A DNA stretch of 48,287 nucleotides from Ruminococcus sp. GTDB taxonomy: Bacteria; Bacillota_A; Clostridia; Oscillospirales; Acutalibacteraceae. The first letter of the stretch is position 1, and every line of letters starts with the position of its first letter. The translations under genes and the position numbers were made by a program. Where the stretch lies: the NCBI GenBank assembly GCA_017481395.1, contig JAFUPE010000059.1, positions 1 to 48,287 of the forward strand, written 5' to 3'. A model generated the notes under the pieces. That model was not told the DNA's origin. It did not search any database and saw only the letters and a list, made by a program, of their open reading frames with translations. This document shows positions 1 through 48,287 of the stretch, piece by piece.

Positions 1-9
1 CAGAATTAG

Positions 10-41
10 AAGCTTCTCTTGACGTTAAAGAGAAGCTTTTG
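10..41 (+). terminator. Intrinsic terminator at window start
   Basis: A perfect 11-bp stem (AAGCTTCTCTT at 10-20 with AAGAGAAGCTT at 28-38) around a 7-nt loop is followed by TT-GTTTATATTTG. It probably ends a transcript entering from the left. Confidence 0.75.
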
Positions 42-147
42 TTTATATTTGCTTTTGTATTATGGAATTTACCTAAAAATAAAACCCTCAATATATAAAT
101 GTTCTACGAGTGATTTAGCGAAAGTTGCTGAATTTTAAAAAGTTATT

Positions 148-156
148 TGTTATAAT
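148..156 (+). promoter_or_regulatory. Extended -10 promoter of the SulP gene
   Basis: TGTTATAAT (TGn plus a perfect TATAAT at 151-156) lies about 40 bp before the SulP start. The best -35 (TTGCTG, 125-130) is 20 bp away, which is long, so the extended -10 probably carries the promoter. Confidence 0.5.
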
Positions 157-194
157 TAACCTATTAAGATTTTATTAATAAATGAGGGATATTT

Positions 195-1844
195 ATGGGT
201 ATGGTAAAAAAATACGTTGCCGACCTTAAAACGGAGTTTAAGGGTTACAATGTACAGAAATTTACAAAAGACCTTACCGCAGGTCTTACTGTTTGTGCTG
301 TAGCGTTGCCTCTTGCCTTGGCTTTTGGTGTATCGGGCGGTGCAACTGCGGCGGCAGGTATGGTTACTGCTATTGTAGCAGGTATTGTTATAGGTATGCT
401 GTCGGGTGCATCTTATCAGATTTCAGGCCCTACAGGTGCTATGAGTGCGGTGCTTATTTCCATTGTTATGACTTACGAGCTTAAGGGCGTTTTTATTGCT
501 TGCTTTTTAGCAGGTGTAATAATGCTTTTGTGCGGTATTTTTAAACTTGGCAGATTAATTAGCTTTATTCCGTCGTCGGTTATTATGGGCTTTACCTCGG
601 GTATCGCCATTACCATTGCTATGGGTCAGGTGGATAACTTCTTTGGTACAGTAAGCGAGGGTACAGGTATTATCGAGAAAGTCGGCTCGTATTTTAAGCT
701 TGGCTTTACCCCTGACCTTACCACCACCTTAATTGCGGTGGGAGCTATGGCGGTTATGATAATATGGCCCAAAAAATGGGGCATGAGGGTGCCTGCGTCT
801 TTGGTTTCCATAGTGCTTGCAACTGTGGTACAGATTATCTTCGGCTTTGACGTTGCTATGGTTGGCGATATTCCAAAGACACTTTTTCTTTCCGACAGGC
901 TTACTCTTGAGGGCGTTAACCTTGATATGATTAAAAATCTTGCGTCGCCTATTTTTACTATTGCGGCGCTGGCTATTATTGAAAGCCTTCTTTGCGGTGC
1001 TTCGGCTTCCAGAATGAAGAAGGAGCCCTTTGACGCAGACCGCGAGCTTGTGGCTCAGGGTGTGGGTAATATGATTTTACCCTTACTGGGCGGTGTGCCT
1101 GCAACAGCGGCTATTGCAAGAACTTCTGTTGCTATTAAGTCAGGCGAGCAGACAAGGCTTACAAGTGTTTTTCACTCTGTTTTCCTTTTAGCGGCAATGT
1201 TCTTACTTGGCGGTGTAATGTCAAAAATTCCTCTTTCAGCTTTGGCGGCTGTGCTTATGGTAACAGCCTTTAAGATGAACGAGTGGGATGATATTAAGTT
1301 TATTTTTAAGCACAAGTTCAAGACTTCCATAAGCCAGTTCTTGCTTACTATGATTTGTACTGTTGTGTTTGACCTTACCATTGCAATCGTTTTAGGTGTG
1401 CTTTACTCTGCCATTATGTATATGGCTCAATCGGCTCATGTTTCGGTGCATTTTTCCGATGTTGACCCCGAGAAGCTTAAAGGTAAAATCGACTGCAATG
1501 AAGAGGATTTTAAGGGAGTTCAGGTAGCTTACGTAACAGGACCGCTTTACTTTGCTTCTGCTTCTATGCTTGAAGAGAAGCTCGAAGAAGTCAAAGAAGA
1601 AAGCCACACTTTGCTTTTATCAATGCGAGGAGTGCCCAGTATAGACGTAGCAGGTGCAAAGGTTGTGCTTGAGTATATCGAAGCTTTAAAGGAAAAAGGC
1701 GTTAACGTTATGTTCTGCGGCATGACAAAGCGTGCGAAATTAACCCTTGACCGTGCAGGCGTTACCTCTCTTGTAGGTGAAGAAAGCTACTTTGTAAGTG
1801 CAGACGTAGCTTTTGCAAAGCTGATGGAAGAAACAAAAGTTTAA
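195..1844 (+). CDS. SulP-family anion transporter with C-terminal STAS domain
   Basis: This 549-residue protein matches the SulP/SLC26 family of inner-membrane sulfate, bicarbonate or other anion transporters. Residues about 20-410 are a run of hydrophobic membrane segments, including the family-typical stretch with ISGPTGAMSAV near residue 76. Residues about 430-545 form a cytoplasmic STAS domain (LLLSMRGVPSIDVAGAKVV, where the DVAG region corresponds to the anti-sigma antagonist-like core). Length fits the family. The ATG has a GAGGG site (184-188) about 6 nt upstream; a second ATG at 201 is possible. The gene stands alone between two terminators. The substrate cannot be told from sequence. 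Confidence 0.9.
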   Translation: MGMVKKYVADLKTEFKGYNVQKFTKDLTAGLTVCAVALPLALAFGVSGGATAAAGMVTAIVAGIVIGMLSGASYQISGPTGAMSAVLISIVMTYELKGVFIACFLAGVIMLLCGIFKLGRLISFIPSSVIMGFTSGIAITIAMGQVDNFFGTVSEGTGIIEKVGSYFKLGFTPDLTTTLIAVGAMAVMIIWPKKWGMRVPASLVSIVLATVVQIIFGFDVAMVGDIPKTLFLSDRLTLEGVNLDMIKNLASPIFTIAALAIIESLLCGASASRMKKEPFDADRELVAQGVGNMILPLLGGVPATAAIARTSVAIKSGEQTRLTSVFHSVFLLAAMFLLGGVMSKIPLSALAAVLMVTAFKMNEWDDIKFIFKHKFKTSISQFLLTMICTVVFDLTIAIVLGVLYSAIMYMAQSAHVSVHFSDVDPEKLKGKIDCNEEDFKGVQVAYVTGPLYFASASMLEEKLEEVKEESHTLLLSMRGVPSIDVAGAKVVLEYIEALKEKGVNVMFCGMTKRAKLTLDRAGVTSLVGEESYFVSADVAFAKLMEETKV

Positions 1845-1860
1845 TGTTAATATAATAGTA

Positions 1861-1900
1861 AAAGACTGCTCTTAGGATAAAACTTAAGGGCAGTCTTTTG
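1861..1900 (+). terminator. Bidirectional terminator between SulP and collagen-like genes
   Basis: A 14-bp stem with one G-U pair (1861-1874 / 1885-1898) is followed by T residues on both strands. It sits between the convergent SulP gene and the minus-strand collagen-like gene. Confidence 0.8.
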
Positions 1901-1915
1901 ATTAGATGTCAAATC

Positions 1916-2836
1916 TTATTGAATTTGAACAATAACAAGATGTGCAGACACAGGTCTTGTACCGCCTGCAAGAGGCGTTATGGTAAGGGCCGCGGCGTTG
2001 CCTGCAGGATTACGCACCGTAAGCACAGAGTCTACGGCGGTTGTTTCTACAATAGCCATTCCGATAATCTGAGATGCACCTGTGGCACGTCCTGCCACAG
2101 TGTATTCCAAATCTTCACCGTTTAAGGTGAGAATAAGCTGACCTGCTTCGTCTACAGGCACATTGAAGAAGACCTGGTACGTTCCGATATTTGAGAGATT
2201 GAAGGAGTCGGCTCCTGTTCTTGTAATGTCGGTACTGCTGATAGGACCGTTCTGAGGAAAGCTTACGTCGGTGCCCGGGGCGACTGAGGCGGCGTTGTCG
2301 GGGGGCATAAGTGCGTAAAAATCAGCATAGCCGATTACTCCGCCGGGGATTCCCTGAGGGCCGATAGGACCGGTTTCGCCTACGGGCCCCTGAGGACCAG
2401 CAGGACCTGTTTCACCAATGGGCCCCTGAGGACCAACAGGACCTGTTTCACCTACGGGACCCTGAGGGCCGGCAGGACCTGTTTCACCTACGGGCCCCTG
2501 AGGACCTGCAGGACCTGTAGCACCAATGGGCCCCTGAGGGCCGGCAGGACCTTGAGGACCAACAGGACCTGTTTCGCCAATAGGACCCTGTGCACCTACA
2601 GGCCCCTGAGGGCCGATAGGACCTGTTGCACCCACAGGACCCTGAGGGCCTGTAGCTCCTGTTTCACCAATAGGGCCCTGAGGTCCTATTGGACCTTGTG
2701 GTCCCATAGGCCCTGCAGGACAGTTGGCACAGCATTGATAGTTGTTATTGCTGCAGCCGCAACGGTTGTCCTTGTTACAACCGTTCAATAAAACATTTTG
2801 CGAATATATTTTTGTCTTAATATCCGATAAATCCAC
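1916..2836 (-). CDS. Collagen-like exosporium-type surface protein (BclA-like)
   Basis: The 306-residue protein has three parts: a short Cys-rich N-terminus (residues 1-40, six Cys), about 41 uninterrupted Gly-X-Y triplets (residues 42-164, mostly GPQGP, GETGP and GATGP), and a C-terminal globular domain (about 170-306) resembling the BclA C-terminal trimerising domain. BclA-type proteins are collagen-like filaments on spore surfaces. No signal peptide is visible, as usual for spore-coat proteins made in the mother cell. The start is GTG at 2836 with AAAGGAG 8 nt upstream. The repeats are near-identical in DNA, so length polymorphism between strains is likely. A spore location is inferred from family only. 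Confidence 0.85.
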
Positions 2837-3059
2837 TTTAAATTCTCCTTTGCGTTTGAACTTACTACATAATATGCAATGTGTGGTAAAATGCTACAGT
2901 AACGCAAATGACAATGTTAAATAAGGGTTTTACATATGTTTTTTGGCATCTTACCGCCGAAAAAATACCTCTCACTTATTTTTGCGAGACAAAAGGCGAA
3001 TTTTTCAATAAAATAATGACAGTTTCAGAGATAACAAAAATTTTCGGAGGTATTTAATT
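2837..3059. other. Divergent intergenic region between collagen-like and small membrane genes
   Basis: No gene is visible. On the minus strand a CATATTATG element near 2871-2880 loosely resembles a sporulation sigma-E/K -10 (CATAnnnT), which would suit a spore-surface gene, but no convincing -35 is seen. On the plus strand GAGACA (2986-2991) and TAAAAT (3009-3014), 17 bp apart, are a weak sigma-A candidate for the downstream pair. Confidence 0.3.
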
Positions 3060-3257
3060 ATGAAAAACGAAACACTTAAGAAACTGTATGGTTTTATAAA
3101 GCTTGTGTTTAAGGCGGTTGGTACAGCAATGGGTGTTGCTGTTGTAGTGCTTAGCATTATGGGTAAGCTTGACGTAAACACAGCGATTATGCTTTTAGGT
3201 ATCGGTGTTGCAGGCACAGGTATTGCCGCATTAATGACAAATTCTGATAAAGAGTAA
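3060..3257 (+). CDS. Small two-helix membrane protein, unknown function
   Basis: The 65-residue protein has two predicted hydrophobic segments (about 13-34 and 40-60), a basic N-terminus and a short charged tail. A GGAGG site at 3046-3050 sits 9 nt before the ATG, which supports translation. It lies 18 nt before the Ntn-hydrolase gene and is probably co-transcribed with it. I do not recognise a family. Confidence 0.65.
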   Translation: MKNETLKKLYGFIKLVFKAVGTAMGVAVVVLSIMGKLDVNTAIMLLGIGVAGTGIAALMTNSDKE

Positions 3258-3275
3258 GAAAAGGAGATTTGCGTC

Positions 3276-4319
3276 ATGAAAAAGCCTGTTAAAATTGTAT
3301 TGATTGTTGTCAGCGCTGTTCTTTCGGTAACCTTTATAGCAGCAGGAATGGGATTTTATGTTTTCGGTGACAAAATCAACGCCGCTTCGAGTGTCAGAAA
3401 ATTATCCGATAATCTCTATTATATGGATTATGAAGGTGACTACGGCTTTGATAATTTTCTTTCTCAGGGCGGAGCAGCAAGCGAAGAAGAAATGGCAAAT
3501 TACATTGTATTTATGATGTCCGGCGGCTTTGTGAAGCTGGACACCGAGGACGTAGATATGAGCTTCGGTTGCAGTACCTTAAGCGTTAAGGGCGAAAACT
3601 ACAGCCTTATGGGCAGAAATTACGACTGGTACGGAAAATCAAATGCCATGATTATTCATACAAAGCCTTCTGAGGGATACGAGTCCTACTCTACGACATG
3701 GCTTGACTTTTTGGGCTTTGGCAACGGGTTTGTTCCTGAAGATTTCAAAAGCAAATATATGTCAATTGCCGCTGTTTACGTTCCCCTTGACGGTATAAAC
3801 GAAAAGGGCCTTTGCGTTGCTGACCTTGTTGCAGGCGACAATGAGGTAACTAAGCAAAACACCGAGAAAGCAGACCTTACAACCACCTCTGCAATTCGTC
3901 TTTTGCTCGACAAAGCCGCAAACGTTGACGAAGCTATAGGACTTTTGTCACAGTATGATATGAACTCTTCAATAGGTATGGCTCATCACCTTGCCATAAG
4001 TGACAGTGATGGTAAATCTGTAGTAGTAGAGTACGCAAACGGAGAGATGATAGTTACAGAAACCGACATAGTTACTAATCATTATCTTGCAAAGGGAGAA
4101 AAGTACGGTGTGGGCAACGAAGAATCTCACAGAAGATTTGAAAAAATAGAGGGTATGAAAAATAGCGTATGCAGTACCAAGCTGATGGCCGATTGTTTGG
4201 AAAGCGTATCTTATGAAAACGAAACCCAATGGAGCATTGTTTACGACAAAATTAACCTTACCCTTGATTTTTACAGCAAAAGAGATTTTGATGCACCCTT
4301 GAGCTTTAGCTTAAAGTAA
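3276..4319 (+). CDS. Membrane-anchored Ntn hydrolase, linear amide C-N hydrolase type
   Basis: The 347-residue protein has an N-terminal signal/anchor helix (about 5-30), then a domain resembling the choloylglycine hydrolase / acyl-CoA:isopenicillin-N acyltransferase (C45) group. FGCST places the likely catalytic Cys at 99, followed by GRNYDW (Arg114 and Asp117 in the family pattern). HHLAISDSDGKSVVVEY and VTNHYL are further family-like segments. Such enzymes split linear amide bonds (bile salts, penicillin V, N-acyl peptides). Because the Cys is internal, maturation by cleavage before Cys99 would be needed if this is a true Ntn enzyme. Start is supported by AAGGAG at 3261-3266. The substrate is unknown; the anchor places it outside the cell. 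Confidence 0.75.
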   Translation: MKKPVKIVLIVVSAVLSVTFIAAGMGFYVFGDKINAASSVRKLSDNLYYMDYEGDYGFDNFLSQGGAASEEEMANYIVFMMSGGFVKLDTEDVDMSFGCSTLSVKGENYSLMGRNYDWYGKSNAMIIHTKPSEGYESYSTTWLDFLGFGNGFVPEDFKSKYMSIAAVYVPLDGINEKGLCVADLVAGDNEVTKQNTEKADLTTTSAIRLLLDKAANVDEAIGLLSQYDMNSSIGMAHHLAISDSDGKSVVVEYANGEMIVTETDIVTNHYLAKGEKYGVGNEESHRRFEKIEGMKNSVCSTKLMADCLESVSYENETQWSIVYDKINLTLDFYSKRDFDAPLSFSLK

Positions 4320-4327
4320 GATATAAT
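4299..4327 (+). promoter_or_regulatory. Sigma-A promoter for the LytTR/DUF3021 pair
   Basis: TTGAGC (4299-4304) and TATAAT (4322-4327) are 17 bp apart. The -35 lies inside the end of the preceding gene, so the regulator pair can be transcribed independently. Confidence 0.6.
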
Positions 4328-4357
4328 TATAGCATTAAATACAGGCAGGTTTTGAAA

Positions 4358-4798
4358 ATGAAAGTTACATTTGAATCGGCAAGCTTAAACGAAACTGAGG
4401 TTTTAATCAGAGGCGACATAACCGACCCCGACGCAATGGCGGTTTTGGAGTTTATTAAATCCAGAACCTCTGCCACAAAAAAGCTGATGCTTTTTAAAGA
4501 TGATGAGCAATTTTTGGTAAATCCCGACGAGGTTATTTATATAGAAGCCGCAGGAAATAAGGTAGAGGTTACGGCTACCTCGGGAAAATACGATTCAAAG
4601 AAAAAGCTTTACGAGCTTAAAGAGCAGCTAAGTGCCGAGCCCTTTGCCCAGATAAACAAGGGTACACTTGTTAACATTGACTTTGTAAAGTCTGTGCAGG
4701 CGGAATTTAGCGGAAATTACAGCTTAAGGCTCAAAACAGGTAAGGAAATACTTACGATTTCACGCAAATATTTTAAAGAATTTAAAAGTAAGATTTGA
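4358..4798 (+). CDS. LytTR-domain DNA-binding regulator
   Basis: This 146-residue protein has a short N-terminal region (about 1-45) and a LytTR DNA-binding domain (about 48-145), with the typical VIYIEAAGNKVEV and FAQINKGTLVNIDFV segments and a terminal TISRKYFKEFK. There is no receiver domain. LytTR-only proteins followed by a DUF3021 membrane protein form a common pair in Firmicutes, in which the membrane partner is thought to restrain the regulator. I chose ATG 4358, 8 nt after an AGG-rich site, over the in-frame TTG at 4352. It is 16 nt upstream of the DUF3021 gene. Confidence 0.85.
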   Translation: MKVTFESASLNETEVLIRGDITDPDAMAVLEFIKSRTSATKKLMLFKDDEQFLVNPDEVIYIEAAGNKVEVTATSGKYDSKKKLYELKEQLSAEPFAQINKGTLVNIDFVKSVQAEFSGNYSLRLKTGKEILTISRKYFKEFKSKI

Positions 4799-4814
4799 TT
4801 TGGAGGTTTTAGAA

Positions 4815-5210
4815 ATGAAAAATATTGGTACAAAAATTTTATTAGCTTGCCTTACGGGCATTGGTATAGGAATTCCCATTACCCTTATTTGCATAATTTC
4901 AATGGGCGGTTTTAATGACACAATCAGAGAAATTCTGGTGTGGACAGTGTCCTCGGCACTTTTCGGTGTTCTTTCCGTGTTTACCTTCGGCAATGACAGG
5001 CTGAACTTTATACTTGCAACCGTGTTTCACTGCATAGGATGCTTTGGCATAACTGTTGGTACCTGTGCCATTAACGGCTACGCAGACAAAGGGAGCTTCG
5101 GATATCTGCTTCTTATCTTCGTGATTGTTTATGGGGTGCTTTACGGCTCAAGTCTGATTTCTATGAAGATAAACGCCAAAAAGGCAAACGAAGCTCTGAG
5201 CAAAAAGTAA
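4815..5210 (+). CDS. DUF3021-family membrane protein, partner of LytTR regulator
   Basis: The 131-residue protein has four hydrophobic segments (about 7-28, 38-56, 62-84 and 95-115) and a basic cytoplasmic tail, the layout of DUF3021 proteins that pair with LytTR regulators. GGAGG (4802-4806) sits 8 nt before the ATG at 4815, which decides this start over an upstream TTG at 4800. It is the last gene before a strong bidirectional terminator. A role as membrane inhibitor or sensor for the regulator is inferred from gene pairing. Confidence 0.8.
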   Translation: MKNIGTKILLACLTGIGIGIPITLICIISMGGFNDTIREILVWTVSSALFGVLSVFTFGNDRLNFILATVFHCIGCFGITVGTCAINGYADKGSFGYLLLIFVIVYGVLYGSSLISMKINAKKANEALSKK

Positions 5211-5214
5211 GATA

Positions 5215-5246
5215 AAAGCGTCGTGAAAACTCACGACGCTTTCTTT
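5215..5246 (+). terminator. Bidirectional terminator
   Basis: A perfect 12-bp stem (5215-5226 / 5231-5242) with a 4-nt AAAC loop has T residues on both sides. It separates the convergent DUF3021 and patatin genes. Confidence 0.9.
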
Positions 5247-6093
5247 ATATGTTAAGATATTCCTTGATTTTATCAAGGTTTTTCAAGGCTTCTTGCCTTC
5301 CAAGGTCGTAGACCTTTTTAAGGGTTTCGGGATTTTTTTCGAGCCTGCCTATGGGAAGCTTTTCAGAGGGCCTTATAATAAAAGCTGAGCCGTTTTTTAA
5401 GGCTTCTTCGGTGTATTTTACCTGCTCGTTATAGAGAATATGGCGGTTAGCCATAGCCTCAATAAGCTTCGGATATTTTCTTAAGGAAATTTTCATAAGA
5501 GGAATGAGGCTGTTTTTCTTTTTTACGTATCCTTTTGGCTGAGTAAGTATAACCAAATTTTTCTTGTAGCCTTTATTTACGAAGAACTTAAGGGGAACCG
5601 AATCCGAGATTCCGCCGTCGAGCATTTTTTTGCCGTCAATTTCTACAGGTTTTGACACCAAGGGCATTGAGGCAGAGGCTCGCATATACTCAAGTCCGTT
5701 TTTGTCGGCGGAGGTAATATTCTTATAAACAGCCTTGCCTGAGTTTATATCGGTTGTCACAACGTAAAATTCAACGGGATTTTTCATAAAAGTGTCGTTG
5801 TCAAATGGGTCAAGGTTATTGGGGATTTGATTGTAGCAAAAATCTCTGCCGAATAAGTCGCCTGTTTTTACAAGAGAACGAAGAGAACAATATCGTGGGT
5901 CTTTTATGTACTTTATGTTGTAGCGGATGGTCCTGCCTATCTGCTTTGACTTGTAGTTGCAGCCAAATACAGCACCTGCCGAAACACCTGCGATGCCGTC
6001 AAATTCGATGTTGTTTTCCATCAGAACATCCATAACACCTGCAGAAAACATCCCACGCATTGCTCCGCCTTCCAAAACAAGTCCCTTTTTCAT
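5245..6093 (-). CDS. Patatin-like phospholipase, YjjU-type
   Basis: This 282-residue enzyme has the patatin Ser-Asp dyad. GGAMRG near the N-terminus is the oxyanion-hole loop, GVSAG carries the nucleophilic serine (about residue 39 from this start), and LDGGISDSVP supplies the catalytic Asp. Family members hydrolyse phospholipid or neutral-lipid acyl esters, usually in the cytosol or at the membrane. There is no signal peptide. The GAGG site (6101-6104) is only 1 nt from the ATG at 6099 but 7 nt from the ATG at 6093, so I chose 6093. The physiological substrate is not known. Confidence 0.88.
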   Translation of the reverse strand: MKKGLVLEGGAMRGMFSAGVMDVLMENNIEFDGIAGVSAGAVFGCNYKSKQIGRTIRYNIKYIKDPRYCSLRSLVKTGDLFGRDFCYNQIPNNLDPFDNDTFMKNPVEFYVVTTDINSGKAVYKNITSADKNGLEYMRASASMPLVSKPVEIDGKKMLDGGISDSVPLKFFVNKGYKKNLVILTQPKGYVKKKNSLIPLMKISLRKYPKLIEAMANRHILYNEQVKYTEEALKNGSAFIIRPSEKLPIGRLEKNPETLKKVYDLGRQEALKNLDKIKEYLNI

Positions 6094-6124
6094 ATACATA
6101 CCTCTTTTGCTTGATATGATAAGA

Positions 6125-6153
6125 ATTGTACTCTAAAACTATACTAAAATCAA
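6125..6153 (-). promoter_or_regulatory. Sigma-A promoter of the patatin gene
   Basis: On the minus strand TTGATT (6153-6148) and TACAAT (6130-6125) are 17 bp apart, about 30 bp before the patatin start. Confidence 0.6.
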
Positions 6154-6171
6154 CAATTTAGAAAAAACTAA

Positions 6172-6189
6172 AATGACAAAAATGTCAAT
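6172..6189. promoter_or_regulatory. Palindrome between divergent promoters
   Basis: AATGACAAAAATGTCAATT holds TGACA-N4-TGTCA, an inverted repeat between the patatin and aquaporin promoters. It could be an operator, but AT-rich palindromes of this size also arise by chance. Confidence 0.3.
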
Positions 6190-6203
6190 TTTTCAAAAAC
6201 CTA

Positions 6204-6232
6204 TTGACAAAGTAAGGATTTACCAATAATAT
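6204..6232 (+). promoter_or_regulatory. Sigma-A promoter of the aquaporin gene
   Basis: A consensus TTGACA (6204-6209), a 17-bp spacer and TAATAT (6227-6232) lie about 65 bp upstream of the start codon. Confidence 0.8.
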
Positions 6233-6297
6233 GTTTTTAGCAACAGTGTCATACTTTAAGTTTGTTGCATAAATCAATTAAATAAGGAGATATATTT

Positions 6298-6966
6298 ATG
6301 GAAAGCATTAAAAAGTATATTGCTGAATTTATCGGCACCTTTGTACTTGTTCTTTTTGCTTGCGGTACAGCGGCTGCTGTAGGTTGTTCTACCGTTGACC
6401 CTAATGTTGCATATCTGCTTACTGCCCTTGCATTCGGTTTGGTTATTGTTGCAATGGCATATTCTATCGGTAATGTTTCAGGTTGCCATATTAACCCTGC
6501 AGTTTCTATTGCAATGTTGGTTTCAGGTAAAATGAGCGTTAAGGATTTTGTAGGCTATGTTGTAGCTCAGTGTGCAGGTGCTGTAGCCGGTGCTGCACTT
6601 TTGGGTTATTTCTTAGGTTTTGATTGCGGCTTTGGTGCTAACGGCCTTTATAACGGCGACGTTATTAAGTCTTTGGCTATTGAGGTTGTACTTACATTCG
6701 TGTTTGTTCTTGCAATTTTAGGTGTTACCTCTAAAATTGAAAACGGCAAGGTTGCAGGTATCGTAATCGGACTTACATTAACACTTGTACATATCTTCGG
6801 TATTCACTTTACCGGTACATCCGTAAACCCTGCCAGAAGCTTAGGCCCTGCTATTTTTGCAGGCGGCGAGGCTCTTGCTAATGTATGGGTATTCATAGTT
6901 GCTCCTCTTGTTGGCGGTGTGCTTGCAGCTTTAGTTTACAAGGCAATCGCTCCTAAGGCTGAGTAA
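6298..6966 (+). CDS. Aquaporin (MIP family, AqpZ-like water channel)
   Basis: The 222-residue, six-helix protein has both NPA boxes of the MIP family: GCHINPAVS near residue 64 and TSVNPARS near residue 175. The second box is followed by Ser rather than Asp, and the overall sequence is closer to AqpZ water channels than to GlpF glycerol facilitators. It would move water, perhaps small solutes, across the cytoplasmic membrane. AAGGAGA at 6284-6290 supports the start. No glycerol genes are next to it, which also favours a water role. The gene precedes acpP, but 62 nt separate them and no terminator is seen. Confidence 0.9.
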   Translation: MESIKKYIAEFIGTFVLVLFACGTAAAVGCSTVDPNVAYLLTALAFGLVIVAMAYSIGNVSGCHINPAVSIAMLVSGKMSVKDFVGYVVAQCAGAVAGAALLGYFLGFDCGFGANGLYNGDVIKSLAIEVVLTFVFVLAILGVTSKIENGKVAGIVIGLTLTLVHIFGIHFTGTSVNPARSLGPAIFAGGEALANVWVFIVAPLVGGVLAALVYKAIAPKAE

Positions 6967-7028
6967 TTTATTATTAACGGTATGACACGAAGATAAAATA
7001 AGCAAATTCTTTTTGGAGGCAAAATTTT

Positions 7029-7253
7029 ATGGTTTTTGAAAAAGTTAAGGTTATCCTTGCAGAGCAGTTTGATGTAGAAGAGGATACAATCACAATGGAC
7101 ACAAATCTTGAGGAGGATTTATCCGCAGATTCCCTTGATGTTGTAGACCTTCTTATGTCTATCGAGGACGAGTTTGAGATTGAGATTCCCGACGAGGAAA
7201 TCGACAACATCAGAACTGTATCCGAGCTTGTTTCTTACATCGAGAGCAATTAA
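7029..7253 (+). CDS. acpP: Acyl carrier protein
   Basis: This 74-residue acidic protein is an acyl carrier protein. The phosphopantetheine attachment site is Ser35 in the DSLDVVDL motif, followed by the acidic helix IEDEFEIEIPDEE. It carries acyl chains in fatty acid synthesis. TGGAGG at 7014-7019 precedes the ATG. It is not beside fab genes here, being between the aquaporin and proS. A strong terminator follows. It could serve a specialised pathway, but its sequence looks like an ordinary AcpP. Confidence 0.92.
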   Translation: MVFEKVKVILAEQFDVEEDTITMDTNLEEDLSADSLDVVDLLMSIEDEFEIEIPDEEIDNIRTVSELVSYIESN

Positions 7254-7268
7254 CTGATAAAACCTTTC

Positions 7269-7298
7269 AAAGCCGAGGAGAAATCCTCGGCTTTTTTC
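7269..7298 (+). terminator. Intrinsic terminator of acpP
   Basis: A perfect 11-bp GC-rich stem (7269-7279 / 7284-7294) with a GAAA loop is followed by TTT-CTG. Confidence 0.92.
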
Positions 7299-7307
7299 TG
7301 CCCGTTA

Positions 7308-7560
7308 GCAAGAAATGAAGTATTGCTTTGCAATATGAAATACGTCGATGGGTATGAAATATCTGGCAATATGAAGTATTTGCTAAAGCAAATATTAAGG
7401 GTCGATACGCTCTAAAATATATAATAGACATAAGAATCGCACGCGTAAGCGTGCCACCAACATATTTACGCAGTAAATATTTCATAGGTTTGCCTATTTC
7501 ATTTGACCTTGGTCAAGCTTCATACACACTTTAGTGTGTATTTCATTGGTTAATGCTTGC
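7308..7560. repeat. Inverted array of small hairpins (array 1)
   Basis: This 253-bp gene-free stretch is a series of short perfect hairpins joined by a fixed linker. On the left the linker reads ATGAAGT or ATGAAAT, with stems such as ATTGCTTTGCAAT and ATTTGCTAAAGCAAAT. On the right it reads in reverse complement as ATTTCAT or GCTTCAT, with stems GCACGCGTAAGCGTGC, TTGACCTTGGTCAA and ACACACTTTAGTGTGT. The outer ends are GCAAG (7308-7312) and CTTGC (7556-7560). The element is therefore an inverted composite that could fold as a branched structure. It fills the acpP-proS gap. I do not recognise a named repeat family. Confidence 0.75.
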
Positions 7561-7585
7561 ATTTACACAAAGATATATGTATAAT
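7557..7585 (+). promoter_or_regulatory. Sigma-A promoter of proS
   Basis: TTGCAT (7557-7562) and TATAAT (7580-7585) are 17 bp apart. The -35 overlaps the right end of hairpin array 1. Confidence 0.7.
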
Positions 7586-7616
7586 AAAAGGGTATATGAT
7601 AAGTGAGGTGCTATTT

Positions 7617-9056
7617 ATGGCAGAGAATAAAAAAATGGTAGAGGCTATTACCAGCCGTGACGAGGATTTCGCAAAATGGTATACCGACATTGTAAAAAAG
7701 GCAGAGCTTGTTGACTATTCAGGCGTTAAGGGTTGTATGGTAATTCGCCCTTACGGCTACGGCATCTGGGAAAATATCCAAAAGGATTTGGACCGCCGCT
7801 TTAAGGAAACAGGCCATGAAAACGTATATATGCCTATGTTTATTCCCGAAAGCCTTCTTCAGAAAGAGAAGGACCACGTCGAGGGTTTTGCTCCCGAGTG
7901 TGCTTGGGTAACCGTTGGCGGCAGCGAAAAGCTTACAGAGAGACTTTGTGTAAGACCTACTTCAGAAACTCTTTTCTGCGAGCATTATGCTAAGATTATC
8001 AATACTTACAGAGATTTGCCTAAGCTTTACAACCAGTGGTGCTCTGTAGTTCGTTGGGAAAAGACAACAAGACCCTTCCTCAGAACCTCTGAGTTCTTAT
8101 GGCAGGAAGGCCACACAATGCACGAAACCAAGGAAGAAGCAGAGGAAGAAACACTCAAAATGCTTAAGGTTTATCAGGACTTTTACAAGGAAACCCTTGC
8201 TATTCCTGCGGTTGTTGGTAAAAAGACAGAGAAAGAAAAGTTTGCAGGTGCCGAGGCTACTTATACAATTGAGCCTATGATGCACAACGGCGTTGCTTTA
8301 CAGGGTGGTACAACCCACTACTTCGGCGACGGCTTTGCAAAGAGCTTTGACATTACATATCAGGGCAGAGACAATAAGCTTCACTATCCCCACCAGACCT
8401 CTTGGGGTGTTTCAACCCGTATGATTGGTGCAATTATCATGGTGCATGGCGACGACGACGGTTTGGTGCTTCCTCCCAAGGTTGCTCCTATTCAGGTTGC
8501 TCTTATTCCTATTGCTCAGCATAAGGAGGGCGTTCTTGACAAGGTTTACGAGGTAGCCGAAGTGCTTAAGAAGGACTTCAGAGTTAAGGTTGACGCTTCT
8601 GATAAGGCTCCCGGCTGGAAGTTTAGCGAGTACGAGATGAAGGGTGTGCCTGTTCGCGTGGAATTAGGCCCCAAGGATATCGAGAAAAACCAGTGTGTAA
8701 TCGTTCGCAGAGATAACAGAGAAAAGATTTTTGTATCTCTTGATAACCTTGCTGAGGAAGTTCAGAAGGCACTTGACGCAGTTCACGAGGCTATGTACGA
8801 AAAGGCACTTAAAAATATGCAGGAGAAAACCTTTGAAGCAAGAAGCTACGAGGAATTTATCGACACCGCTGAGAATAAACCCGGCTTTATCAAGGCTATG
8901 TGGTGTGGCGAAAAAGAGTGCGAAGAAAAGCTTAAGGAGGTTACCGGCGGCGTTAAGTCCCGTTGTATACCCTTTGAGGAAGAGCACCTTGCTGACACCT
9001 GCGTATGCTGCGGCAAACCTGCCAAGCATATGGTTTACTGGGGCAAGCAGTATTAA
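7617..9056 (+). CDS. proS: Prolyl-tRNA synthetase, archaeal/eukaryote-type
   Basis: The 479-residue class II synthetase charges tRNA-Pro. It is the short ProS type 3 form found in some Clostridia and related to archaeal enzymes, without the inserted editing domain of the E. coli type. Visible motifs are RPTSETLF (motif 2 region), [15 protein letters not shown] and the class II core [10 protein letters not shown]. The C-terminal extension has a Cys set ([15 protein letters not shown]) and ends in a Tyr, as in this type. GAGGTG at 7605-7610 sits 6 nt before ATG 7617, so I prefer this to an upstream in-frame ATG at 7557, which would place the start inside the promoter. Confidence 0.95.
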
Positions 9057-9065
9057 TAAGAATTT

Positions 9066-9095
9066 AAACGGAAGTGGTGACACTTCCGTTTTTTG
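9066..9095 (+). terminator. Intrinsic terminator of proS
   Basis: A perfect 11-bp stem (9066-9076 / 9081-9091) with a GTGA loop is followed by a T run. Confidence 0.92.
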
Positions 9096-9109
9096 CTTAA
9101 ATTCTTCGA

Positions 9110-9138
9110 TTGACTATGACTTTTAAATCGTATATAAT
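9110..9138 (+). promoter_or_regulatory. Sigma-A promoter of the sortase-LCP pair
   Basis: TTGACT (9110-9115), a 17-bp spacer and a perfect TATAAT (9133-9138) precede the sortase gene. Confidence 0.8.
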
Positions 9139-9174
9139 TAATGTGTGTAGGTATTTACAGAAAGGAGAACCGAG

Positions 9175-9951
9175 ATGAAAAATCTTAAGGCTAAAAAGCT
9201 TATGGGGTTTATATCGCTTACGTTATGCCTTTGCGTTTTTGCAGGGCTTATGTCAGCTTGTCAGCCTGATGCTCCCGACGTGTACAATACTACCGTGCCT
9301 ACTACTGTGGCTTCAAATACAGGCGAAAGTGTGCCTGAGGTTACCGAGGAGGTTTTGCCCCAGAACCCTATAAATTTTGAGGAGCTTCAGGGCATAAACA
9401 AGGACCTTTACGCTTGGCTTAAAATTCCAAATACTGTTATTGACTACCCCGTAGCTCAAAGCGGTAACGAGGACGACAACTACTATCTGCACCGCGATTA
9501 TATGGGCAACTATGACTTTGCAGGCACAATTTACTCTCAGCGTCACAACACAAAATATTTTGTTGAAAGAGTAACCGTGCTTTACGGTCATAATATGCTT
9601 GACGGCTCTATGTTTGCAGAGATTCATAAGTTTTCTGACCCCGAATTTTTCGATGAAAATGACACAATTTATGTTTATATACCTGGGCACATCTTAACCT
9701 ATAAGGTTTTTGCCGCTTATGATTATGACGACAGGCATATTATGAACAGCTTTGATTTTTATGATGACGAGGTGTACGAGCAGTATCTTAAGGACTGCCT
9801 TAATCCTCATTCGGCAAACGCTATGGTAAGAGAAGGTGTTGAGCTTGACCTTGACAGCAAAATTCTTACCTTAAGCACTTGTCACGATTATAATTCAAGC
9901 CTGAGGTTTTTAGTACAGGGGGTGCTTGTTGATGACCAAAGAACCCGATAA
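9175..9951 (+). CDS. Class B sortase with possible lipoprotein signal
   Basis: This 258-residue protein is a class B sortase, a transpeptidase joining surface proteins to peptidoglycan. The triad is His139 (YGHNM), Cys236 (LSTCHDYN) and Arg244 (SLRFLV). The N-terminus has a hydrophobic segment ending in LMSAC, so Cys29 could be lipidated; sortases usually have a plain transmembrane anchor. A Thr/Pro-rich spacer (about 35-62) precedes the catalytic domain. AAAGGAG at 9161-9167 fixes the start. The LCP gene overlaps its end by 20 nt. A candidate substrate with an SPTTG motif is encoded at 43881-44402. Confidence 0.9.
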   Translation: MKNLKAKKLMGFISLTLCLCVFAGLMSACQPDAPDVYNTTVPTTVASNTGESVPEVTEEVLPQNPINFEELQGINKDLYAWLKIPNTVIDYPVAQSGNEDDNYYLHRDYMGNYDFAGTIYSQRHNTKYFVERVTVLYGHNMLDGSMFAEIHKFSDPEFFDENDTIYVYIPGHILTYKVFAAYDYDDRHIMNSFDFYDDEVYEQYLKDCLNPHSANAMVREGVELDLDSKILTLSTCHDYNSSLRFLVQGVLVDDQRTR

Positions 9952-11266
9952 TTTTAAAAATGAAATTAATGAAATTAAAGTCGTAGAGGTAAACTCACAG
10001 CCCGAGACTACTGCTGACAAAGCACCTAAAAATACAGAAGAGCCTGAGGGTGAATTAAAAAGCAGCCTTAAAACAAACGAGTATGACGACTTTATTTTTA
10101 CAAAGTACCATGGCAGGCGTAAGGGGCTTTTAAGCCATTCGGGTAATCACAACACTACAGCTTCTTATTCTTCCAAAAACCACTTTGTAAAGGAAGTCAA
10201 GGTTTCTCGGCGTAAAAGAAAAAAGCCTTGGTACAAAAAGCTTCTTGTTATTTTGGGTATTGTTTTAGCTTCAATTATAGCTTTACTGCTGATTGCTGTG
10301 GGCGTGTTCTTTATTCTTAAAGAAGCAGGTGTTTCTCAGCTTACAGGCGGAGAGGTTAATATGACTGCTCCGGTTATCGAGAACGCAGGCGTATCGGTAG
10401 ATAATTCACGCAACACCATAACCTACAACGGTAATACCTATGCCTATAATAACAATATGACGTCTATACTTTGTATAGGCGTCGACAAAACAGACGGCTT
10501 AGGGCTTGAGGACGAGCTTGTAGGTACAGGCGGTCAGGCTGATGCCCTTTATCTTATTGCTCTGGATACCGCCACAGGCGAAACTAACGTTATTGGTATT
10601 TCCCGTGATATTTACAGTGACATAGGCGTTTACTCTGCCGATGGAGTTTATACAGGCACCGAAAATGCCCAGCTTTGCTTAGCCTTTGCTTACGGTGATG
10701 GTAAGGATGAAAGCTGTAAAAATACTGTAAATGCCGTCACAAGGCTTTTCTACAATCTGCCCATTAACTCTTACTTTGCCCTCGAGCTTGGTGCAATTTC
10801 AGAGCTTAACGATGCTGTGGGCGGGGTTACGGTAACCTTGACTGACAACTACCTTTATCACTCAATGGGTCTGCCACCCGCAGGCTCTACGGTTACCCTT
10901 TACGGAGACGAGGCAAGAGCTTTTCTGCGGTACCGCGAAGTAAGCGAGCTTAATTCCAGTGTGGACAGAATGAACCGCCAGCTTCAGTATCTTGAGGGCT
11001 TCGGCAAAAAAGCTATTGAGATGACCAAACAGGATTTGACTACTCCGGTTACCTTATTTAATATTGTCAAGGATTATTCAGTTACAAATCTTAATGCATC
11101 TAAGATTTCCGCATTGGGATATACAGTTGCAACCTCAGGTGCAGAGGTCGAGTTTAAAAAGGTGCCCGGTGAGGTTATTCACAACGGCGAATATGCCGAA
11201 TATGTGGTAGACGAACAGGGTATGCTTGAGCTGATTCTTGACGCTTATTATCAACCCGTAAATTAA
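9932..11266 (+). CDS. LytR-CpsA-Psr (LCP) family glycopolymer transferase
   Basis: The 444-residue protein has a long charged cytoplasmic N-terminus (about 1-95) ending in RRKRKKPWYKK, one transmembrane helix (about 105-130) and an extracellular LCP domain. LCP signatures are SILCIGVDKTDG, GGQADALYLIALD, ISRDIYSD, AISELNDAVGGV and the Arg-rich FLRYREVSELNSSVDRMNRQLQYL. LCP proteins move teichoic acids or capsular polymers from lipid carriers to peptidoglycan. ATG 9932 has GGGGGTG 7 nt upstream and overlaps the sortase gene by 20 nt, so translation is probably coupled. Pairing of an LCP protein with a sortase suggests a joint job in wall decoration (inference). Confidence 0.9.
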   Translation: MTKEPDNFKNEINEIKVVEVNSQPETTADKAPKNTEEPEGELKSSLKTNEYDDFIFTKYHGRRKGLLSHSGNHNTTASYSSKNHFVKEVKVSRRKRKKPWYKKLLVILGIVLASIIALLLIAVGVFFILKEAGVSQLTGGEVNMTAPVIENAGVSVDNSRNTITYNGNTYAYNNNMTSILCIGVDKTDGLGLEDELVGTGGQADALYLIALDTATGETNVIGISRDIYSDIGVYSADGVYTGTENAQLCLAFAYGDGKDESCKNTVNAVTRLFYNLPINSYFALELGAISELNDAVGGVTVTLTDNYLYHSMGLPPAGSTVTLYGDEARAFLRYREVSELNSSVDRMNRQLQYLEGFGKKAIEMTKQDLTTPVTLFNIVKDYSVTNLNASKISALGYTVATSGAEVEFKKVPGEVIHNGEYAEYVVDEQGMLELILDAYYQPVN

Positions 11267-11278
11267 TCAAAGAACTTA

Positions 11279-11311
11279 AAACGCCCGAACCTTATGTTCG
11301 GGCGTTTTTCT
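11279..11311 (+). terminator. Bidirectional terminator between LCP and metH
   Basis: A perfect 12-bp stem (11279-11290 / 11296-11307) with a CTTAT loop has T runs on both strands and lies between convergent genes. Confidence 0.92.
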
Positions 11312-11313
11312 GT

Positions 11314-13686
11314 TTATAAGCTTTCAAAATATTCGTCGCAAAGCCGTACCGATTGCATTGCATCCTTGGCATAAAAGTCAGCGTTTATCATTTTGGCGTA
11401 TTCCTCGGAAAGAACAGCGCCGCCTACCATTACCTTAGTATCAGGAACTTTTGCGTTAAGTGCCTTGATGGTTTCTTCCATAGACACAACGGTGGTAGTC
11501 ATAAGTGCCGACAAAAGCACTATTTTAACGTTGTTTTTAATTGCGGCATCTACGATTTTTTCGGCAGGCACATCCTTGCCGAGGTCAATAACCTCGTAGC
11601 CGTAGTTTTCAAGCAAAAGCTTTACTATGTTTTTACCTATGTCGTGAATATCGCCCTTAACCGTGGCAATAACAAGACGTCTGCCGTTGGTGGCTTTATT
11701 CCCCTTTTCGTTAAGCTTTGCCTTAATTTCGTTAAAGGCTGCCTTTGCCGCTTCGGCACTCATTAAAAGAGAGGGCAGGTAAATGGTGCCTTTTTCAAAG
11801 CCTTCGCCTACCTTATCAAGGGCTGGTATAACCTGAGCTTTTACAAGCTCCATGGGCTCGGTACTTTCAAGTGCGGTCTTCGTAAGTTCGGTGCTTTTTT
11901 GACTCAATCCGTTTTCAATAGCTTCTTTTAAGGTAAGGCTGTCCGTGCTTGCTGTGGTATTAGCGGTGCCTTCGTTTTGCTCGCTCATAACTCTTTCGAT
12001 TATTTCCTCAGCAAAGGCGTCAAAGGAGCCTGTGTCGGGATTTTTGGCGGCGTTCATCATAAGAGATGAATGAGGATTCATAATTGCACCCTTAAGCCCT
12101 GCACCAAGTGCAAGAGCGAAAAATTCGGAGTTCACCTTATCCCTCAGGGGCAAGCCGAAAGAAACGTTAGAAACGCCTAAAACCGTATTTACCCCCATTT
12201 CTGTTACGCCTTTAATTGCATCAAGTGTAACCTTTGCTGCGTTTTTGTCAGCGCTTATAGCCATTGTCAAGGTGTCTACGATAATATCTTTTTTATCAAT
12301 TCCGTATTTTTGGGCTTCATCAATAATTTTTTTGGCGATTTCTATTCTGCCTGCGGCAGTTTCAGGGATACCGTTTTCGTCAAGGGTAAGTGCAACCACG
12401 GCCGCACCGTATTTTTTGGCTAAGGGCAAAACTGTATCCATAGATTCCTGTTTGCCGTTAACCGAATTTATAAGGGGCTTGCCGTTATAAATCCTAAGTG
12501 CCTTTTCCAAGGCAAAGGGGTTGGCGGTGTCAATCTGCAAGGGTAAATCCGTAACGCCCTGCAATGCCTTTACGGTTTCGAAGAGCACTTCTGCTTCGTT
12601 GATTTCGGGCAGGCCACAGTTTACGTCAAGCATATCTGCTCCTGCCTTTTGCTGATAAATACCCTCGCTTAAAATAAACGAAAGGTCATTGTCTCTGAAG
12701 GCTTGCTTAACTCGGCTTTTGCCTGTAGGGTTTATACGCTCGCCAATAAGTACAGGCTTGTTTCCCCATTCTACGGCGTGGGTGTAGGAGCTTACCAGGG
12801 TGTGTCTTTTCTTTTCTATGGTTTTTGGGGTTTTGTTCTTTAAGATGTCTGCAATTTTGCGTATGTACTCTGGAGTTGTACCGCAACAACCGCCTACAAT
12901 TCGTACTCCTAAATCCACAGCCTTTTCTATAGATTTTGCGAAATCCTCGGGCGTAACATCAAAAACAGTCTTGCCGTCTATTACCTTAGGAAGTCCTGCA
13001 TTAGGCATCATAAGGGTGGGGGTAGAGCTGTACTTCATAAAATCAGGAAGAATTTTAAGCATTTTTTCAGGGCCTAAGGAGCAGTTAAGTCCTATGGCGT
13101 CAACTCCCAATCCTTCAAGCATAGCTGTCATTGCTACCGCATCGGCACCTGTCATAAGCTTTTCTTTTTCGTCGTAAACGTTGCTGACAAATACAGGAAG
13201 TCGGCTTAACTCCTTCGCCGCCAAAACTGCCGCCTTGGTTTCGTAAGAGTCGTTCATGGTTTCAATAATTATAAGGTCAGCTCGCTCATCGGCGATTTTT
13301 ATTGTTTTGGCAAAAATTTCGTAGGCTTCTTCAAAGCTTAAATCGCCAAATGGCGAAAGAAGCCTTCCCAAAGGGCCGATGTCAAGGGCGATATACTTAC
13401 CCTTAAAGCTTTTTCTTGCCTTTTCAGCACAGTTAAAAGCTCCGTCAATAACCGCCTTAAGCTCACTCTCGGTAAATTTAAGCAGATTTGCTCCGAAGGT
13501 GTTAAGGGTTATTACGTCTGCTCCTGCTTCAAGGTATTCGCGGTGGATATCTGTAATTACCTCGGGATGGGAAAGATTGTAGGTTTCGGGCAGTACATTC
13601 TTGGAGAGCTTTTTTGCCTGAAGCATGGTGCCCATGGCACCGTCGAATATAATTATTTCTTTTAAAAGCTTTTCTTTAATTGTCAT
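11314..13686 (-). CDS. metH: Cobalamin-dependent methionine synthase lacking the reactivation domain
   Basis: The 790-residue enzyme transfers the methyl group of methyl-tetrahydrofolate to homocysteine via cobalamin. Residues 1-285 are the homocysteine/zinc domain (zinc ligands Cys202, Cys267 and Cys268). About 310-560 is the pterin-binding domain (GERINPTGKSR). About 580-665 is the B12 cap and about 668-790 the B12-binding domain (GDIHDIGKN; DxHxxG with His681). The usual C-terminal AdoMet reactivation domain is absent and is encoded by the gene just upstream, which explains the length of 790 rather than about 1200. ATG 13686 has AAGGA about 10 nt upstream and overlaps that gene by 11 nt. 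Confidence 0.95.
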   Translation of the reverse strand: MTIKEKLLKEIIIFDGAMGTMLQAKKLSKNVLPETYNLSHPEVITDIHREYLEAGADVITLNTFGANLLKFTESELKAVIDGAFNCAEKARKSFKGKYIALDIGPLGRLLSPFGDLSFEEAYEIFAKTIKIADERADLIIIETMNDSYETKAAVLAAKELSRLPVFVSNVYDEKEKLMTGADAVAMTAMLEGLGVDAIGLNCSLGPEKMLKILPDFMKYSSTPTLMMPNAGLPKVIDGKTVFDVTPEDFAKSIEKAVDLGVRIVGGCCGTTPEYIRKIADILKNKTPKTIEKKRHTLVSSYTHAVEWGNKPVLIGERINPTGKSRVKQAFRDNDLSFILSEGIYQQKAGADMLDVNCGLPEINEAEVLFETVKALQGVTDLPLQIDTANPFALEKALRIYNGKPLINSVNGKQESMDTVLPLAKKYGAAVVALTLDENGIPETAAGRIEIAKKIIDEAQKYGIDKKDIIVDTLTMAISADKNAAKVTLDAIKGVTEMGVNTVLGVSNVSFGLPLRDKVNSEFFALALGAGLKGAIMNPHSSLMMNAAKNPDTGSFDAFAEEIIERVMSEQNEGTANTTASTDSLTLKEAIENGLSQKSTELTKTALESTEPMELVKAQVIPALDKVGEGFEKGTIYLPSLLMSAEAAKAAFNEIKAKLNEKGNKATNGRRLVIATVKGDIHDIGKNIVKLLLENYGYEVIDLGKDVPAEKIVDAAIKNNVKIVLLSALMTTTVVSMEETIKALNAKVPDTKVMVGGAVLSEEYAKMINADFYAKDAMQSVRLCDEYFESL

Positions 13687-14278
13687 AGCTATTGCATCCT
13701 TTCAGCGGAATTACCGCCGTAACAGACTTGGAAGGGACTAACATCAGCGAGCTTGTAAGAGTTACTCCGATGTTAAGCTGTGTCGAAAGCAGCGACACAA
13801 TGCGTTTTTGATAATCAATGGGGAAATCCGAGTAGCCCGGCGAGAAACGCCGTTGTTTATCGACTTCGAAACAGCCTTTGCAAAGCTTGTTGCAAAGAGC
13901 CTCAACGGCGGCTGCCGATATGGCATCTATCATAAGCGCCAACGAGGGCTCAACCATTGAGTAGCGGCTAATTAATCTGTCGGCTTCAATTCCTGCGGTT
14001 GCCGCCATTATGGCGCACCTGTCTGCACCCTTTAAAAATTTCTTTAATCCCAAGCTCTTTATTTCTTCATTGTCAATTATAACGCCACTGTCGGTGTAAG
14101 AAACCGAAAAGCACTTGTAAACAGCTTTAGGCTTTACGCATTGACTTAAAAGCTCAAACGCCTTGTTAAAAAGATTAAGGGTGTTTTCGTCAGCATTTCC
14201 CTTTACACCTGCATATCGCAAGGCTTCAGCCTTGTTTATATTAAGCTCTGAAAAGTGAACCTCTGTTTTATTAATCAT
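13676..14278 (-). CDS. Stand-alone methionine synthase reactivation domain protein
   Basis: This 200-residue protein matches the AdoMet-binding activation domain that is fused to MetH in most bacteria. RFSPGYSDFPIDYQ corresponds to the family's R-x-(A/S)-P-G-Y motif, and TSSLMLVPSKSVTAVIPL to the conserved C-terminal strand. It would reductively methylate oxidised cob(II)alamin in MetH using AdoMet. It lies between metF and metH, overlapping both (8 nt and 11 nt). ATG 14278 has CGGAG 8 nt upstream, which favours it over the longer in-frame start. The partner reductase is not in the window. Confidence 0.88.
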   Translation of the reverse strand: MINKTEVHFSELNINKAEALRYAGVKGNADENTLNLFNKAFELLSQCVKPKAVYKCFSVSYTDSGVIIDNEEIKSLGLKKFLKGADRCAIMAATAGIEADRLISRYSMVEPSLALMIDAISAAAVEALCNKLCKGCFEVDKQRRFSPGYSDFPIDYQKRIVSLLSTQLNIGVTLTSSLMLVPSKSVTAVIPLKGCNSYDN

Positions 14279-15140
14279 TAATAATCTCCGAAAGATTTTC
14301 CTGAATTTTCTTAGCGACATAGGGCTTGTTCATACTGTACACATGAACGTTTTTGATACCGTTTGCATAAAGGTCAATAATCTGCTCGGTAGCATAGGCA
14401 ATACCTGCCTGTGCCATAGCCGCAGGCTTGTCGCCGAAGCGTTCTGCAATTTTAATGAAGCGTTTAGGTAAAACTGTGCCCGAAAGTTCGCAGGCACGCA
14501 TAATCTGTTTGGCGTTTGTAATTGGCATAATACCTGCTACTATTGGTACAAAGATACCTTTTTTTCTCAGCTTGTCTATATAAGAATATAAGATTTCGTT
14601 GTCGAAAAACATCTGTGTTGTAAGGAACGAACAGCCTGCATCTACCTTTTTAGCGATATTTTTAATGTCCTCGTCAAGGCTTTGACACTCAATATGTCCC
14701 TCAGGATAGCAAGCACCGCCAATGCAGAAGTCGCCCTGCTTTTTGATTTCATAAATGAGCTCTGATGCGTACTTAAAAGCACCAAAACCGCTGCTTTCCA
14801 TACCCTTTGGAATATCACCTCTGAGAGCAAGGATGTTTTCGATTCCTGCGTTTTTAAGCTGGGCAATTTGGCTAAGTATTCTTTCTTTGTCTGATGAAAC
14901 GCAGGTAAGATGTGCCAGAGCGGTTACGCCGTGGTTTTTCTCAATATCTTCTGCAATATTTACGGTAAAGTCGCTGGTGCCTCCTCCTGCACCGTAGGTA
15001 ACACTCATATAATCAGGCCTTAGGTCGGCAATTTCGCCGATTGCTCCCTTTACCTTTTCAAAGGAATCCTGAGCCTTTGGGGGGAAAACCTCGAAAGATA
15101 AGGTGGGAGTTGAGAGAGAAAAAAGCTCTTTAAGCTTCAT
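14271..15140 (-). CDS. metF: Methylenetetrahydrofolate reductase
   Basis: The 289-residue TIM-barrel flavoenzyme reduces 5,10-methylene-THF to 5-methyl-THF, the methyl donor for MetH. Family segments are TLSFEVFPPK, DYMSVTYGAGGG, HLTCVSSDKERI, NILALRGDIP and FLTTQMFFDNE. GGAGGTG 5 nt before ATG 15140 decides the start over an upstream in-frame start at 15191. It is first in the metF - reactivation domain - metH operon, so the three products form one complete methyl-transfer route. No SAM-responsive leader is visible. Confidence 0.95.
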   Translation of the reverse strand: MKLKELFSLSTPTLSFEVFPPKAQDSFEKVKGAIGEIADLRPDYMSVTYGAGGGTSDFTVNIAEDIEKNHGVTALAHLTCVSSDKERILSQIAQLKNAGIENILALRGDIPKGMESSGFGAFKYASELIYEIKKQGDFCIGGACYPEGHIECQSLDEDIKNIAKKVDAGCSFLTTQMFFDNEILYSYIDKLRKKGIFVPIVAGIMPITNAKQIMRACELSGTVLPKRFIKIAERFGDKPAAMAQAGIAYATEQIIDLYANGIKNVHVYSMNKPYVAKKIQENLSEIIND

Positions 15141-15162
15141 AAAAACACCTCCATATTTTATA

Positions 15163-15191
15163 ATTATACCAACTGAATCTCTATATGTCAA
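15163..15191 (-). promoter_or_regulatory. Sigma-A promoter of the metF-metH operon
   Basis: On the minus strand a perfect TTGACA (15191-15186) and a perfect TATAAT (15168-15163) are 17 bp apart. The leader is only about 15-20 nt, leaving no room for a riboswitch. Confidence 0.88.
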
Positions 15192-15225
15192 AATCTGTAA
15201 TTAACGTAATGTTCATAAAAAGCTA

Positions 15226-15254
15226 TTGTTTTTGCCAAAAAGTGATGATACAAT
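15226..15254 (+). promoter_or_regulatory. Promoter of the zinc-ribbon membrane gene
   Basis: TTGTTT (15226-15231) and TACAAT (15249-15254) are 17 bp apart. TGA directly before the -10 makes it an extended -10. Confidence 0.55.
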
Positions 15255-15285
15255 ATCAGTTAGTAATTGTTAAGGAGATTTTTAA

Positions 15286-15705
15286 ATGGGCTTTATGCAG
15301 AAAATACAGCAGTTTATGTATGGTAGAAACGGCTTTGACTCTTATTCGTTCTTCTTGTTTATTGTGGCACTGCTGATTTCTACCGCTAACTTTTTTGTGT
15401 GGGGTTACTGGGCTTCTCTTATAATGTATGCGGTTCAGCTTCTTATATTAGGTTACGCCACATTTCGTATTCTTTCGAAGAATGTTTATAAAAGAAGTGC
15501 CGAAAACCGCAGATATCAGAAAATCTGGGGTGCTGTAAAGAGCTTCTTTGTGCTTCAGAAGAATCGCATAAGAGACATAAAAACTCACCGCTACAGAAAG
15601 TGCAAGTACTGCAAAGCAACCTTAAGGCTTAAAAGACGCAGAGGCAAGCATACCGTAAGGTGCCCCAAATGCCGTGGGGAGTTCAAAGTTAATATTATAG
15701 TATAA
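15286..15705 (+). CDS. Small membrane protein with C-terminal zinc ribbon
   Basis: The 139-residue protein has two hydrophobic helices (about 20-38 and 43-62), a basic cytoplasmic region, and a C-terminal zinc ribbon with CKYC (near residue 105) and CPKC (near 126). Such proteins are conserved in Clostridia without known function. TTAAGGAG upstream supports the start. It is monocistronic and followed by a hairpin-rich stretch. The strongly basic tail could bind nucleic acid, but this is inference. Confidence 0.75.
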   Translation: MGFMQKIQQFMYGRNGFDSYSFFLFIVALLISTANFFVWGYWASLIMYAVQLLILGYATFRILSKNVYKRSAENRRYQKIWGAVKSFFVLQKNRIRDIKTHRYRKCKYCKATLRLKRRRGKHTVRCPKCRGEFKVNIIV

Positions 15706-15722
15706 AAATACACCCTTGAGTA

Positions 15723-15758
15723 TATGCGAAATGTTCTGAGAGCATTTCGCATAAGTTT
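15723..15758 (+). terminator. Hairpin after the zinc-ribbon gene, possible terminator
   Basis: An 11-bp perfect stem (15723-15733 / 15743-15753) has an inner TCT/AGA extension and is followed by AGTTTTATTC. Confidence 0.6.
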
Positions 15759-15815
15759 TATTCGCCGATGGCGAGTTTTGTTGCTTAGCAGTGGTATTCG
15801 CTTGGCGAGTTTTTT
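15758..15815 (+). repeat. Cluster of short hairpins (array 3)
   Basis: Three small hairpins follow one another: TTCGCC-GAT-GGCGAG, TTGCTTAGCAG and TTCGCTTGGCGAG, joined by TTTTGT or GTGGTA. The style resembles arrays 1 and 2, but the ATGAAGT linker is missing, so membership of that family is uncertain. Confidence 0.4.
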
Positions 15816-15829
15816 AGAAAAATAAAATT

Positions 15830-15869
15830 AAGAGAAGCCTCTTAGTAAATAAGGGACTTCTCTTTTTTT
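15830..15869. terminator. Imperfect terminator between convergent genes
   Basis: AAGAGAAG (15830-15837) pairs with CTTCTCTT (15857-15864), followed by a T run on the plus strand. The inner part pairs imperfectly. Confidence 0.55.
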
Positions 15870-15906
15870 AGTTTGTTGGGTTTGTTTTTTACTTAAGGGT
15901 GAGTAA

Positions 15907-16887
15907 TTATTGTCTTGTTAAAATCTCAATTTCGTCGTCTATATTCCTGATTAAAAGCTTGTCGCCTGCACGCTTTACATATCCTGTGCCTGATTCGGTA
16001 TCGCCAAGCATTGAAACTGTCAGGTTAAGCACGCCGTTTTCAACAGAGTAGGTCATAGTTCCGGGGATAATGCCCATTGCAAGTATGGTGCCGGTGCCGT
16101 CGGCATTGAAAGTGTATGTAATGGGAACAGTTGCAGAGTTTGTTACTCCGAATATAGAAACTGTGCCGTCCTGCACAGTTGTCCAGGTGCCGGTGATATC
16201 GTCGTTTGAAATGTAACCCGGGGTAGGGTCGCCGTTTATGATAATCTGTGGTTCTTCTTTTACGCTTATATCAATTTCTTCAGGATGGGGGAAACCGCCC
16301 GTATTGGACGGCTGAATAATTGTAACTTCATCCTCAAAAATCGGAGGCTGTGGGTGTACGTGGATAATTGTTTCGGTAATGTATTCAAAGTAAACCTCAA
16401 TTATAGGCGGGTCGTCCTCAGGCGGGAACTGAGAGAGGATGATTTCGCCCTCGTTAAAGTTAATCTCATAGGTTTCGTCGCCGAAGATGTAAATGAAAGA
16501 GTCTTCGGGAAGCTCTACGGGTGTTCGGGTAAAAATAACTTTGTACTCCTTGTCTTCAAAGCTTAACTTTACAGTAAGCTTTTCGCTTTCCAAGGTGTAA
16601 TCTCCAGAGAGGTAATAGCTATCAGAAACGGCTGTGAAAACATTATTTTCAGCAGTAAAGGTTGCGTCAAAGGTTTCTTTGCCAAGAGTAACCGTACCTG
16701 TGCCGTCAACGTTAATATCAAGCTGAGGCTCGGAGTTAGGGCCGTACCATTTGCCCTGAAGTTCCTCGGCTATAACCGCCTTGTTGCCTTCGTTTGCACC
16801 TGTGCCATTGGTATTGCCGCTATTTCCGCAAGCACAAAGACCAAGCATCAGCATTGCCGCCAGAAATATCGCAAAAAATCTTTTCAT
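15907..16887 (-). CDS. Secreted lipoprotein with two beta-barrel-like repeats
   Basis: The 326-residue protein has a lipoprotein signal (lipobox LCAC, Cys20 lipidated). Two similar modules each open with a GKW or GTW motif and carry DGTGT turns: about 43-120 (LQGKWYG...DGTGTVTLG) and about 230-325 (ITGTWTTVQDG...DGTGTILAMG). They resemble the lipocalin-like/DUF5640-type modules of Clostridia lipoproteins. A Pro/acid-rich linker with HVHP (about 125-215) separates them. GGAGG upstream fixes the start. It has its own promoter and faces the gene at 15286 convergently. Ligand and role are unknown. Confidence 0.7.
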   Translation of the reverse strand: MKRFFAIFLAAMLMLGLCACGNSGNTNGTGANEGNKAVIAEELQGKWYGPNSEPQLDINVDGTGTVTLGKETFDATFTAENNVFTAVSDSYYLSGDYTLESEKLTVKLSFEDKEYKVIFTRTPVELPEDSFIYIFGDETYEINFNEGEIILSQFPPEDDPPIIEVYFEYITETIIHVHPQPPIFEDEVTIIQPSNTGGFPHPEEIDISVKEEPQIIINGDPTPGYISNDDITGTWTTVQDGTVSIFGVTNSATVPITYTFNADGTGTILAMGIIPGTMTYSVENGVLNLTVSMLGDTESGTGYVKRAGDKLLIRNIDDEIEILTRQ

Positions 16888-16919
16888 ACTTAAAACCTCC
16901 TCATATATTCTTTAATTTT

Positions 16920-16948
16920 ATATTATCAACTCATAAATAATATGTCAA
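16920..16948 (-). promoter_or_regulatory. Sigma-A promoter of the lipoprotein gene
   Basis: On the minus strand TTGACA (16948-16943) and TAATAT (16925-16920) are 17 bp apart. Confidence 0.85.
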
Positions 16949-16994
16949 TTAACGGTTTTCATAAATATTGTTATTTTAGTTTGTTAATATCAGC

Positions 16995-17029
16995 AAAAAA
17001 GGCTTTCCTCAATCCTTGAAGAAAGCCTT
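16995..17029 (-). terminator. Terminator of the gltX operon
   Basis: The stem (16999-17007 / 17021-17029, extended by TCAA/TTGA with one mismatch) is followed on the minus strand by TTTTTT. It lies just after the DUF308 gene, the last of the operon. Confidence 0.85.
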
Positions 17030-17037
17030 AATACATA

Positions 17038-17577
17038 TTATCCTCTTGATGTTTGTTTTGCAAAGCACCTGAATATTACAATTATCGCCGAGGTAATCAG
17101 CAGGAATGACACTCCGTACTGAGAAAATGGGATAAGCTCGTAAAGGAGACGAACAAAAAGAGTCATACCCGAGAGCACACCTATGTAGCCTGTAATTTTC
17201 ATCAGAATTTTGCCTGCACTTGCTTTGCCAAGCCTGCCTGCTCTGCTTACCTGCGAAACACCCAGCATCATCAGCCAGATGCCCAGAATGTAAATAAGGT
17301 CAACCATAAAAAGGCTTGCGTCAACATACCAGAATACGCAGGCTAAACCGCAGATAAAAGAGATTATGCCGTCAAACAAAAGCCAGCCGCTTCCTGCAGA
17401 CTTAAGGCCTGCGGTAAAGGCGGCAAGCACGCTTATAACGCCGAAGATTATAAGAGCAATGCCCGAAACGGTGATTTTGTCCATAACGGATGCGAGGTTT
17501 GTAATAACTCCCCATAAAGCCGCCAGAGCAAGAAACACCGCAGAAATTATCCAGAATATATTAAGAGTTTTTTTCAT
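17038..17577 (-). CDS. DUF308/HdeD-like membrane protein
   Basis: This 179-residue protein has six hydrophobic segments in pairs, the layout of DUF308 (HdeD-like) membrane proteins. HdeD is linked to acid resistance in E. coli, but the function in Clostridia is unknown. ATG 17577, 1 nt after the preceding stop and with AGGAAG upstream, is preferred over a longer in-frame start inside the cohesin gene. It ends the operon that begins with gltX. Confidence 0.75.
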   Translation of the reverse strand: MKKTLNIFWIISAVFLALAALWGVITNLASVMDKITVSGIALIIFGVISVLAAFTAGLKSAGSGWLLFDGIISFICGLACVFWYVDASLFMVDLIYILGIWLMMLGVSQVSRAGRLGKASAGKILMKITGYIGVLSGMTLFVRLLYELIPFSQYGVSFLLITSAIIVIFRCFAKQTSRG

Positions 17578-17578
17578 A

Positions 17579-18268
17579 TCAATTCTTCCTGCCATATTTA
17601 TTTTTATTAGTATTTTTGCCGAGAAAGAACGCCGCACCTGCCACAGCAAACATTACTAAAGCAAACAAGATTACGCCTGTAACAAGGCTAATGTCAGCCT
17701 CGTTTTCAGCCTTTACTTCAATGCTTTCGTTTGCATTTTGTGCGGTAGGCTTTGTAACGGAATCTGAGTTGTATCCTTGGGTAAAGTCAGCCTTTGTGTC
17801 TTTAGTTTTATCATCCTCAGCAGCTTTTGACAAAACCGTTATATTTGTATCCTTTTTGACGCTTGCAGAAAGGTCAGCGGCGTTTTTGTCGATTACCTGC
17901 TCAAGGCTTAAGGTTATCTGCGTGCTTTGCGTTTTAGCCTTAAAAGTAAGGGCTATAAGCTCACCCTTGGTACCTCCTTCGCAGAGATATGCAAGGCGTA
18001 CACTGCCTTTTTCGCTGCTGTTTACGCTGATTTCGGCAGTGTCCCACAAGGTTTTTGCCTCCTTAAACTCAAGTGCGTTTTCGTCAAAACTGAGGGTTGC
18101 CACAAAGGCCGCAACCTCTGAGTCAGTCGAAAGTGTGGTTTCAAAAAGTCTGTTTTTCTCGGTATTTGCATCAGCAAGAGAAAAGCATACCTCATTTGCC
18201 GCCAAAGCGTTCATCGGCATGCAGAAAATTAAAAGAAAAAGCGAGAAGCAAAGTACCTTTTTAAACAT
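17579..18268 (-). CDS. Membrane-anchored cohesin-domain protein
   Basis: The 229-residue protein has a signal peptide (about 1-24, ending ALAA), a cohesin-like domain (about 25-150; VAAFVATLSFDENALEFKEA and GELIALTFKAK match the family pattern), a Lys/Asp/Thr-rich linker, and a C-terminal membrane helix (about 195-217) with a basic tail. Cohesins bind dockerins and hold enzymes on scaffolds or cell surfaces. Only one cohesin is present, so it would act as a single-site anchor. ATG 18268 overlaps the SDR stop by 8 nt, and only a weak GGCGG precedes it, so translation is probably coupled. No dockerin is visible in the window. Confidence 0.78.
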   Translation of the reverse strand: MFKKVLCFSLFLLIFCMPMNALAANEVCFSLADANTEKNRLFETTLSTDSEVAAFVATLSFDENALEFKEAKTLWDTAEISVNSSEKGSVRLAYLCEGGTKGELIALTFKAKTQSTQITLSLEQVIDKNAADLSASVKKDTNITVLSKAAEDDKTKDTKADFTQGYNSDSVTKPTAQNANESIEVKAENEADISLVTGVILFALVMFAVAGAAFFLGKNTNKNKYGRKN

Positions 18269-18992
18269 ACATTCCGCCGTTAACACCAAGCACCTGACCT
18301 GTAACAAAGCCTGAGTTTGTAGCAAGATAAAAAACCGCATCGGCTACATCCTTAGGAGTACCCAGCCTCATAACAGGTGTTTCCTCGGTAAGAGCTTTTA
18401 AGTCTTCTTCTGTAAAGGAGCTGAGCATATCGGTCTTTATAACACCGGGACAAACACAATTTACCATAATACCTGAGGGTGCAAGCTCTTTTGCAAGAGC
18501 CTTTGTAAGCCCGATAACCCCTGCTTTGGCGGCACTGTAATGTACCTCGCAGGAGCCGCCTGTCTCGCCCCATATAGAGCTTATATTTACGATACTGCCG
18601 CTTTTTTTGCTGACCATAAATGGCACAGTTTCACGGCAAAGGTAAAACACGGAACTGAGGTTTGTGTTAATCATATTCTGCCAGTCGGCATCTGTTATGT
18701 CGGTAAAAAGCTTTTGCTGAGCAATGCCTGCGTTGTTAACAAGAATGTCAATGTCTCCAAAAGCGGTAACCGCTTCAGTAATAAGCTTTTTAGCTCCCTC
18801 GGGGGTGGAAACGTCAGCCTTAATACACACAGCCTCGGTGGGGTAGGTGTCGTTTAAAATCTGACACAGAGCTCTTGCACGTTCTTCGCTTTTGTTGTAA
18901 TTTATAACGACGCGGTAGCCTGCCTTGGCAAAGGCTACGGCAATCGCCGCACCGATACCTTTTGCGGCACCTGTAATAACTGCTGTTTTCAT
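18261..18992 (-). CDS. Short-chain dehydrogenase, FabG-like
   Basis: The 243-residue SDR has the NAD(P) motif TGAAKGIG, the NNAG motif, the catalytic Ser (ISSIWGE), YSAAK (Tyr and Lys), and the C-terminal VNGGMYV. It resembles 3-oxoacyl-ACP reductase (FabG) in length and motifs, but it is not in a fab cluster, so the substrate is uncertain. ATG 18992 lies 1 nt after the glnS stop, which decides it over the longer start at 19028. Its end overlaps the cohesin gene by 8 nt. Confidence 0.85.
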   Translation of the reverse strand: MKTAVITGAAKGIGAAIAVAFAKAGYRVVINYNKSEERARALCQILNDTYPTEAVCIKADVSTPEGAKKLITEAVTAFGDIDILVNNAGIAQQKLFTDITDADWQNMINTNLSSVFYLCRETVPFMVSKKSGSIVNISSIWGETGGSCEVHYSAAKAGVIGLTKALAKELAPSGIMVNCVCPGVIKTDMLSSFTEEDLKALTEETPVMRLGTPKDVADAVFYLATNSGFVTGQVLGVNGGMYV

Positions 18993-18993
18993 A

Positions 18994-20694
18994 TTACTTC
19001 TTCTTAAATCCGTCTTTAAGGGACACACTGCGGTTAAAGATAAGCTTGTCGGCTGTAGAGTCCTTGTCTACGCAGAAGTAACCAAGACGCATAAACTGGA
19101 AGGAGTCCCCAAGCTTAGCTTTGCCTAAGGATTTCTCGAGCTTTGCATTTTCTACAACCTCAAGTGAGTCGGGGTTGAGGTAATCGAGGAAGTTTTTGTC
19201 GCCTGTATCGGGGTCGGCAACTGTAAAAAGATTGGAGTAAAGTCTTACCTCGGCATTTTCGCAGTTATTTGCATCTACCCAATGGATAGTACCGCGGATT
19301 TTTCTGCCGTCGGGAGCGTTACCGCCTTTTGTTTCCGGGTCGTAAGTGGCGTAAACCTCAACAACGTTGCCCTCTGCGTCCTTTTTGCAACCTGTGCACT
19401 TAACAATGTAAGTGGATTTTAAGCGAACCTCGTTGCCGGGGTAAAGACGCTGATAGCCCTTGATAGGCTCTTCCATAAAGTCGTCAGCCTCAATGTAGCA
19501 CTCTCTGGAGAATGTAATTACTCGGCTGCCGTCCTCGGGGCGGTTGGGGTTATTTTCAACCTCGAATTCTTCGGTTAAGCCTTCGGGGTAGTTCTCGATA
19601 ACAAGCTTTACAGGGCGTACAACTGCCATAGCACGCTGTGCGGTTTCGTTTAAATCTTCTCTTAAGCAGTGCTCAAGGAAAGCGTACTCGACAATAGAGT
19701 TAACCTTTGAAACACCGTTTCTTTCGGTAAAGTTGCGGATAGAACGGGGTGTGTAGCCTCTTCTTCTTAAACCGCAGAGTGTAGGCATACGGGGGTCGTC
19801 CCAGCCACGAACGTAGCCTTCTTCTACCAAAGCTCTGAGTTTTCTTTTTGACATAACGGTGTTGTTGATGCCAAGCCTTGCGAACTCAATCTGACGGGGC
19901 TTTGCAGGAACAGAAACGTTATTGATAACCCAATCGTAAAGGGGTCTGTGGTCTTCAAATTCAAGAGAGCAAAGGCTGTGAGTGATGCCTTCCATTGCGT
20001 CCTCGATGGGATGAGCAAAGTCGTACATGGGATAGATGCACCACTTTGTGCCCTGACGATGGTGGGGCAGACGGTTAATTCGGTAAATTACGGGGTCACG
20101 CATATTGAAGTTGCCGGATGCAAGGTCAATCTTTGCACGAAGTGTCATAGAGCCGTCCTCAAACTCGCCTGCACGCATTCTTTTGAAAAGGTCGAGGCTT
20201 TCCTCTATGGGCCTGTCGCGGAAAGGACTTTTTGCAGGGGTGGAAAGGTCGCCTCTGTACTCTCTCATCTGCTCTGCGTTAAGCTCGCATACGTAGGCAA
20301 GACCTTTTTCGATAAGCTCTAAAGCGAACTTGTACATATCCTCAAAGTAGTCGGAAGCATAGTAAAAGCGGTCGTCCCAGTCGTAGCCAAGCCACTTGAT
20401 GTCTTCCTGAATAGCTTCAACGTACTCTACGTCTTCTTTGGTGGGGTTGGTGTCGTCCATTCTAAGGTTGCAAAGACCGCCGTACTTTTCGGCTGTGCCG
20501 AAGTCGATGCAGATAGCCTTTGCGTGACCAATGTGAAGATAGCCGTTAGGCTCGGGTGGAAAACGTGTATGAACCTTTTTACCCTCGTATCTGCCGCCCT
20601 CGGCAATGTCTTCGTCTATAAAATCGTGAATAAAGTTAGATGCCATAACCTCGGCATTTTCCTCGCTATTTAAAACTTTTTTATCTTCTGCCAT
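18994..20694 (-). CDS. glnS: Glutaminyl-tRNA synthetase
   Basis: The 566-residue class I synthetase attaches Gln to tRNA-Gln. Motifs are [15 protein letters not shown] (HIGH) and VMSKRKL (KMSKS), with the GlnRS-specific anticodon-binding barrel at the C-terminus. Many Firmicutes lack GlnRS and make Gln-tRNA by amidation (GatCAB). ATG 20694 has GAGGAG upstream and is preferred to the longer start. It follows gltX by 16 nt in the same operon. The pair suggests that GltX here may be the discriminating type, which cannot be read from sequence alone. Confidence 0.95.
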
Positions 20695-20710
20695 AATAAT
20701 ATATCTCCTC

Positions 20711-22156
20711 TCAGGAAAGCTTAGCAAGACCAACGTTAAGTCTTCTTAAGGTCTCGTCTTTTCCTAAAATATCAAGAATTTCAACTGCACCGCCGGGGGT
20801 TACTGTCTGACCTGAAGCCGCAATTCGTGCAGGCCACATTACAGTGCCGTTTTTAAGCTCAAGCTCGGTAGCAAGATTAATTAAAAGCTCTTTGATAGCT
20901 TCTGAATTCCAGTCAGAGAGTGCCTCTAAACGCTCTGTAACTGTCTTTAAAATTGCGGGGGAGTTCTCTAAATTTGTCTTGCTCTTTTTATTTACAAAAA
21001 GCTCTTTGTCGTAGTCGGGAAGCTCTTTGAAGAATTTAATCATTTGGGGAATGTCTGTAAGCTGAATGGTACGAGCCTTTAAGATAGCTGTAAGTTTGGC
21101 ACCGTCATAAGGAGTATCACCGAAAACAGAGTCGTAGTAAGGCTTTGCAACTTCTGTAAACTCTTCGTCTGACATAGCTCTTAAATATTCGGCATTGAAC
21201 CACTGGAGCTTTTGATAGTCAAAAACTGCGGGGGATTTGCTGATGTTCTCAACACAGAACTCTTTTTCAAGCTGAGCCAGAGTGAAAATTTCCTCGTTAC
21301 CCTTGGGGCACCAGCCTAAAAGGGCGATGTAGTTGATGATAACCTCAGGCAGGTAACCTTCCTTAATTAAATCCTCAAAGCCTGTGGAGCCGTGACGTTT
21401 TGAAAGCTTTGACACGTTGCCCTCGGCATCTTTACCCATAATAAGGGGCAGGTGAACATAGGTGGGAATCTCCCAGCCGAAAGCATCGTAAAGAAGGTTG
21501 TATTTAGGTGTAGAGCTTAAATACTCGCAACCTCTTACAACATGGGTAATGCCCATTGTGTGGTCGTCGATAACGTTTGCAAAGTTATATGTGGGGAAGC
21601 CGTCGGACTTAATAAGAATCTGGTCCTGAAGTTCTGAGTTTTCAACTGTAATCTCACCAAAGACTGCATCAACAAAGGTGGTTGAGCCTTCTAAGGGCAT
21701 TTTCTGACGAATAACGTAGGGTACACCCTCTGCTAAGAGTCTGTCTATTTCATCCTGAGGTAAATCGCGGCAATGTCTGTCGTAACCGCCAAACTCACTG
21801 TCCTGCTGAATGCTTTCAAGTCTTTCTTTAGTGCAGAAGCAACGGTAAGCCTTACCCTCAGCTATAAGTTGCTCGGCAAAGGGTAAGTACATATCCTTAC
21901 GCTCGGACTGAACATAGGGACCAAAATCACCGCCGATATCGGGACCTTCGTCGTGCTTAAGACCTGCAATTTTAAGAGTATTGTAAATAACGTCAACTGC
22001 ACCCTCAACGTAGCGTTCCTGGTCAGTGTCTTCGATTCTGAGGACGAAGCTGCCGCCTTGATTTTTGGCGATAAGATACTCGTAAAGAGCAGTTCGAAGA
22101 TTACCAACATGCATAAAGCCTGTGGGGCTTGGGGCGTATCGTGTACGTACTTTCAT
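20711..22156 (-). CDS. gltX: Glutamyl-tRNA synthetase
   Basis: The 481-residue class I synthetase attaches Glu to tRNA-Glu. It has [21 protein letters not shown] (HVGN as HIGH variant) and KLSKRHG (KMSKS), with a helical C-terminal anticodon domain. Length is normal. GAAAGGA upstream supports ATG 22156. It is the first gene of the operon gltX-glnS-SDR-cohesin-DUF308. Confidence 0.95.
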
Positions 22157-22212
22157 ATTGTCAAATCCTTTCGGAATAAATTCCTTGCTAAATAAAAATA
22201 AATATTCAGTTT

Positions 22213-22241
22213 ATTTTATCACAAAAATTCAGATTTTACAA
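22213..22241 (-). promoter_or_regulatory. Sigma-A promoter of the gltX operon
   Basis: On the minus strand TTGTAA (22241-22236) and TAAAAT (22218-22213) are 17 bp apart, with TGA directly before the -10. No T-box leader is visible. Confidence 0.7.
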
Positions 22242-22286
22242 TTATTTACACAAATATTTTCTCCCGATTTTCTAAGTTTTTGCAAT

Positions 22287-22320
22287 AAAAAATTCCCGAA
22301 CACAGTATACGTGTTCGGGA
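22287..22320 (-). terminator. Terminator of the zinc-ribbon/lipoprotein pair
   Basis: A 10-bp perfect stem (22294-22303 / 22311-22320) is followed on the minus strand by AATTTTTTATTG. Confidence 0.88.
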
Positions 22321-22340
22321 GAGTCTTAATCGACTAAATC

Positions 22341-22490
22341 TTATCCGCCAATTTGATCTGAATAAAGAAAATTTCCGTCCTTTGCCCAATCTGGCAGATC
22401 ATTAGGAGTAACAGGTTTTTGCTTGTTACATGCAGACAACATAAAAAGTATCGTTAAAAGAGTTAGTGTTAAAATTAATATTTTTTTCAT
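22341..22490 (-). CDS. Very small lipoprotein
   Basis: This 49-residue protein starts MKKILILTLTL and has a lipobox (LSAC), so the mature part is only about 27 residues (ending in DGNFLYSDQIGG). GAAAGGA lies upstream. The ATG overlaps the stop codon of the zinc-ribbon gene by 1 nt (TAATG), so the two are translationally coupled. The mature peptide matches no family I know. It belongs to the unit controlled from the XRE operator region. Confidence 0.7.
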   Translation of the reverse strand: MKKILILTLTLLTILFMLSACNKQKPVTPNDLPDWAKDGNFLYSDQIGG

Positions 22491-23035
22491 TAAGGTTTCC
22501 TTTCTCCACATTTGCAAGTGGTAATGTAATAATCGTTGGATTTTCCGCAATTAGGACACTCCCAATATCTCTCGCCAACATAATGCGGAGCTTTATTTTT
22601 GGAATCAGTTTTATTAGTTGGGTTTGCGTTGGTTATGTTTTCGCCCCGTAAATATTTTTCGTACAAGTCTCTAAATTGATTGTTTTTATGCATTAAGTAT
22701 GCTCCGATAAGGATAAAAATCAGAAAGCATACTACTGCGAAAGTCAATAGCGGAGCACTTTCGGAAAATCCACTTTTGTTCATTTTTAGTGCACCGCATA
22801 AACCTAAAACAAGACTAAGAATGAGGAAAATAAATTTGAATGTTTGCCCTGCTGTATAACCTCCATCCTTCTGCTCTAACTCTCTAATATATTCTTCTTT
22901 GGATTTTTTGGGTTGTTCTTTAATGGGTGTTGTTGTGTTATTTTGCATAATCGTAGTTGTAACGAATTTGCATCCGCACTCGTTGCAAAATTTTGCACTA
23001 TCATTATTTTTAGCACCGCAATTTGGACAGTACAT
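22490..23035 (-). CDS. Double zinc-ribbon membrane protein
   Basis: The 181-residue protein begins with a zinc ribbon (MYCPNCGAKNNDSAKFCNECG), continues with a charged linker and two membrane helices (about 67-83 and 95-117), and ends with a second Cys cluster (CPNCGKSNDYYITTCKCG). Both Cys-rich ends would be on the same, probably cytoplasmic, side. AAAGGAGG upstream fixes the start at 23035; the longer in-frame start lies within the promoter. It is transcribed divergently from the XRE gene across two matching operators. Function is unknown; a stress or redox sensing role would be a guess. Confidence 0.75.
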   Translation of the reverse strand: MYCPNCGAKNNDSAKFCNECGCKFVTTTIMQNNTTTPIKEQPKKSKEEYIRELEQKDGGYTAGQTFKFIFLILSLVLGLCGALKMNKSGFSESAPLLTFAVVCFLIFILIGAYLMHKNNQFRDLYEKYLRGENITNANPTNKTDSKNKAPHYVGERYWECPNCGKSNDYYITTCKCGERKP

Positions 23036-23065
23036 ATTTAATCCTCCTTTGAATATTATATTTAC

Positions 23066-23094
23066 ATAATACTCAAAGATTGAGTAAATGTCAA
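23066..23094 (-). promoter_or_regulatory. Sigma-A promoter of the zinc-ribbon/lipoprotein pair
   Basis: On the minus strand a perfect TTGACA (23094-23089) and TATTAT (23071-23066) are 17 bp apart. The operator at 23071-23085 fills the spacer. Confidence 0.85.
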
Positions 23095-23110
23095 TACTCA
23101 ATGTATGAGT
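23071..23110. promoter_or_regulatory. Twin operators ACTCA-N5-TGAGT, probably for the XRE repressor
   Basis: Two palindromes with identical half-sites occur in the divergent region: ACTCAAAGATTGAGT (23071-23085) and ACTCAATGTATGAGT (23096-23110), with centres 25 bp apart. The first sits between the -35 and -10 of the minus-strand promoter. The second flanks its -35 and overlaps the likely plus-strand promoter region. This is the arrangement expected for a small XRE repressor controlling itself and its neighbour. Confidence 0.75.
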
Positions 23111-23149
23111 ATGTTACTATTTTTTCAGTAACTTTAAAGGAATGATAGT

Positions 23150-23377
23150 ATGGATTATCGTTTGCGGCTTAAGGCTGTCCGAGAGGACAGGGATTTGACA
23201 CAAGCTCAAATAGGGGCTGTGCTACAAAAATCTCAGCAGGGGTATAACCATATTGAAGCAGGACGAGCCGAGCTTAAAATAGACGACTTAAAAAGATTAT
23301 GTGAGTTTTACAATTTGTCAGCAGACTACCTTATAGGACTTACAGATGAAATAAGCGAAAACAAAACCGAGGGCTGA
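23150..23377 (+). CDS. XRE-family transcriptional repressor
   Basis: The 75-residue protein is essentially one helix-turn-helix domain (residues about 5-62; LTQAQIGAVLQKSQQGYNHIEAGRAELKIDDL). The recognition helix is around SQQGYNHIE. It has no oligomerisation or peptidase domain. AAAGGA upstream supports the ATG. The divergent gene pair and the two ACTCA-N5-TGAGT palindromes between them make this the likely repressor of both. The signal that relieves repression is unknown. Confidence 0.88.
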   Translation: MDYRLRLKAVREDRDLTQAQIGAVLQKSQQGYNHIEAGRAELKIDDLKRLCEFYNLSADYLIGLTDEISENKTEG

Positions 23378-23415
23378 ACATTTTTTTGAGTGTTCAGTCC
23401 TCGGTGCGTTTTTGA
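23367..23415 (+). terminator. Terminator of the XRE gene
   Basis: A 14-bp stem with one G-U pair (23367-23380 / 23391-23404) overlaps the end of the gene and is followed by TGCGTTTTT. Confidence 0.75.
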
Positions 23416-23505
23416 TGAAGTTTGCCTTACGGCAAATGAAGTACGACTCTAAAGGCGTATAAAGTAACACTTCGTGTTATGAAGTATTTGCTTCGCAAAT
23501 ATTAC
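23414..23505 (+). repeat. Hairpin array with ATGAAGT linkers (array 2)
   Basis: Perfect hairpins TTTGCCTTACGGCAAA (23421-23436), AACACTTCGTGTT and ATTTGCTTCGCAAAT (about 23486-23500) are joined by ATGAAGT linkers. The last unit has the same flanks as a unit of array 1 (GAAGT before, ATTA after), while its loop differs. The left end, GATGAAGTTTGCC, is nearly the same as the inner end of R1 repeat copies. Confidence 0.75.
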
Positions 23506-23534
23506 GGTGAATAGCGAATAGTTTGCAGTTTATT

Positions 23535-23604
23535 CCCACCGTTGATGAAAGGTTACCTGTAAATTATTTTTCCCAAAGGTGGAAATGCCCACCGTGGCTA
23601 ACGG
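23535..23604 (-). repeat. R1 dispersed repeat, copy a (3' of secA)
   Basis: On the minus strand this ~70-bp element begins with CCGTTAGCC directly after the secA stop codon and ends with ATCAACGGTGGG. It contains the hairpin GGTGG-GCATTT-CCACC. No separate secA terminator is visible, so the element may shape the secA mRNA 3' end. Confidence 0.75.
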
Positions 23605-26469
23605 TTAGTCTTCCTTACCGCAGCACTTTTTGTACTTCTTACCGCTTCCGCAGGGGCAGGGGTCGTTTCTGCCTACCTTTTTGCCTTTTACTACTGTGCG
23701 GTTGGTAGAAAGGGTGCCGTCGCCTGCAAACTCGGTGGGCTTTGCAACTTGCTCACGCTTGATTGCGAAGGTTACGGGGTTAACCTTAGGTGCGTCCTCT
23801 TTATTAAGATTGACCTGATGTGCTGCCGCCGCGGCTTTTTCAGCCTCGGCACGAAGCCTTGCCATTTCTTCCTGCTTTTTCTGGATTTCGCGTACCTTTT
23901 TAGGGGCGACAATCATAAGCTTAACGGTATCTTGGCGTATTGACTCAATCATTTGGTCAAACATATCGAAGCCTTCAAGCCTGAATTCAACAACAGGGTC
24001 TTTCTGAGCATAGGCACGCATACGGATACCCTGCTTTAATTCTTCCATGTTGTCGATGTGGTCCATCCAGTAGGTGTCAACGGATTTAAGCAGGTACACA
24101 CGCTCCATCTCACGCATGGTTTCTTCGGCTACAAGCTCTTCGTTTTCCTTGTAAAGAGTCTTTGCTCTGTTAAGAAGAAGCTCGGTAACCTCAGCTTTTC
24201 TCATAGACTTAACGTCGCCTCCGAAAAATTCGGGAGTACCCTCTTCGGTAACAAGCCAGCCGTTGTAGTATTCCTTAAGACCTACAACGTTCCAATCCTT
24301 AGGCTCGCCTACAAGATATGTGTCTACCATGTCGGTAACGGTTTGCTCGACCATTTTCATAATGGTGTCGTGGATGTCTTCGCCTTCTAAAACCTGATTA
24401 CGCTGGCCATAGATAATTTCTCTCTGGCGGTTCATAACGTCGTCATACTGCAGTACGTTTTTACGGATGCCGAAGTTACGCTGCTCAACCTTTTGCTGTG
24501 AACTTTCAATGATGTTTGAAATCATCTTATTTTCGATAGGCATATTTTCGTCAACGTTAAGGCGGGTCATCATCATTTTCATTCTGTCGCCGCCGAAAAT
24601 ACGCATAAGGTCATCTTCGGTAGAAAGGAAGAAACGGCTCTTACCCGGGTCGCCCTGACGGCCTGAACGGCCTCTGAGCTGGTTGTCGATTCTTCGGGAT
24701 TCGTGGCGTTCTGTGCCTATAATGTAAAGACCGCCTGCGGCCCTTACCTTTTCTGCTTCATCTTTGATTTCTTCTTTAAACTGAGCGTTAAGCTCTGAGA
24801 AGGTTTTTCTTGCCTCTAAGATTTCTTCGTCATTGGTGTCGCCAAAGCCCGTAGCCTCAGCTAAAAGCTCATCGGTAAAGCCCATTTTACGCATTTTGTT
24901 TTTTGCCATAAATTCGGCATTACCGCCAAGCATAATGTCGGTGCCTCGGCCTGCCATGTTGGTAGCAATGGTAACGGCACCAAACTTACCTGCCTGAGCA
25001 ACGATTTCGGCTTCCTTTTCGTGGTGCTTTGCGTTAAGCACGTTGTGCTCAATGCCGCGTTTTTTAAGAAGCTTACTGAGAAGCTCGGATTTCTCAATAG
25101 AAATTGTACCTACAAGCACAGGCTGACCTTTTTCGTGGCACTCAATAATTGTGTCGATAACGGCGTTGTATTTTGCCTGTTCGTTTAAGTAAATAGCGTC
25201 ATTTTCGTCAATTCTTGCCAAGGGCTTGTTGGTGGGAATTTCGACAACGTCAAGCTCGTAAATTTCTTTAAACTCCTGCTCCTCGGTCATGGCTGTACCT
25301 GTCATACCCGAAAGCTTTTCGTAAAGACGGAAGTAGTTCTGGAAAGTAATGGTTGCAAGGGTTTTGCTTTCATTCTGGATTTTAACGCCTTCCTTAGCTT
25401 CAATTGCCTGATGTAAGCCTTCGTTGTAACGTCTGCCGTACATAAGACGGCCTGTAAACTCGTCAACAATAACGATTTCGCCGTCTTTGTTAACGTAGTC
25501 AATGTCAAGATGCATAATGCCATGGGCACGTATTGCCTGATTGATGTGGTGTTGTAAAGTAAGGTTTTCGGGGTCGGTAAGGTTATCTAAACCAAAGTAG
25601 CTTTCTGCCTTTTTAACACCAACCTGAGTTAAGGTACAGGTCTTTGCCTTTTCGTCTACAAAGTAGTCGATGCCCTGCTCCTCGAAGAATTCTTCCATAT
25701 TTTCTTTATTGTCAACCTCGGTGAAAACATGCTTTTTAAGACGTTTTGCAAAGGAGTCGGCTTTTTGATAAAGGTCGGTGGATTTGTCGCCCTTGCCCGA
25801 AATAATAAGGGGAGTACGGGCTTCGTCAATGAGGATAGAGTCAACCTCGTCAACGATTGCGAAAACGTGCTTACGCTGAACGCGGTGCTCTTTGTATACC
25901 ACCATATTGTCACGAAGATAGTCAAAGCCAAGCTCATTGTTTGTGCCGTATGTAATGTCAGCTTCGTATTGCTTCTTTCTTAAATCGTTAGGCATATCGT
26001 GGATAATAAGACCTACAGTAAGGCCTAAAAAGCGGTATAGCTTGCCCATCCACTCAGAGTCACGCTTTGCAAGGTAGTCGTTGACTGTAACAATGTGAAC
26101 GCCCTTGCCGGTTAAGCCGTTCAAGTAAGCAGGTAAGGTAGCAACCAATGTTTTACCTTCACCTGTACGCATCTCGGCAATTCTGCCCTGATGAAGAATA
26201 ATACCGCCAATAATCTGAACGGGGAAATGCTTCATACCAAGTACACGCCATGAAGCCTCGCGGCAAACCGCAAAAGCCTCGGGGAGCAAATCATCTAACG
26301 TCTCGCCTTTTTCAAGTCTTTCTCTGAAAAGTACTGTCTGATTCTTAAGCTCGGCGTCGGTCATTTTTTCGTAGGTAGGTTCAAGTGCCAGAACCTTGTC
26401 GCAAAGAGGCTTTACTCTTTTAAGCTCCTTTTTGCTGTAGTCGCCGAAGAGGGTTTTTAAAAGTCCCAT
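23605..26469 (-). CDS. secA: Preprotein translocase ATPase SecA
   Basis: The 954-residue motor ATPase drives protein export through SecYEG. It has the N-terminal DEAD-like ATPase ([20 protein letters not shown], Walker A near residue 100; [20 protein letters not shown], Walker B), the preprotein cross-linking region, the second nucleotide domain ([31 protein letters not shown]), and the C-terminal zinc motif [13 protein letters not shown]. Length is slightly above the usual 840-900 residues, within the family range. AGGAAGAG precedes ATG 26469. It is a single gene with R1 repeats on both sides in opposite orientation. An extended -10 (TGATATACT on the minus strand near 26532-26540) is the likely promoter. 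Confidence 0.97.
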
Positions 26470-26592
26470 ATAACTCTTCCTTTCATATCTATCAAATTAC
26501 ATATTAAGCCATTTTAATATATTTAAATAAGTATATCATAGTTCGTACTAAAAATAAAGAAGAATTTAAGATATACTGTAAAGTTTTTATGA

Positions 26593-26661
26593 CCGTTAGC
26601 CACGGTAGGCGATTCCGCCTTTGTAAAGGTCAACTACAGAGGAAAACCTAATCAACGGCGG
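26593..26661 (+). repeat. R1 dispersed repeat, copy b
   Basis: This plus-strand copy begins CCGTTAGCCACGG and ends ATCAACGGCGG (69 bp), with an AGGC-GATTCC-GCCT hairpin. It lies between the secA start and the Fic terminator. It is the one copy not abutting a stop codon in sense orientation. Confidence 0.72.
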
Positions 26662-26662
26662 A

Positions 26663-26701
26663 TAATAAAAATCACAACCGATAAAATATCAGTTGTGATT
26701 T
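26663..26701 (-). terminator. Terminator of the Fic gene
   Basis: A 15-bp stem with one G-U pair (26669-26683 / 26687-26701) is followed on the minus strand by TTATTATCC. Confidence 0.85.
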
Positions 26702-26714
26702 CAAGTTCAAAAAA

Positions 26715-27317
26715 TTATAATTCCTCTGTTTTAAAAGCGGTGTAACCTTCGTAGTAGTAGCTGTGATCTATACCTTTCATATAGACCTCGCGGTCAGTCA
26801 CTTTGTCTGTCAGGGCATTTTTGAGGATATGCTTGATTTCGATATCCCTTATGGGACTGCGTTCCATTGCAAGCAGATAATCTTCTTTGTCCACCTTGCT
26901 CCAGTCTATAACCACGCCAAGCTCTTTTCTGAGGATTAGGTCAAGCCAGATGCGTGTGCTTCTTCCATTGCCTTCTCTGAAAGGATGAGCTATGTTCATT
27001 TCTACGTATTTCTCGATAATTTCGTCAAATGTAGATTGAGGCATTTTGTCAATATTTTCGAGTGAAGGCATAAGATACATAACGGGGGCAAAACGAAAGT
27101 TGCCTTTTGACAAGTTGACTGTGCGTATCTGTCCTGCAAAGGAGTATATCTCATCAAACAGATACTTATGAATTATTATGAGGGATTCAAATGTTCCTGC
27201 TTTAAGTGCATAGAGCATGCCTGTGTCGTAAAGCTCGGCGGCTTTTTTCTTGCTGATTTTTTCTTCAGCTTCTGCAAGCTCGGGTGCGTTATTAATATTG
27301 AGTTTGTTTTCAAGCAT
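26715..27317 (-). CDS. Class III Fic protein (AMP transferase) with built-in inhibitory helix
   Basis: The 200-residue protein has the Fic catalytic motif HPFREGNGRSTR (His111), which transfers AMP from ATP to target hydroxyls. Near the C-terminus SYYYEG (Ser186-Glu190-Gly191) fits the (S/T)xxxE(G/N) inhibitory motif, in the position typical of class III enzymes such as Neisseria NmFic, to which the sequence IDWSKVDKEDYLLAMERSP is also close. The enzyme is therefore likely autoinhibited and needs no separate antitoxin; none is encoded beside it. ATG 27317, 8 nt after AGAGG, is preferred to GTG 27326. It is flanked by R1 repeats in inverted orientation. The target is unknown. Confidence 0.88.
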   Translation of the reverse strand: MLENKLNINNAPELAEAEEKISKKKAAELYDTGMLYALKAGTFESLIIIHKYLFDEIYSFAGQIRTVNLSKGNFRFAPVMYLMPSLENIDKMPQSTFDEIIEKYVEMNIAHPFREGNGRSTRIWLDLILRKELGVVIDWSKVDKEDYLLAMERSPIRDIEIKHILKNALTDKVTDREVYMKGIDHSYYYEGYTAFKTEEL

Positions 27318-27372
27318 TTTTGTCACCTCTTTTATTATACCATAAATAATCTTATTTTCAATGATTTTGCAT

Positions 27373-27443
27373 CCCGCCGTTGATGAAAGTTTGCCTCAGA
27401 ATTAACCTGTTCAAGGGCGAAATTGCCCATCGTGGTTAACGGG
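27373..27443 (-). repeat. R1 dispersed repeat, copy c
   Basis: On the minus strand the copy begins CCCGTTAACC and ends ATCAACGGCGGG. Its first bases supply the last codon and stop (CGT TAA) of the small membrane gene at 27436. The hairpin arm is GGGC-AATTTC-GCCC. Confidence 0.75.
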
Positions 27444-27651
27444 ACTTTTTATGTAAAATCTTTCCGACGATAAAGGCAATGAGTGCAGGGGTTAAGAAAA
27501 CTACTGCTCTTGCAAGTACGAATACATAAAAGGGTGCGGAGTTAAGAGTGTTTGTGTAGCGGTAAGAGTCAATTGCTACAAGTACGCAGAAAGCAGCGGC
27601 TAAAATAATAGCGGCAATGTAAAAGATTTTGTAAAGTGTGATTTTTTTCAT
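27436..27651 (-). CDS. Small two-helix membrane protein after the PBP gene
   Basis: The 71-residue protein has two membrane helices (about 8-27 and 42-63) and a basic C-terminus (ILHKKSR). GAGG upstream supports the start. It lies 18 nt after the PBP gene and is probably co-transcribed with the cell-wall pair. Its last codon and stop come from an R1 repeat, so the original C-terminus may have been changed by the repeat. Function is unknown. Confidence 0.68.
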   Translation of the reverse strand: MKKITLYKIFYIAAIILAAAFCVLVAIDSYRYTNTLNSAPFYVFVLARAVVFLTPALIAFIVGKILHKKSR

Positions 27652-27669
27652 AATAAACCTCGTTTGTTT

Positions 27670-29007
27670 TTATTTGTTTCTAATAGCATCAGCAGAGCCC
27701 AGCATTGCAATTCTTGCAATAGGACCTGCACTGTAAAATCCGTAGTCGCCTTCTTCAACCACGACGGCAAAAGCTAAAGGAGCATCCTCGTCGGTGCTGT
27801 AGCCTATCATCCAGCCGTTTGGAAGCTTACCCTCGCCAACCTCGGCAGTACCTGTTTTGGCACATACTGTAAGGCCCTCAAACATACCGTCGCCATAATA
27901 GTCGGATATGGTGTACCGCATAAGGTCATTAAGGCTTTCTGCAACCTCTTCGCTCATAAGGCGTCCGCTTTTACCTGAGTTTTCGCCCTTTACATAGTGG
28001 GGAAGCCTTGTTTCGCCTCCTTGAGCAATTGCACCACACAGGATTGCCATCTGTGCAGGATTAACGGTATCGGTGTATTGACCGATGCCTGACCAGGCGA
28101 TAGAAATATCGTCGGCATCTTTTACGTCAAAATGCCCCGCGGCTGTATATACCTCGCCGATTCGAAAGCTTTTATTAATGCCCATAGCCTCGGCGGTTTT
28201 CTGTAAGTTTTCTTTGCCAACAAGAAGTGCCGAGTCACCGAATGCAATGTTGCATGAATAAGCAAAGGCATTGTGAAGACTAAGGCTTTTATGCTTTTCA
28301 AGACAGGTTACTTCGTAATTTCCGATTTCCTTTTTACTTTCGCAGTTGAAGGTCGTATTTTTGTATCCGTTAACGTGTTCAAAACCTGCGGCGGCAGTAA
28401 TTATCTTGAAAATCGAGCCGGGAGTGTAGGTAGAGGAAATACAGTTGTTAAGGTAAGAGCCGTCCTCGGGGGTTTCGGGAATATTCATAGGGTCATAGGT
28501 AGGTGCACTTACCATGGTAAGAATCTCGCCTGTTTTGTAGTTATACACAAAGCAGGCACCCTTTCTGCCTTCAAAAGCCTCGTAAACCTCGGTGCAAACC
28601 TCGGCGTCAAGGGTGATTTCAACATTTTGTTTGCCCTTAAGGCTTTGCGGGAGACCATAGCCGAAAATTTTGCTATGACCCGAAATGCGGTCGCGGTAAG
28701 CAGTTTCCACAGCAGTTGCAATGTTATAGGAGCCGTCACCTACGGTGTGAAGCAAAGCTTTGCGTGTGCTTTCATTTTCATTATAAATTCGCTCGCCGTT
28801 TTCGCTTGTTGCAAGGGCTACGCCGTTACGGTCTAAAATGTCGCCTGCATTTGCAAGACCTTGTCCCGACACCATATAGGGGTTGTAGCTCTGAGCCGCC
28901 CACAAGTCTGCATCAATAACATATTTTACGCACAAGAAGCCAAGCCCCAGCAAAAATGCCGCAGCTAAAATAAGGGATATTATGCTTCTTGACATAGTCT
29001 TTTTCAT
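27670..29007 (-). CDS. Class B penicillin-binding protein (transpeptidase)
   Basis: The 445-residue protein has an N-terminal anchor helix (about 8-30), a short dimerisation-like region and a transpeptidase domain with the three active-site motifs: Ser198-x-x-Lys201 (PGSIFK), SCN at 251-253 and KTG at 384-386. It cross-links peptidoglycan. It is small for a class B PBP and resembles PbpA of Clostridia and actinobacteria. The FHA-SEDS gene upstream in the same orientation would be its glycosyltransferase partner. AGGTG lies 6 nt before ATG 29007. Confidence 0.92.
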   Translation of the reverse strand: MKKTMSRSIISLILAAAFLLGLGFLCVKYVIDADLWAAQSYNPYMVSGQGLANAGDILDRNGVALATSENGERIYNENESTRKALLHTVGDGSYNIATAVETAYRDRISGHSKIFGYGLPQSLKGKQNVEITLDAEVCTEVYEAFEGRKGACFVYNYKTGEILTMVSAPTYDPMNIPETPEDGSYLNNCISSTYTPGSIFKIITAAAGFEHVNGYKNTTFNCESKKEIGNYEVTCLEKHKSLSLHNAFAYSCNIAFGDSALLVGKENLQKTAEAMGINKSFRIGEVYTAAGHFDVKDADDISIAWSGIGQYTDTVNPAQMAILCGAIAQGGETRLPHYVKGENSGKSGRLMSEEVAESLNDLMRYTISDYYGDGMFEGLTVCAKTGTAEVGEGKLPNGWMIGYSTDEDAPLAFAVVVEEGDYGFYSAGPIARIAMLGSADAIRNK

Positions 29008-29021
29008 TTTAAGTCACCTAC

Positions 29022-29100
29022 TGTAGTGGCGGATATTATCCGCCCGAAAGGTTTGGCTTATATCAAAGGTTCAGTGGGCGATTATTAATCGTCCCTACGA
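29022..29100 (-). repeat. R2 dispersed repeat, copy in the SEDS-PBP gap
   Basis: Two palindromes, GGCGGATATTATCCGCC (29028-29044) and GGGCGATTATTAATCGTCCC (29076-29095), bound a ~30-bp AT-rich centre. The outer bases are TGTAG and CTACGA. The CTA at 29095-29097 is the stop codon of the SEDS gene on the minus strand. An inverted relative lies at 43710-43786. Confidence 0.75.
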
Positions 29101-30762
29101 TTTTTTACTATACGTTCTTTCGTCTGCCGCCTTAATAAAGGCTAAAAGTCCCCAGCAGGAAAGCATGCTGGAACCGCCTGCGCTGACAAAGGGCAGGGTA
29201 ACTCCTGTAAGGGGCAGTATGTCGGTACAGCCGAAAATATTAAGGCTCATTTGTACTAAAAGAAGAGTCGCCGCACAGGAGGCAGAAATCGAGTAAAACG
29301 TGCTACGGCTTCTGGTTGTCATGGCGCGTGTATAAAAAACAAGGCCGCAAATTGCAATTGCAATTGTAATTGCGATTATTAGTCCCATTTCCTCAGTTAC
29401 AATACCAAAAACAAGGTCGGTTTCAGAAGCACCGTAGTACCGTAAGTTTCCGCTGCCCACACCTGTGCCGAAAAGTCCGCCCGAGGCGATGCTTGTCAAT
29501 GTGCCTGCCTGCTGATAGCCAAGGTCGTAAGGGTCGTCAAGAGCGTGTCCCCAAATGGAGAAACGCTCGGCAATATATGGCTTGAAGTTTAAAACCAGAA
29601 GCACCGCAAAGGCGGCACCTACAAGTGCAAGAATTACGGTTTTGTAGTCGCCTGAACGGGTTATGGAAATTACAATAAAGGTTACGAAAAATATAAGTGC
29701 AGTACCAAAGTCGCCCATAAGTGCCAAGGCACCTACACACATAGCAGAGAAAATAATAAACTCTAAAAAGTTACGCCTTGTCTGCAGATAGTCCAGAGCC
29801 GCCGCACCTACAAAGATGTACGCGATTTTTACAATTTCAGAGGGCTGAACAGATATTCCGCCGATGTAAATACGGTTTGCGGCACCAAATTCAACAGTAC
29901 CAAAAACAAGGTTTACTGCCAAAAAGCCTAAGGCGGCAATCATAATTGCCCAACGCCATTTAATAACTCTGTCGGGATTTTTTATAAAAGCAAGGATTGC
30001 CATATAAAGCATTGCACCTGCAACAGCAGATGCTACCTGAACAATGGCGTCAGACATATCCTGCTCTACCAAAAGAAGCGAGCCAAGTCCCGTAAGCCAC
30101 AAGGCAAGGGTTTCGAGTTCGAAATTTTTGCGTGAAAAAACGCCTGCTGAAAAGGCGTAAAGCACCCACGAAAATGCAGTTACGACACCGAAAATCATAA
30201 GTGCGTTCAGGTTAAGAGAGTTGGTGGTAACGCAGATTTCAGCTGTCATAAAAAGGTGAAAAAGGTTAACTAAAATAAGCAGAAGACCTGATGAAACCGA
30301 AGGCTTATGCGAAGCCTTTGAGAAAAACCAAGAGGGCCTTATGTCCTCGTTGTATGCTTCGCCTCTCATCAAAATAAGGCTTGTGCCGCCTATGGTAATA
30401 GTGTCGTCAATAAAAACCTGAGTTCTGCCCGAAACGAGTTTGCCGTTTACCTTTGTGCCGGATTTCGAGCCTGTGTCGTTAATAAACCATCCTGCCTTTC
30501 GCCTTAAAAGCACACAGTGGCTTCTGGAAACCGTGCCATCTTCGATTACGATGTCACTGCCTCTTGCTCTGCCAATAGAATTTTCCCAGAAAAGTACGGG
30601 GATTTTTATATCAAAACGCCTGTTATAAAGCATTAGCAGGGGCTTTTCGGGGCGTTTGTGGCGACGCATGGAGGCAAAGCAGTGGTACACAATGAACACT
30701 GCATAAATGCTAAGCATAATTCTTAAGCCGACAACGGCAATGTCCGCCATAGCCTGCACCAT
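29095..30762 (-). CDS. FHA-domain SEDS protein (FtsW/RodA-like glycan polymerase)
   Basis: The 555-residue protein starts with one membrane helix and a FHA domain (about 50-135; IGRARGSDIVIEDGTVSRSHC and NDTGSKSGTKVNG), then has a SEDS domain with about ten helices. SEDS signatures are VQPSEIVKIAYI, GDFGTALIFF and LPFVSAGGSSML. SEDS proteins polymerise peptidoglycan strands with a class B PBP partner, here the next gene. The FHA domain reads phosphothreonine, so kinase control of wall synthesis is likely (inference). AAGGAGG fixes ATG 30762. The last codons and stop lie in R2, so the very C-terminus may be repeat-derived. Confidence 0.93.
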   Translation of the reverse strand: MVQAMADIAVVGLRIMLSIYAVFIVYHCFASMRRHKRPEKPLLMLYNRRFDIKIPVLFWENSIGRARGSDIVIEDGTVSRSHCVLLRRKAGWFINDTGSKSGTKVNGKLVSGRTQVFIDDTITIGGTSLILMRGEAYNEDIRPSWFFSKASHKPSVSSGLLLILVNLFHLFMTAEICVTTNSLNLNALMIFGVVTAFSWVLYAFSAGVFSRKNFELETLALWLTGLGSLLLVEQDMSDAIVQVASAVAGAMLYMAILAFIKNPDRVIKWRWAIMIAALGFLAVNLVFGTVEFGAANRIYIGGISVQPSEIVKIAYIFVGAAALDYLQTRRNFLEFIIFSAMCVGALALMGDFGTALIFFVTFIVISITRSGDYKTVILALVGAAFAVLLVLNFKPYIAERFSIWGHALDDPYDLGYQQAGTLTSIASGGLFGTGVGSGNLRYYGASETDLVFGIVTEEMGLIIAITIAIAICGLVFYTRAMTTRSRSTFYSISASCAATLLLVQMSLNIFGCTDILPLTGVTLPFVSAGGSSMLSCWGLLAFIKAADERTYSKKS

Positions 30763-30792
30763 ATAAACGCCTCCTTTTGATTTATTATAGTT

Positions 30793-30822
30793 ATAGTATT
30801 CCTTTTTATAGCCTTTTGTCAA
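30793..30822 (-). promoter_or_regulatory. Sigma-A promoter of the SEDS-PBP operon
   Basis: On the minus strand a perfect TTGACA (30822-30817) and TACTAT (30798-30793) are 18 bp apart. Confidence 0.6.
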
Positions 30823-30839
30823 CAAACAAAATGTAAATT

Positions 30840-30875
30840 TTAACAATGGCTCTCCCGTAAACATAAGGAGAGCCA
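30840..30875 (-). terminator. Hairpin after the decarboxylase gene
   Basis: A 9-bp perfect stem (30847-30855 / 30867-30875) is followed on the minus strand by TTGTTAAAATTT, a weak T tract. Confidence 0.65.
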
Positions 30876-30879
30876 CAGC

Positions 30880-32220
30880 TTAATCTATTATTCTTATTTT
30901 TTCAATACCGTAATATTTAAAAGCATCAACAGCACTTTTGTCAATTATTTCGCCGCAAACCGCAATGGGTACAGCAGGAGGACAGCAAATTGCATAGCTT
31001 GCCAAAATTTTGCCCTCGGCTTCTTTTACGTCAACTTCTGTATTTAAACAGAAAAGTGCTTCTTTTATGCTTAAAGCCTTTTTCAGCACATTGACTTTAG
31101 GACAAGGTAGCTTTACTTCATCTTGCTTTTTTACTGATAACAGCACAGATTTAATTCTTTCGAGGTCAGAGTCTGAATTTTCAGCTGAAAGCATAAGTAC
31201 TAAAAAGTCGTTGTCTGAAAACTCGAGGCAAATCCCCTTTTCTTCAAGAATTTTTGCAAGCTCAGTGCCTGAGTAGCCGTATTTTTTAGCCGAAATTGTA
31301 ATTTTTAAGGCTTCGTTTCCAAAAAGAGTGTAGCCTGCCTCAACTAACGCTTGCTTTAAATTTTCGACTTTCTTTATAAAAGCTAAAAGAATATCTCTGT
31401 ATCTCTCTTCCAGATATTTGTTAGCCATATCAAGAGATTGCATAATAAGGTAAGAGGGACTTGTGGAAGCAAAAAGAGACATAGCGAATTCTGCCTGAGT
31501 TTTAAAAACCGCGGGGGCATATTTGCTTATGTGCAGATACCCGCCGCCTGTCAGTACAGGCAAGGTTTTGTGAGCAGAGTCACAACAAATATCTGCACCA
31601 AGAGCAATTGGATGCTGATTTTTGGGCAAGAAATTAAGATAAGCACCATGAGCGTTGTCGACAAGCAAAAGCAAGCCGAATTCCTTGCAAATCTTCGAAA
31701 GCCCGGTTATATCCGAAATATTTCCAAGGTAGTCGGGGCTGGTTACGTAAAGTGCTACAGGTTTTTCCTGTATATCTTCAAGGTAAACACGAAGCTTTTC
31801 GGGGGTGATTTTACAGCTTAAAAGTCCTTCGGTTTCTTCGGGATACAGCCAGCTTACCTCAATGTCGTTTAAAGCGGCACCGCTTAAAAAAGCCTTATGG
31901 GCATTTCTGCCTGCTAAAACAACAGGCTTTTTGCCCTTTTCCTTGGCATAAAGTGCCGTTAAGTAAAGCATAGCACGGATAGAAAGTGACGAGCCCTCTG
32001 TGGAATAAAGGGTTTTTGCACTGCCGAAAAGTGAGGCGGCGTTGTCCATACTTTCCTTAATAATTCCTTTAGCCGAGTACAGCACATCTGCTCCCGCTAT
32101 TTCGGTGATATCAAGATGCTCACAGCCTAAAAAGACTTTGCCCTTATGTCCGGGCATATGCAGACGAGCACACGTGCTTTCTGCATATTTATTTACAAAA
32201 TCACAAATCGGTGTATTCAT
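30880..32220 (-). CDS. Orn/Lys/Arg-decarboxylase-family PLP enzyme
   Basis: The 446-residue enzyme belongs to the fold-type I Orn/Lys/Arg decarboxylase group. Motifs are MPGHKG near residue 22, STEGSSLS, VDNAHGAYL and SAHKTLPVLTGG (the PLP Lys). It is the short form without the N-terminal wing domain, as in Bacillus YaaO-type proteins. Family members make polyamines or related amines; the substrate is not readable. Its ATG is 2 nt after the stop of the SCIFF maturase gene and no good ribosome site is seen, so translation is likely coupled to that gene. Confidence 0.87.
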   Translation of the reverse strand: MNTPICDFVNKYAESTCARLHMPGHKGKVFLGCEHLDITEIAGADVLYSAKGIIKESMDNAASLFGSAKTLYSTEGSSLSIRAMLYLTALYAKEKGKKPVVLAGRNAHKAFLSGAALNDIEVSWLYPEETEGLLSCKITPEKLRVYLEDIQEKPVALYVTSPDYLGNISDITGLSKICKEFGLLLLVDNAHGAYLNFLPKNQHPIALGADICCDSAHKTLPVLTGGGYLHISKYAPAVFKTQAEFAMSLFASTSPSYLIMQSLDMANKYLEERYRDILLAFIKKVENLKQALVEAGYTLFGNEALKITISAKKYGYSGTELAKILEEKGICLEFSDNDFLVLMLSAENSDSDLERIKSVLLSVKKQDEVKLPCPKVNVLKKALSIKEALFCLNTEVDVKEAEGKILASYAICCPPAVPIAVCGEIIDKSAVDAFKYYGIEKIRIID

Positions 32221-32222
32221 AA

Positions 32223-33602
32223 TTATTCGTCAAGAGCTTTGGCACATTCAAGCATAATGGCACATTCCATACGCTTTTTAAAGAGCTTACAGCCGTCCTC
32301 GTAAATCCCTTTTACCGAGCCTGTAGAATGGTAGGCGTTAGCCGCACAGCCGCCCGAGCAGTAAAGCTTTGCCCAACAGTCCTTGCATTCTTCGTGGGCG
32401 TATACGTTGCAGGAGGCAAAGTCCTCTTGTACCGCGGTATTGGTTACGCCCTCGAAAACTGAGCCTAAGCGGAATTTTTCTTCGCCTACAAACTGGTGAC
32501 AGGGGTAAAGGTCACCCCAAGGGGTAACCGCCATATACTCGGTACCCGAGCCGCAACCCGAAAGTCGCTTGTAAATGCATGGGCCGCCCTTAAGGTCAAT
32601 CATATAATGGTAGAAAGTAAAGGGGTCGCCTTCGCGGTGTTTTTTAAGCATAAGCTCTGCAAGCTCCTCGTACTGCTTCATAACAATCTCTAAGTCTTCC
32701 TCTGTAAGGCGGCTGGGGTCGTCTTTTGAGCAAACCACAGGCTCCATGCTAAGCTCCTTGAAGCCTAAATTAAGCATTTCTTTGATGTCATTTAAAAAGT
32801 CGGGGTTTGCATGGGTAAAGGTACCACGCATATAATAGTTTTTGCCGCCACGCTGAGCAACAAAATCCTGAAATTTAGGTACGATTTTCTCCCAGCTTCC
32901 GTTACCCTGATAGTCTACTCTAAAACGGTCGTGGATTTCTTTTCTGCCGTCAAGGCTTAAAACAACGTTGCTGCACTCTTTGTTTGCAAAGTCGATAACA
33001 TCTTGGTCTACTAAAACTCCGTTGGTAGTAAGAGTAAAGCGGAAATTTTTGTTATGCTCTTTCTCTACACTTCTTGCATAGGCTACAAGCTCTTTTACAA
33101 CCTCAAAGTTCATAAGCGGTTCGCCGCCAAAAAAGTCAACCTCAAGGTTTCTGCGTGTGCCTGAATTTTCAATAAGAAAGTCCAGGGCTTTTTTGCCTAC
33201 CTCAAAGCTCATCATAGCACGCTCGCCATGATATTTGCCTTGGGAAGCAAAGCAGTAAGAGCAATTAAGGTTGCAGGTGTGGGCAATATGAAGGCAAAGT
33301 GCCTTAATAACGCCTTTGCTTTTTTCTTTAAGCTTGCCTGCCATGCCTTCGTATGTATCAGGAGCAAAAAGCTTGCCTGCTGCCTTTAAGGCTTCAATCT
33401 GTTTGAAGCAGTCATTGATTTCAGCCTCGTTTACATCGGGGTTGTCGGGGTATTTATTTAATATGAAGTTAATAATCTCTTTATGAGACTTTTCCTCGTA
33501 CATATTAATTATGTCGAAGGCTACCTCGTCCACAACGTGAACCGAGCCAGAGAAAATATCGAGGACTATGTTAAGCCCCGAGAGCTTATAGCAATGTATC
33601 AT
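32223..33602 (-). CDS. scfB: SCIFF peptide maturase (radical SAM/SPASM)
   Basis: The 459-residue enzyme installs thioether cross-links in the SCIFF peptide. It has an N-terminal peptide-recognition-like region (about 1-90), a radical SAM domain with the cluster ligands Cys110, Cys114 and Cys117 (CNLNCSYC), and a SPASM domain with many Cys (CGSGTEY, YPCHQF, CKDCWAKLYCSGGC). It matches the well-known Clostridia SCIFF (ranthipeptide) maturase CteB/ScfB. TAGGAG precedes the ATG. The precursor gene lies directly upstream. The downstream decarboxylase may be part of the same unit. Confidence 0.95.
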   Translation of the reverse strand: MIHCYKLSGLNIVLDIFSGSVHVVDEVAFDIINMYEEKSHKEIINFILNKYPDNPDVNEAEINDCFKQIEALKAAGKLFAPDTYEGMAGKLKEKSKGVIKALCLHIAHTCNLNCSYCFASQGKYHGERAMMSFEVGKKALDFLIENSGTRRNLEVDFFGGEPLMNFEVVKELVAYARSVEKEHNKNFRFTLTTNGVLVDQDVIDFANKECSNVVLSLDGRKEIHDRFRVDYQGNGSWEKIVPKFQDFVAQRGGKNYYMRGTFTHANPDFLNDIKEMLNLGFKELSMEPVVCSKDDPSRLTEEDLEIVMKQYEELAELMLKKHREGDPFTFYHYMIDLKGGPCIYKRLSGCGSGTEYMAVTPWGDLYPCHQFVGEEKFRLGSVFEGVTNTAVQEDFASCNVYAHEECKDCWAKLYCSGGCAANAYHSTGSVKGIYEDGCKLFKKRMECAIMLECAKALDE

Positions 33603-33620
33603 AAAAATATCTCCTAATCA

Positions 33621-33645
33621 CAAAAAATGCCGCCAAAAGGCGGCA
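33621..33645 (-). terminator. Hairpin terminator between scfA and scfB
   Basis: A 7-bp GC-rich stem (TGCCGCC 33628-33634 / GGCGGCA 33639-33645) with a 4-nt loop is followed on the minus strand by TTTTTT. It would let the precursor be made in excess over the maturase. Confidence 0.88.
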
Positions 33646-33668
33646 AAGCTTTGCGTAATTAAAACAAA

Positions 33669-33815
33669 TTACTTGTTCTCTGTGTTCTCGCATTCCTGAT
33701 TGGCAACGCCACAGCTTGTTTTGCAAGCAGACTGACAAGAAGTCTGGCACTCACCGCAACCGCCACACTTTGCGGACTCACAAAGATTTTTGGTATCAAG
33801 AGTTTTGATTGTCAT
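33669..33815 (-). CDS. scfA: SCIFF ranthipeptide precursor
   Basis: This 48-residue peptide starts MTIKTLDTKNLCES and has eight Cys (positions 12, 17, 20, 23, 27, 31, 35 and 42), including the evenly spaced C-x3-C series CQTSCQSACKTSC. This is the SCIFF (six cysteines in forty-five residues) family, a thioether-bridged RiPP nearly universal in Clostridia and linked to quorum-type control in some. GGAGG sits 8 nt before the ATG. It has its own consensus promoter. Its maturase follows after a terminator hairpin. Confidence 0.95.
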   Translation of the reverse strand: MTIKTLDTKNLCESAKCGGCGECQTSCQSACKTSCGVANQECENTENK

Positions 33816-33848
33816 AATAAATTCCTCCGAAATTATATTTCTAAAAGT

Positions 33849-33877
33849 ATTTTACCACGCAATGGGTGATAAGTCAA
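33849..33877 (-). promoter_or_regulatory. Sigma-A promoter of scfA
   Basis: On the minus strand TTGACT (33877-33872) and TAAAAT (33854-33849) are 17 bp apart, just after the end of the CYTH gene. Confidence 0.82.
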
Positions 33878-33881
33878 TGTT

Positions 33882-34409
33882 TTATGTAAGCGTACCGTCA
33901 AAAATTCCCTTTGCAAGGGCAGAATTACGGTAACGTTTATCCTTGCTGACGTCTTTTATAACCGTGATAAAGTCGGGGATAGATGGTGTTACGGTTTCGC
34001 TTTCTACCTCGATTTCAAGAAACGCCTGTGTTTTCCAGAAAGGAAAAACGTCTATCTCGCAGGTGTGACCTTCGTAGAAAAAAGTAAACCTTGATTTTTC
34101 TACAGCGGCAGTGCCCTTGCGTAAAAATTGAGAAAGCGAGGTGTACTCTGCCTCTGTTATTTCTTCTTCTACTTCTATTCTTGTAAGTGCGGTTACGTCT
34201 TTTTTAAAGGTTTTGCAAAAGCTTACCTTGCCGTTTTCTTCGGTTTTGCGGATTCGGCACCTTGTTCCGAATTCGCTCATACCCACAGGAAGCTCCAGAT
34301 ACATCTGGCAAAGCTTTTTCTCGCGAAATTGCGGTTGTGCCGACAGTACCTTTAAATCAGGCATTTCGATTAAAATTTTGTATTCGATTTCCAAAGGTTT
34401 ATTGTTCAT
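33882..34409 (-). CDS. CYTH-domain triphosphate-binding protein
   Basis: The 175-residue protein is a single CYTH domain (triphosphate tunnel metalloenzyme fold). EIEYKI near residue 7 is the signature ExExK. Alternating basic and acidic strands follow (RCRIRKT, EVEEEI, EIDVFPFW, FLEIEVE). Family members hydrolyse inorganic triphosphate or ThTP, or make cAMP in one class. GAGG precedes the ATG. It overlaps the metallophosphoesterase gene by 11 nt, so they may act together in phosphate chemistry. Confidence 0.85.
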   Translation of the reverse strand: MNNKPLEIEYKILIEMPDLKVLSAQPQFREKKLCQMYLELPVGMSEFGTRCRIRKTEENGKVSFCKTFKKDVTALTRIEVEEEITEAEYTSLSQFLRKGTAAVEKSRFTFFYEGHTCEIDVFPFWKTQAFLEIEVESETVTPSIPDFITVIKDVSKDKRYRNSALAKGIFDGTLT

Positions 34410-35244
34410 AGCTTACCTCGGGTGAAATAGTAAGGCTTACTATTTCGGGGGGATTGTTAAAACGCGGTACCCTTTGCTTTGATGAGCCCAGACCGCGTGT
34501 AATAACCAAAGTAGTGCTTTCTTCGTCAAAAATGCCATAGTCGTAGTAAGGAAAATACCCTTGCTCCGGGGCGAAAACCCCTCCTGCAAAAGGCAGTATT
34601 ACCTGACCACCGTGAGTGTGCCCCGAAACCATTAAGTCAATTTTAACCTCATCTACGCCCCAAATATAATACTCAGGGCAATGGCTCATTAAAAGTGTGA
34701 ATTTGTCGGTGTCGGCAAATTCCCGTATAAAAGCGTTTAAATCCTCGTTGTCTGGGTGGTAATCTATAAGTCCGCCTATACGGATATCGGTGCCATTTAC
34801 AGTGATTTCGGTGTATTCGTTATCAAGAAGATTTGCGTGCCGACTGAGTATTTCTTTGATTTTTTCACTTTCGGGATGACTTTGCTCGTGATTTCCTAAA
34901 GAGCAGTAAGTAGGAGCAATGTCCGATAAATTAGCGTAAAGCGAAGAAAGATAAGAGTAATCTTCACGGTAGTCGCTTATCATATCGCCTACCGTAAGAA
35001 TTAAATCAGGCTTTTGCTGCTTTACCTTTTCAATCAGCCTCTCGTTATCTTTACCAAAGGAAGAATCGTGAAGGTCGGCAATTATGACAATGTTTATGTT
35101 GTTTTTAGCTTTTACACAACCCAAACTGTATCGGGAAATGATTAAAGGATAGTAGCTGGCAAGAATGCTTGCAGTTAATAGCAAAGCTAAGATAACAGCA
35201 ACAGCAGGTATAACAAATAATCGTTTTTTCAAAGATGGATTCAT
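34399..35244 (-). CDS. Membrane-anchored metallophosphoesterase, YkuE-like
   Basis: The 281-residue calcineurin-type phosphoesterase has an N-terminal membrane helix (about 10-32) and all metal-site motifs: DLHDS, GDMISD, GNHE, SHCPEY and GHTHGGQ. It would sit on the outer membrane face. YkuE-type enzymes act at the cell wall or on lipid-linked phosphates, but the substrate here is unknown. It is 3 nt after the asparagine-synthase-like gene and overlaps the CYTH gene. Confidence 0.88.
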   Translation of the reverse strand: MNPSLKKRLFVIPAVAVILALLLTASILASYYPLIISRYSLGCVKAKNNINIVIIADLHDSSFGKDNERLIEKVKQQKPDLILTVGDMISDYREDYSYLSSLYANLSDIAPTYCSLGNHEQSHPESEKIKEILSRHANLLDNEYTEITVNGTDIRIGGLIDYHPDNEDLNAFIREFADTDKFTLLMSHCPEYYIWGVDEVKIDLMVSGHTHGGQVILPFAGGVFAPEQGYFPYYDYGIFDEESTTLVITRGLGSSKQRVPRFNNPPEIVSLTISPEVSYEQ

Positions 35245-35247
35245 ATA

Positions 35248-36849
35248 TTATTTTTTTGGTCTGTAAAAAATGGTTCTCAGCTTATAGAATATTTTCTCCA
35301 TCCAGATTCTGTAGCTATGGAAATAAAGATTAGGGATTTCAACCTTTGCATCAACCACGTCTTTGTTTTTGTACTCCATAATTCTTTTGTGCACAGAGTC
35401 TGACTTTCTCTCGTCGTGAGGGAAAGAAAGGAATAACTCCAGAATTTTTCTGTTGTTCATAGGCATGGTTGTTCTGTGGTAAAGCTGTTGCGACGAAACA
35501 ACAGATACACCCCAACAACCCATACGGATTTCCCAATAAAATGAATCGGTGTGCTCAAAGTTGTAAAGGGGCTTTTCCAGGTGTATGTCTCTTAAGAACT
35601 TATAGTAAGTCTTATCAGACCACTTAAGCAGAGACGGATGACCAAAGTATCTGGTTTGGAAAATACTGCAATGGCGTTCGCTTAAAGTTGTGGGAATGTT
35701 GGTTTGATATTTTCGCTCTAAAAATACACGAGCAACCTCGGACGCCCATGACTTAAGTTCGATATCATATGCGTTTAAGTCGTGAAGGTAGATGTATTTA
35801 CGAATTTCGTTGTCCGCAAGATTAACAAAATAGTTTGTATTATGTTGTAAAAGCTTTTTGATGAATTCAAAATCCTTGATTTCGCTGTTTTCCTGAGGTA
35901 TTTCATATAAGACATGCTCGAGTCCGAGTTTGTCGCAGATTGTTTTAGCACCCTTGGCATCCACAAGCTCCTGTGGCTTTGAATGGAAACTGAAGTATGT
36001 GAATTTGTCGTATAATCCACTTGCACAGGCAAGGGTGGTTTTGCTGTCGGTGCCTCCCGAAAGGGAAATGGTGCATCTGTCCCATTTTTTAGTGCAGCAC
36101 TCAATACCGTTGTGAATTAAATCACCGATTTTCTTGATATTATCAGCCTTTTCGTTGTCGGTAGTGAATTCCGGATGGGGTGCGGTGGGGTAAAATCTGA
36201 CTATTGAGAAATCATTATCAAAATTCAAATATGTATTGGCACCCAGACGAGTAATTTCTTTATAAGGAGATAGGTTTCCGGGAAGATGGCGGTTACCGAT
36301 ATTATAGCATTTGGATTCTACCAGCTTTTCGACCATTGGGTCCATTTTTAGGTTGCACAGGTCAGCAACAAGCTGAGGATGCTCGGTAATATACATTGCT
36401 CCGTCAATTTTTCCGAAGTAGCAGCCTGTAAGTGAGCAAGCATCCTGACAGGCTATTACCTTCTTGCCGTCTATTAACATAATAACATGTAAGCCGGTAA
36501 GCTCGGAAACCTTGTCAAAATAATCGGATAAACCGTTTTTATAGCATGTAATAAGTTCTTTGCATATTTCGTTTTCGTCATACATCATATTAAACGGATT
36601 ATATGCGTGTCCTATAATAACAGCGGTTAAATCTGAATCTGACTGAACATAGAAGGTCTGTTCTTTTTGTACATAAAGGTAATAACCATTTATTATGGTT
36701 TCTGACCATATTCCGTAAAAGGGGTACTCCTCGGTAGCCTTGATTTGGTTACTTGTAAAAAGATAGCCGCGTCTGAACAGCATTTCTCTGTACAAACTGT
36801 TTTTGTCTAACTCGGCTTTGATTTGCTCTTTTAAAATTTCTATGCTCAT
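35248..36849 (-). CDS. Asparagine-synthase-like amidotransferase without a Cys2 glutaminase
   Basis: The 533-residue protein has a C-terminal asparagine synthase domain with the PP-loop SGGTDS (residues 264-269). The N-terminal half resembles a class II glutaminase fold but does not begin with Met-Cys, so the usual nucleophile is absent. AsnB-like enzymes amidate free Asp or, in some Firmicutes, diaminopimelate in peptidoglycan. Here the neighbours are Ddl, a sugar transferase and a phosphoesterase, which suggests a surface-polymer substrate (inference). It might use free ammonia or make a different bond. ATG 36849 is 9 nt after GGTGGAG and is preferred to GTG 36864. Confidence 0.78.
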   Translation of the reverse strand: MSIEILKEQIKAELDKNSLYREMLFRRGYLFTSNQIKATEEYPFYGIWSETIINGYYLYVQKEQTFYVQSDSDLTAVIIGHAYNPFNMMYDENEICKELITCYKNGLSDYFDKVSELTGLHVIMLIDGKKVIACQDACSLTGCYFGKIDGAMYITEHPQLVADLCNLKMDPMVEKLVESKCYNIGNRHLPGNLSPYKEITRLGANTYLNFDNDFSIVRFYPTAPHPEFTTDNEKADNIKKIGDLIHNGIECCTKKWDRCTISLSGGTDSKTTLACASGLYDKFTYFSFHSKPQELVDAKGAKTICDKLGLEHVLYEIPQENSEIKDFEFIKKLLQHNTNYFVNLADNEIRKYIYLHDLNAYDIELKSWASEVARVFLERKYQTNIPTTLSERHCSIFQTRYFGHPSLLKWSDKTYYKFLRDIHLEKPLYNFEHTDSFYWEIRMGCWGVSVVSSQQLYHRTTMPMNNRKILELFLSFPHDERKSDSVHKRIMEYKNKDVVDAKVEIPNLYFHSYRIWMEKIFYKLRTIFYRPKK

Positions 36850-36893
36850 TTTATACAACTCCACCTATTTGAATTATATAGCTTACTTTAAAT

Positions 36894-37940
36894 TTATTTC
36901 GAAATTCCTGCTCCTTCTATAAGCTCTTCCATTAATTTTTCAATGGGGTAGCCGACTTCACCCATCATCATGGGATACATACTGATTTCGGTAAAGCCGG
37001 GCAGGGTATTGATTTCGTTAAATACTACTCTGCCGGAGTCTTCCATAAAAAAGTCAACCCTTGAAAGTCCGTTACAACCTAAGGCTTTAAAAATGGCCTC
37101 GGCATATTCTTTAACTGTTTCATTTACACCTTCGGGAATATCGGGGTTAAGAACGGTTTTTGAATCGGCGTTGTTATACTTAGCCTCATAGCTGTAGAAA
37201 ACGTCGCCTGCTACAGCTTCGCCTGCGTTTGAGCAGACAAGTGTGCCGTTTTTCTCTAAAACTGCACACTCAAGCTCGCGGCCCTTAATGGTTTCTTCGA
37301 TAAGCACCTTGGAGTCGTGCTTAAGTGCAAGGTTTACTGCATTAATAAGCTCTTCGCGGTTTTCTGCTTTGGAAACACCTTGTGAAGAGCCGGATTTGCA
37401 GGGTTTAACAAACATGGGATAGCCTAAGGTCTTCTCAGCTTTATCAATATAGCTTTCGCTTTCTCCCGGTCTGACTAAAACGTAATTTGCCTGAGGAATG
37501 TTTTTAAGGCTGTCTACAATGATTTTGGTGTAGGCTTTGTCCATCGAAACGGCAGATGCTACTACACCGCAGCCTACATATGGAATAGAGCAAAGCTCAA
37601 AAAGTCCCTGAATAGTTCCGTCTTCGCCGTTTTTGCCATGAAGCACAGGAATGATTGCATCAATGTGAATAACGTCGTTATTGCCGTTTAACAGCACAAG
37701 ACCTTTACCCGGACAAAGCATCGCAGGTGTGTTTGAGGCTTCGTCGTACCATTTGCACTGAGCAATTAAAGCGGTGTCAGCGGTGTAGTATACCCAGTCG
37801 CCGCTTTTCTTGATGCCTACAAGGTGTTTTTCGTATTTTGAGTCAGGTATGTTTTTAATAAAATTCATAACCGATTTACAGGAAACCTCGTGCTCGGTTG
37901 AATTTCCGCCGAATATAATAAGAACAGATTTTTTATCCAT
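36894..37940 (-). CDS. ddl: D-alanine--D-alanine ligase
   Basis: The 348-residue ATP-grasp ligase makes D-Ala-D-Ala for peptidoglycan. It has FGGNSTEHEVS, VLHGKNGEDGTIQG, MFVKPCKSGSSQGV and FNEINTLPGFT. The omega-loop region reads FYSYEAKY, with the Tyr typical of D-Ala-D-Ala ligases rather than the D-lactate-type VanA. AAAGG precedes ATG 37940, which I prefer to the longer start. It is 16 nt after the hydroxyacid dehydrogenase gene. Confidence 0.93.
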   Translation of the reverse strand: MDKKSVLIIFGGNSTEHEVSCKSVMNFIKNIPDSKYEKHLVGIKKSGDWVYYTADTALIAQCKWYDEASNTPAMLCPGKGLVLLNGNNDVIHIDAIIPVLHGKNGEDGTIQGLFELCSIPYVGCGVVASAVSMDKAYTKIIVDSLKNIPQANYVLVRPGESESYIDKAEKTLGYPMFVKPCKSGSSQGVSKAENREELINAVNLALKHDSKVLIEETIKGRELECAVLEKNGTLVCSNAGEAVAGDVFYSYEAKYNNADSKTVLNPDIPEGVNETVKEYAEAIFKALGCNGLSRVDFFMEDSGRVVFNEINTLPGFTEISMYPMMMGEVGYPIEKLMEELIEGAGISK

Positions 37941-37956
37941 AATATACCTTTCAAAT

Positions 37957-38871
37957 TTAGTTTTTGCCGTAATCAAACTCTGTAAGATTTTTGTAGATAA
38001 GCTCAAAAAGCCGCCCGTTTACGGCGTCTGAAACAAAGCTGTTGTGAGGGGTAACGTGCACCCTCGGGAGAGCCCACAACGGACTTTGAGGCGAAAGCGG
38101 CTCTTCTTCAAAAACATCCAAGGCTACGCCTCTTAGTTTGCCGTCACATATAGTCTTGATAAGGTCGGCTTCGTTAATGATTTTGCCTCTGGAAATATTT
38201 ATGAGCACAGCATCATCCTTTAAACAGCTTAAGGTTTCTTCGTTTATGATGTGCTGGGTTTTCTCGGTAAGAGGCAAGCATAGCAGAGCTATGTCGCAAA
38301 GCTTAAGTGCAGTATGCAAGCTGTCCATATAAAAGAATTCGTCTACAAATTCACATTTGCTGTCAAAGATATCGGCACCCAGTACCCTTGTGCCGAATGC
38401 CTTGAAGCGTTTTGCACATTCCTGACCGATGTTGCCAACACCGATAATAAGAACGCTTTTCCCGTAAAGCTCAAGAAGGTTACGGTTTTTCTCCCAAAGC
38501 TTTTGCTCCTGGTTTTTGTAAAAGAATTTGCTGTCCTTGTAAATTTCAAGGGCTTTAAGCAACGCCCATTCTGCCATTGGTATGTTATAAACGCCTTTTG
38601 CGTTAAAAAGTGCAATTCCCCTTTGAGCAAATCGGCTTACGGGAATTCTATCGTAGCCTGCACTGGTAAGCTGAACCGCCCTGAGGCTTTCAAAGTCTTC
38701 AACGTTGTTGTACATAAAAAGAGAGTTGCACACAACTGCGTCAAACTGACTGCAGTCAACAGAAAGCGGCTCGAGCTCGTTTTGGATATATGTAATTTCA
38801 AAGCCTGCACTTTTCAGTGCGTTAAGCTGCTCTTCGGTATACTGAAATGCTCCTGTTAAAAGAAGCTTCAT
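37957..38871 (-). CDS. D-2-hydroxyacid dehydrogenase family protein
   Basis: The 304-residue NAD-dependent enzyme has the nucleotide motif GVGNIG (near residue 143), the family segments INISRGKIINEADL and LDVFEEEPL, and TPHNSF with the likely catalytic His. Family members interconvert 2-keto and D-2-hydroxy acids. GGGGAGG fixes the start. It lies between the sugar transferase and ddl. A VanH-type role was considered and rejected. Its substrate is unknown. Confidence 0.85.
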   Translation of the reverse strand: MKLLLTGAFQYTEEQLNALKSAGFEITYIQNELEPLSVDCSQFDAVVCNSLFMYNNVEDFESLRAVQLTSAGYDRIPVSRFAQRGIALFNAKGVYNIPMAEWALLKALEIYKDSKFFYKNQEQKLWEKNRNLLELYGKSVLIIGVGNIGQECAKRFKAFGTRVLGADIFDSKCEFVDEFFYMDSLHTALKLCDIALLCLPLTEKTQHIINEETLSCLKDDAVLINISRGKIINEADLIKTICDGKLRGVALDVFEEEPLSPQSPLWALPRVHVTPHNSFVSDAVNGRLFELIYKNLTEFDYGKN

Positions 38872-38908
38872 ATAAAAACCTCCCCGCTATACTTTATGCA
38901 AGGCGACA

Positions 38909-39544
38909 TTATTTGTTGACAGTTTCCTTTTTCTCAGCCTGAGCCTTGGCGGCTGTCTCGGTGGTGTTTTCGTTGTCGGCGTTTTTGAGCACCTTGAAAA
39001 TAGATATAAAGAAAATCTTGAAATCAAGGACAAAAGAAATATTTCTTGTGTACCATACGTTAAGCTCGATACGCTTGTTCCACTCTACGTCCTTTCTGCC
39101 GTTTACCTGTGCCCAGCCTGTTACGCCGGGACGCACGTCAAACATATGCTTTTGTTCCTCAGAGTAATCCTCCAAAGGCCAGGGGTGGTATGTAAGCGGG
39201 GGACGGGGGCCTATGATGCTCATATCGCCCTTTAGAATATTCACAAGCTGAGGAAGCTCATCGATGCTGGTGGCACGTATAAATTTGCCTACCTTAGTAA
39301 CCCTTGCGTCGCCTTTGCCCGAGTAAACGCCGGAGCCTGTATGCTCGGCACCTACGCACATGCTGCGGAATTTGTAGATATCAAAAACCTTACCGCCTTT
39401 GCCGAGTCTTTGCTGTTTAAAAATAACAGAACCCTTTGAGTCAAGCTTTATGCACAACGCGGTAATTGCCAGTACGGGAGATAAAATGATTAGCCCTAAC
39501 AGAGAAATAACAACATCTGCACAGCGTTTTATAAATTTATACAT
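38909..39544 (-). CDS. Bacterial sugar transferase (undecaprenyl-phosphate priming enzyme)
   Basis: The 211-residue protein has one N-terminal helix and the catalytic core of polyprenyl-phosphate hexose-1-phosphate transferases: KQQRLGKGGKVFDIYKFRSM, ATSIDELPQLVNILKGDMSIIGPRPP and VRPGVTGWAQVNGR. It puts the first sugar phosphate on the lipid carrier for a surface glycan. A Glu/Lys/Thr-rich tail follows. AGGGG precedes ATG 39544. It is the first gene of a minus-strand operon and is divergent from the sugar-nucleotide dehydratase gene that could supply its substrate. Confidence 0.93.
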   Translation of the reverse strand: MYKFIKRCADVVISLLGLIILSPVLAITALCIKLDSKGSVIFKQQRLGKGGKVFDIYKFRSMCVGAEHTGSGVYSGKGDARVTKVGKFIRATSIDELPQLVNILKGDMSIIGPRPPLTYHPWPLEDYSEEQKHMFDVRPGVTGWAQVNGRKDVEWNKRIELNVWYTRNISFVLDFKIFFISIFKVLKNADNENTTETAAKAQAEKKETVNK

Positions 39545-39611
39545 ATTCTCTACCCCTCGGAATATTAAATAAAAGACATTTCGCAACAAACTTCACAATT
39601 ATTCATCTTAC

Positions 39612-39639
39612 ATTATAACATATAAAATAAGAAAATCAA
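39612..39639 (-). promoter_or_regulatory. Promoter of the surface-glycan operon
   Basis: On the minus strand TTGATT (39639-39634) and a perfect TATAAT (39617-39612) are 16 bp apart, with TGT before the -10 (extended). Confidence 0.72.
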
Positions 39640-39665
39640 CGAAAAATGTTTATATTAATCTTTAA

Positions 39666-39694
39666 TTGACATTACGACTTATAAGTTGTATAAT
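39666..39694 (+). promoter_or_regulatory. Sigma-A promoter of the dehydratase-glmS operon
   Basis: Perfect TTGACA (39666-39671) and TATAAT (39689-39694) are 17 bp apart. The spacer contains the 10-bp palindrome ACTTATAAGT (39677-39686), a possible operator. Confidence 0.88.
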
Positions 39695-39740
39695 TTATCT
39701 GTAAAATTGCGTACATTGTTTCTTTGACAGAGGTAAAGTG

Positions 39741-41648
39741 ATGAAAAAATTCAGTTCCCGTAAAGGATTTTTACTTATCGCAGATATACTTATCGTGGCG
39801 GTGACAGGCACGTTCTCTAATCTGGCACTTATGTGGGCAGATATTCTGCGTGGTGTTTCGCCTTCTCAGAATTTTTCGGTTCCGTGGTCTACTATGACGC
39901 TGTTGCTCGGCATTGTAGGGCTTTTTACGCTTTTGTTTTTGTTAAGCTTCGGTGCGTATTCCTTTTTCTGGCGACTTTACGGCAAGAAGGACTTTTTGCT
40001 TTGCGGCATAGCTGTTACGCTAAGCTTTGGCGTAAGCGGTGTTTTTTCATATTACTTCAAGATGTTTGACGGCGGTTTTCCGTTTGTTTATTATATTATA
40101 TTTTACCTTGCGGCTCTTTTCTGTATGTTGTTTATCAGGGTCCTTTTCAAAAAGGCAATTGTTCGTCTTACTGAAGCAGGCAGGGAAGAAAACAGCCGAC
40201 GCACCCTTATTGTAGGTGCAGGTCAGGCAGCAAAGCTTATTTTAGCCGATATTGAAAGTGCCAAAAGTGACCCCAACAACCCTTCTCACGACATTTTTCC
40301 TGTGTGTATGGTTGATGACAACAGGGCTAAGTACGGCACAAAAATAGGCGGTGTGCCAGTGCTGGGTAATACTCAGGATATTCCTCAAATTTGTAAGGCG
40401 AACAACATTTCCCTTATTTTATTTGCCATTCCCTCCTGTACCGACGAAGAAAGAAAGCAGATTCTTGAAATTTGCTCTGAAACCCAGTGTAACATTAAAA
40501 TGGTACCATATTTAAGCGAGCTGTATTTTGACGATACGAGCCGCGGTAAGGGAATTTTAAAGCAGGTTCAGGATATAAAAATTGAGGACCTTTTAGGCAG
40601 AGACCCCATATCCTTTGACAAAGAAAGCATAAAAGCGTTTATTAAGGGCAAGGTTTGTATGGTTACAGGCGGCGGCGGCTCCATAGGCTCTGAGCTTGTA
40701 AGGCAGATTGCAAATTACGACCCTAAGCAGATTATCATTGTAGACATCTACGAAAATAATGCTTACGACATTCAGCAGGAGCTTCTTTTAGAGCACGAGG
40801 ACAGATTAAATCTTGTTACTCTTATTGCTTCGGTAAGAGATTACGACAAGATGGATAGCATATTTAAGGAATACAGACCCAATATCGTTTTCCATGCCGC
40901 GGCTCACAAGCATGTTCCTCTTATGGAAACCTCTCCTGAGGAAGCTGTAAAAAACAATATTTTTGGCACTCAGAACGTGGCAACCCTTGCCGAGGTTTAC
41001 GGCGTAGAAAAATTTGTTATGATTTCTACAGACAAGGCTGTTAACCCCACTAACGTAATGGGTGCTACCAAACGCTGTTGCGAAATGATTGCCCAGTACA
41101 AGGCTCAGCACAGCACAAAAACCGACTTTGTTACAACTCGTTTCGGTAACGTATTAGGCTCTAACGGCTCGGTTATTCCTCTTTTCCGCCGTCAGATTGA
41201 AAGCGGCAAGCCTGTTACCGTTACACACCCCGACATTATCCGCTACTTTATGACAATTCCCGAGGCTGTGTCGTTAGTGCTTCAGGCAGGTGCCATGGCA
41301 CATGGCGGCGAAATTTTCGTTCTTGATATGGGCGACCCTGTTAAGATTACAACCTTGGCTGAAAACCTTATCAGAATGTATGGTAAGGTGCCCTACAGGG
41401 ACGTTGAGATTAAGTTCACCGGTCTTCGTCCGGGCGAGAAGCTTTTTGAAGAGCTTCTGATGAACGAAGAGGGACTTAAGTCCACTGAAAACAAGAAAAT
41501 CTTCATCGGCAATCAGATTGCCATTGACGAAGAAGACCTGCTTTCAAAGCTTTCTGAGCTTAAAAAATACGCAGACGAAAACAACAGCGAAAAGGTTGTG
41601 GAAATGTTATCATCAATTGTTCCCACCTTTAAGCATAAGATAAACTAA
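39741..41648 (+). CDS. Membrane NDP-sugar 4,6-dehydratase (CapD/PglF type)
   Basis: The 635-residue protein has four N-terminal membrane helices (about 12-135), a first Rossmann domain (VGAGQAAKLI near 158) and a C-terminal SDR dehydratase domain with TGGGGSIGSE (about 309-318) and STDKAVNPTNVMGATK, where the Ser-Met-Lys-type triad replaces Tyr. It probably converts UDP-GlcNAc to the 4-keto-6-deoxy sugar for surface glycans such as those carrying diNAc-bacillosamine. GAGGT sits 7 nt before ATG 39741, which I prefer to GTG 39738. It is 33 nt upstream of glmS, which supplies amino sugar. Confidence 0.93.
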   Translation: MKKFSSRKGFLLIADILIVAVTGTFSNLALMWADILRGVSPSQNFSVPWSTMTLLLGIVGLFTLLFLLSFGAYSFFWRLYGKKDFLLCGIAVTLSFGVSGVFSYYFKMFDGGFPFVYYIIFYLAALFCMLFIRVLFKKAIVRLTEAGREENSRRTLIVGAGQAAKLILADIESAKSDPNNPSHDIFPVCMVDDNRAKYGTKIGGVPVLGNTQDIPQICKANNISLILFAIPSCTDEERKQILEICSETQCNIKMVPYLSELYFDDTSRGKGILKQVQDIKIEDLLGRDPISFDKESIKAFIKGKVCMVTGGGGSIGSELVRQIANYDPKQIIIVDIYENNAYDIQQELLLEHEDRLNLVTLIASVRDYDKMDSIFKEYRPNIVFHAAAHKHVPLMETSPEEAVKNNIFGTQNVATLAEVYGVEKFVMISTDKAVNPTNVMGATKRCCEMIAQYKAQHSTKTDFVTTRFGNVLGSNGSVIPLFRRQIESGKPVTVTHPDIIRYFMTIPEAVSLVLQAGAMAHGGEIFVLDMGDPVKITTLAENLIRMYGKVPYRDVEIKFTGLRPGEKLFEELLMNEEGLKSTENKKIFIGNQIAIDEEDLLSKLSELKKYADENNSEKVVEMLSSIVPTFKHKIN

Positions 41649-41681
41649 GCAAAACAAAATCCATTTTGAAGGAGATTTCCT

Positions 41682-43508
41682 ATGTGCGGAATAGTCGGAT
41701 ATGTAGGTAAAAATGATTGCAGTGAGGTTTTGGTTAATGCTCTTTCAAAGCTGGAGTACCGAGGTTACGATTCGGCAGGTATTGCAGTTTTTGAAAACGG
41801 GGACGTAAATGTTATCAAGGCCGAAGGCAGACTTAAAAACCTTGAAGATAAAATGAAGGCAGAGCTTTTTCCCAAGGGAAGTGCAGGCATAGGCCATACC
41901 CGTTGGGCAACTCATGGCAAGCCTTCTGATATTAATTCTCACCCTCATATTGGCGGTGAGTATGTAACCTTGGTACATAACGGTATTATTGAGAATTATC
42001 GTGAGCTTAAGGAAAGACTCGAAGCCGAAGGCCGTGAGTTTTACAGCGAAACAGATACTGAGGTTGTAGCAAAGCTTCTCGACTTTAACTACGAAGGCGA
42101 CCCAGTAAAAGCTATTGAAAAAACTCTTGCCGAGGTTCAGGGTTCCTTTGCACTTGGCATCCTTTTCAAGGATATTCCTAACGTAATTTACGCCGTAAGA
42201 CGCGGAAGTCCTCTTATAGTAGGCGTAAAGGACGATGAAGGCTTTATCGCTTCTGACGTTCCTGCAATTATCAAGTATACTAAAGATTATTATCTTTTAG
42301 AGCACGATGAGATTGCCCGCATTGCCGAGGGTGACATAAGATTTACCGATTTAAAAGGTAATTCTATAGAAAAAGAGCTTAAAACCGCTGACTGGGATAT
42401 GGATGCCGCAGAAAAGGGCGGTTACGAGCACTATATGCTTAAGGAAATCAACGAGCAGCCCGACGCAGTAAGAAAGACAGTTGCTCCCAGAGTTTTTCAT
42501 GGTATGCCCAGTCTTGAGGAATGCTCTATTACAGTGGAAAACCTTAAGGATATAAAGCAGGTGTTTATTGTAGCTTGCGGTACTGCAATGCACGCAGGTA
42601 TGGTGGGCAAGTATGCCATCGAAAAGCTTGCACGTGTTCCCGTTGTGGTTGATATTGCTTCCGAGTTCAGATATCGTGCTCCCTTGGTAGGCGAGGGCGA
42701 CTTGGTTATTATTATTTCTCAGTCGGGCGAGACCGCCGACAGCCTCGAGGCGTTACGTGTTTCGAAGGCACTTGGTGCAAAGGTTATGGGTGTAGTAAAC
42801 GCTAAGGGAAGCTCTATTGCTCGTGAGTCCGATATGCTTGTTTATACCCACGCAGGTCCCGAAATAGCAGTTGCATCTACAAAGGCATATATGGTGCAGA
42901 TTGCTGTTATGTATCTGCTTTCATTTGAGCTTGCTTTTGCGAAAGGCAAAATCAGCGAGGCTGAGTGCAAGCGTCTTACAGCGGAGCTTATGGCAATGCC
43001 CGAAAGAATTGCTGAGATTATCAAATCTACAGATGAAATTTCCAAGGAAGCCGCCAAAGAGCTTATTGAAGCTGAAAGTCTTTTGTATATCGGCAGAGGT
43101 TTTGACTACGCTCTTTCAATGGAAGGTTCTTTGAAGCTTAAGGAGATTTCATATATTCATTCTGAATGCTATGCCGCAGGTGAGCTTAAGCACGGCACAA
43201 TCTCACTTATTACCGACGGTATGCCTGTTATAGCTGTTGCTACACAGTCAGACCTTTTTGATAAGACCATCTCAAATATCAAGGAGGTTAAGGCAAGAGG
43301 TGCCAAGGTACTTCTTGTGTGCGGCGAAGGCTTCGAGGTAGGCGAGGACGTAGCCGATATCATTATTCGCGTTTCCATGTGCGAAGAAATGCTGATGCCG
43401 ATGTCCGCCATTGTGCCTTTACAGCTTGTTGCTTACTATTCGTCTGTATTACGCGGTAACGACGTAGATAAACCCCGTAACCTTGCAAAATCAGTTACAG
43501 TAGAATAA
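41682..43508 (+). CDS. glmS: Glutamine--fructose-6-phosphate aminotransferase
   Basis: The 608-residue enzyme makes glucosamine-6-phosphate, the first step to UDP-GlcNAc. It begins MCGIVGYVG, with Cys2 as the glutaminase nucleophile after Met removal. Other motifs are GIGHTRWATHG, the SIS domains (CGTAMHAG, ISQSGETADS) and the C-terminal KPRNLAKSVTVE. AAGGAG supports the start. Only 33 nt separate it from the dehydratase gene, so a glmS ribozyme is not present. An R1 repeat begins 2 nt after the stop. Confidence 0.97.
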   Translation: MCGIVGYVGKNDCSEVLVNALSKLEYRGYDSAGIAVFENGDVNVIKAEGRLKNLEDKMKAELFPKGSAGIGHTRWATHGKPSDINSHPHIGGEYVTLVHNGIIENYRELKERLEAEGREFYSETDTEVVAKLLDFNYEGDPVKAIEKTLAEVQGSFALGILFKDIPNVIYAVRRGSPLIVGVKDDEGFIASDVPAIIKYTKDYYLLEHDEIARIAEGDIRFTDLKGNSIEKELKTADWDMDAAEKGGYEHYMLKEINEQPDAVRKTVAPRVFHGMPSLEECSITVENLKDIKQVFIVACGTAMHAGMVGKYAIEKLARVPVVVDIASEFRYRAPLVGEGDLVIIISQSGETADSLEALRVSKALGAKVMGVVNAKGSSIARESDMLVYTHAGPEIAVASTKAYMVQIAVMYLLSFELAFAKGKISEAECKRLTAELMAMPERIAEIIKSTDEISKEAAKELIEAESLLYIGRGFDYALSMEGSLKLKEISYIHSECYAAGELKHGTISLITDGMPVIAVATQSDLFDKTISNIKEVKARGAKVLLVCGEGFEVGEDVADIIIRVSMCEEMLMPMSAIVPLQLVAYYSSVLRGNDVDKPRNLAKSVTVE

Positions 43509-43510
43509 AT

Positions 43511-43630
43511 CGTTAGCCATGATGGACAATTCCGACCGTTAGCCACGGCGGACAATTCCGACCGTTAGCCACGGCGGGCAATTCCGCCTTTGGACAGGTT
43601 GGCTAAATAGGTCAACTGCATTTACAGCGG
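43511..43630 (+). repeat. R1 dispersed repeat, copy d, with a tandem triplicated head
   Basis: The R1 head occurs three times in tandem as 26-bp units (43511-43536, 43537-43562 and from 43563), each beginning CGTTAGCCA. Only the third continues into the element body (to about 43630). Units 1 and 2 have GGACAATTCCGA, which breaks the hairpin; unit 3 has GGCGGGCAATTCCGCC, which restores it. The copy lies 2 nt after the glmS stop. Confidence 0.78.
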
Positions 43631-43663
43631 TTCAGAATTTGCATACAGCTTAAAATATAACAT

Positions 43664-43690
43664 AAACCCCGCTTAACGGCGGGGTTTTAT
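43664..43690 (+). terminator. Terminator of the dehydratase-glmS operon
   Basis: A 9-bp perfect stem (43664-43672 / 43679-43687) with loop TTAACG is followed by TTAT. It lies after the R1 repeat, about 155 nt from the glmS stop. Confidence 0.82.
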
Positions 43691-43709
43691 TGTTGCAAGA
43701 TTGTATTTA

Positions 43710-43786
43710 ATGGGCGATTATCAATCGCTCGTTCTGCCTTGCTGTAATATGAATCTTTTCGGGCGGATAATATCCGCCCCTACAGA
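43710..43786 (+). repeat. R2 dispersed repeat, second copy
   Basis: The palindromes TGGGCGATTATCAATCGCTC and GGGCGGATAATATCCGCCC, followed by CTACAG, mirror the copy at 29022-29100 in inverted orientation. The centre differs between the copies, while the palindromes are kept. With R1 copy d and the glmS terminator this fills the 372-bp gene-free stretch 43509-43880. Confidence 0.72.
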
Positions 43787-43821
43787 TACCCGATAACATT
43801 CAATAAAGTATAAGTCTGCAC

Positions 43822-43851
43822 AAAAAATCCCCGTGGTAAAAACCGCGGGGA
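43822..43851 (-). terminator. Terminator of the SPTTG surface-protein gene
   Basis: A 10-bp stem with one mismatch-type pair (43828-43837 / 43842-43851) is followed on the minus strand by TTTTTT. Confidence 0.9.
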
Positions 43852-43880
43852 TAAATTATAGGTTTAATTTAATCAGCTAA

Positions 43881-44402
43881 TCAGCAAGCCTTTTTCTTAA
43901 GGATAACTGCAATACCGAGCATAAGCATAACAGCAGATGCTGCGATAACTACGGGTGTAACGTCGCCTGTTGTGGGGGATTTGTCACCGTCGTCAGGCTT
44001 CTGAGGAGTCTGAGAAGAAGGCTCTGTAACGTCGGCACCCTCCTCAGCAAAGTGAGCGTATGCACGAATGTTTGTATCGCCCTTGGGAAGGATTACGATA
44101 GTAGAGCTTGTAAGTGAACCCTCGATAATGTCGAACTCACCTGTAATAAATTCCCAATGAGAGAACTTGAAGCCGTCGTTTGTGCTTGCCTGAAGAGTAA
44201 CTGTACCGTCAGAGCCGACAACGTACTCGAAAGGATTGTCGATGCTGGGAGTAGCAGAACCTGCATTGTCAGGAACAACAACAGCGTCAATTGTAATTTT
44301 TGTGTCAACAACAGAAGCAGTAGGGCTTACCTCTGCAGAAACAGAAGCAACGCCGCAAACTAAAAGAAGAACTGCGATTAATAAAGATACAAATTTTTTC
44401 AT
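43881..44402 (-). CDS. Secreted surface protein with an SPTTG sortase signal
   Basis: The 173-residue protein has a signal peptide (about 1-23), one beta-rich domain (about 28-120) with GTVTLQASTNDGFKFSHWEF, the pattern of the bacterial/InlB-B-type repeat, a Ser/Pro/Asp-rich linker, and a C-terminal sorting signal. The signal is SPTTG (residues 142-146), a hydrophobic helix (about 150-167) and KKKAC. (S/N/P)PxTG motifs are used by class B sortases in Clostridioides difficile, and the window's sortase is class B. GGAGG upstream fixes the start. The function of the exposed domain is unknown. Confidence 0.85.
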   Translation of the reverse strand: MKKFVSLLIAVLLLVCGVASVSAEVSPTASVVDTKITIDAVVVPDNAGSATPSIDNPFEYVVGSDGTVTLQASTNDGFKFSHWEFITGEFDIIEGSLTSSTIVILPKGDTNIRAYAHFAEEGADVTEPSSQTPQKPDDGDKSPTTGDVTPVVIAASAVMLMLGIAVILKKKAC

Positions 44403-44602
44403 TTATATATTCCTCCTATGTAAAATTGCCGAATATAACTAAATTAAGTATATCACCCAAAATCTTAAAAGTAAAGGGTTTTTAAAAATTTAGTAAATGT
44501 AACTAAGTTAAAAGCACTTATTTTGTGCGAAATAAAAGAGAAGAAGCGGTTTTTGCTACAGCAAATGTGGCAAGTGATCACCTCATATGATACAATATTT
44601 GC

Positions 44603-44710
44603 CATGGGGGCGACTCTGCGCATAACCAATCTGAAACAGAAATGTTATTTGCGGCAAATTAACGTTAACTTTTCTCACGATGTTAATGTCCCTAATTTGC
44701 TTTTTGATTT
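44603..44710 (+). ncRNA. Candidate small RNA, unnamed
   Basis: An extended -10, TGATACAAT (44588-44596), would start an RNA near 44603. About 90 nt later an 8-bp stem (44654-44661 / 44693-44700) with an inner 6-bp stem (44664-44669 / 44682-44687) is followed by TTTTTGATTTT, a terminator-like end. The -35 (TGGCAA) is poor. The sequence is not one I recognise as 6S, tmRNA, SRP or RNase P RNA. Confidence 0.3.
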
Positions 44711-44812
44711 TGCACATCAAAAAAAGCCAAGGCAAAAGTGCTAATTTTGCCCTGCATCATTTGTGCCACCCTACGAAAATGGTTAAAAGTATATCAAACT
44801 TTTAAAAATCGG

Positions 44813-44884
44813 TTGAAAAATTTGGTATTGAATGTTACAATTCTGTAGTAAAATAATTGCCAAAGTGTGTGCTTGTTTTATGAT
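44813..44884 (+). promoter_or_regulatory. Two tandem promoters of the CotH gene
   Basis: P1 is TTGAAA (44813-44818), a 17-bp spacer and TACAAT (44836-44841) with TGT before it. P2 is TTGCCA (44857-44862), a 16-bp spacer and TATGAT (44879-44884). Both give a long leader (about 135-180 nt) for the CotH gene. Confidence 0.6.
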
Positions 44885-44919
44885 GTAAAGTGCAAAGCCT
44901 ATACTATTTATATTATAAA

Positions 44920-44975
44920 ACGCTGACGGAGGTCAGACGACAGGGCGTATGCCAAAGTACAAAGAATCCTTTGGA
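44920..44975 (+). promoter_or_regulatory. Hairpin-rich leader of the CotH gene
   Basis: Three hairpins lie in the long 5' leader: CTGAC-GGAG-GTCAG (44923-44936), GGC-GTAT-GCC (44944-44953) and CCAAAG-N11-CTTTGG (44952-44974). The last two share C44952 and C44953 and so exclude each other. I do not recognise a riboswitch class. Confidence 0.35.
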
Positions 44976-45028
44976 ATTACGGTTTACACGATTTAATTCA
45001 TTTAAAAATTTATTTAGGAGGAATTTAA

Positions 45029-48000
45029 ATGAGCACAAGTAAACGTATCGCTAAGCGTTTAATCGCAGTGATACTTACAGTTATGATGCTTATGTCTATG
45101 GTTACTATAGGCATTTCATCCGTTTCAGCCGCCAGTGTTGAGCTTGCTCCCACAGGTGCAAATGTGTCAAATGGCACAGTTATCTACTTTGATAACTCAA
45201 CATTTGGTTGGACAAACAAGGTTATCCAGCTTATGATTGGTCATAGTTCTTGGTCACAAGGTTATCAGATGACCAAACTTAACGGCACAGACCTTTATTA
45301 CGTAACAATGCCCCAGTGGGACGGTGCTACACAGCTTTGTGTATTCGGCGCAGATGCTGTTTGGGGTGGTGAGAATAGCTCTATTTCTAATCGTAAAAAC
45401 TGGGCTCCTAACTCAACACCTATTTACAGTTTGGGTTCTAACATCAGCGGTACACATCTGTTGACTACAACTTCTTCTGCACTTAGCAAGACAACTTTGT
45501 CTGCATATTCAGCTTTGAATACTACACAGACAATTTCTGCTCTTGTTAATGGTGAAGCAGTAACAGATGCTGCAACATTTACTGCAAGCAGTTACAACCT
45601 TACAAGTAAAACTGCTTCTGCTGAAAGCTCAGGCACAACAACTGTTTCTGCAGCAAGAACAGCAGACGTTACTATGACAGCAGCAGCTAACGAGGGTTAC
45701 ACCTCCTTAGGTTGGTCTACAGATGGTACAAGCGTAACATCTGCAGATGCTACATACACATACACATGTGATGGCACAGCTAAGACTGTTTATGCTCTCT
45801 TTGAAACAGCTGCAGAAGAGTCTTCTTCATCAAGCACAGGTGAGGTTGAATCTCAGCCCACAACAACTACACCCGGTACAAGTGACCCCGAAGAGACAAA
45901 CGGCACAGCTATGGACGCAAGTGCATGGTTTACTGCTGACGGTCTCTATGCATATGCTTCCGTTGCTACAGGCGACGAGCTCGGCCCTGATGCATGGCAG
46001 CGTTGGGACAACGTAAGCGGTCACTCTGCTAACCGTTACATCTACCTCCCCGGTTCTGCTTCTGACACAGAGGTTGTTATCTACAACAACTATTCTGACT
46101 ATGTAGAGCTTAACGGTGTTAAGATTGACGCAGGTTGCTATGCAATCGTTCCTTACGTAAACGGCACAACTTACACAACAAGCGGTGCTACAACTCAGAC
46201 TGTTAAGATTATGAAGTCTGATGCAGAGGGTACTATCTTTATCAACTCTGCTGACGGCATGACAACTAAGAACGATGCAGGTACAAAGAGCACAGTTGAT
46301 GCTACTTATGACCTTTACTCCTTCCTTACAAGCGGCACAAAGAATCAGGAAGCCGGCAGTGCAGCAGGTGCAGTTGCTTCTGCAAATAACGGAGTTATTG
46401 ACTACGAAGTTGATGATGACGGCGAAATGATTGGTGCTGCAAGTGTTAAGAAGATTAAGGGCCGTGGTAATTCCACATGGAATCTTTCCAAGAAGCCTTT
46501 TAACATCACATTCAACAAAAACATCGAGATTGACGGCATGAAGGGCAAGAAGTGGTCACTCCTTGCAAACGCACAGGATCCTTCTCTCCTCAGAAACCGT
46601 CTTGTATACGACCTTGCTAACGAGGTTAACATGACATACGCTTGCGATTCCAGATTTGTTGACTGGTTCGTAAACGGTGACTATAAGGGTTCTTACCAGC
46701 TTACTCAGAAGATTGAAATGGGTAAGAACACAGTAATGCCCGACCTTGAAGAGCCGGAAGTTGAAGATATTACAGAGGATGATGGCACAATTACTCCTTA
46801 TCCCAAGGCAGACTTCGACTTCATCCTTGAGCTTGATACAAAAGAGAATGCTGAGAGCTCAGGCGATAGAGGCTTTACTACAGCTAAGGGTCAGTGGATG
46901 ACATTCAAGACTCCTGATGATCCTGCAGATGAGCAGTATAATTTCATGGTAGAGAAGTATCAGGCAGTTGAAACCGCACTTTACGGCGGTGACATTGCAG
47001 AGCTTGAGAAACTCGTTAACCTTGACGACTTTGCAAGAGCATATCTTATCAACGAAGTTGCTAAGAACCTTGACGCAGGTGTTACAAGCTGCTACTTCAC
47101 ATATAACTCCGAGACAGGTATGTTTACAACTGCTCCTGTTTGGGACTATGACAATGCTCTTGGTAATTCTGTAAGCATTTCCGGCAGACATGACGCTGAC
47201 GGCAATATGCTTGATGTATCCGGTCCTACAGGCTGGTACGCAAGAGACCTTATGCACTATGCTATCAGCAATACTCTTAACGTATTCGGTCAGGCATGTG
47301 CAACAACTACTACAAACGCAAAAGGCGAAACATTTAACGACGTAGTTCTCAGAATTTGGAACGACGAGTTTATGCCCGCACTTGCAGTACTCGAGGGTAC
47401 AGCAGAAGCTGCAAACGGCAGACTTGATACAGTTGCTGGTTACATGGCTAACCTTAAGGATTCCGGCCAGTGGAACTACGACTATGCAAGTTGGGACCTT
47501 ACAGCTAACAATGGTTGGGTATGTGACCACTCCAGCCTCGTAATGTATGATTACGACGCAGAGGCAAACACATATACAACATCCACAAAGTCTTACGACC
47601 AGTATACACTCGACGGTCAGGCAAATTATGCAGGCGACTGGCTCGTTTCCAGAATGAACTGGATGGCAGTTCAGTACAACGAGGCTGAGGTAGTTGTTCC
47701 TGACGGTTACATCACAATCTACTTCGAGAACAACTGGCAGTGGCCTGATGCTAAGGTTTACTACTGGGGTAGCACAATCGGTACAAATCCCGAGTGGAAC
47801 GGCATTTCTCTTACAAATGTTGTAGGTCAGAACGACCAGGGTTACGACATTTATGAAATCGTTATTCCTGAAGATATCACAGGTCTTCTCTTCAACGGTA
47901 CAGGCGAGTACGGTGCAGAGCAGTCCACTGATATCACAGGTGGCTGGTACGAGGGCATTTGCTACTACATGACATATGACAGTGCAACAAATACCAAGCC

Positions 48001-48287
48001 CTGCGGCTCATATGATTACAAGGTTCCCGAGGAGACAACAACTGCTCCCGCAGAAACAACAACAGCTCCTGCAGAGACAACAACAGCTCCCACAGAGTCT
48101 TCTCCTGCTGCAACAAGCGACGAGACAACTCCTGCTGAAACAACTACAGCTCCTGCAGAGACAACATCAGCTCCTGCAGAAGAAGCAGAGACAATCACAA
48201 TCTACTTCGAGAACAACTGGGCATGGCCTGATGCTAAGATTTACTACTGGGGTAGCACAACCGGCGAGAATCCTGCATGGGAAGGCA
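45029..48287 (+). CDS. Secreted CotH-kinase protein with starch-binding-like modules (partial)
   Basis: The frame stays open from ATG 45029 to the window end (1086 codons, no stop), so the gene is truncated. AGGAGG lies 8 nt upstream. Order: signal peptide (about 1-36, ending SVSAA); a module resembling CBM25/26 starch-binding domains (TVIYFDNSTFGWTNK, about 48-150); a bacterial-repeat-like region; a linker rich in Ser, Thr and Glu; a lamin-tail-like beta domain (about 300-400); a CotH kinase domain (about 450-800; KGRGNSTWNLSKKPF, LLANAQDPSLLRN, APVWDYDNAL); a CBM26-like module (about 890-985); a linker of TTTAPAE repeats; and the start of a second near-identical CBM26-like module. CotH proteins are atypical kinases. 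The combination suggests a surface or matrix glycan-binding protein. Confidence 0.9.
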   Translation, partial: MSTSKRIAKRLIAVILTVMMLMSMVTIGISSVSAASVELAPTGANVSNGTVIYFDNSTFGWTNKVIQLMIGHSSWSQGYQMTKLNGTDLYYVTMPQWDGATQLCVFGADAVWGGENSSISNRKNWAPNSTPIYSLGSNISGTHLLTTTSSALSKTTLSAYSALNTTQTISALVNGEAVTDAATFTASSYNLTSKTASAESSGTTTVSAARTADVTMTAAANEGYTSLGWSTDGTSVTSADATYTYTCDGTAKTVYALFETAAEESSSSSTGEVESQPTTTTPGTSDPEETNGTAMDASAWFTADGLYAYASVATGDELGPDAWQRWDNVSGHSANRYIYLPGSASDTEVVIYNNYSDYVELNGVKIDAGCYAIVPYVNGTTYTTSGATTQTVKIMKSDAEGTIFINSADGMTTKNDAGTKSTVDATYDLYSFLTSGTKNQEAGSAAGAVASANNGVIDYEVDDDGEMIGAASVKKIKGRGNSTWNLSKKPFNITFNKNIEIDGMKGKKWSLLANAQDPSLLRNRLVYDLANEVNMTYACDSRFVDWFVNGDYKGSYQLTQKIEMGKNTVMPDLEEPEVEDITEDDGTITPYPKADFDFILELDTKENAESSGDRGFTTAKGQWMTFKTPDDPADEQYNFMVEKYQAVETALYGGDIAELEKLVNLDDFARAYLINEVAKNLDAGVTSCYFTYNSETGMFTTAPVWDYDNALGNSVSISGRHDADGNMLDVSGPTGWYARDLMHYAISNTLNVFGQACATTTTNAKGETFNDVVLRIWNDEFMPALAVLEGTAEAANGRLDTVAGYMANLKDSGQWNYDYASWDLTANNGWVCDHSSLVMYDYDAEANTYTTSTKSYDQYTLDGQANYAGDWLVSRMNWMAVQYNEAEVVVPDGYITIYFENNWQWPDAKVYYWGSTIGTNPEWNGISLTNVVGQNDQGYDIYEIVIPEDITGLLFNGTGEYGAEQSTDITGGWYEGICYYMTYDSATNTKPCGSYDYKVPEETTTAPAETTTAPAETTTAPTESSPAATSDETTPAETTTAPAETTSAPAEEAETITIYFENNWAWPDAKIYYWGSTTGENPAWEG
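47711..48287 (+). repeat. Duplicated CBM26-like module within the CotH gene
   Basis: The segment starting ATCACAATCTACTTCGAGAA at 47711 recurs at 48194, 483 bp (161 codons) later, with few changes over the ~93 bp visible. A TTTAPAE-type repeat linker lies between. Such near-identity at DNA level points to a recent duplication, and the linker and modules are likely to vary in number. Confidence 0.85.

Follow-up and report, generated by a model that had tools for sequence, protein, structure and literature searches.

R1, a stop-codon-abutting palindromic repeat of ruminant-gut Clostridia, is best read as a REP/MITE-like mobile element

The structured mobile repeats named R1 form a genuine family, restricted to one clade, whose placement at stop codons is unusually exact and one-sided and recurs in several genomes. 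The best overall reading is that of a newly recognised, clade-restricted mobile palindrome resembling REPs and MITEs, which settles at gene 3' ends and is kept there. We consider it probable that R1, about 70 bp long and non-coding, is a non-autonomous mobile element of the general REP/MITE kind, found so far in one clade of ruminant-gut Clostridia.

Read 5' to 3', R1 consists of a hairpin (H1), a short linker, CCRCC, the conserved CTTTGGA, a variable middle, the conserved TTCATCAAC and GGYGG. The H1 loop is mostly TAGCC and its stem is free in sequence, with nine different 4-bp stems; CCRCC and GGYGG form a helix (P1) that closes the 3' part. The stretch of DNA analysed here (the window, 48,287 nt) holds four R1 copies and two additional 5' modules, with the following features.

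23535..23604, minus strand: copy A, a complete element of about 70 bp with H1 CCGT/ACGG, loop TAGCC and P1 CCACC/GGTGG (model score 78.2 bits, the match including 15 nt of flank)
23605..26469, minus strand: secA
26593..26661, plus strand: copy B, a complete element with P1 CCGCC/GGCGG (71.7 bits)
27373..27442, minus strand: copy C, a complete element (76.8 bits)
27436..27651, minus strand: 71-aa ORF, terminated by copy C
41682..43508, plus strand: glmS (SIS and glutamine amidotransferase domains)
43509..43562, plus strand: copy D, two additional tandem 26-bp 5' modules (H1 units; 20.4 bits)
43563..43630, plus strand: copy D, third H1 module and body, with a weaker P1 (52.8 bits)
43664..43688, plus strand: terminator-like hairpin AAACCCCGCTTAACGGCGGGGTTTT at copy D

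The initial annotation had described a repeat in four stretches of this DNA, and all four hold R1 by both a sequence pattern and a covariance model, which scores them at 78, 77, 72 and 53 bits, three of the four being among the 39 sequences used to build it. A 23-base consensus of the 5' module, derived from the window copies themselves, finds six matches in the window at up to three mismatches and none in each of 100 shuffles. At gathering scores, no Rfam model matches the window, and six R1 loci gave only three sub-threshold matches (best E 0.23).

Three copies had been placed at sense stop codons, and this stands for secA, the 71-aa ORF and glmS; the fourth (26593) is antisense and lies within the upstream region of secA rather than at a sense gene end, and G005, a related genome, carries an R1 copy at the equivalent point. 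Copy A does begin directly after the secA stop, as had been proposed: the TAA occupies 23605-23607 and the copy's CCGTTAGCC begins at 23604, with no gap. Likewise, the gene at 27436 indeed receives its last codon and stop from the element, since its reading frame ends CGT TAA inside copy C; DNA homologous to this ORF in G005 and G002 has its own stop, and the element is absent there. The 2-nt gap that had been reported between glmS and its copy disappears, however, because the H1 stem of copy D (ATCGT/ATGAT, one G-U pair) starts at 43509, flush with the TAA at 43506-43508. Copy D had also been taken for one repeat at 43511-43630; the repeat is present, but it is made of three tandem 26-bp 5' modules and a single body, an instance of the tandem multiplication of the 5' module seen in R1. 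The AAACCCCGCTTAACGGCGGGGTTTT hairpin 3' of this copy matches the 3' end of a terminator-carrying R1 subtype found elsewhere, and the true 3' end of copy D is probably this terminator at 43664-43688, giving a composite that extends from 43509 to about 43688.

The anatomy of R1 was derived from 142 copies recognised by the covariance model in 1.56 Mb, comprising the window and four related MAGs and including part of the copies used for model building. H1 has at least four Watson-Crick pairs in 93 of the 117 copies taken for this test, as compared with a mean of 31 and a maximum of 46 after shuffling of the arms. P1 is fully paired (G-U allowed) in 103 of 111 copies, these being the ones in register among the 147 of 170 parsed for the helix table, against a shuffled mean of 89.9 and a maximum of 96. 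The model alignment contains 103 double-change cells in H1 and P1 together (shuffled mean 24.2), and its covariation score of 0.302 falls to 0.126 or less when the helix partner is slid; it should be noted that both values lean towards covariation because this alignment was fitted to structure. The covariation anticipated by the initial annotation therefore exists in H1 and P1, but not in the internal hairpin of the 5' part (GGYGG/CCRCC) to which it had been assigned, where 39 of the 103 copies tested (from the 142) are fully paired and shuffles give a mean of 38.7. CCACC is instead accompanied by the 3'-terminal GGTGG, in 14 of 15 cases.

Other pairings were considered and set aside: neither an inner helix AGGTT/AACCT nor an extension of P1 by TTG/CAA covaries, and for a pseudoknot between the TAGCC loop and the following GGC, distant copies show AGCC at both places by eye. 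Many copies have complementary ends (CCGTT..AACGG), which are lost where H1 differs. Across six other genomes, a script found H1 with at least 4 bp and GCC at the loop in 36 of 49 blocks; the stems and loops differ there (AGCC, TGCC), and the P1 arms and the stretch that follows them are kept. That H1 drifts in a compensatory manner while its loop stays mostly constant suggests that its shape is what is recognised.

The genome-wide figures come from relatives of the window's genome. A 26-base degenerate pattern retrieved 10 stretches from five MAGs (G001-G005) in a genome contig collection, labelled Ruminococcus sp., Clostridia bacterium or Oscillospiraceae bacterium; their sources are roe deer, goat and sheep gut, and SIG571 has no stated origin. 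Searching with one copy by blastn (E<=0.1) gave 23, 24, 2, 8 and 9 matches in G001-G005, respectively. The covariance model, built from 39 copies of which three are from the window, gave 97, 132, 20, 62 and 68 matches in these five genomes of 1.4-1.9 Mb at E<=1, a threshold that lets in some chance matches (150 candidates scored per genome). At E<=0.001, matches occur in 47 of 148 relatives of G001 (G001 counted in) and in 30 of 60 genomes in a genus sample of G004 (G001 and G004 counted in). Only one of 291 genomes in a class sample, G001 itself, has matches at E<=1e-4 under stricter filters and with 15 candidates scored per genome. Viral contigs contained no exact match to the pattern, and plasmids gave no blastn match to one R1 copy. 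As found so far, R1 is restricted to one clade of ruminant-gut Clostridia.

The 142 copies are mainly intergenic. To describe their placement they were merged into 124 same-strand blocks, extended across tandem H1 modules, and the distance from each block to the nearest sense stop was recorded, with gene ends taken from an ORF caller written for this analysis rather than from annotation, on contigs chosen for holding blastn matches. A preference for stop codons had been predicted for such a larger set and could have failed there; it is present, with 35 of 124 blocks (28%) starting 0 to +6 nt from a sense stop as compared with 2.5% of noncoding position-orientations (7,395/294,904). Between -12 and +6 nt there are 54 of the 124 blocks, 21 of them at exactly 0, the negative distances meaning that the stop is contained in the copy's own CGTTAG/CGTTAA or stem; when ORFs of at least 300 nt alone are considered, 49 of 118 placed blocks fall in this range. 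The stops adjacent to elements are TAG in 10 of 54 cases, against 57 of 1,258 ORFs having a stop. Six other genomes, examined through 75 model matches at 50 loci that were picked among the best-scoring matches listed and reduced to 49 unique blocks, show 14 of 49 blocks flush with a stop on the 5' side and none of 49 on the 3' side, although 28 copies from such genomes, partly at the same places, had been inspected beforehand. When elements on the same contigs are located by pattern, the R1 5' module is stop-flush in 24 of 126 cases (single modules counted), whereas in the internal control described below two loosely defined patterns are so in 7 of 259 and 6 of 368 cases. Replication-strand bias was considered as well, and the G-rich strand carries 31 of 54 flush blocks and 798 of 1,273 genes, which is no excess.

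Terminators lie within 80 nt after the stop in 4 of the 54 genes that have a flush element and in 126 of 356 controls. In most cases, R1 is thus placed between the stop codon and the feature that comes next.

Near-identical copies with sharp 5' ends at unrelated places of one genome demonstrate that R1 has been disseminated. For example, L062:19724 and L073:10396 in G002 are 96% identical over 71 bp, the length of the element, while their immediate flanks are 50-52% alike; the pair also has a common 66-bp repeat further downstream, and its surroundings are therefore not wholly unrelated. Likewise, L056:2144 and L059:19862 in G004 are 93% identical over 73 bp with flanks 50-54% alike, and random pairs of copies across genomes have a mean identity of 73%. 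Pairs that are at least 85% identical with both flanks below 60% number 2 in G001, 8 in G002, 10 in G004 and 0 in G005. The likeness of other recent pairs extends 14-107 nt past the 3' edge, which makes the 5' edge the sharper of the two; L070:2929 and L073:10396 are an exception, being alike upstream instead. A 1,001-base query around a terminator-type G004 copy at a stop matches six further places in G004, with matches starting at query positions 441-445 (the base of H1 is at 443) and ending at 514-534, and of the six blocks concerned some start at a stop codon, some behind a terminator and some at neither. The initial annotation had left the choice between an mRNA 3'-end element and a mobile palindrome; dissemination to new sites is supported, and the choice itself is only partly settled.

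Regarding the mechanism, no target-site duplication was detected among the 109 blocks (of 124) that entered the comparison, where no best-scoring offset exceeded the largest shuffle. Before 51 non-stop blocks (14 array-like ones left out), TNA is not enriched (7 of 51 against a background of 10%). YNA precedes 17 of these 51 as compared with 15%, several orthologous sites being included among them, and could form part of a target; this is at most a weak hint, and the triplet is far too common to account for the stop-codon peak. Y1 transposase (PF01797) was not found in the element-rich genomes G001, G063, G023 and G091. PF01797 is present in 8 of 12 genomes, with 12 Y1 loci there, one of which (L147 in G005) has an R1 match nearby (27.7 bits, E 4e-5), and this Y1 search of the 12 genomes found no cognate transposase for R1. 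Neither a longer autonomous version nor a parent IS was found by pattern in the 1.56 Mb; the pattern left 11 of the 67 5' modules and 14 of the 91 3' ends without a partner, and inspection by eye showed these to be variants, units of arrays or coding matches. As we picture the mobile element, a trans-acting factor would recognise the folded strand by its shape, a suggestion that follows from the free sequence of the H1 stem, and insertion would favour gene ends. Copies at gene ends would then be tolerated or kept because R1 supplies a stop of its own (CGTTAG/CGTTAA) together with a hairpin in the 3' UTR and, in some cases, a terminator.

It is possible, although unlikely, that R1 acts primarily as a functional RNA at mRNA 3' ends. 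In this case H1, directly after the stop codon, would influence the terminating ribosome or 3' decay, and selection rather than insertion preference would account for its placement and retention there; REPs near stops in E. coli offer a precedent. This explanation accords with the compensatory changes that maintain H1 and P1, and with the upstream gene being sense to R1 in 86 of 118 blocks (orientation counts cover 118 of the 124). It also draws on comparisons of occupancy, which were used because a clean empty site was not readable between these MAGs, which are too divergent, and because a list of empty-site pairs (29/71) included decayed copies and at least one wrong entry, the window's glmS copy. 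Where a homologous upstream flank exists in another genome, the equivalent point is occupied in 51 of 95 cases, and more often for stop-flush copies (31 of 48) than for others (20 of 47), with a Fisher p of 0.04 that is optimistic because pairs were counted from both sides. The copies at orthologous points have an identity of 0.745 (27 pairs) as compared with 0.727 for random pairs (sd 0.05); frequent occupancy combined with low likeness counts against the mobile reading and would also fit old, fast-drifting copies under structural constraint. The youngest copies, defined by a 44-nt core identity of at least 0.9 to another copy, are flush less often than the rest (5 of 25 against 46 of 95, p 0.012; 120 of 124 blocks, the window left out), but the tandem copies of G002 weigh on this result, and the effect is absent at cut-offs of 0.80 (p 0.71) and 0.85 (p 0.33) and over all values (p 0.52). 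Retention may contribute to stop-flush placement, and since even the young copies are flush above the 2.5% background, there is room for an insertion preference.

Other observations tell against a primarily functional RNA. At stops the H1 stem is not longer (mean 4.61 bp) than elsewhere (4.73 bp), an argument against a role peculiar to that position. In addition, 14 of 124 blocks, none of them stop-flush, start just behind a terminator hairpin and T run as called by a finder written for this analysis (a count made without a null, to which a few more may be added by eye); at such places, transcription would reach R1 only by read-through. Both neighbouring genes are antisense to R1 in 28 of the 118 blocks. 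Single sense-strand copies fold no better than their shuffles (z -0.28 to -1.40, four copies).

A further reading, to which we give little credence, treats R1 as a mobile 3'-end module whose insertion responds to the ending of translation or transcription itself and not mainly to a DNA sequence. The cue would be the terminating ribosome, the released end of the transcript, or the DNA exposed there, and copies would land flush with a stop or a terminator and equip the gene with a new stop codon, a hairpin in its 3' UTR and, in some cases, a terminator.

Passive bias, in which random intergenic insertion is followed by loss from genes and promoters and by deletions that close a useless gap, is quite improbable. 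It would suit the distribution among spacers, as 40 of 118 blocks lie between convergent genes (13% of intergenic length) and 4 of 118 between divergent genes (22%), and pneumococcal BOX, RUP and SPRITE elements show an excess between convergent genes that their authors read as tolerance (PMC3049150). However, a second abundant repeat of the same contigs, GTAGGGG, serves as an internal control and is stop-flush in just 1 of 57 cases (2 of 15 for its GTAGGGA form). The abutment is also one-sided, the nearest 3' edge among the 40 blocks between convergent genes being 53 nt from the end of the next gene, in keeping with the 0/49 of the six other genomes, and the distances peak at 0 rather than spreading across the 3' UTR.

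Least probable of all is that R1 is a portable transcription terminator. In its favour, 10 of the 142 copies have a stem of 6 bp or more and a T run at their 3' end, a G004 subfamily whose copies are 92-93% identical belongs to this terminator-carrying subtype, and the window's glmS copy together with its terminator folds well (z -2.89). However, the remaining 132 copies fail the stem and T-run test, and the subtype shows no raised frequency of stop-flush blocks (4 of 9, the others having 50 of 115). Terminators occur within 220 nt after the stop in 19 of the 54 genes that have a flush element and in 157 of 356 controls and are thus not generally replaced by R1.

The mobile palindrome of REP/MITE kind can finally be compared with known systems. 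Three 5'-module strings were found in no paper of the open-licence PMC full text, and topic searches of the literature returned no description of R1 recognisable from title and start of abstract. Integron attC sites are folded sites with a variable stem that lie directly after a stop codon. R1 is likewise folded and often directly after stops, with a variable stem, but the genes that precede its copies are housekeeping ones, secA and glmS among them, and an identity with attC was rejected by eye, as the core-site motifs are not matched. MITEs derived from IS families, such as the Correia elements, are non-coding and intergenic, with short, partly complementary ends. R1 shares with them its non-coding nature, intergenic position and sharp 5' end. 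Many of its copies have CCGTT..AACGG, a terminal complementarity that is not kept when H1 changes. R1 differs in that no target-site duplication is seen; no parent IS turned up by pattern in the 1.56 Mb. The main text of one MITE review mentions the stop codon 0 times (PMC10969869).

The pneumococcal elements are alike in being small and non-autonomous, with predicted RNA structures and the excess between convergent genes, and BOX also grows by modules (PMC3049150). According to the same source, SPRITE resembles a terminator and lies close to CDS 3' ends, a target-site duplication could not be established for it, and BOX and RUP have terminal inverted repeats and target-site duplications. Unlike BOX and RUP, R1 shows no such duplication, and the sequence of its 5' stem varies freely.

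REPs, as described in PMC3733652, are short, palindromic, extragenic and multicopy and are often linked to transposases of the IS200/IS605 type, as in the GTAG/CGTC REPs and their RAYTs. R1 is similarly a short extragenic palindrome, with 20-132 matches per genome of 1.4-1.9 Mb at E<=1, but compared with the REPs and REPINs of Enterobacteria and Pseudomonas its flank tables show no constant GTAG or CGTC tetranucleotide before H1, and no Y1 transposase was found in the four element-rich genomes. It is also about 70 bp long with two separate helices, and its distances peak at 0 nt, with the base of the stem on the stop codon. In Escherichia coli, 446 of 4,072 REPs lie within 15 nt of the upstream stop, and an earlier study quoted in the same paper proposed 260 of 496 REPs as translational regulators, translation being reduced only at that distance (PMC12306157). 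REPs being already known near stops, nearness alone is not new; the abutment described here is base-precise, one-sided, absent from a second repeat of the same contigs and without a clear target motif. R1 works like REP and MITE elements but fails tested features of both, namely the transposase and tag of the former and the duplication of the latter. Either the transposition route prefers gene ends, or selection tunes the hairpin against the stop codon, and both are testable.

An antisense copy of R1, the mobile hairpin-forming repeat of ~70 bp, occupies an equivalent point, not at a stop codon, in three related metagenome-assembled genomes (MAGs), and was probably inherited vertically there; two of the three copies share 90% identity.

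L102:12317-12401, antisense R1 copy, genome G001
L089:8403-8485, antisense R1 copy, genome G005
L046:10178-10262, antisense R1 copy, genome G004

The copy sits immediately upstream of a promoter-like TTGAAA..TATAAT, seen by eye in G001.

The second repeat, recognized by its start GTAGGG(A/G)CG, is frequent in the related MAGs and seldom abuts the sense stop codon of an upstream gene. Pattern matching located two starts in the window, which alone are not significant because 5 of 100 shuffles contained an equal number.

29090-29098, minus strand, second-repeat start
43775-43783, minus strand, second-repeat start

Just past the 3' end of the copy that follows secA, a series of small hairpins (window 23415-23505) appears by eye to combine differing stems (TTTGCCTTACGGCAAA, ACACTTCGTGTT, TTTGCTTCGCAAA) with similar spacers; an exact-spacer search did not pick up this run. 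Comparable runs with variable stems and constant spacers occur in spacers of G002 and G004. Also in G002, a head-to-tail duplication of 155 bp (L071:11449-11690, 97% alike) contains R1 and repeat parts in reverse orientation.

Finally, a single R1 copy lies flush against a TTTCACGTGAAAC palindrome at the identical point in two genomes.

L088 ~195-290, R1 with palindrome, G005
L101 ~3810-3907, R1 with palindrome, G001

We take this palindrome to resemble a parS site, as bound by ParB.
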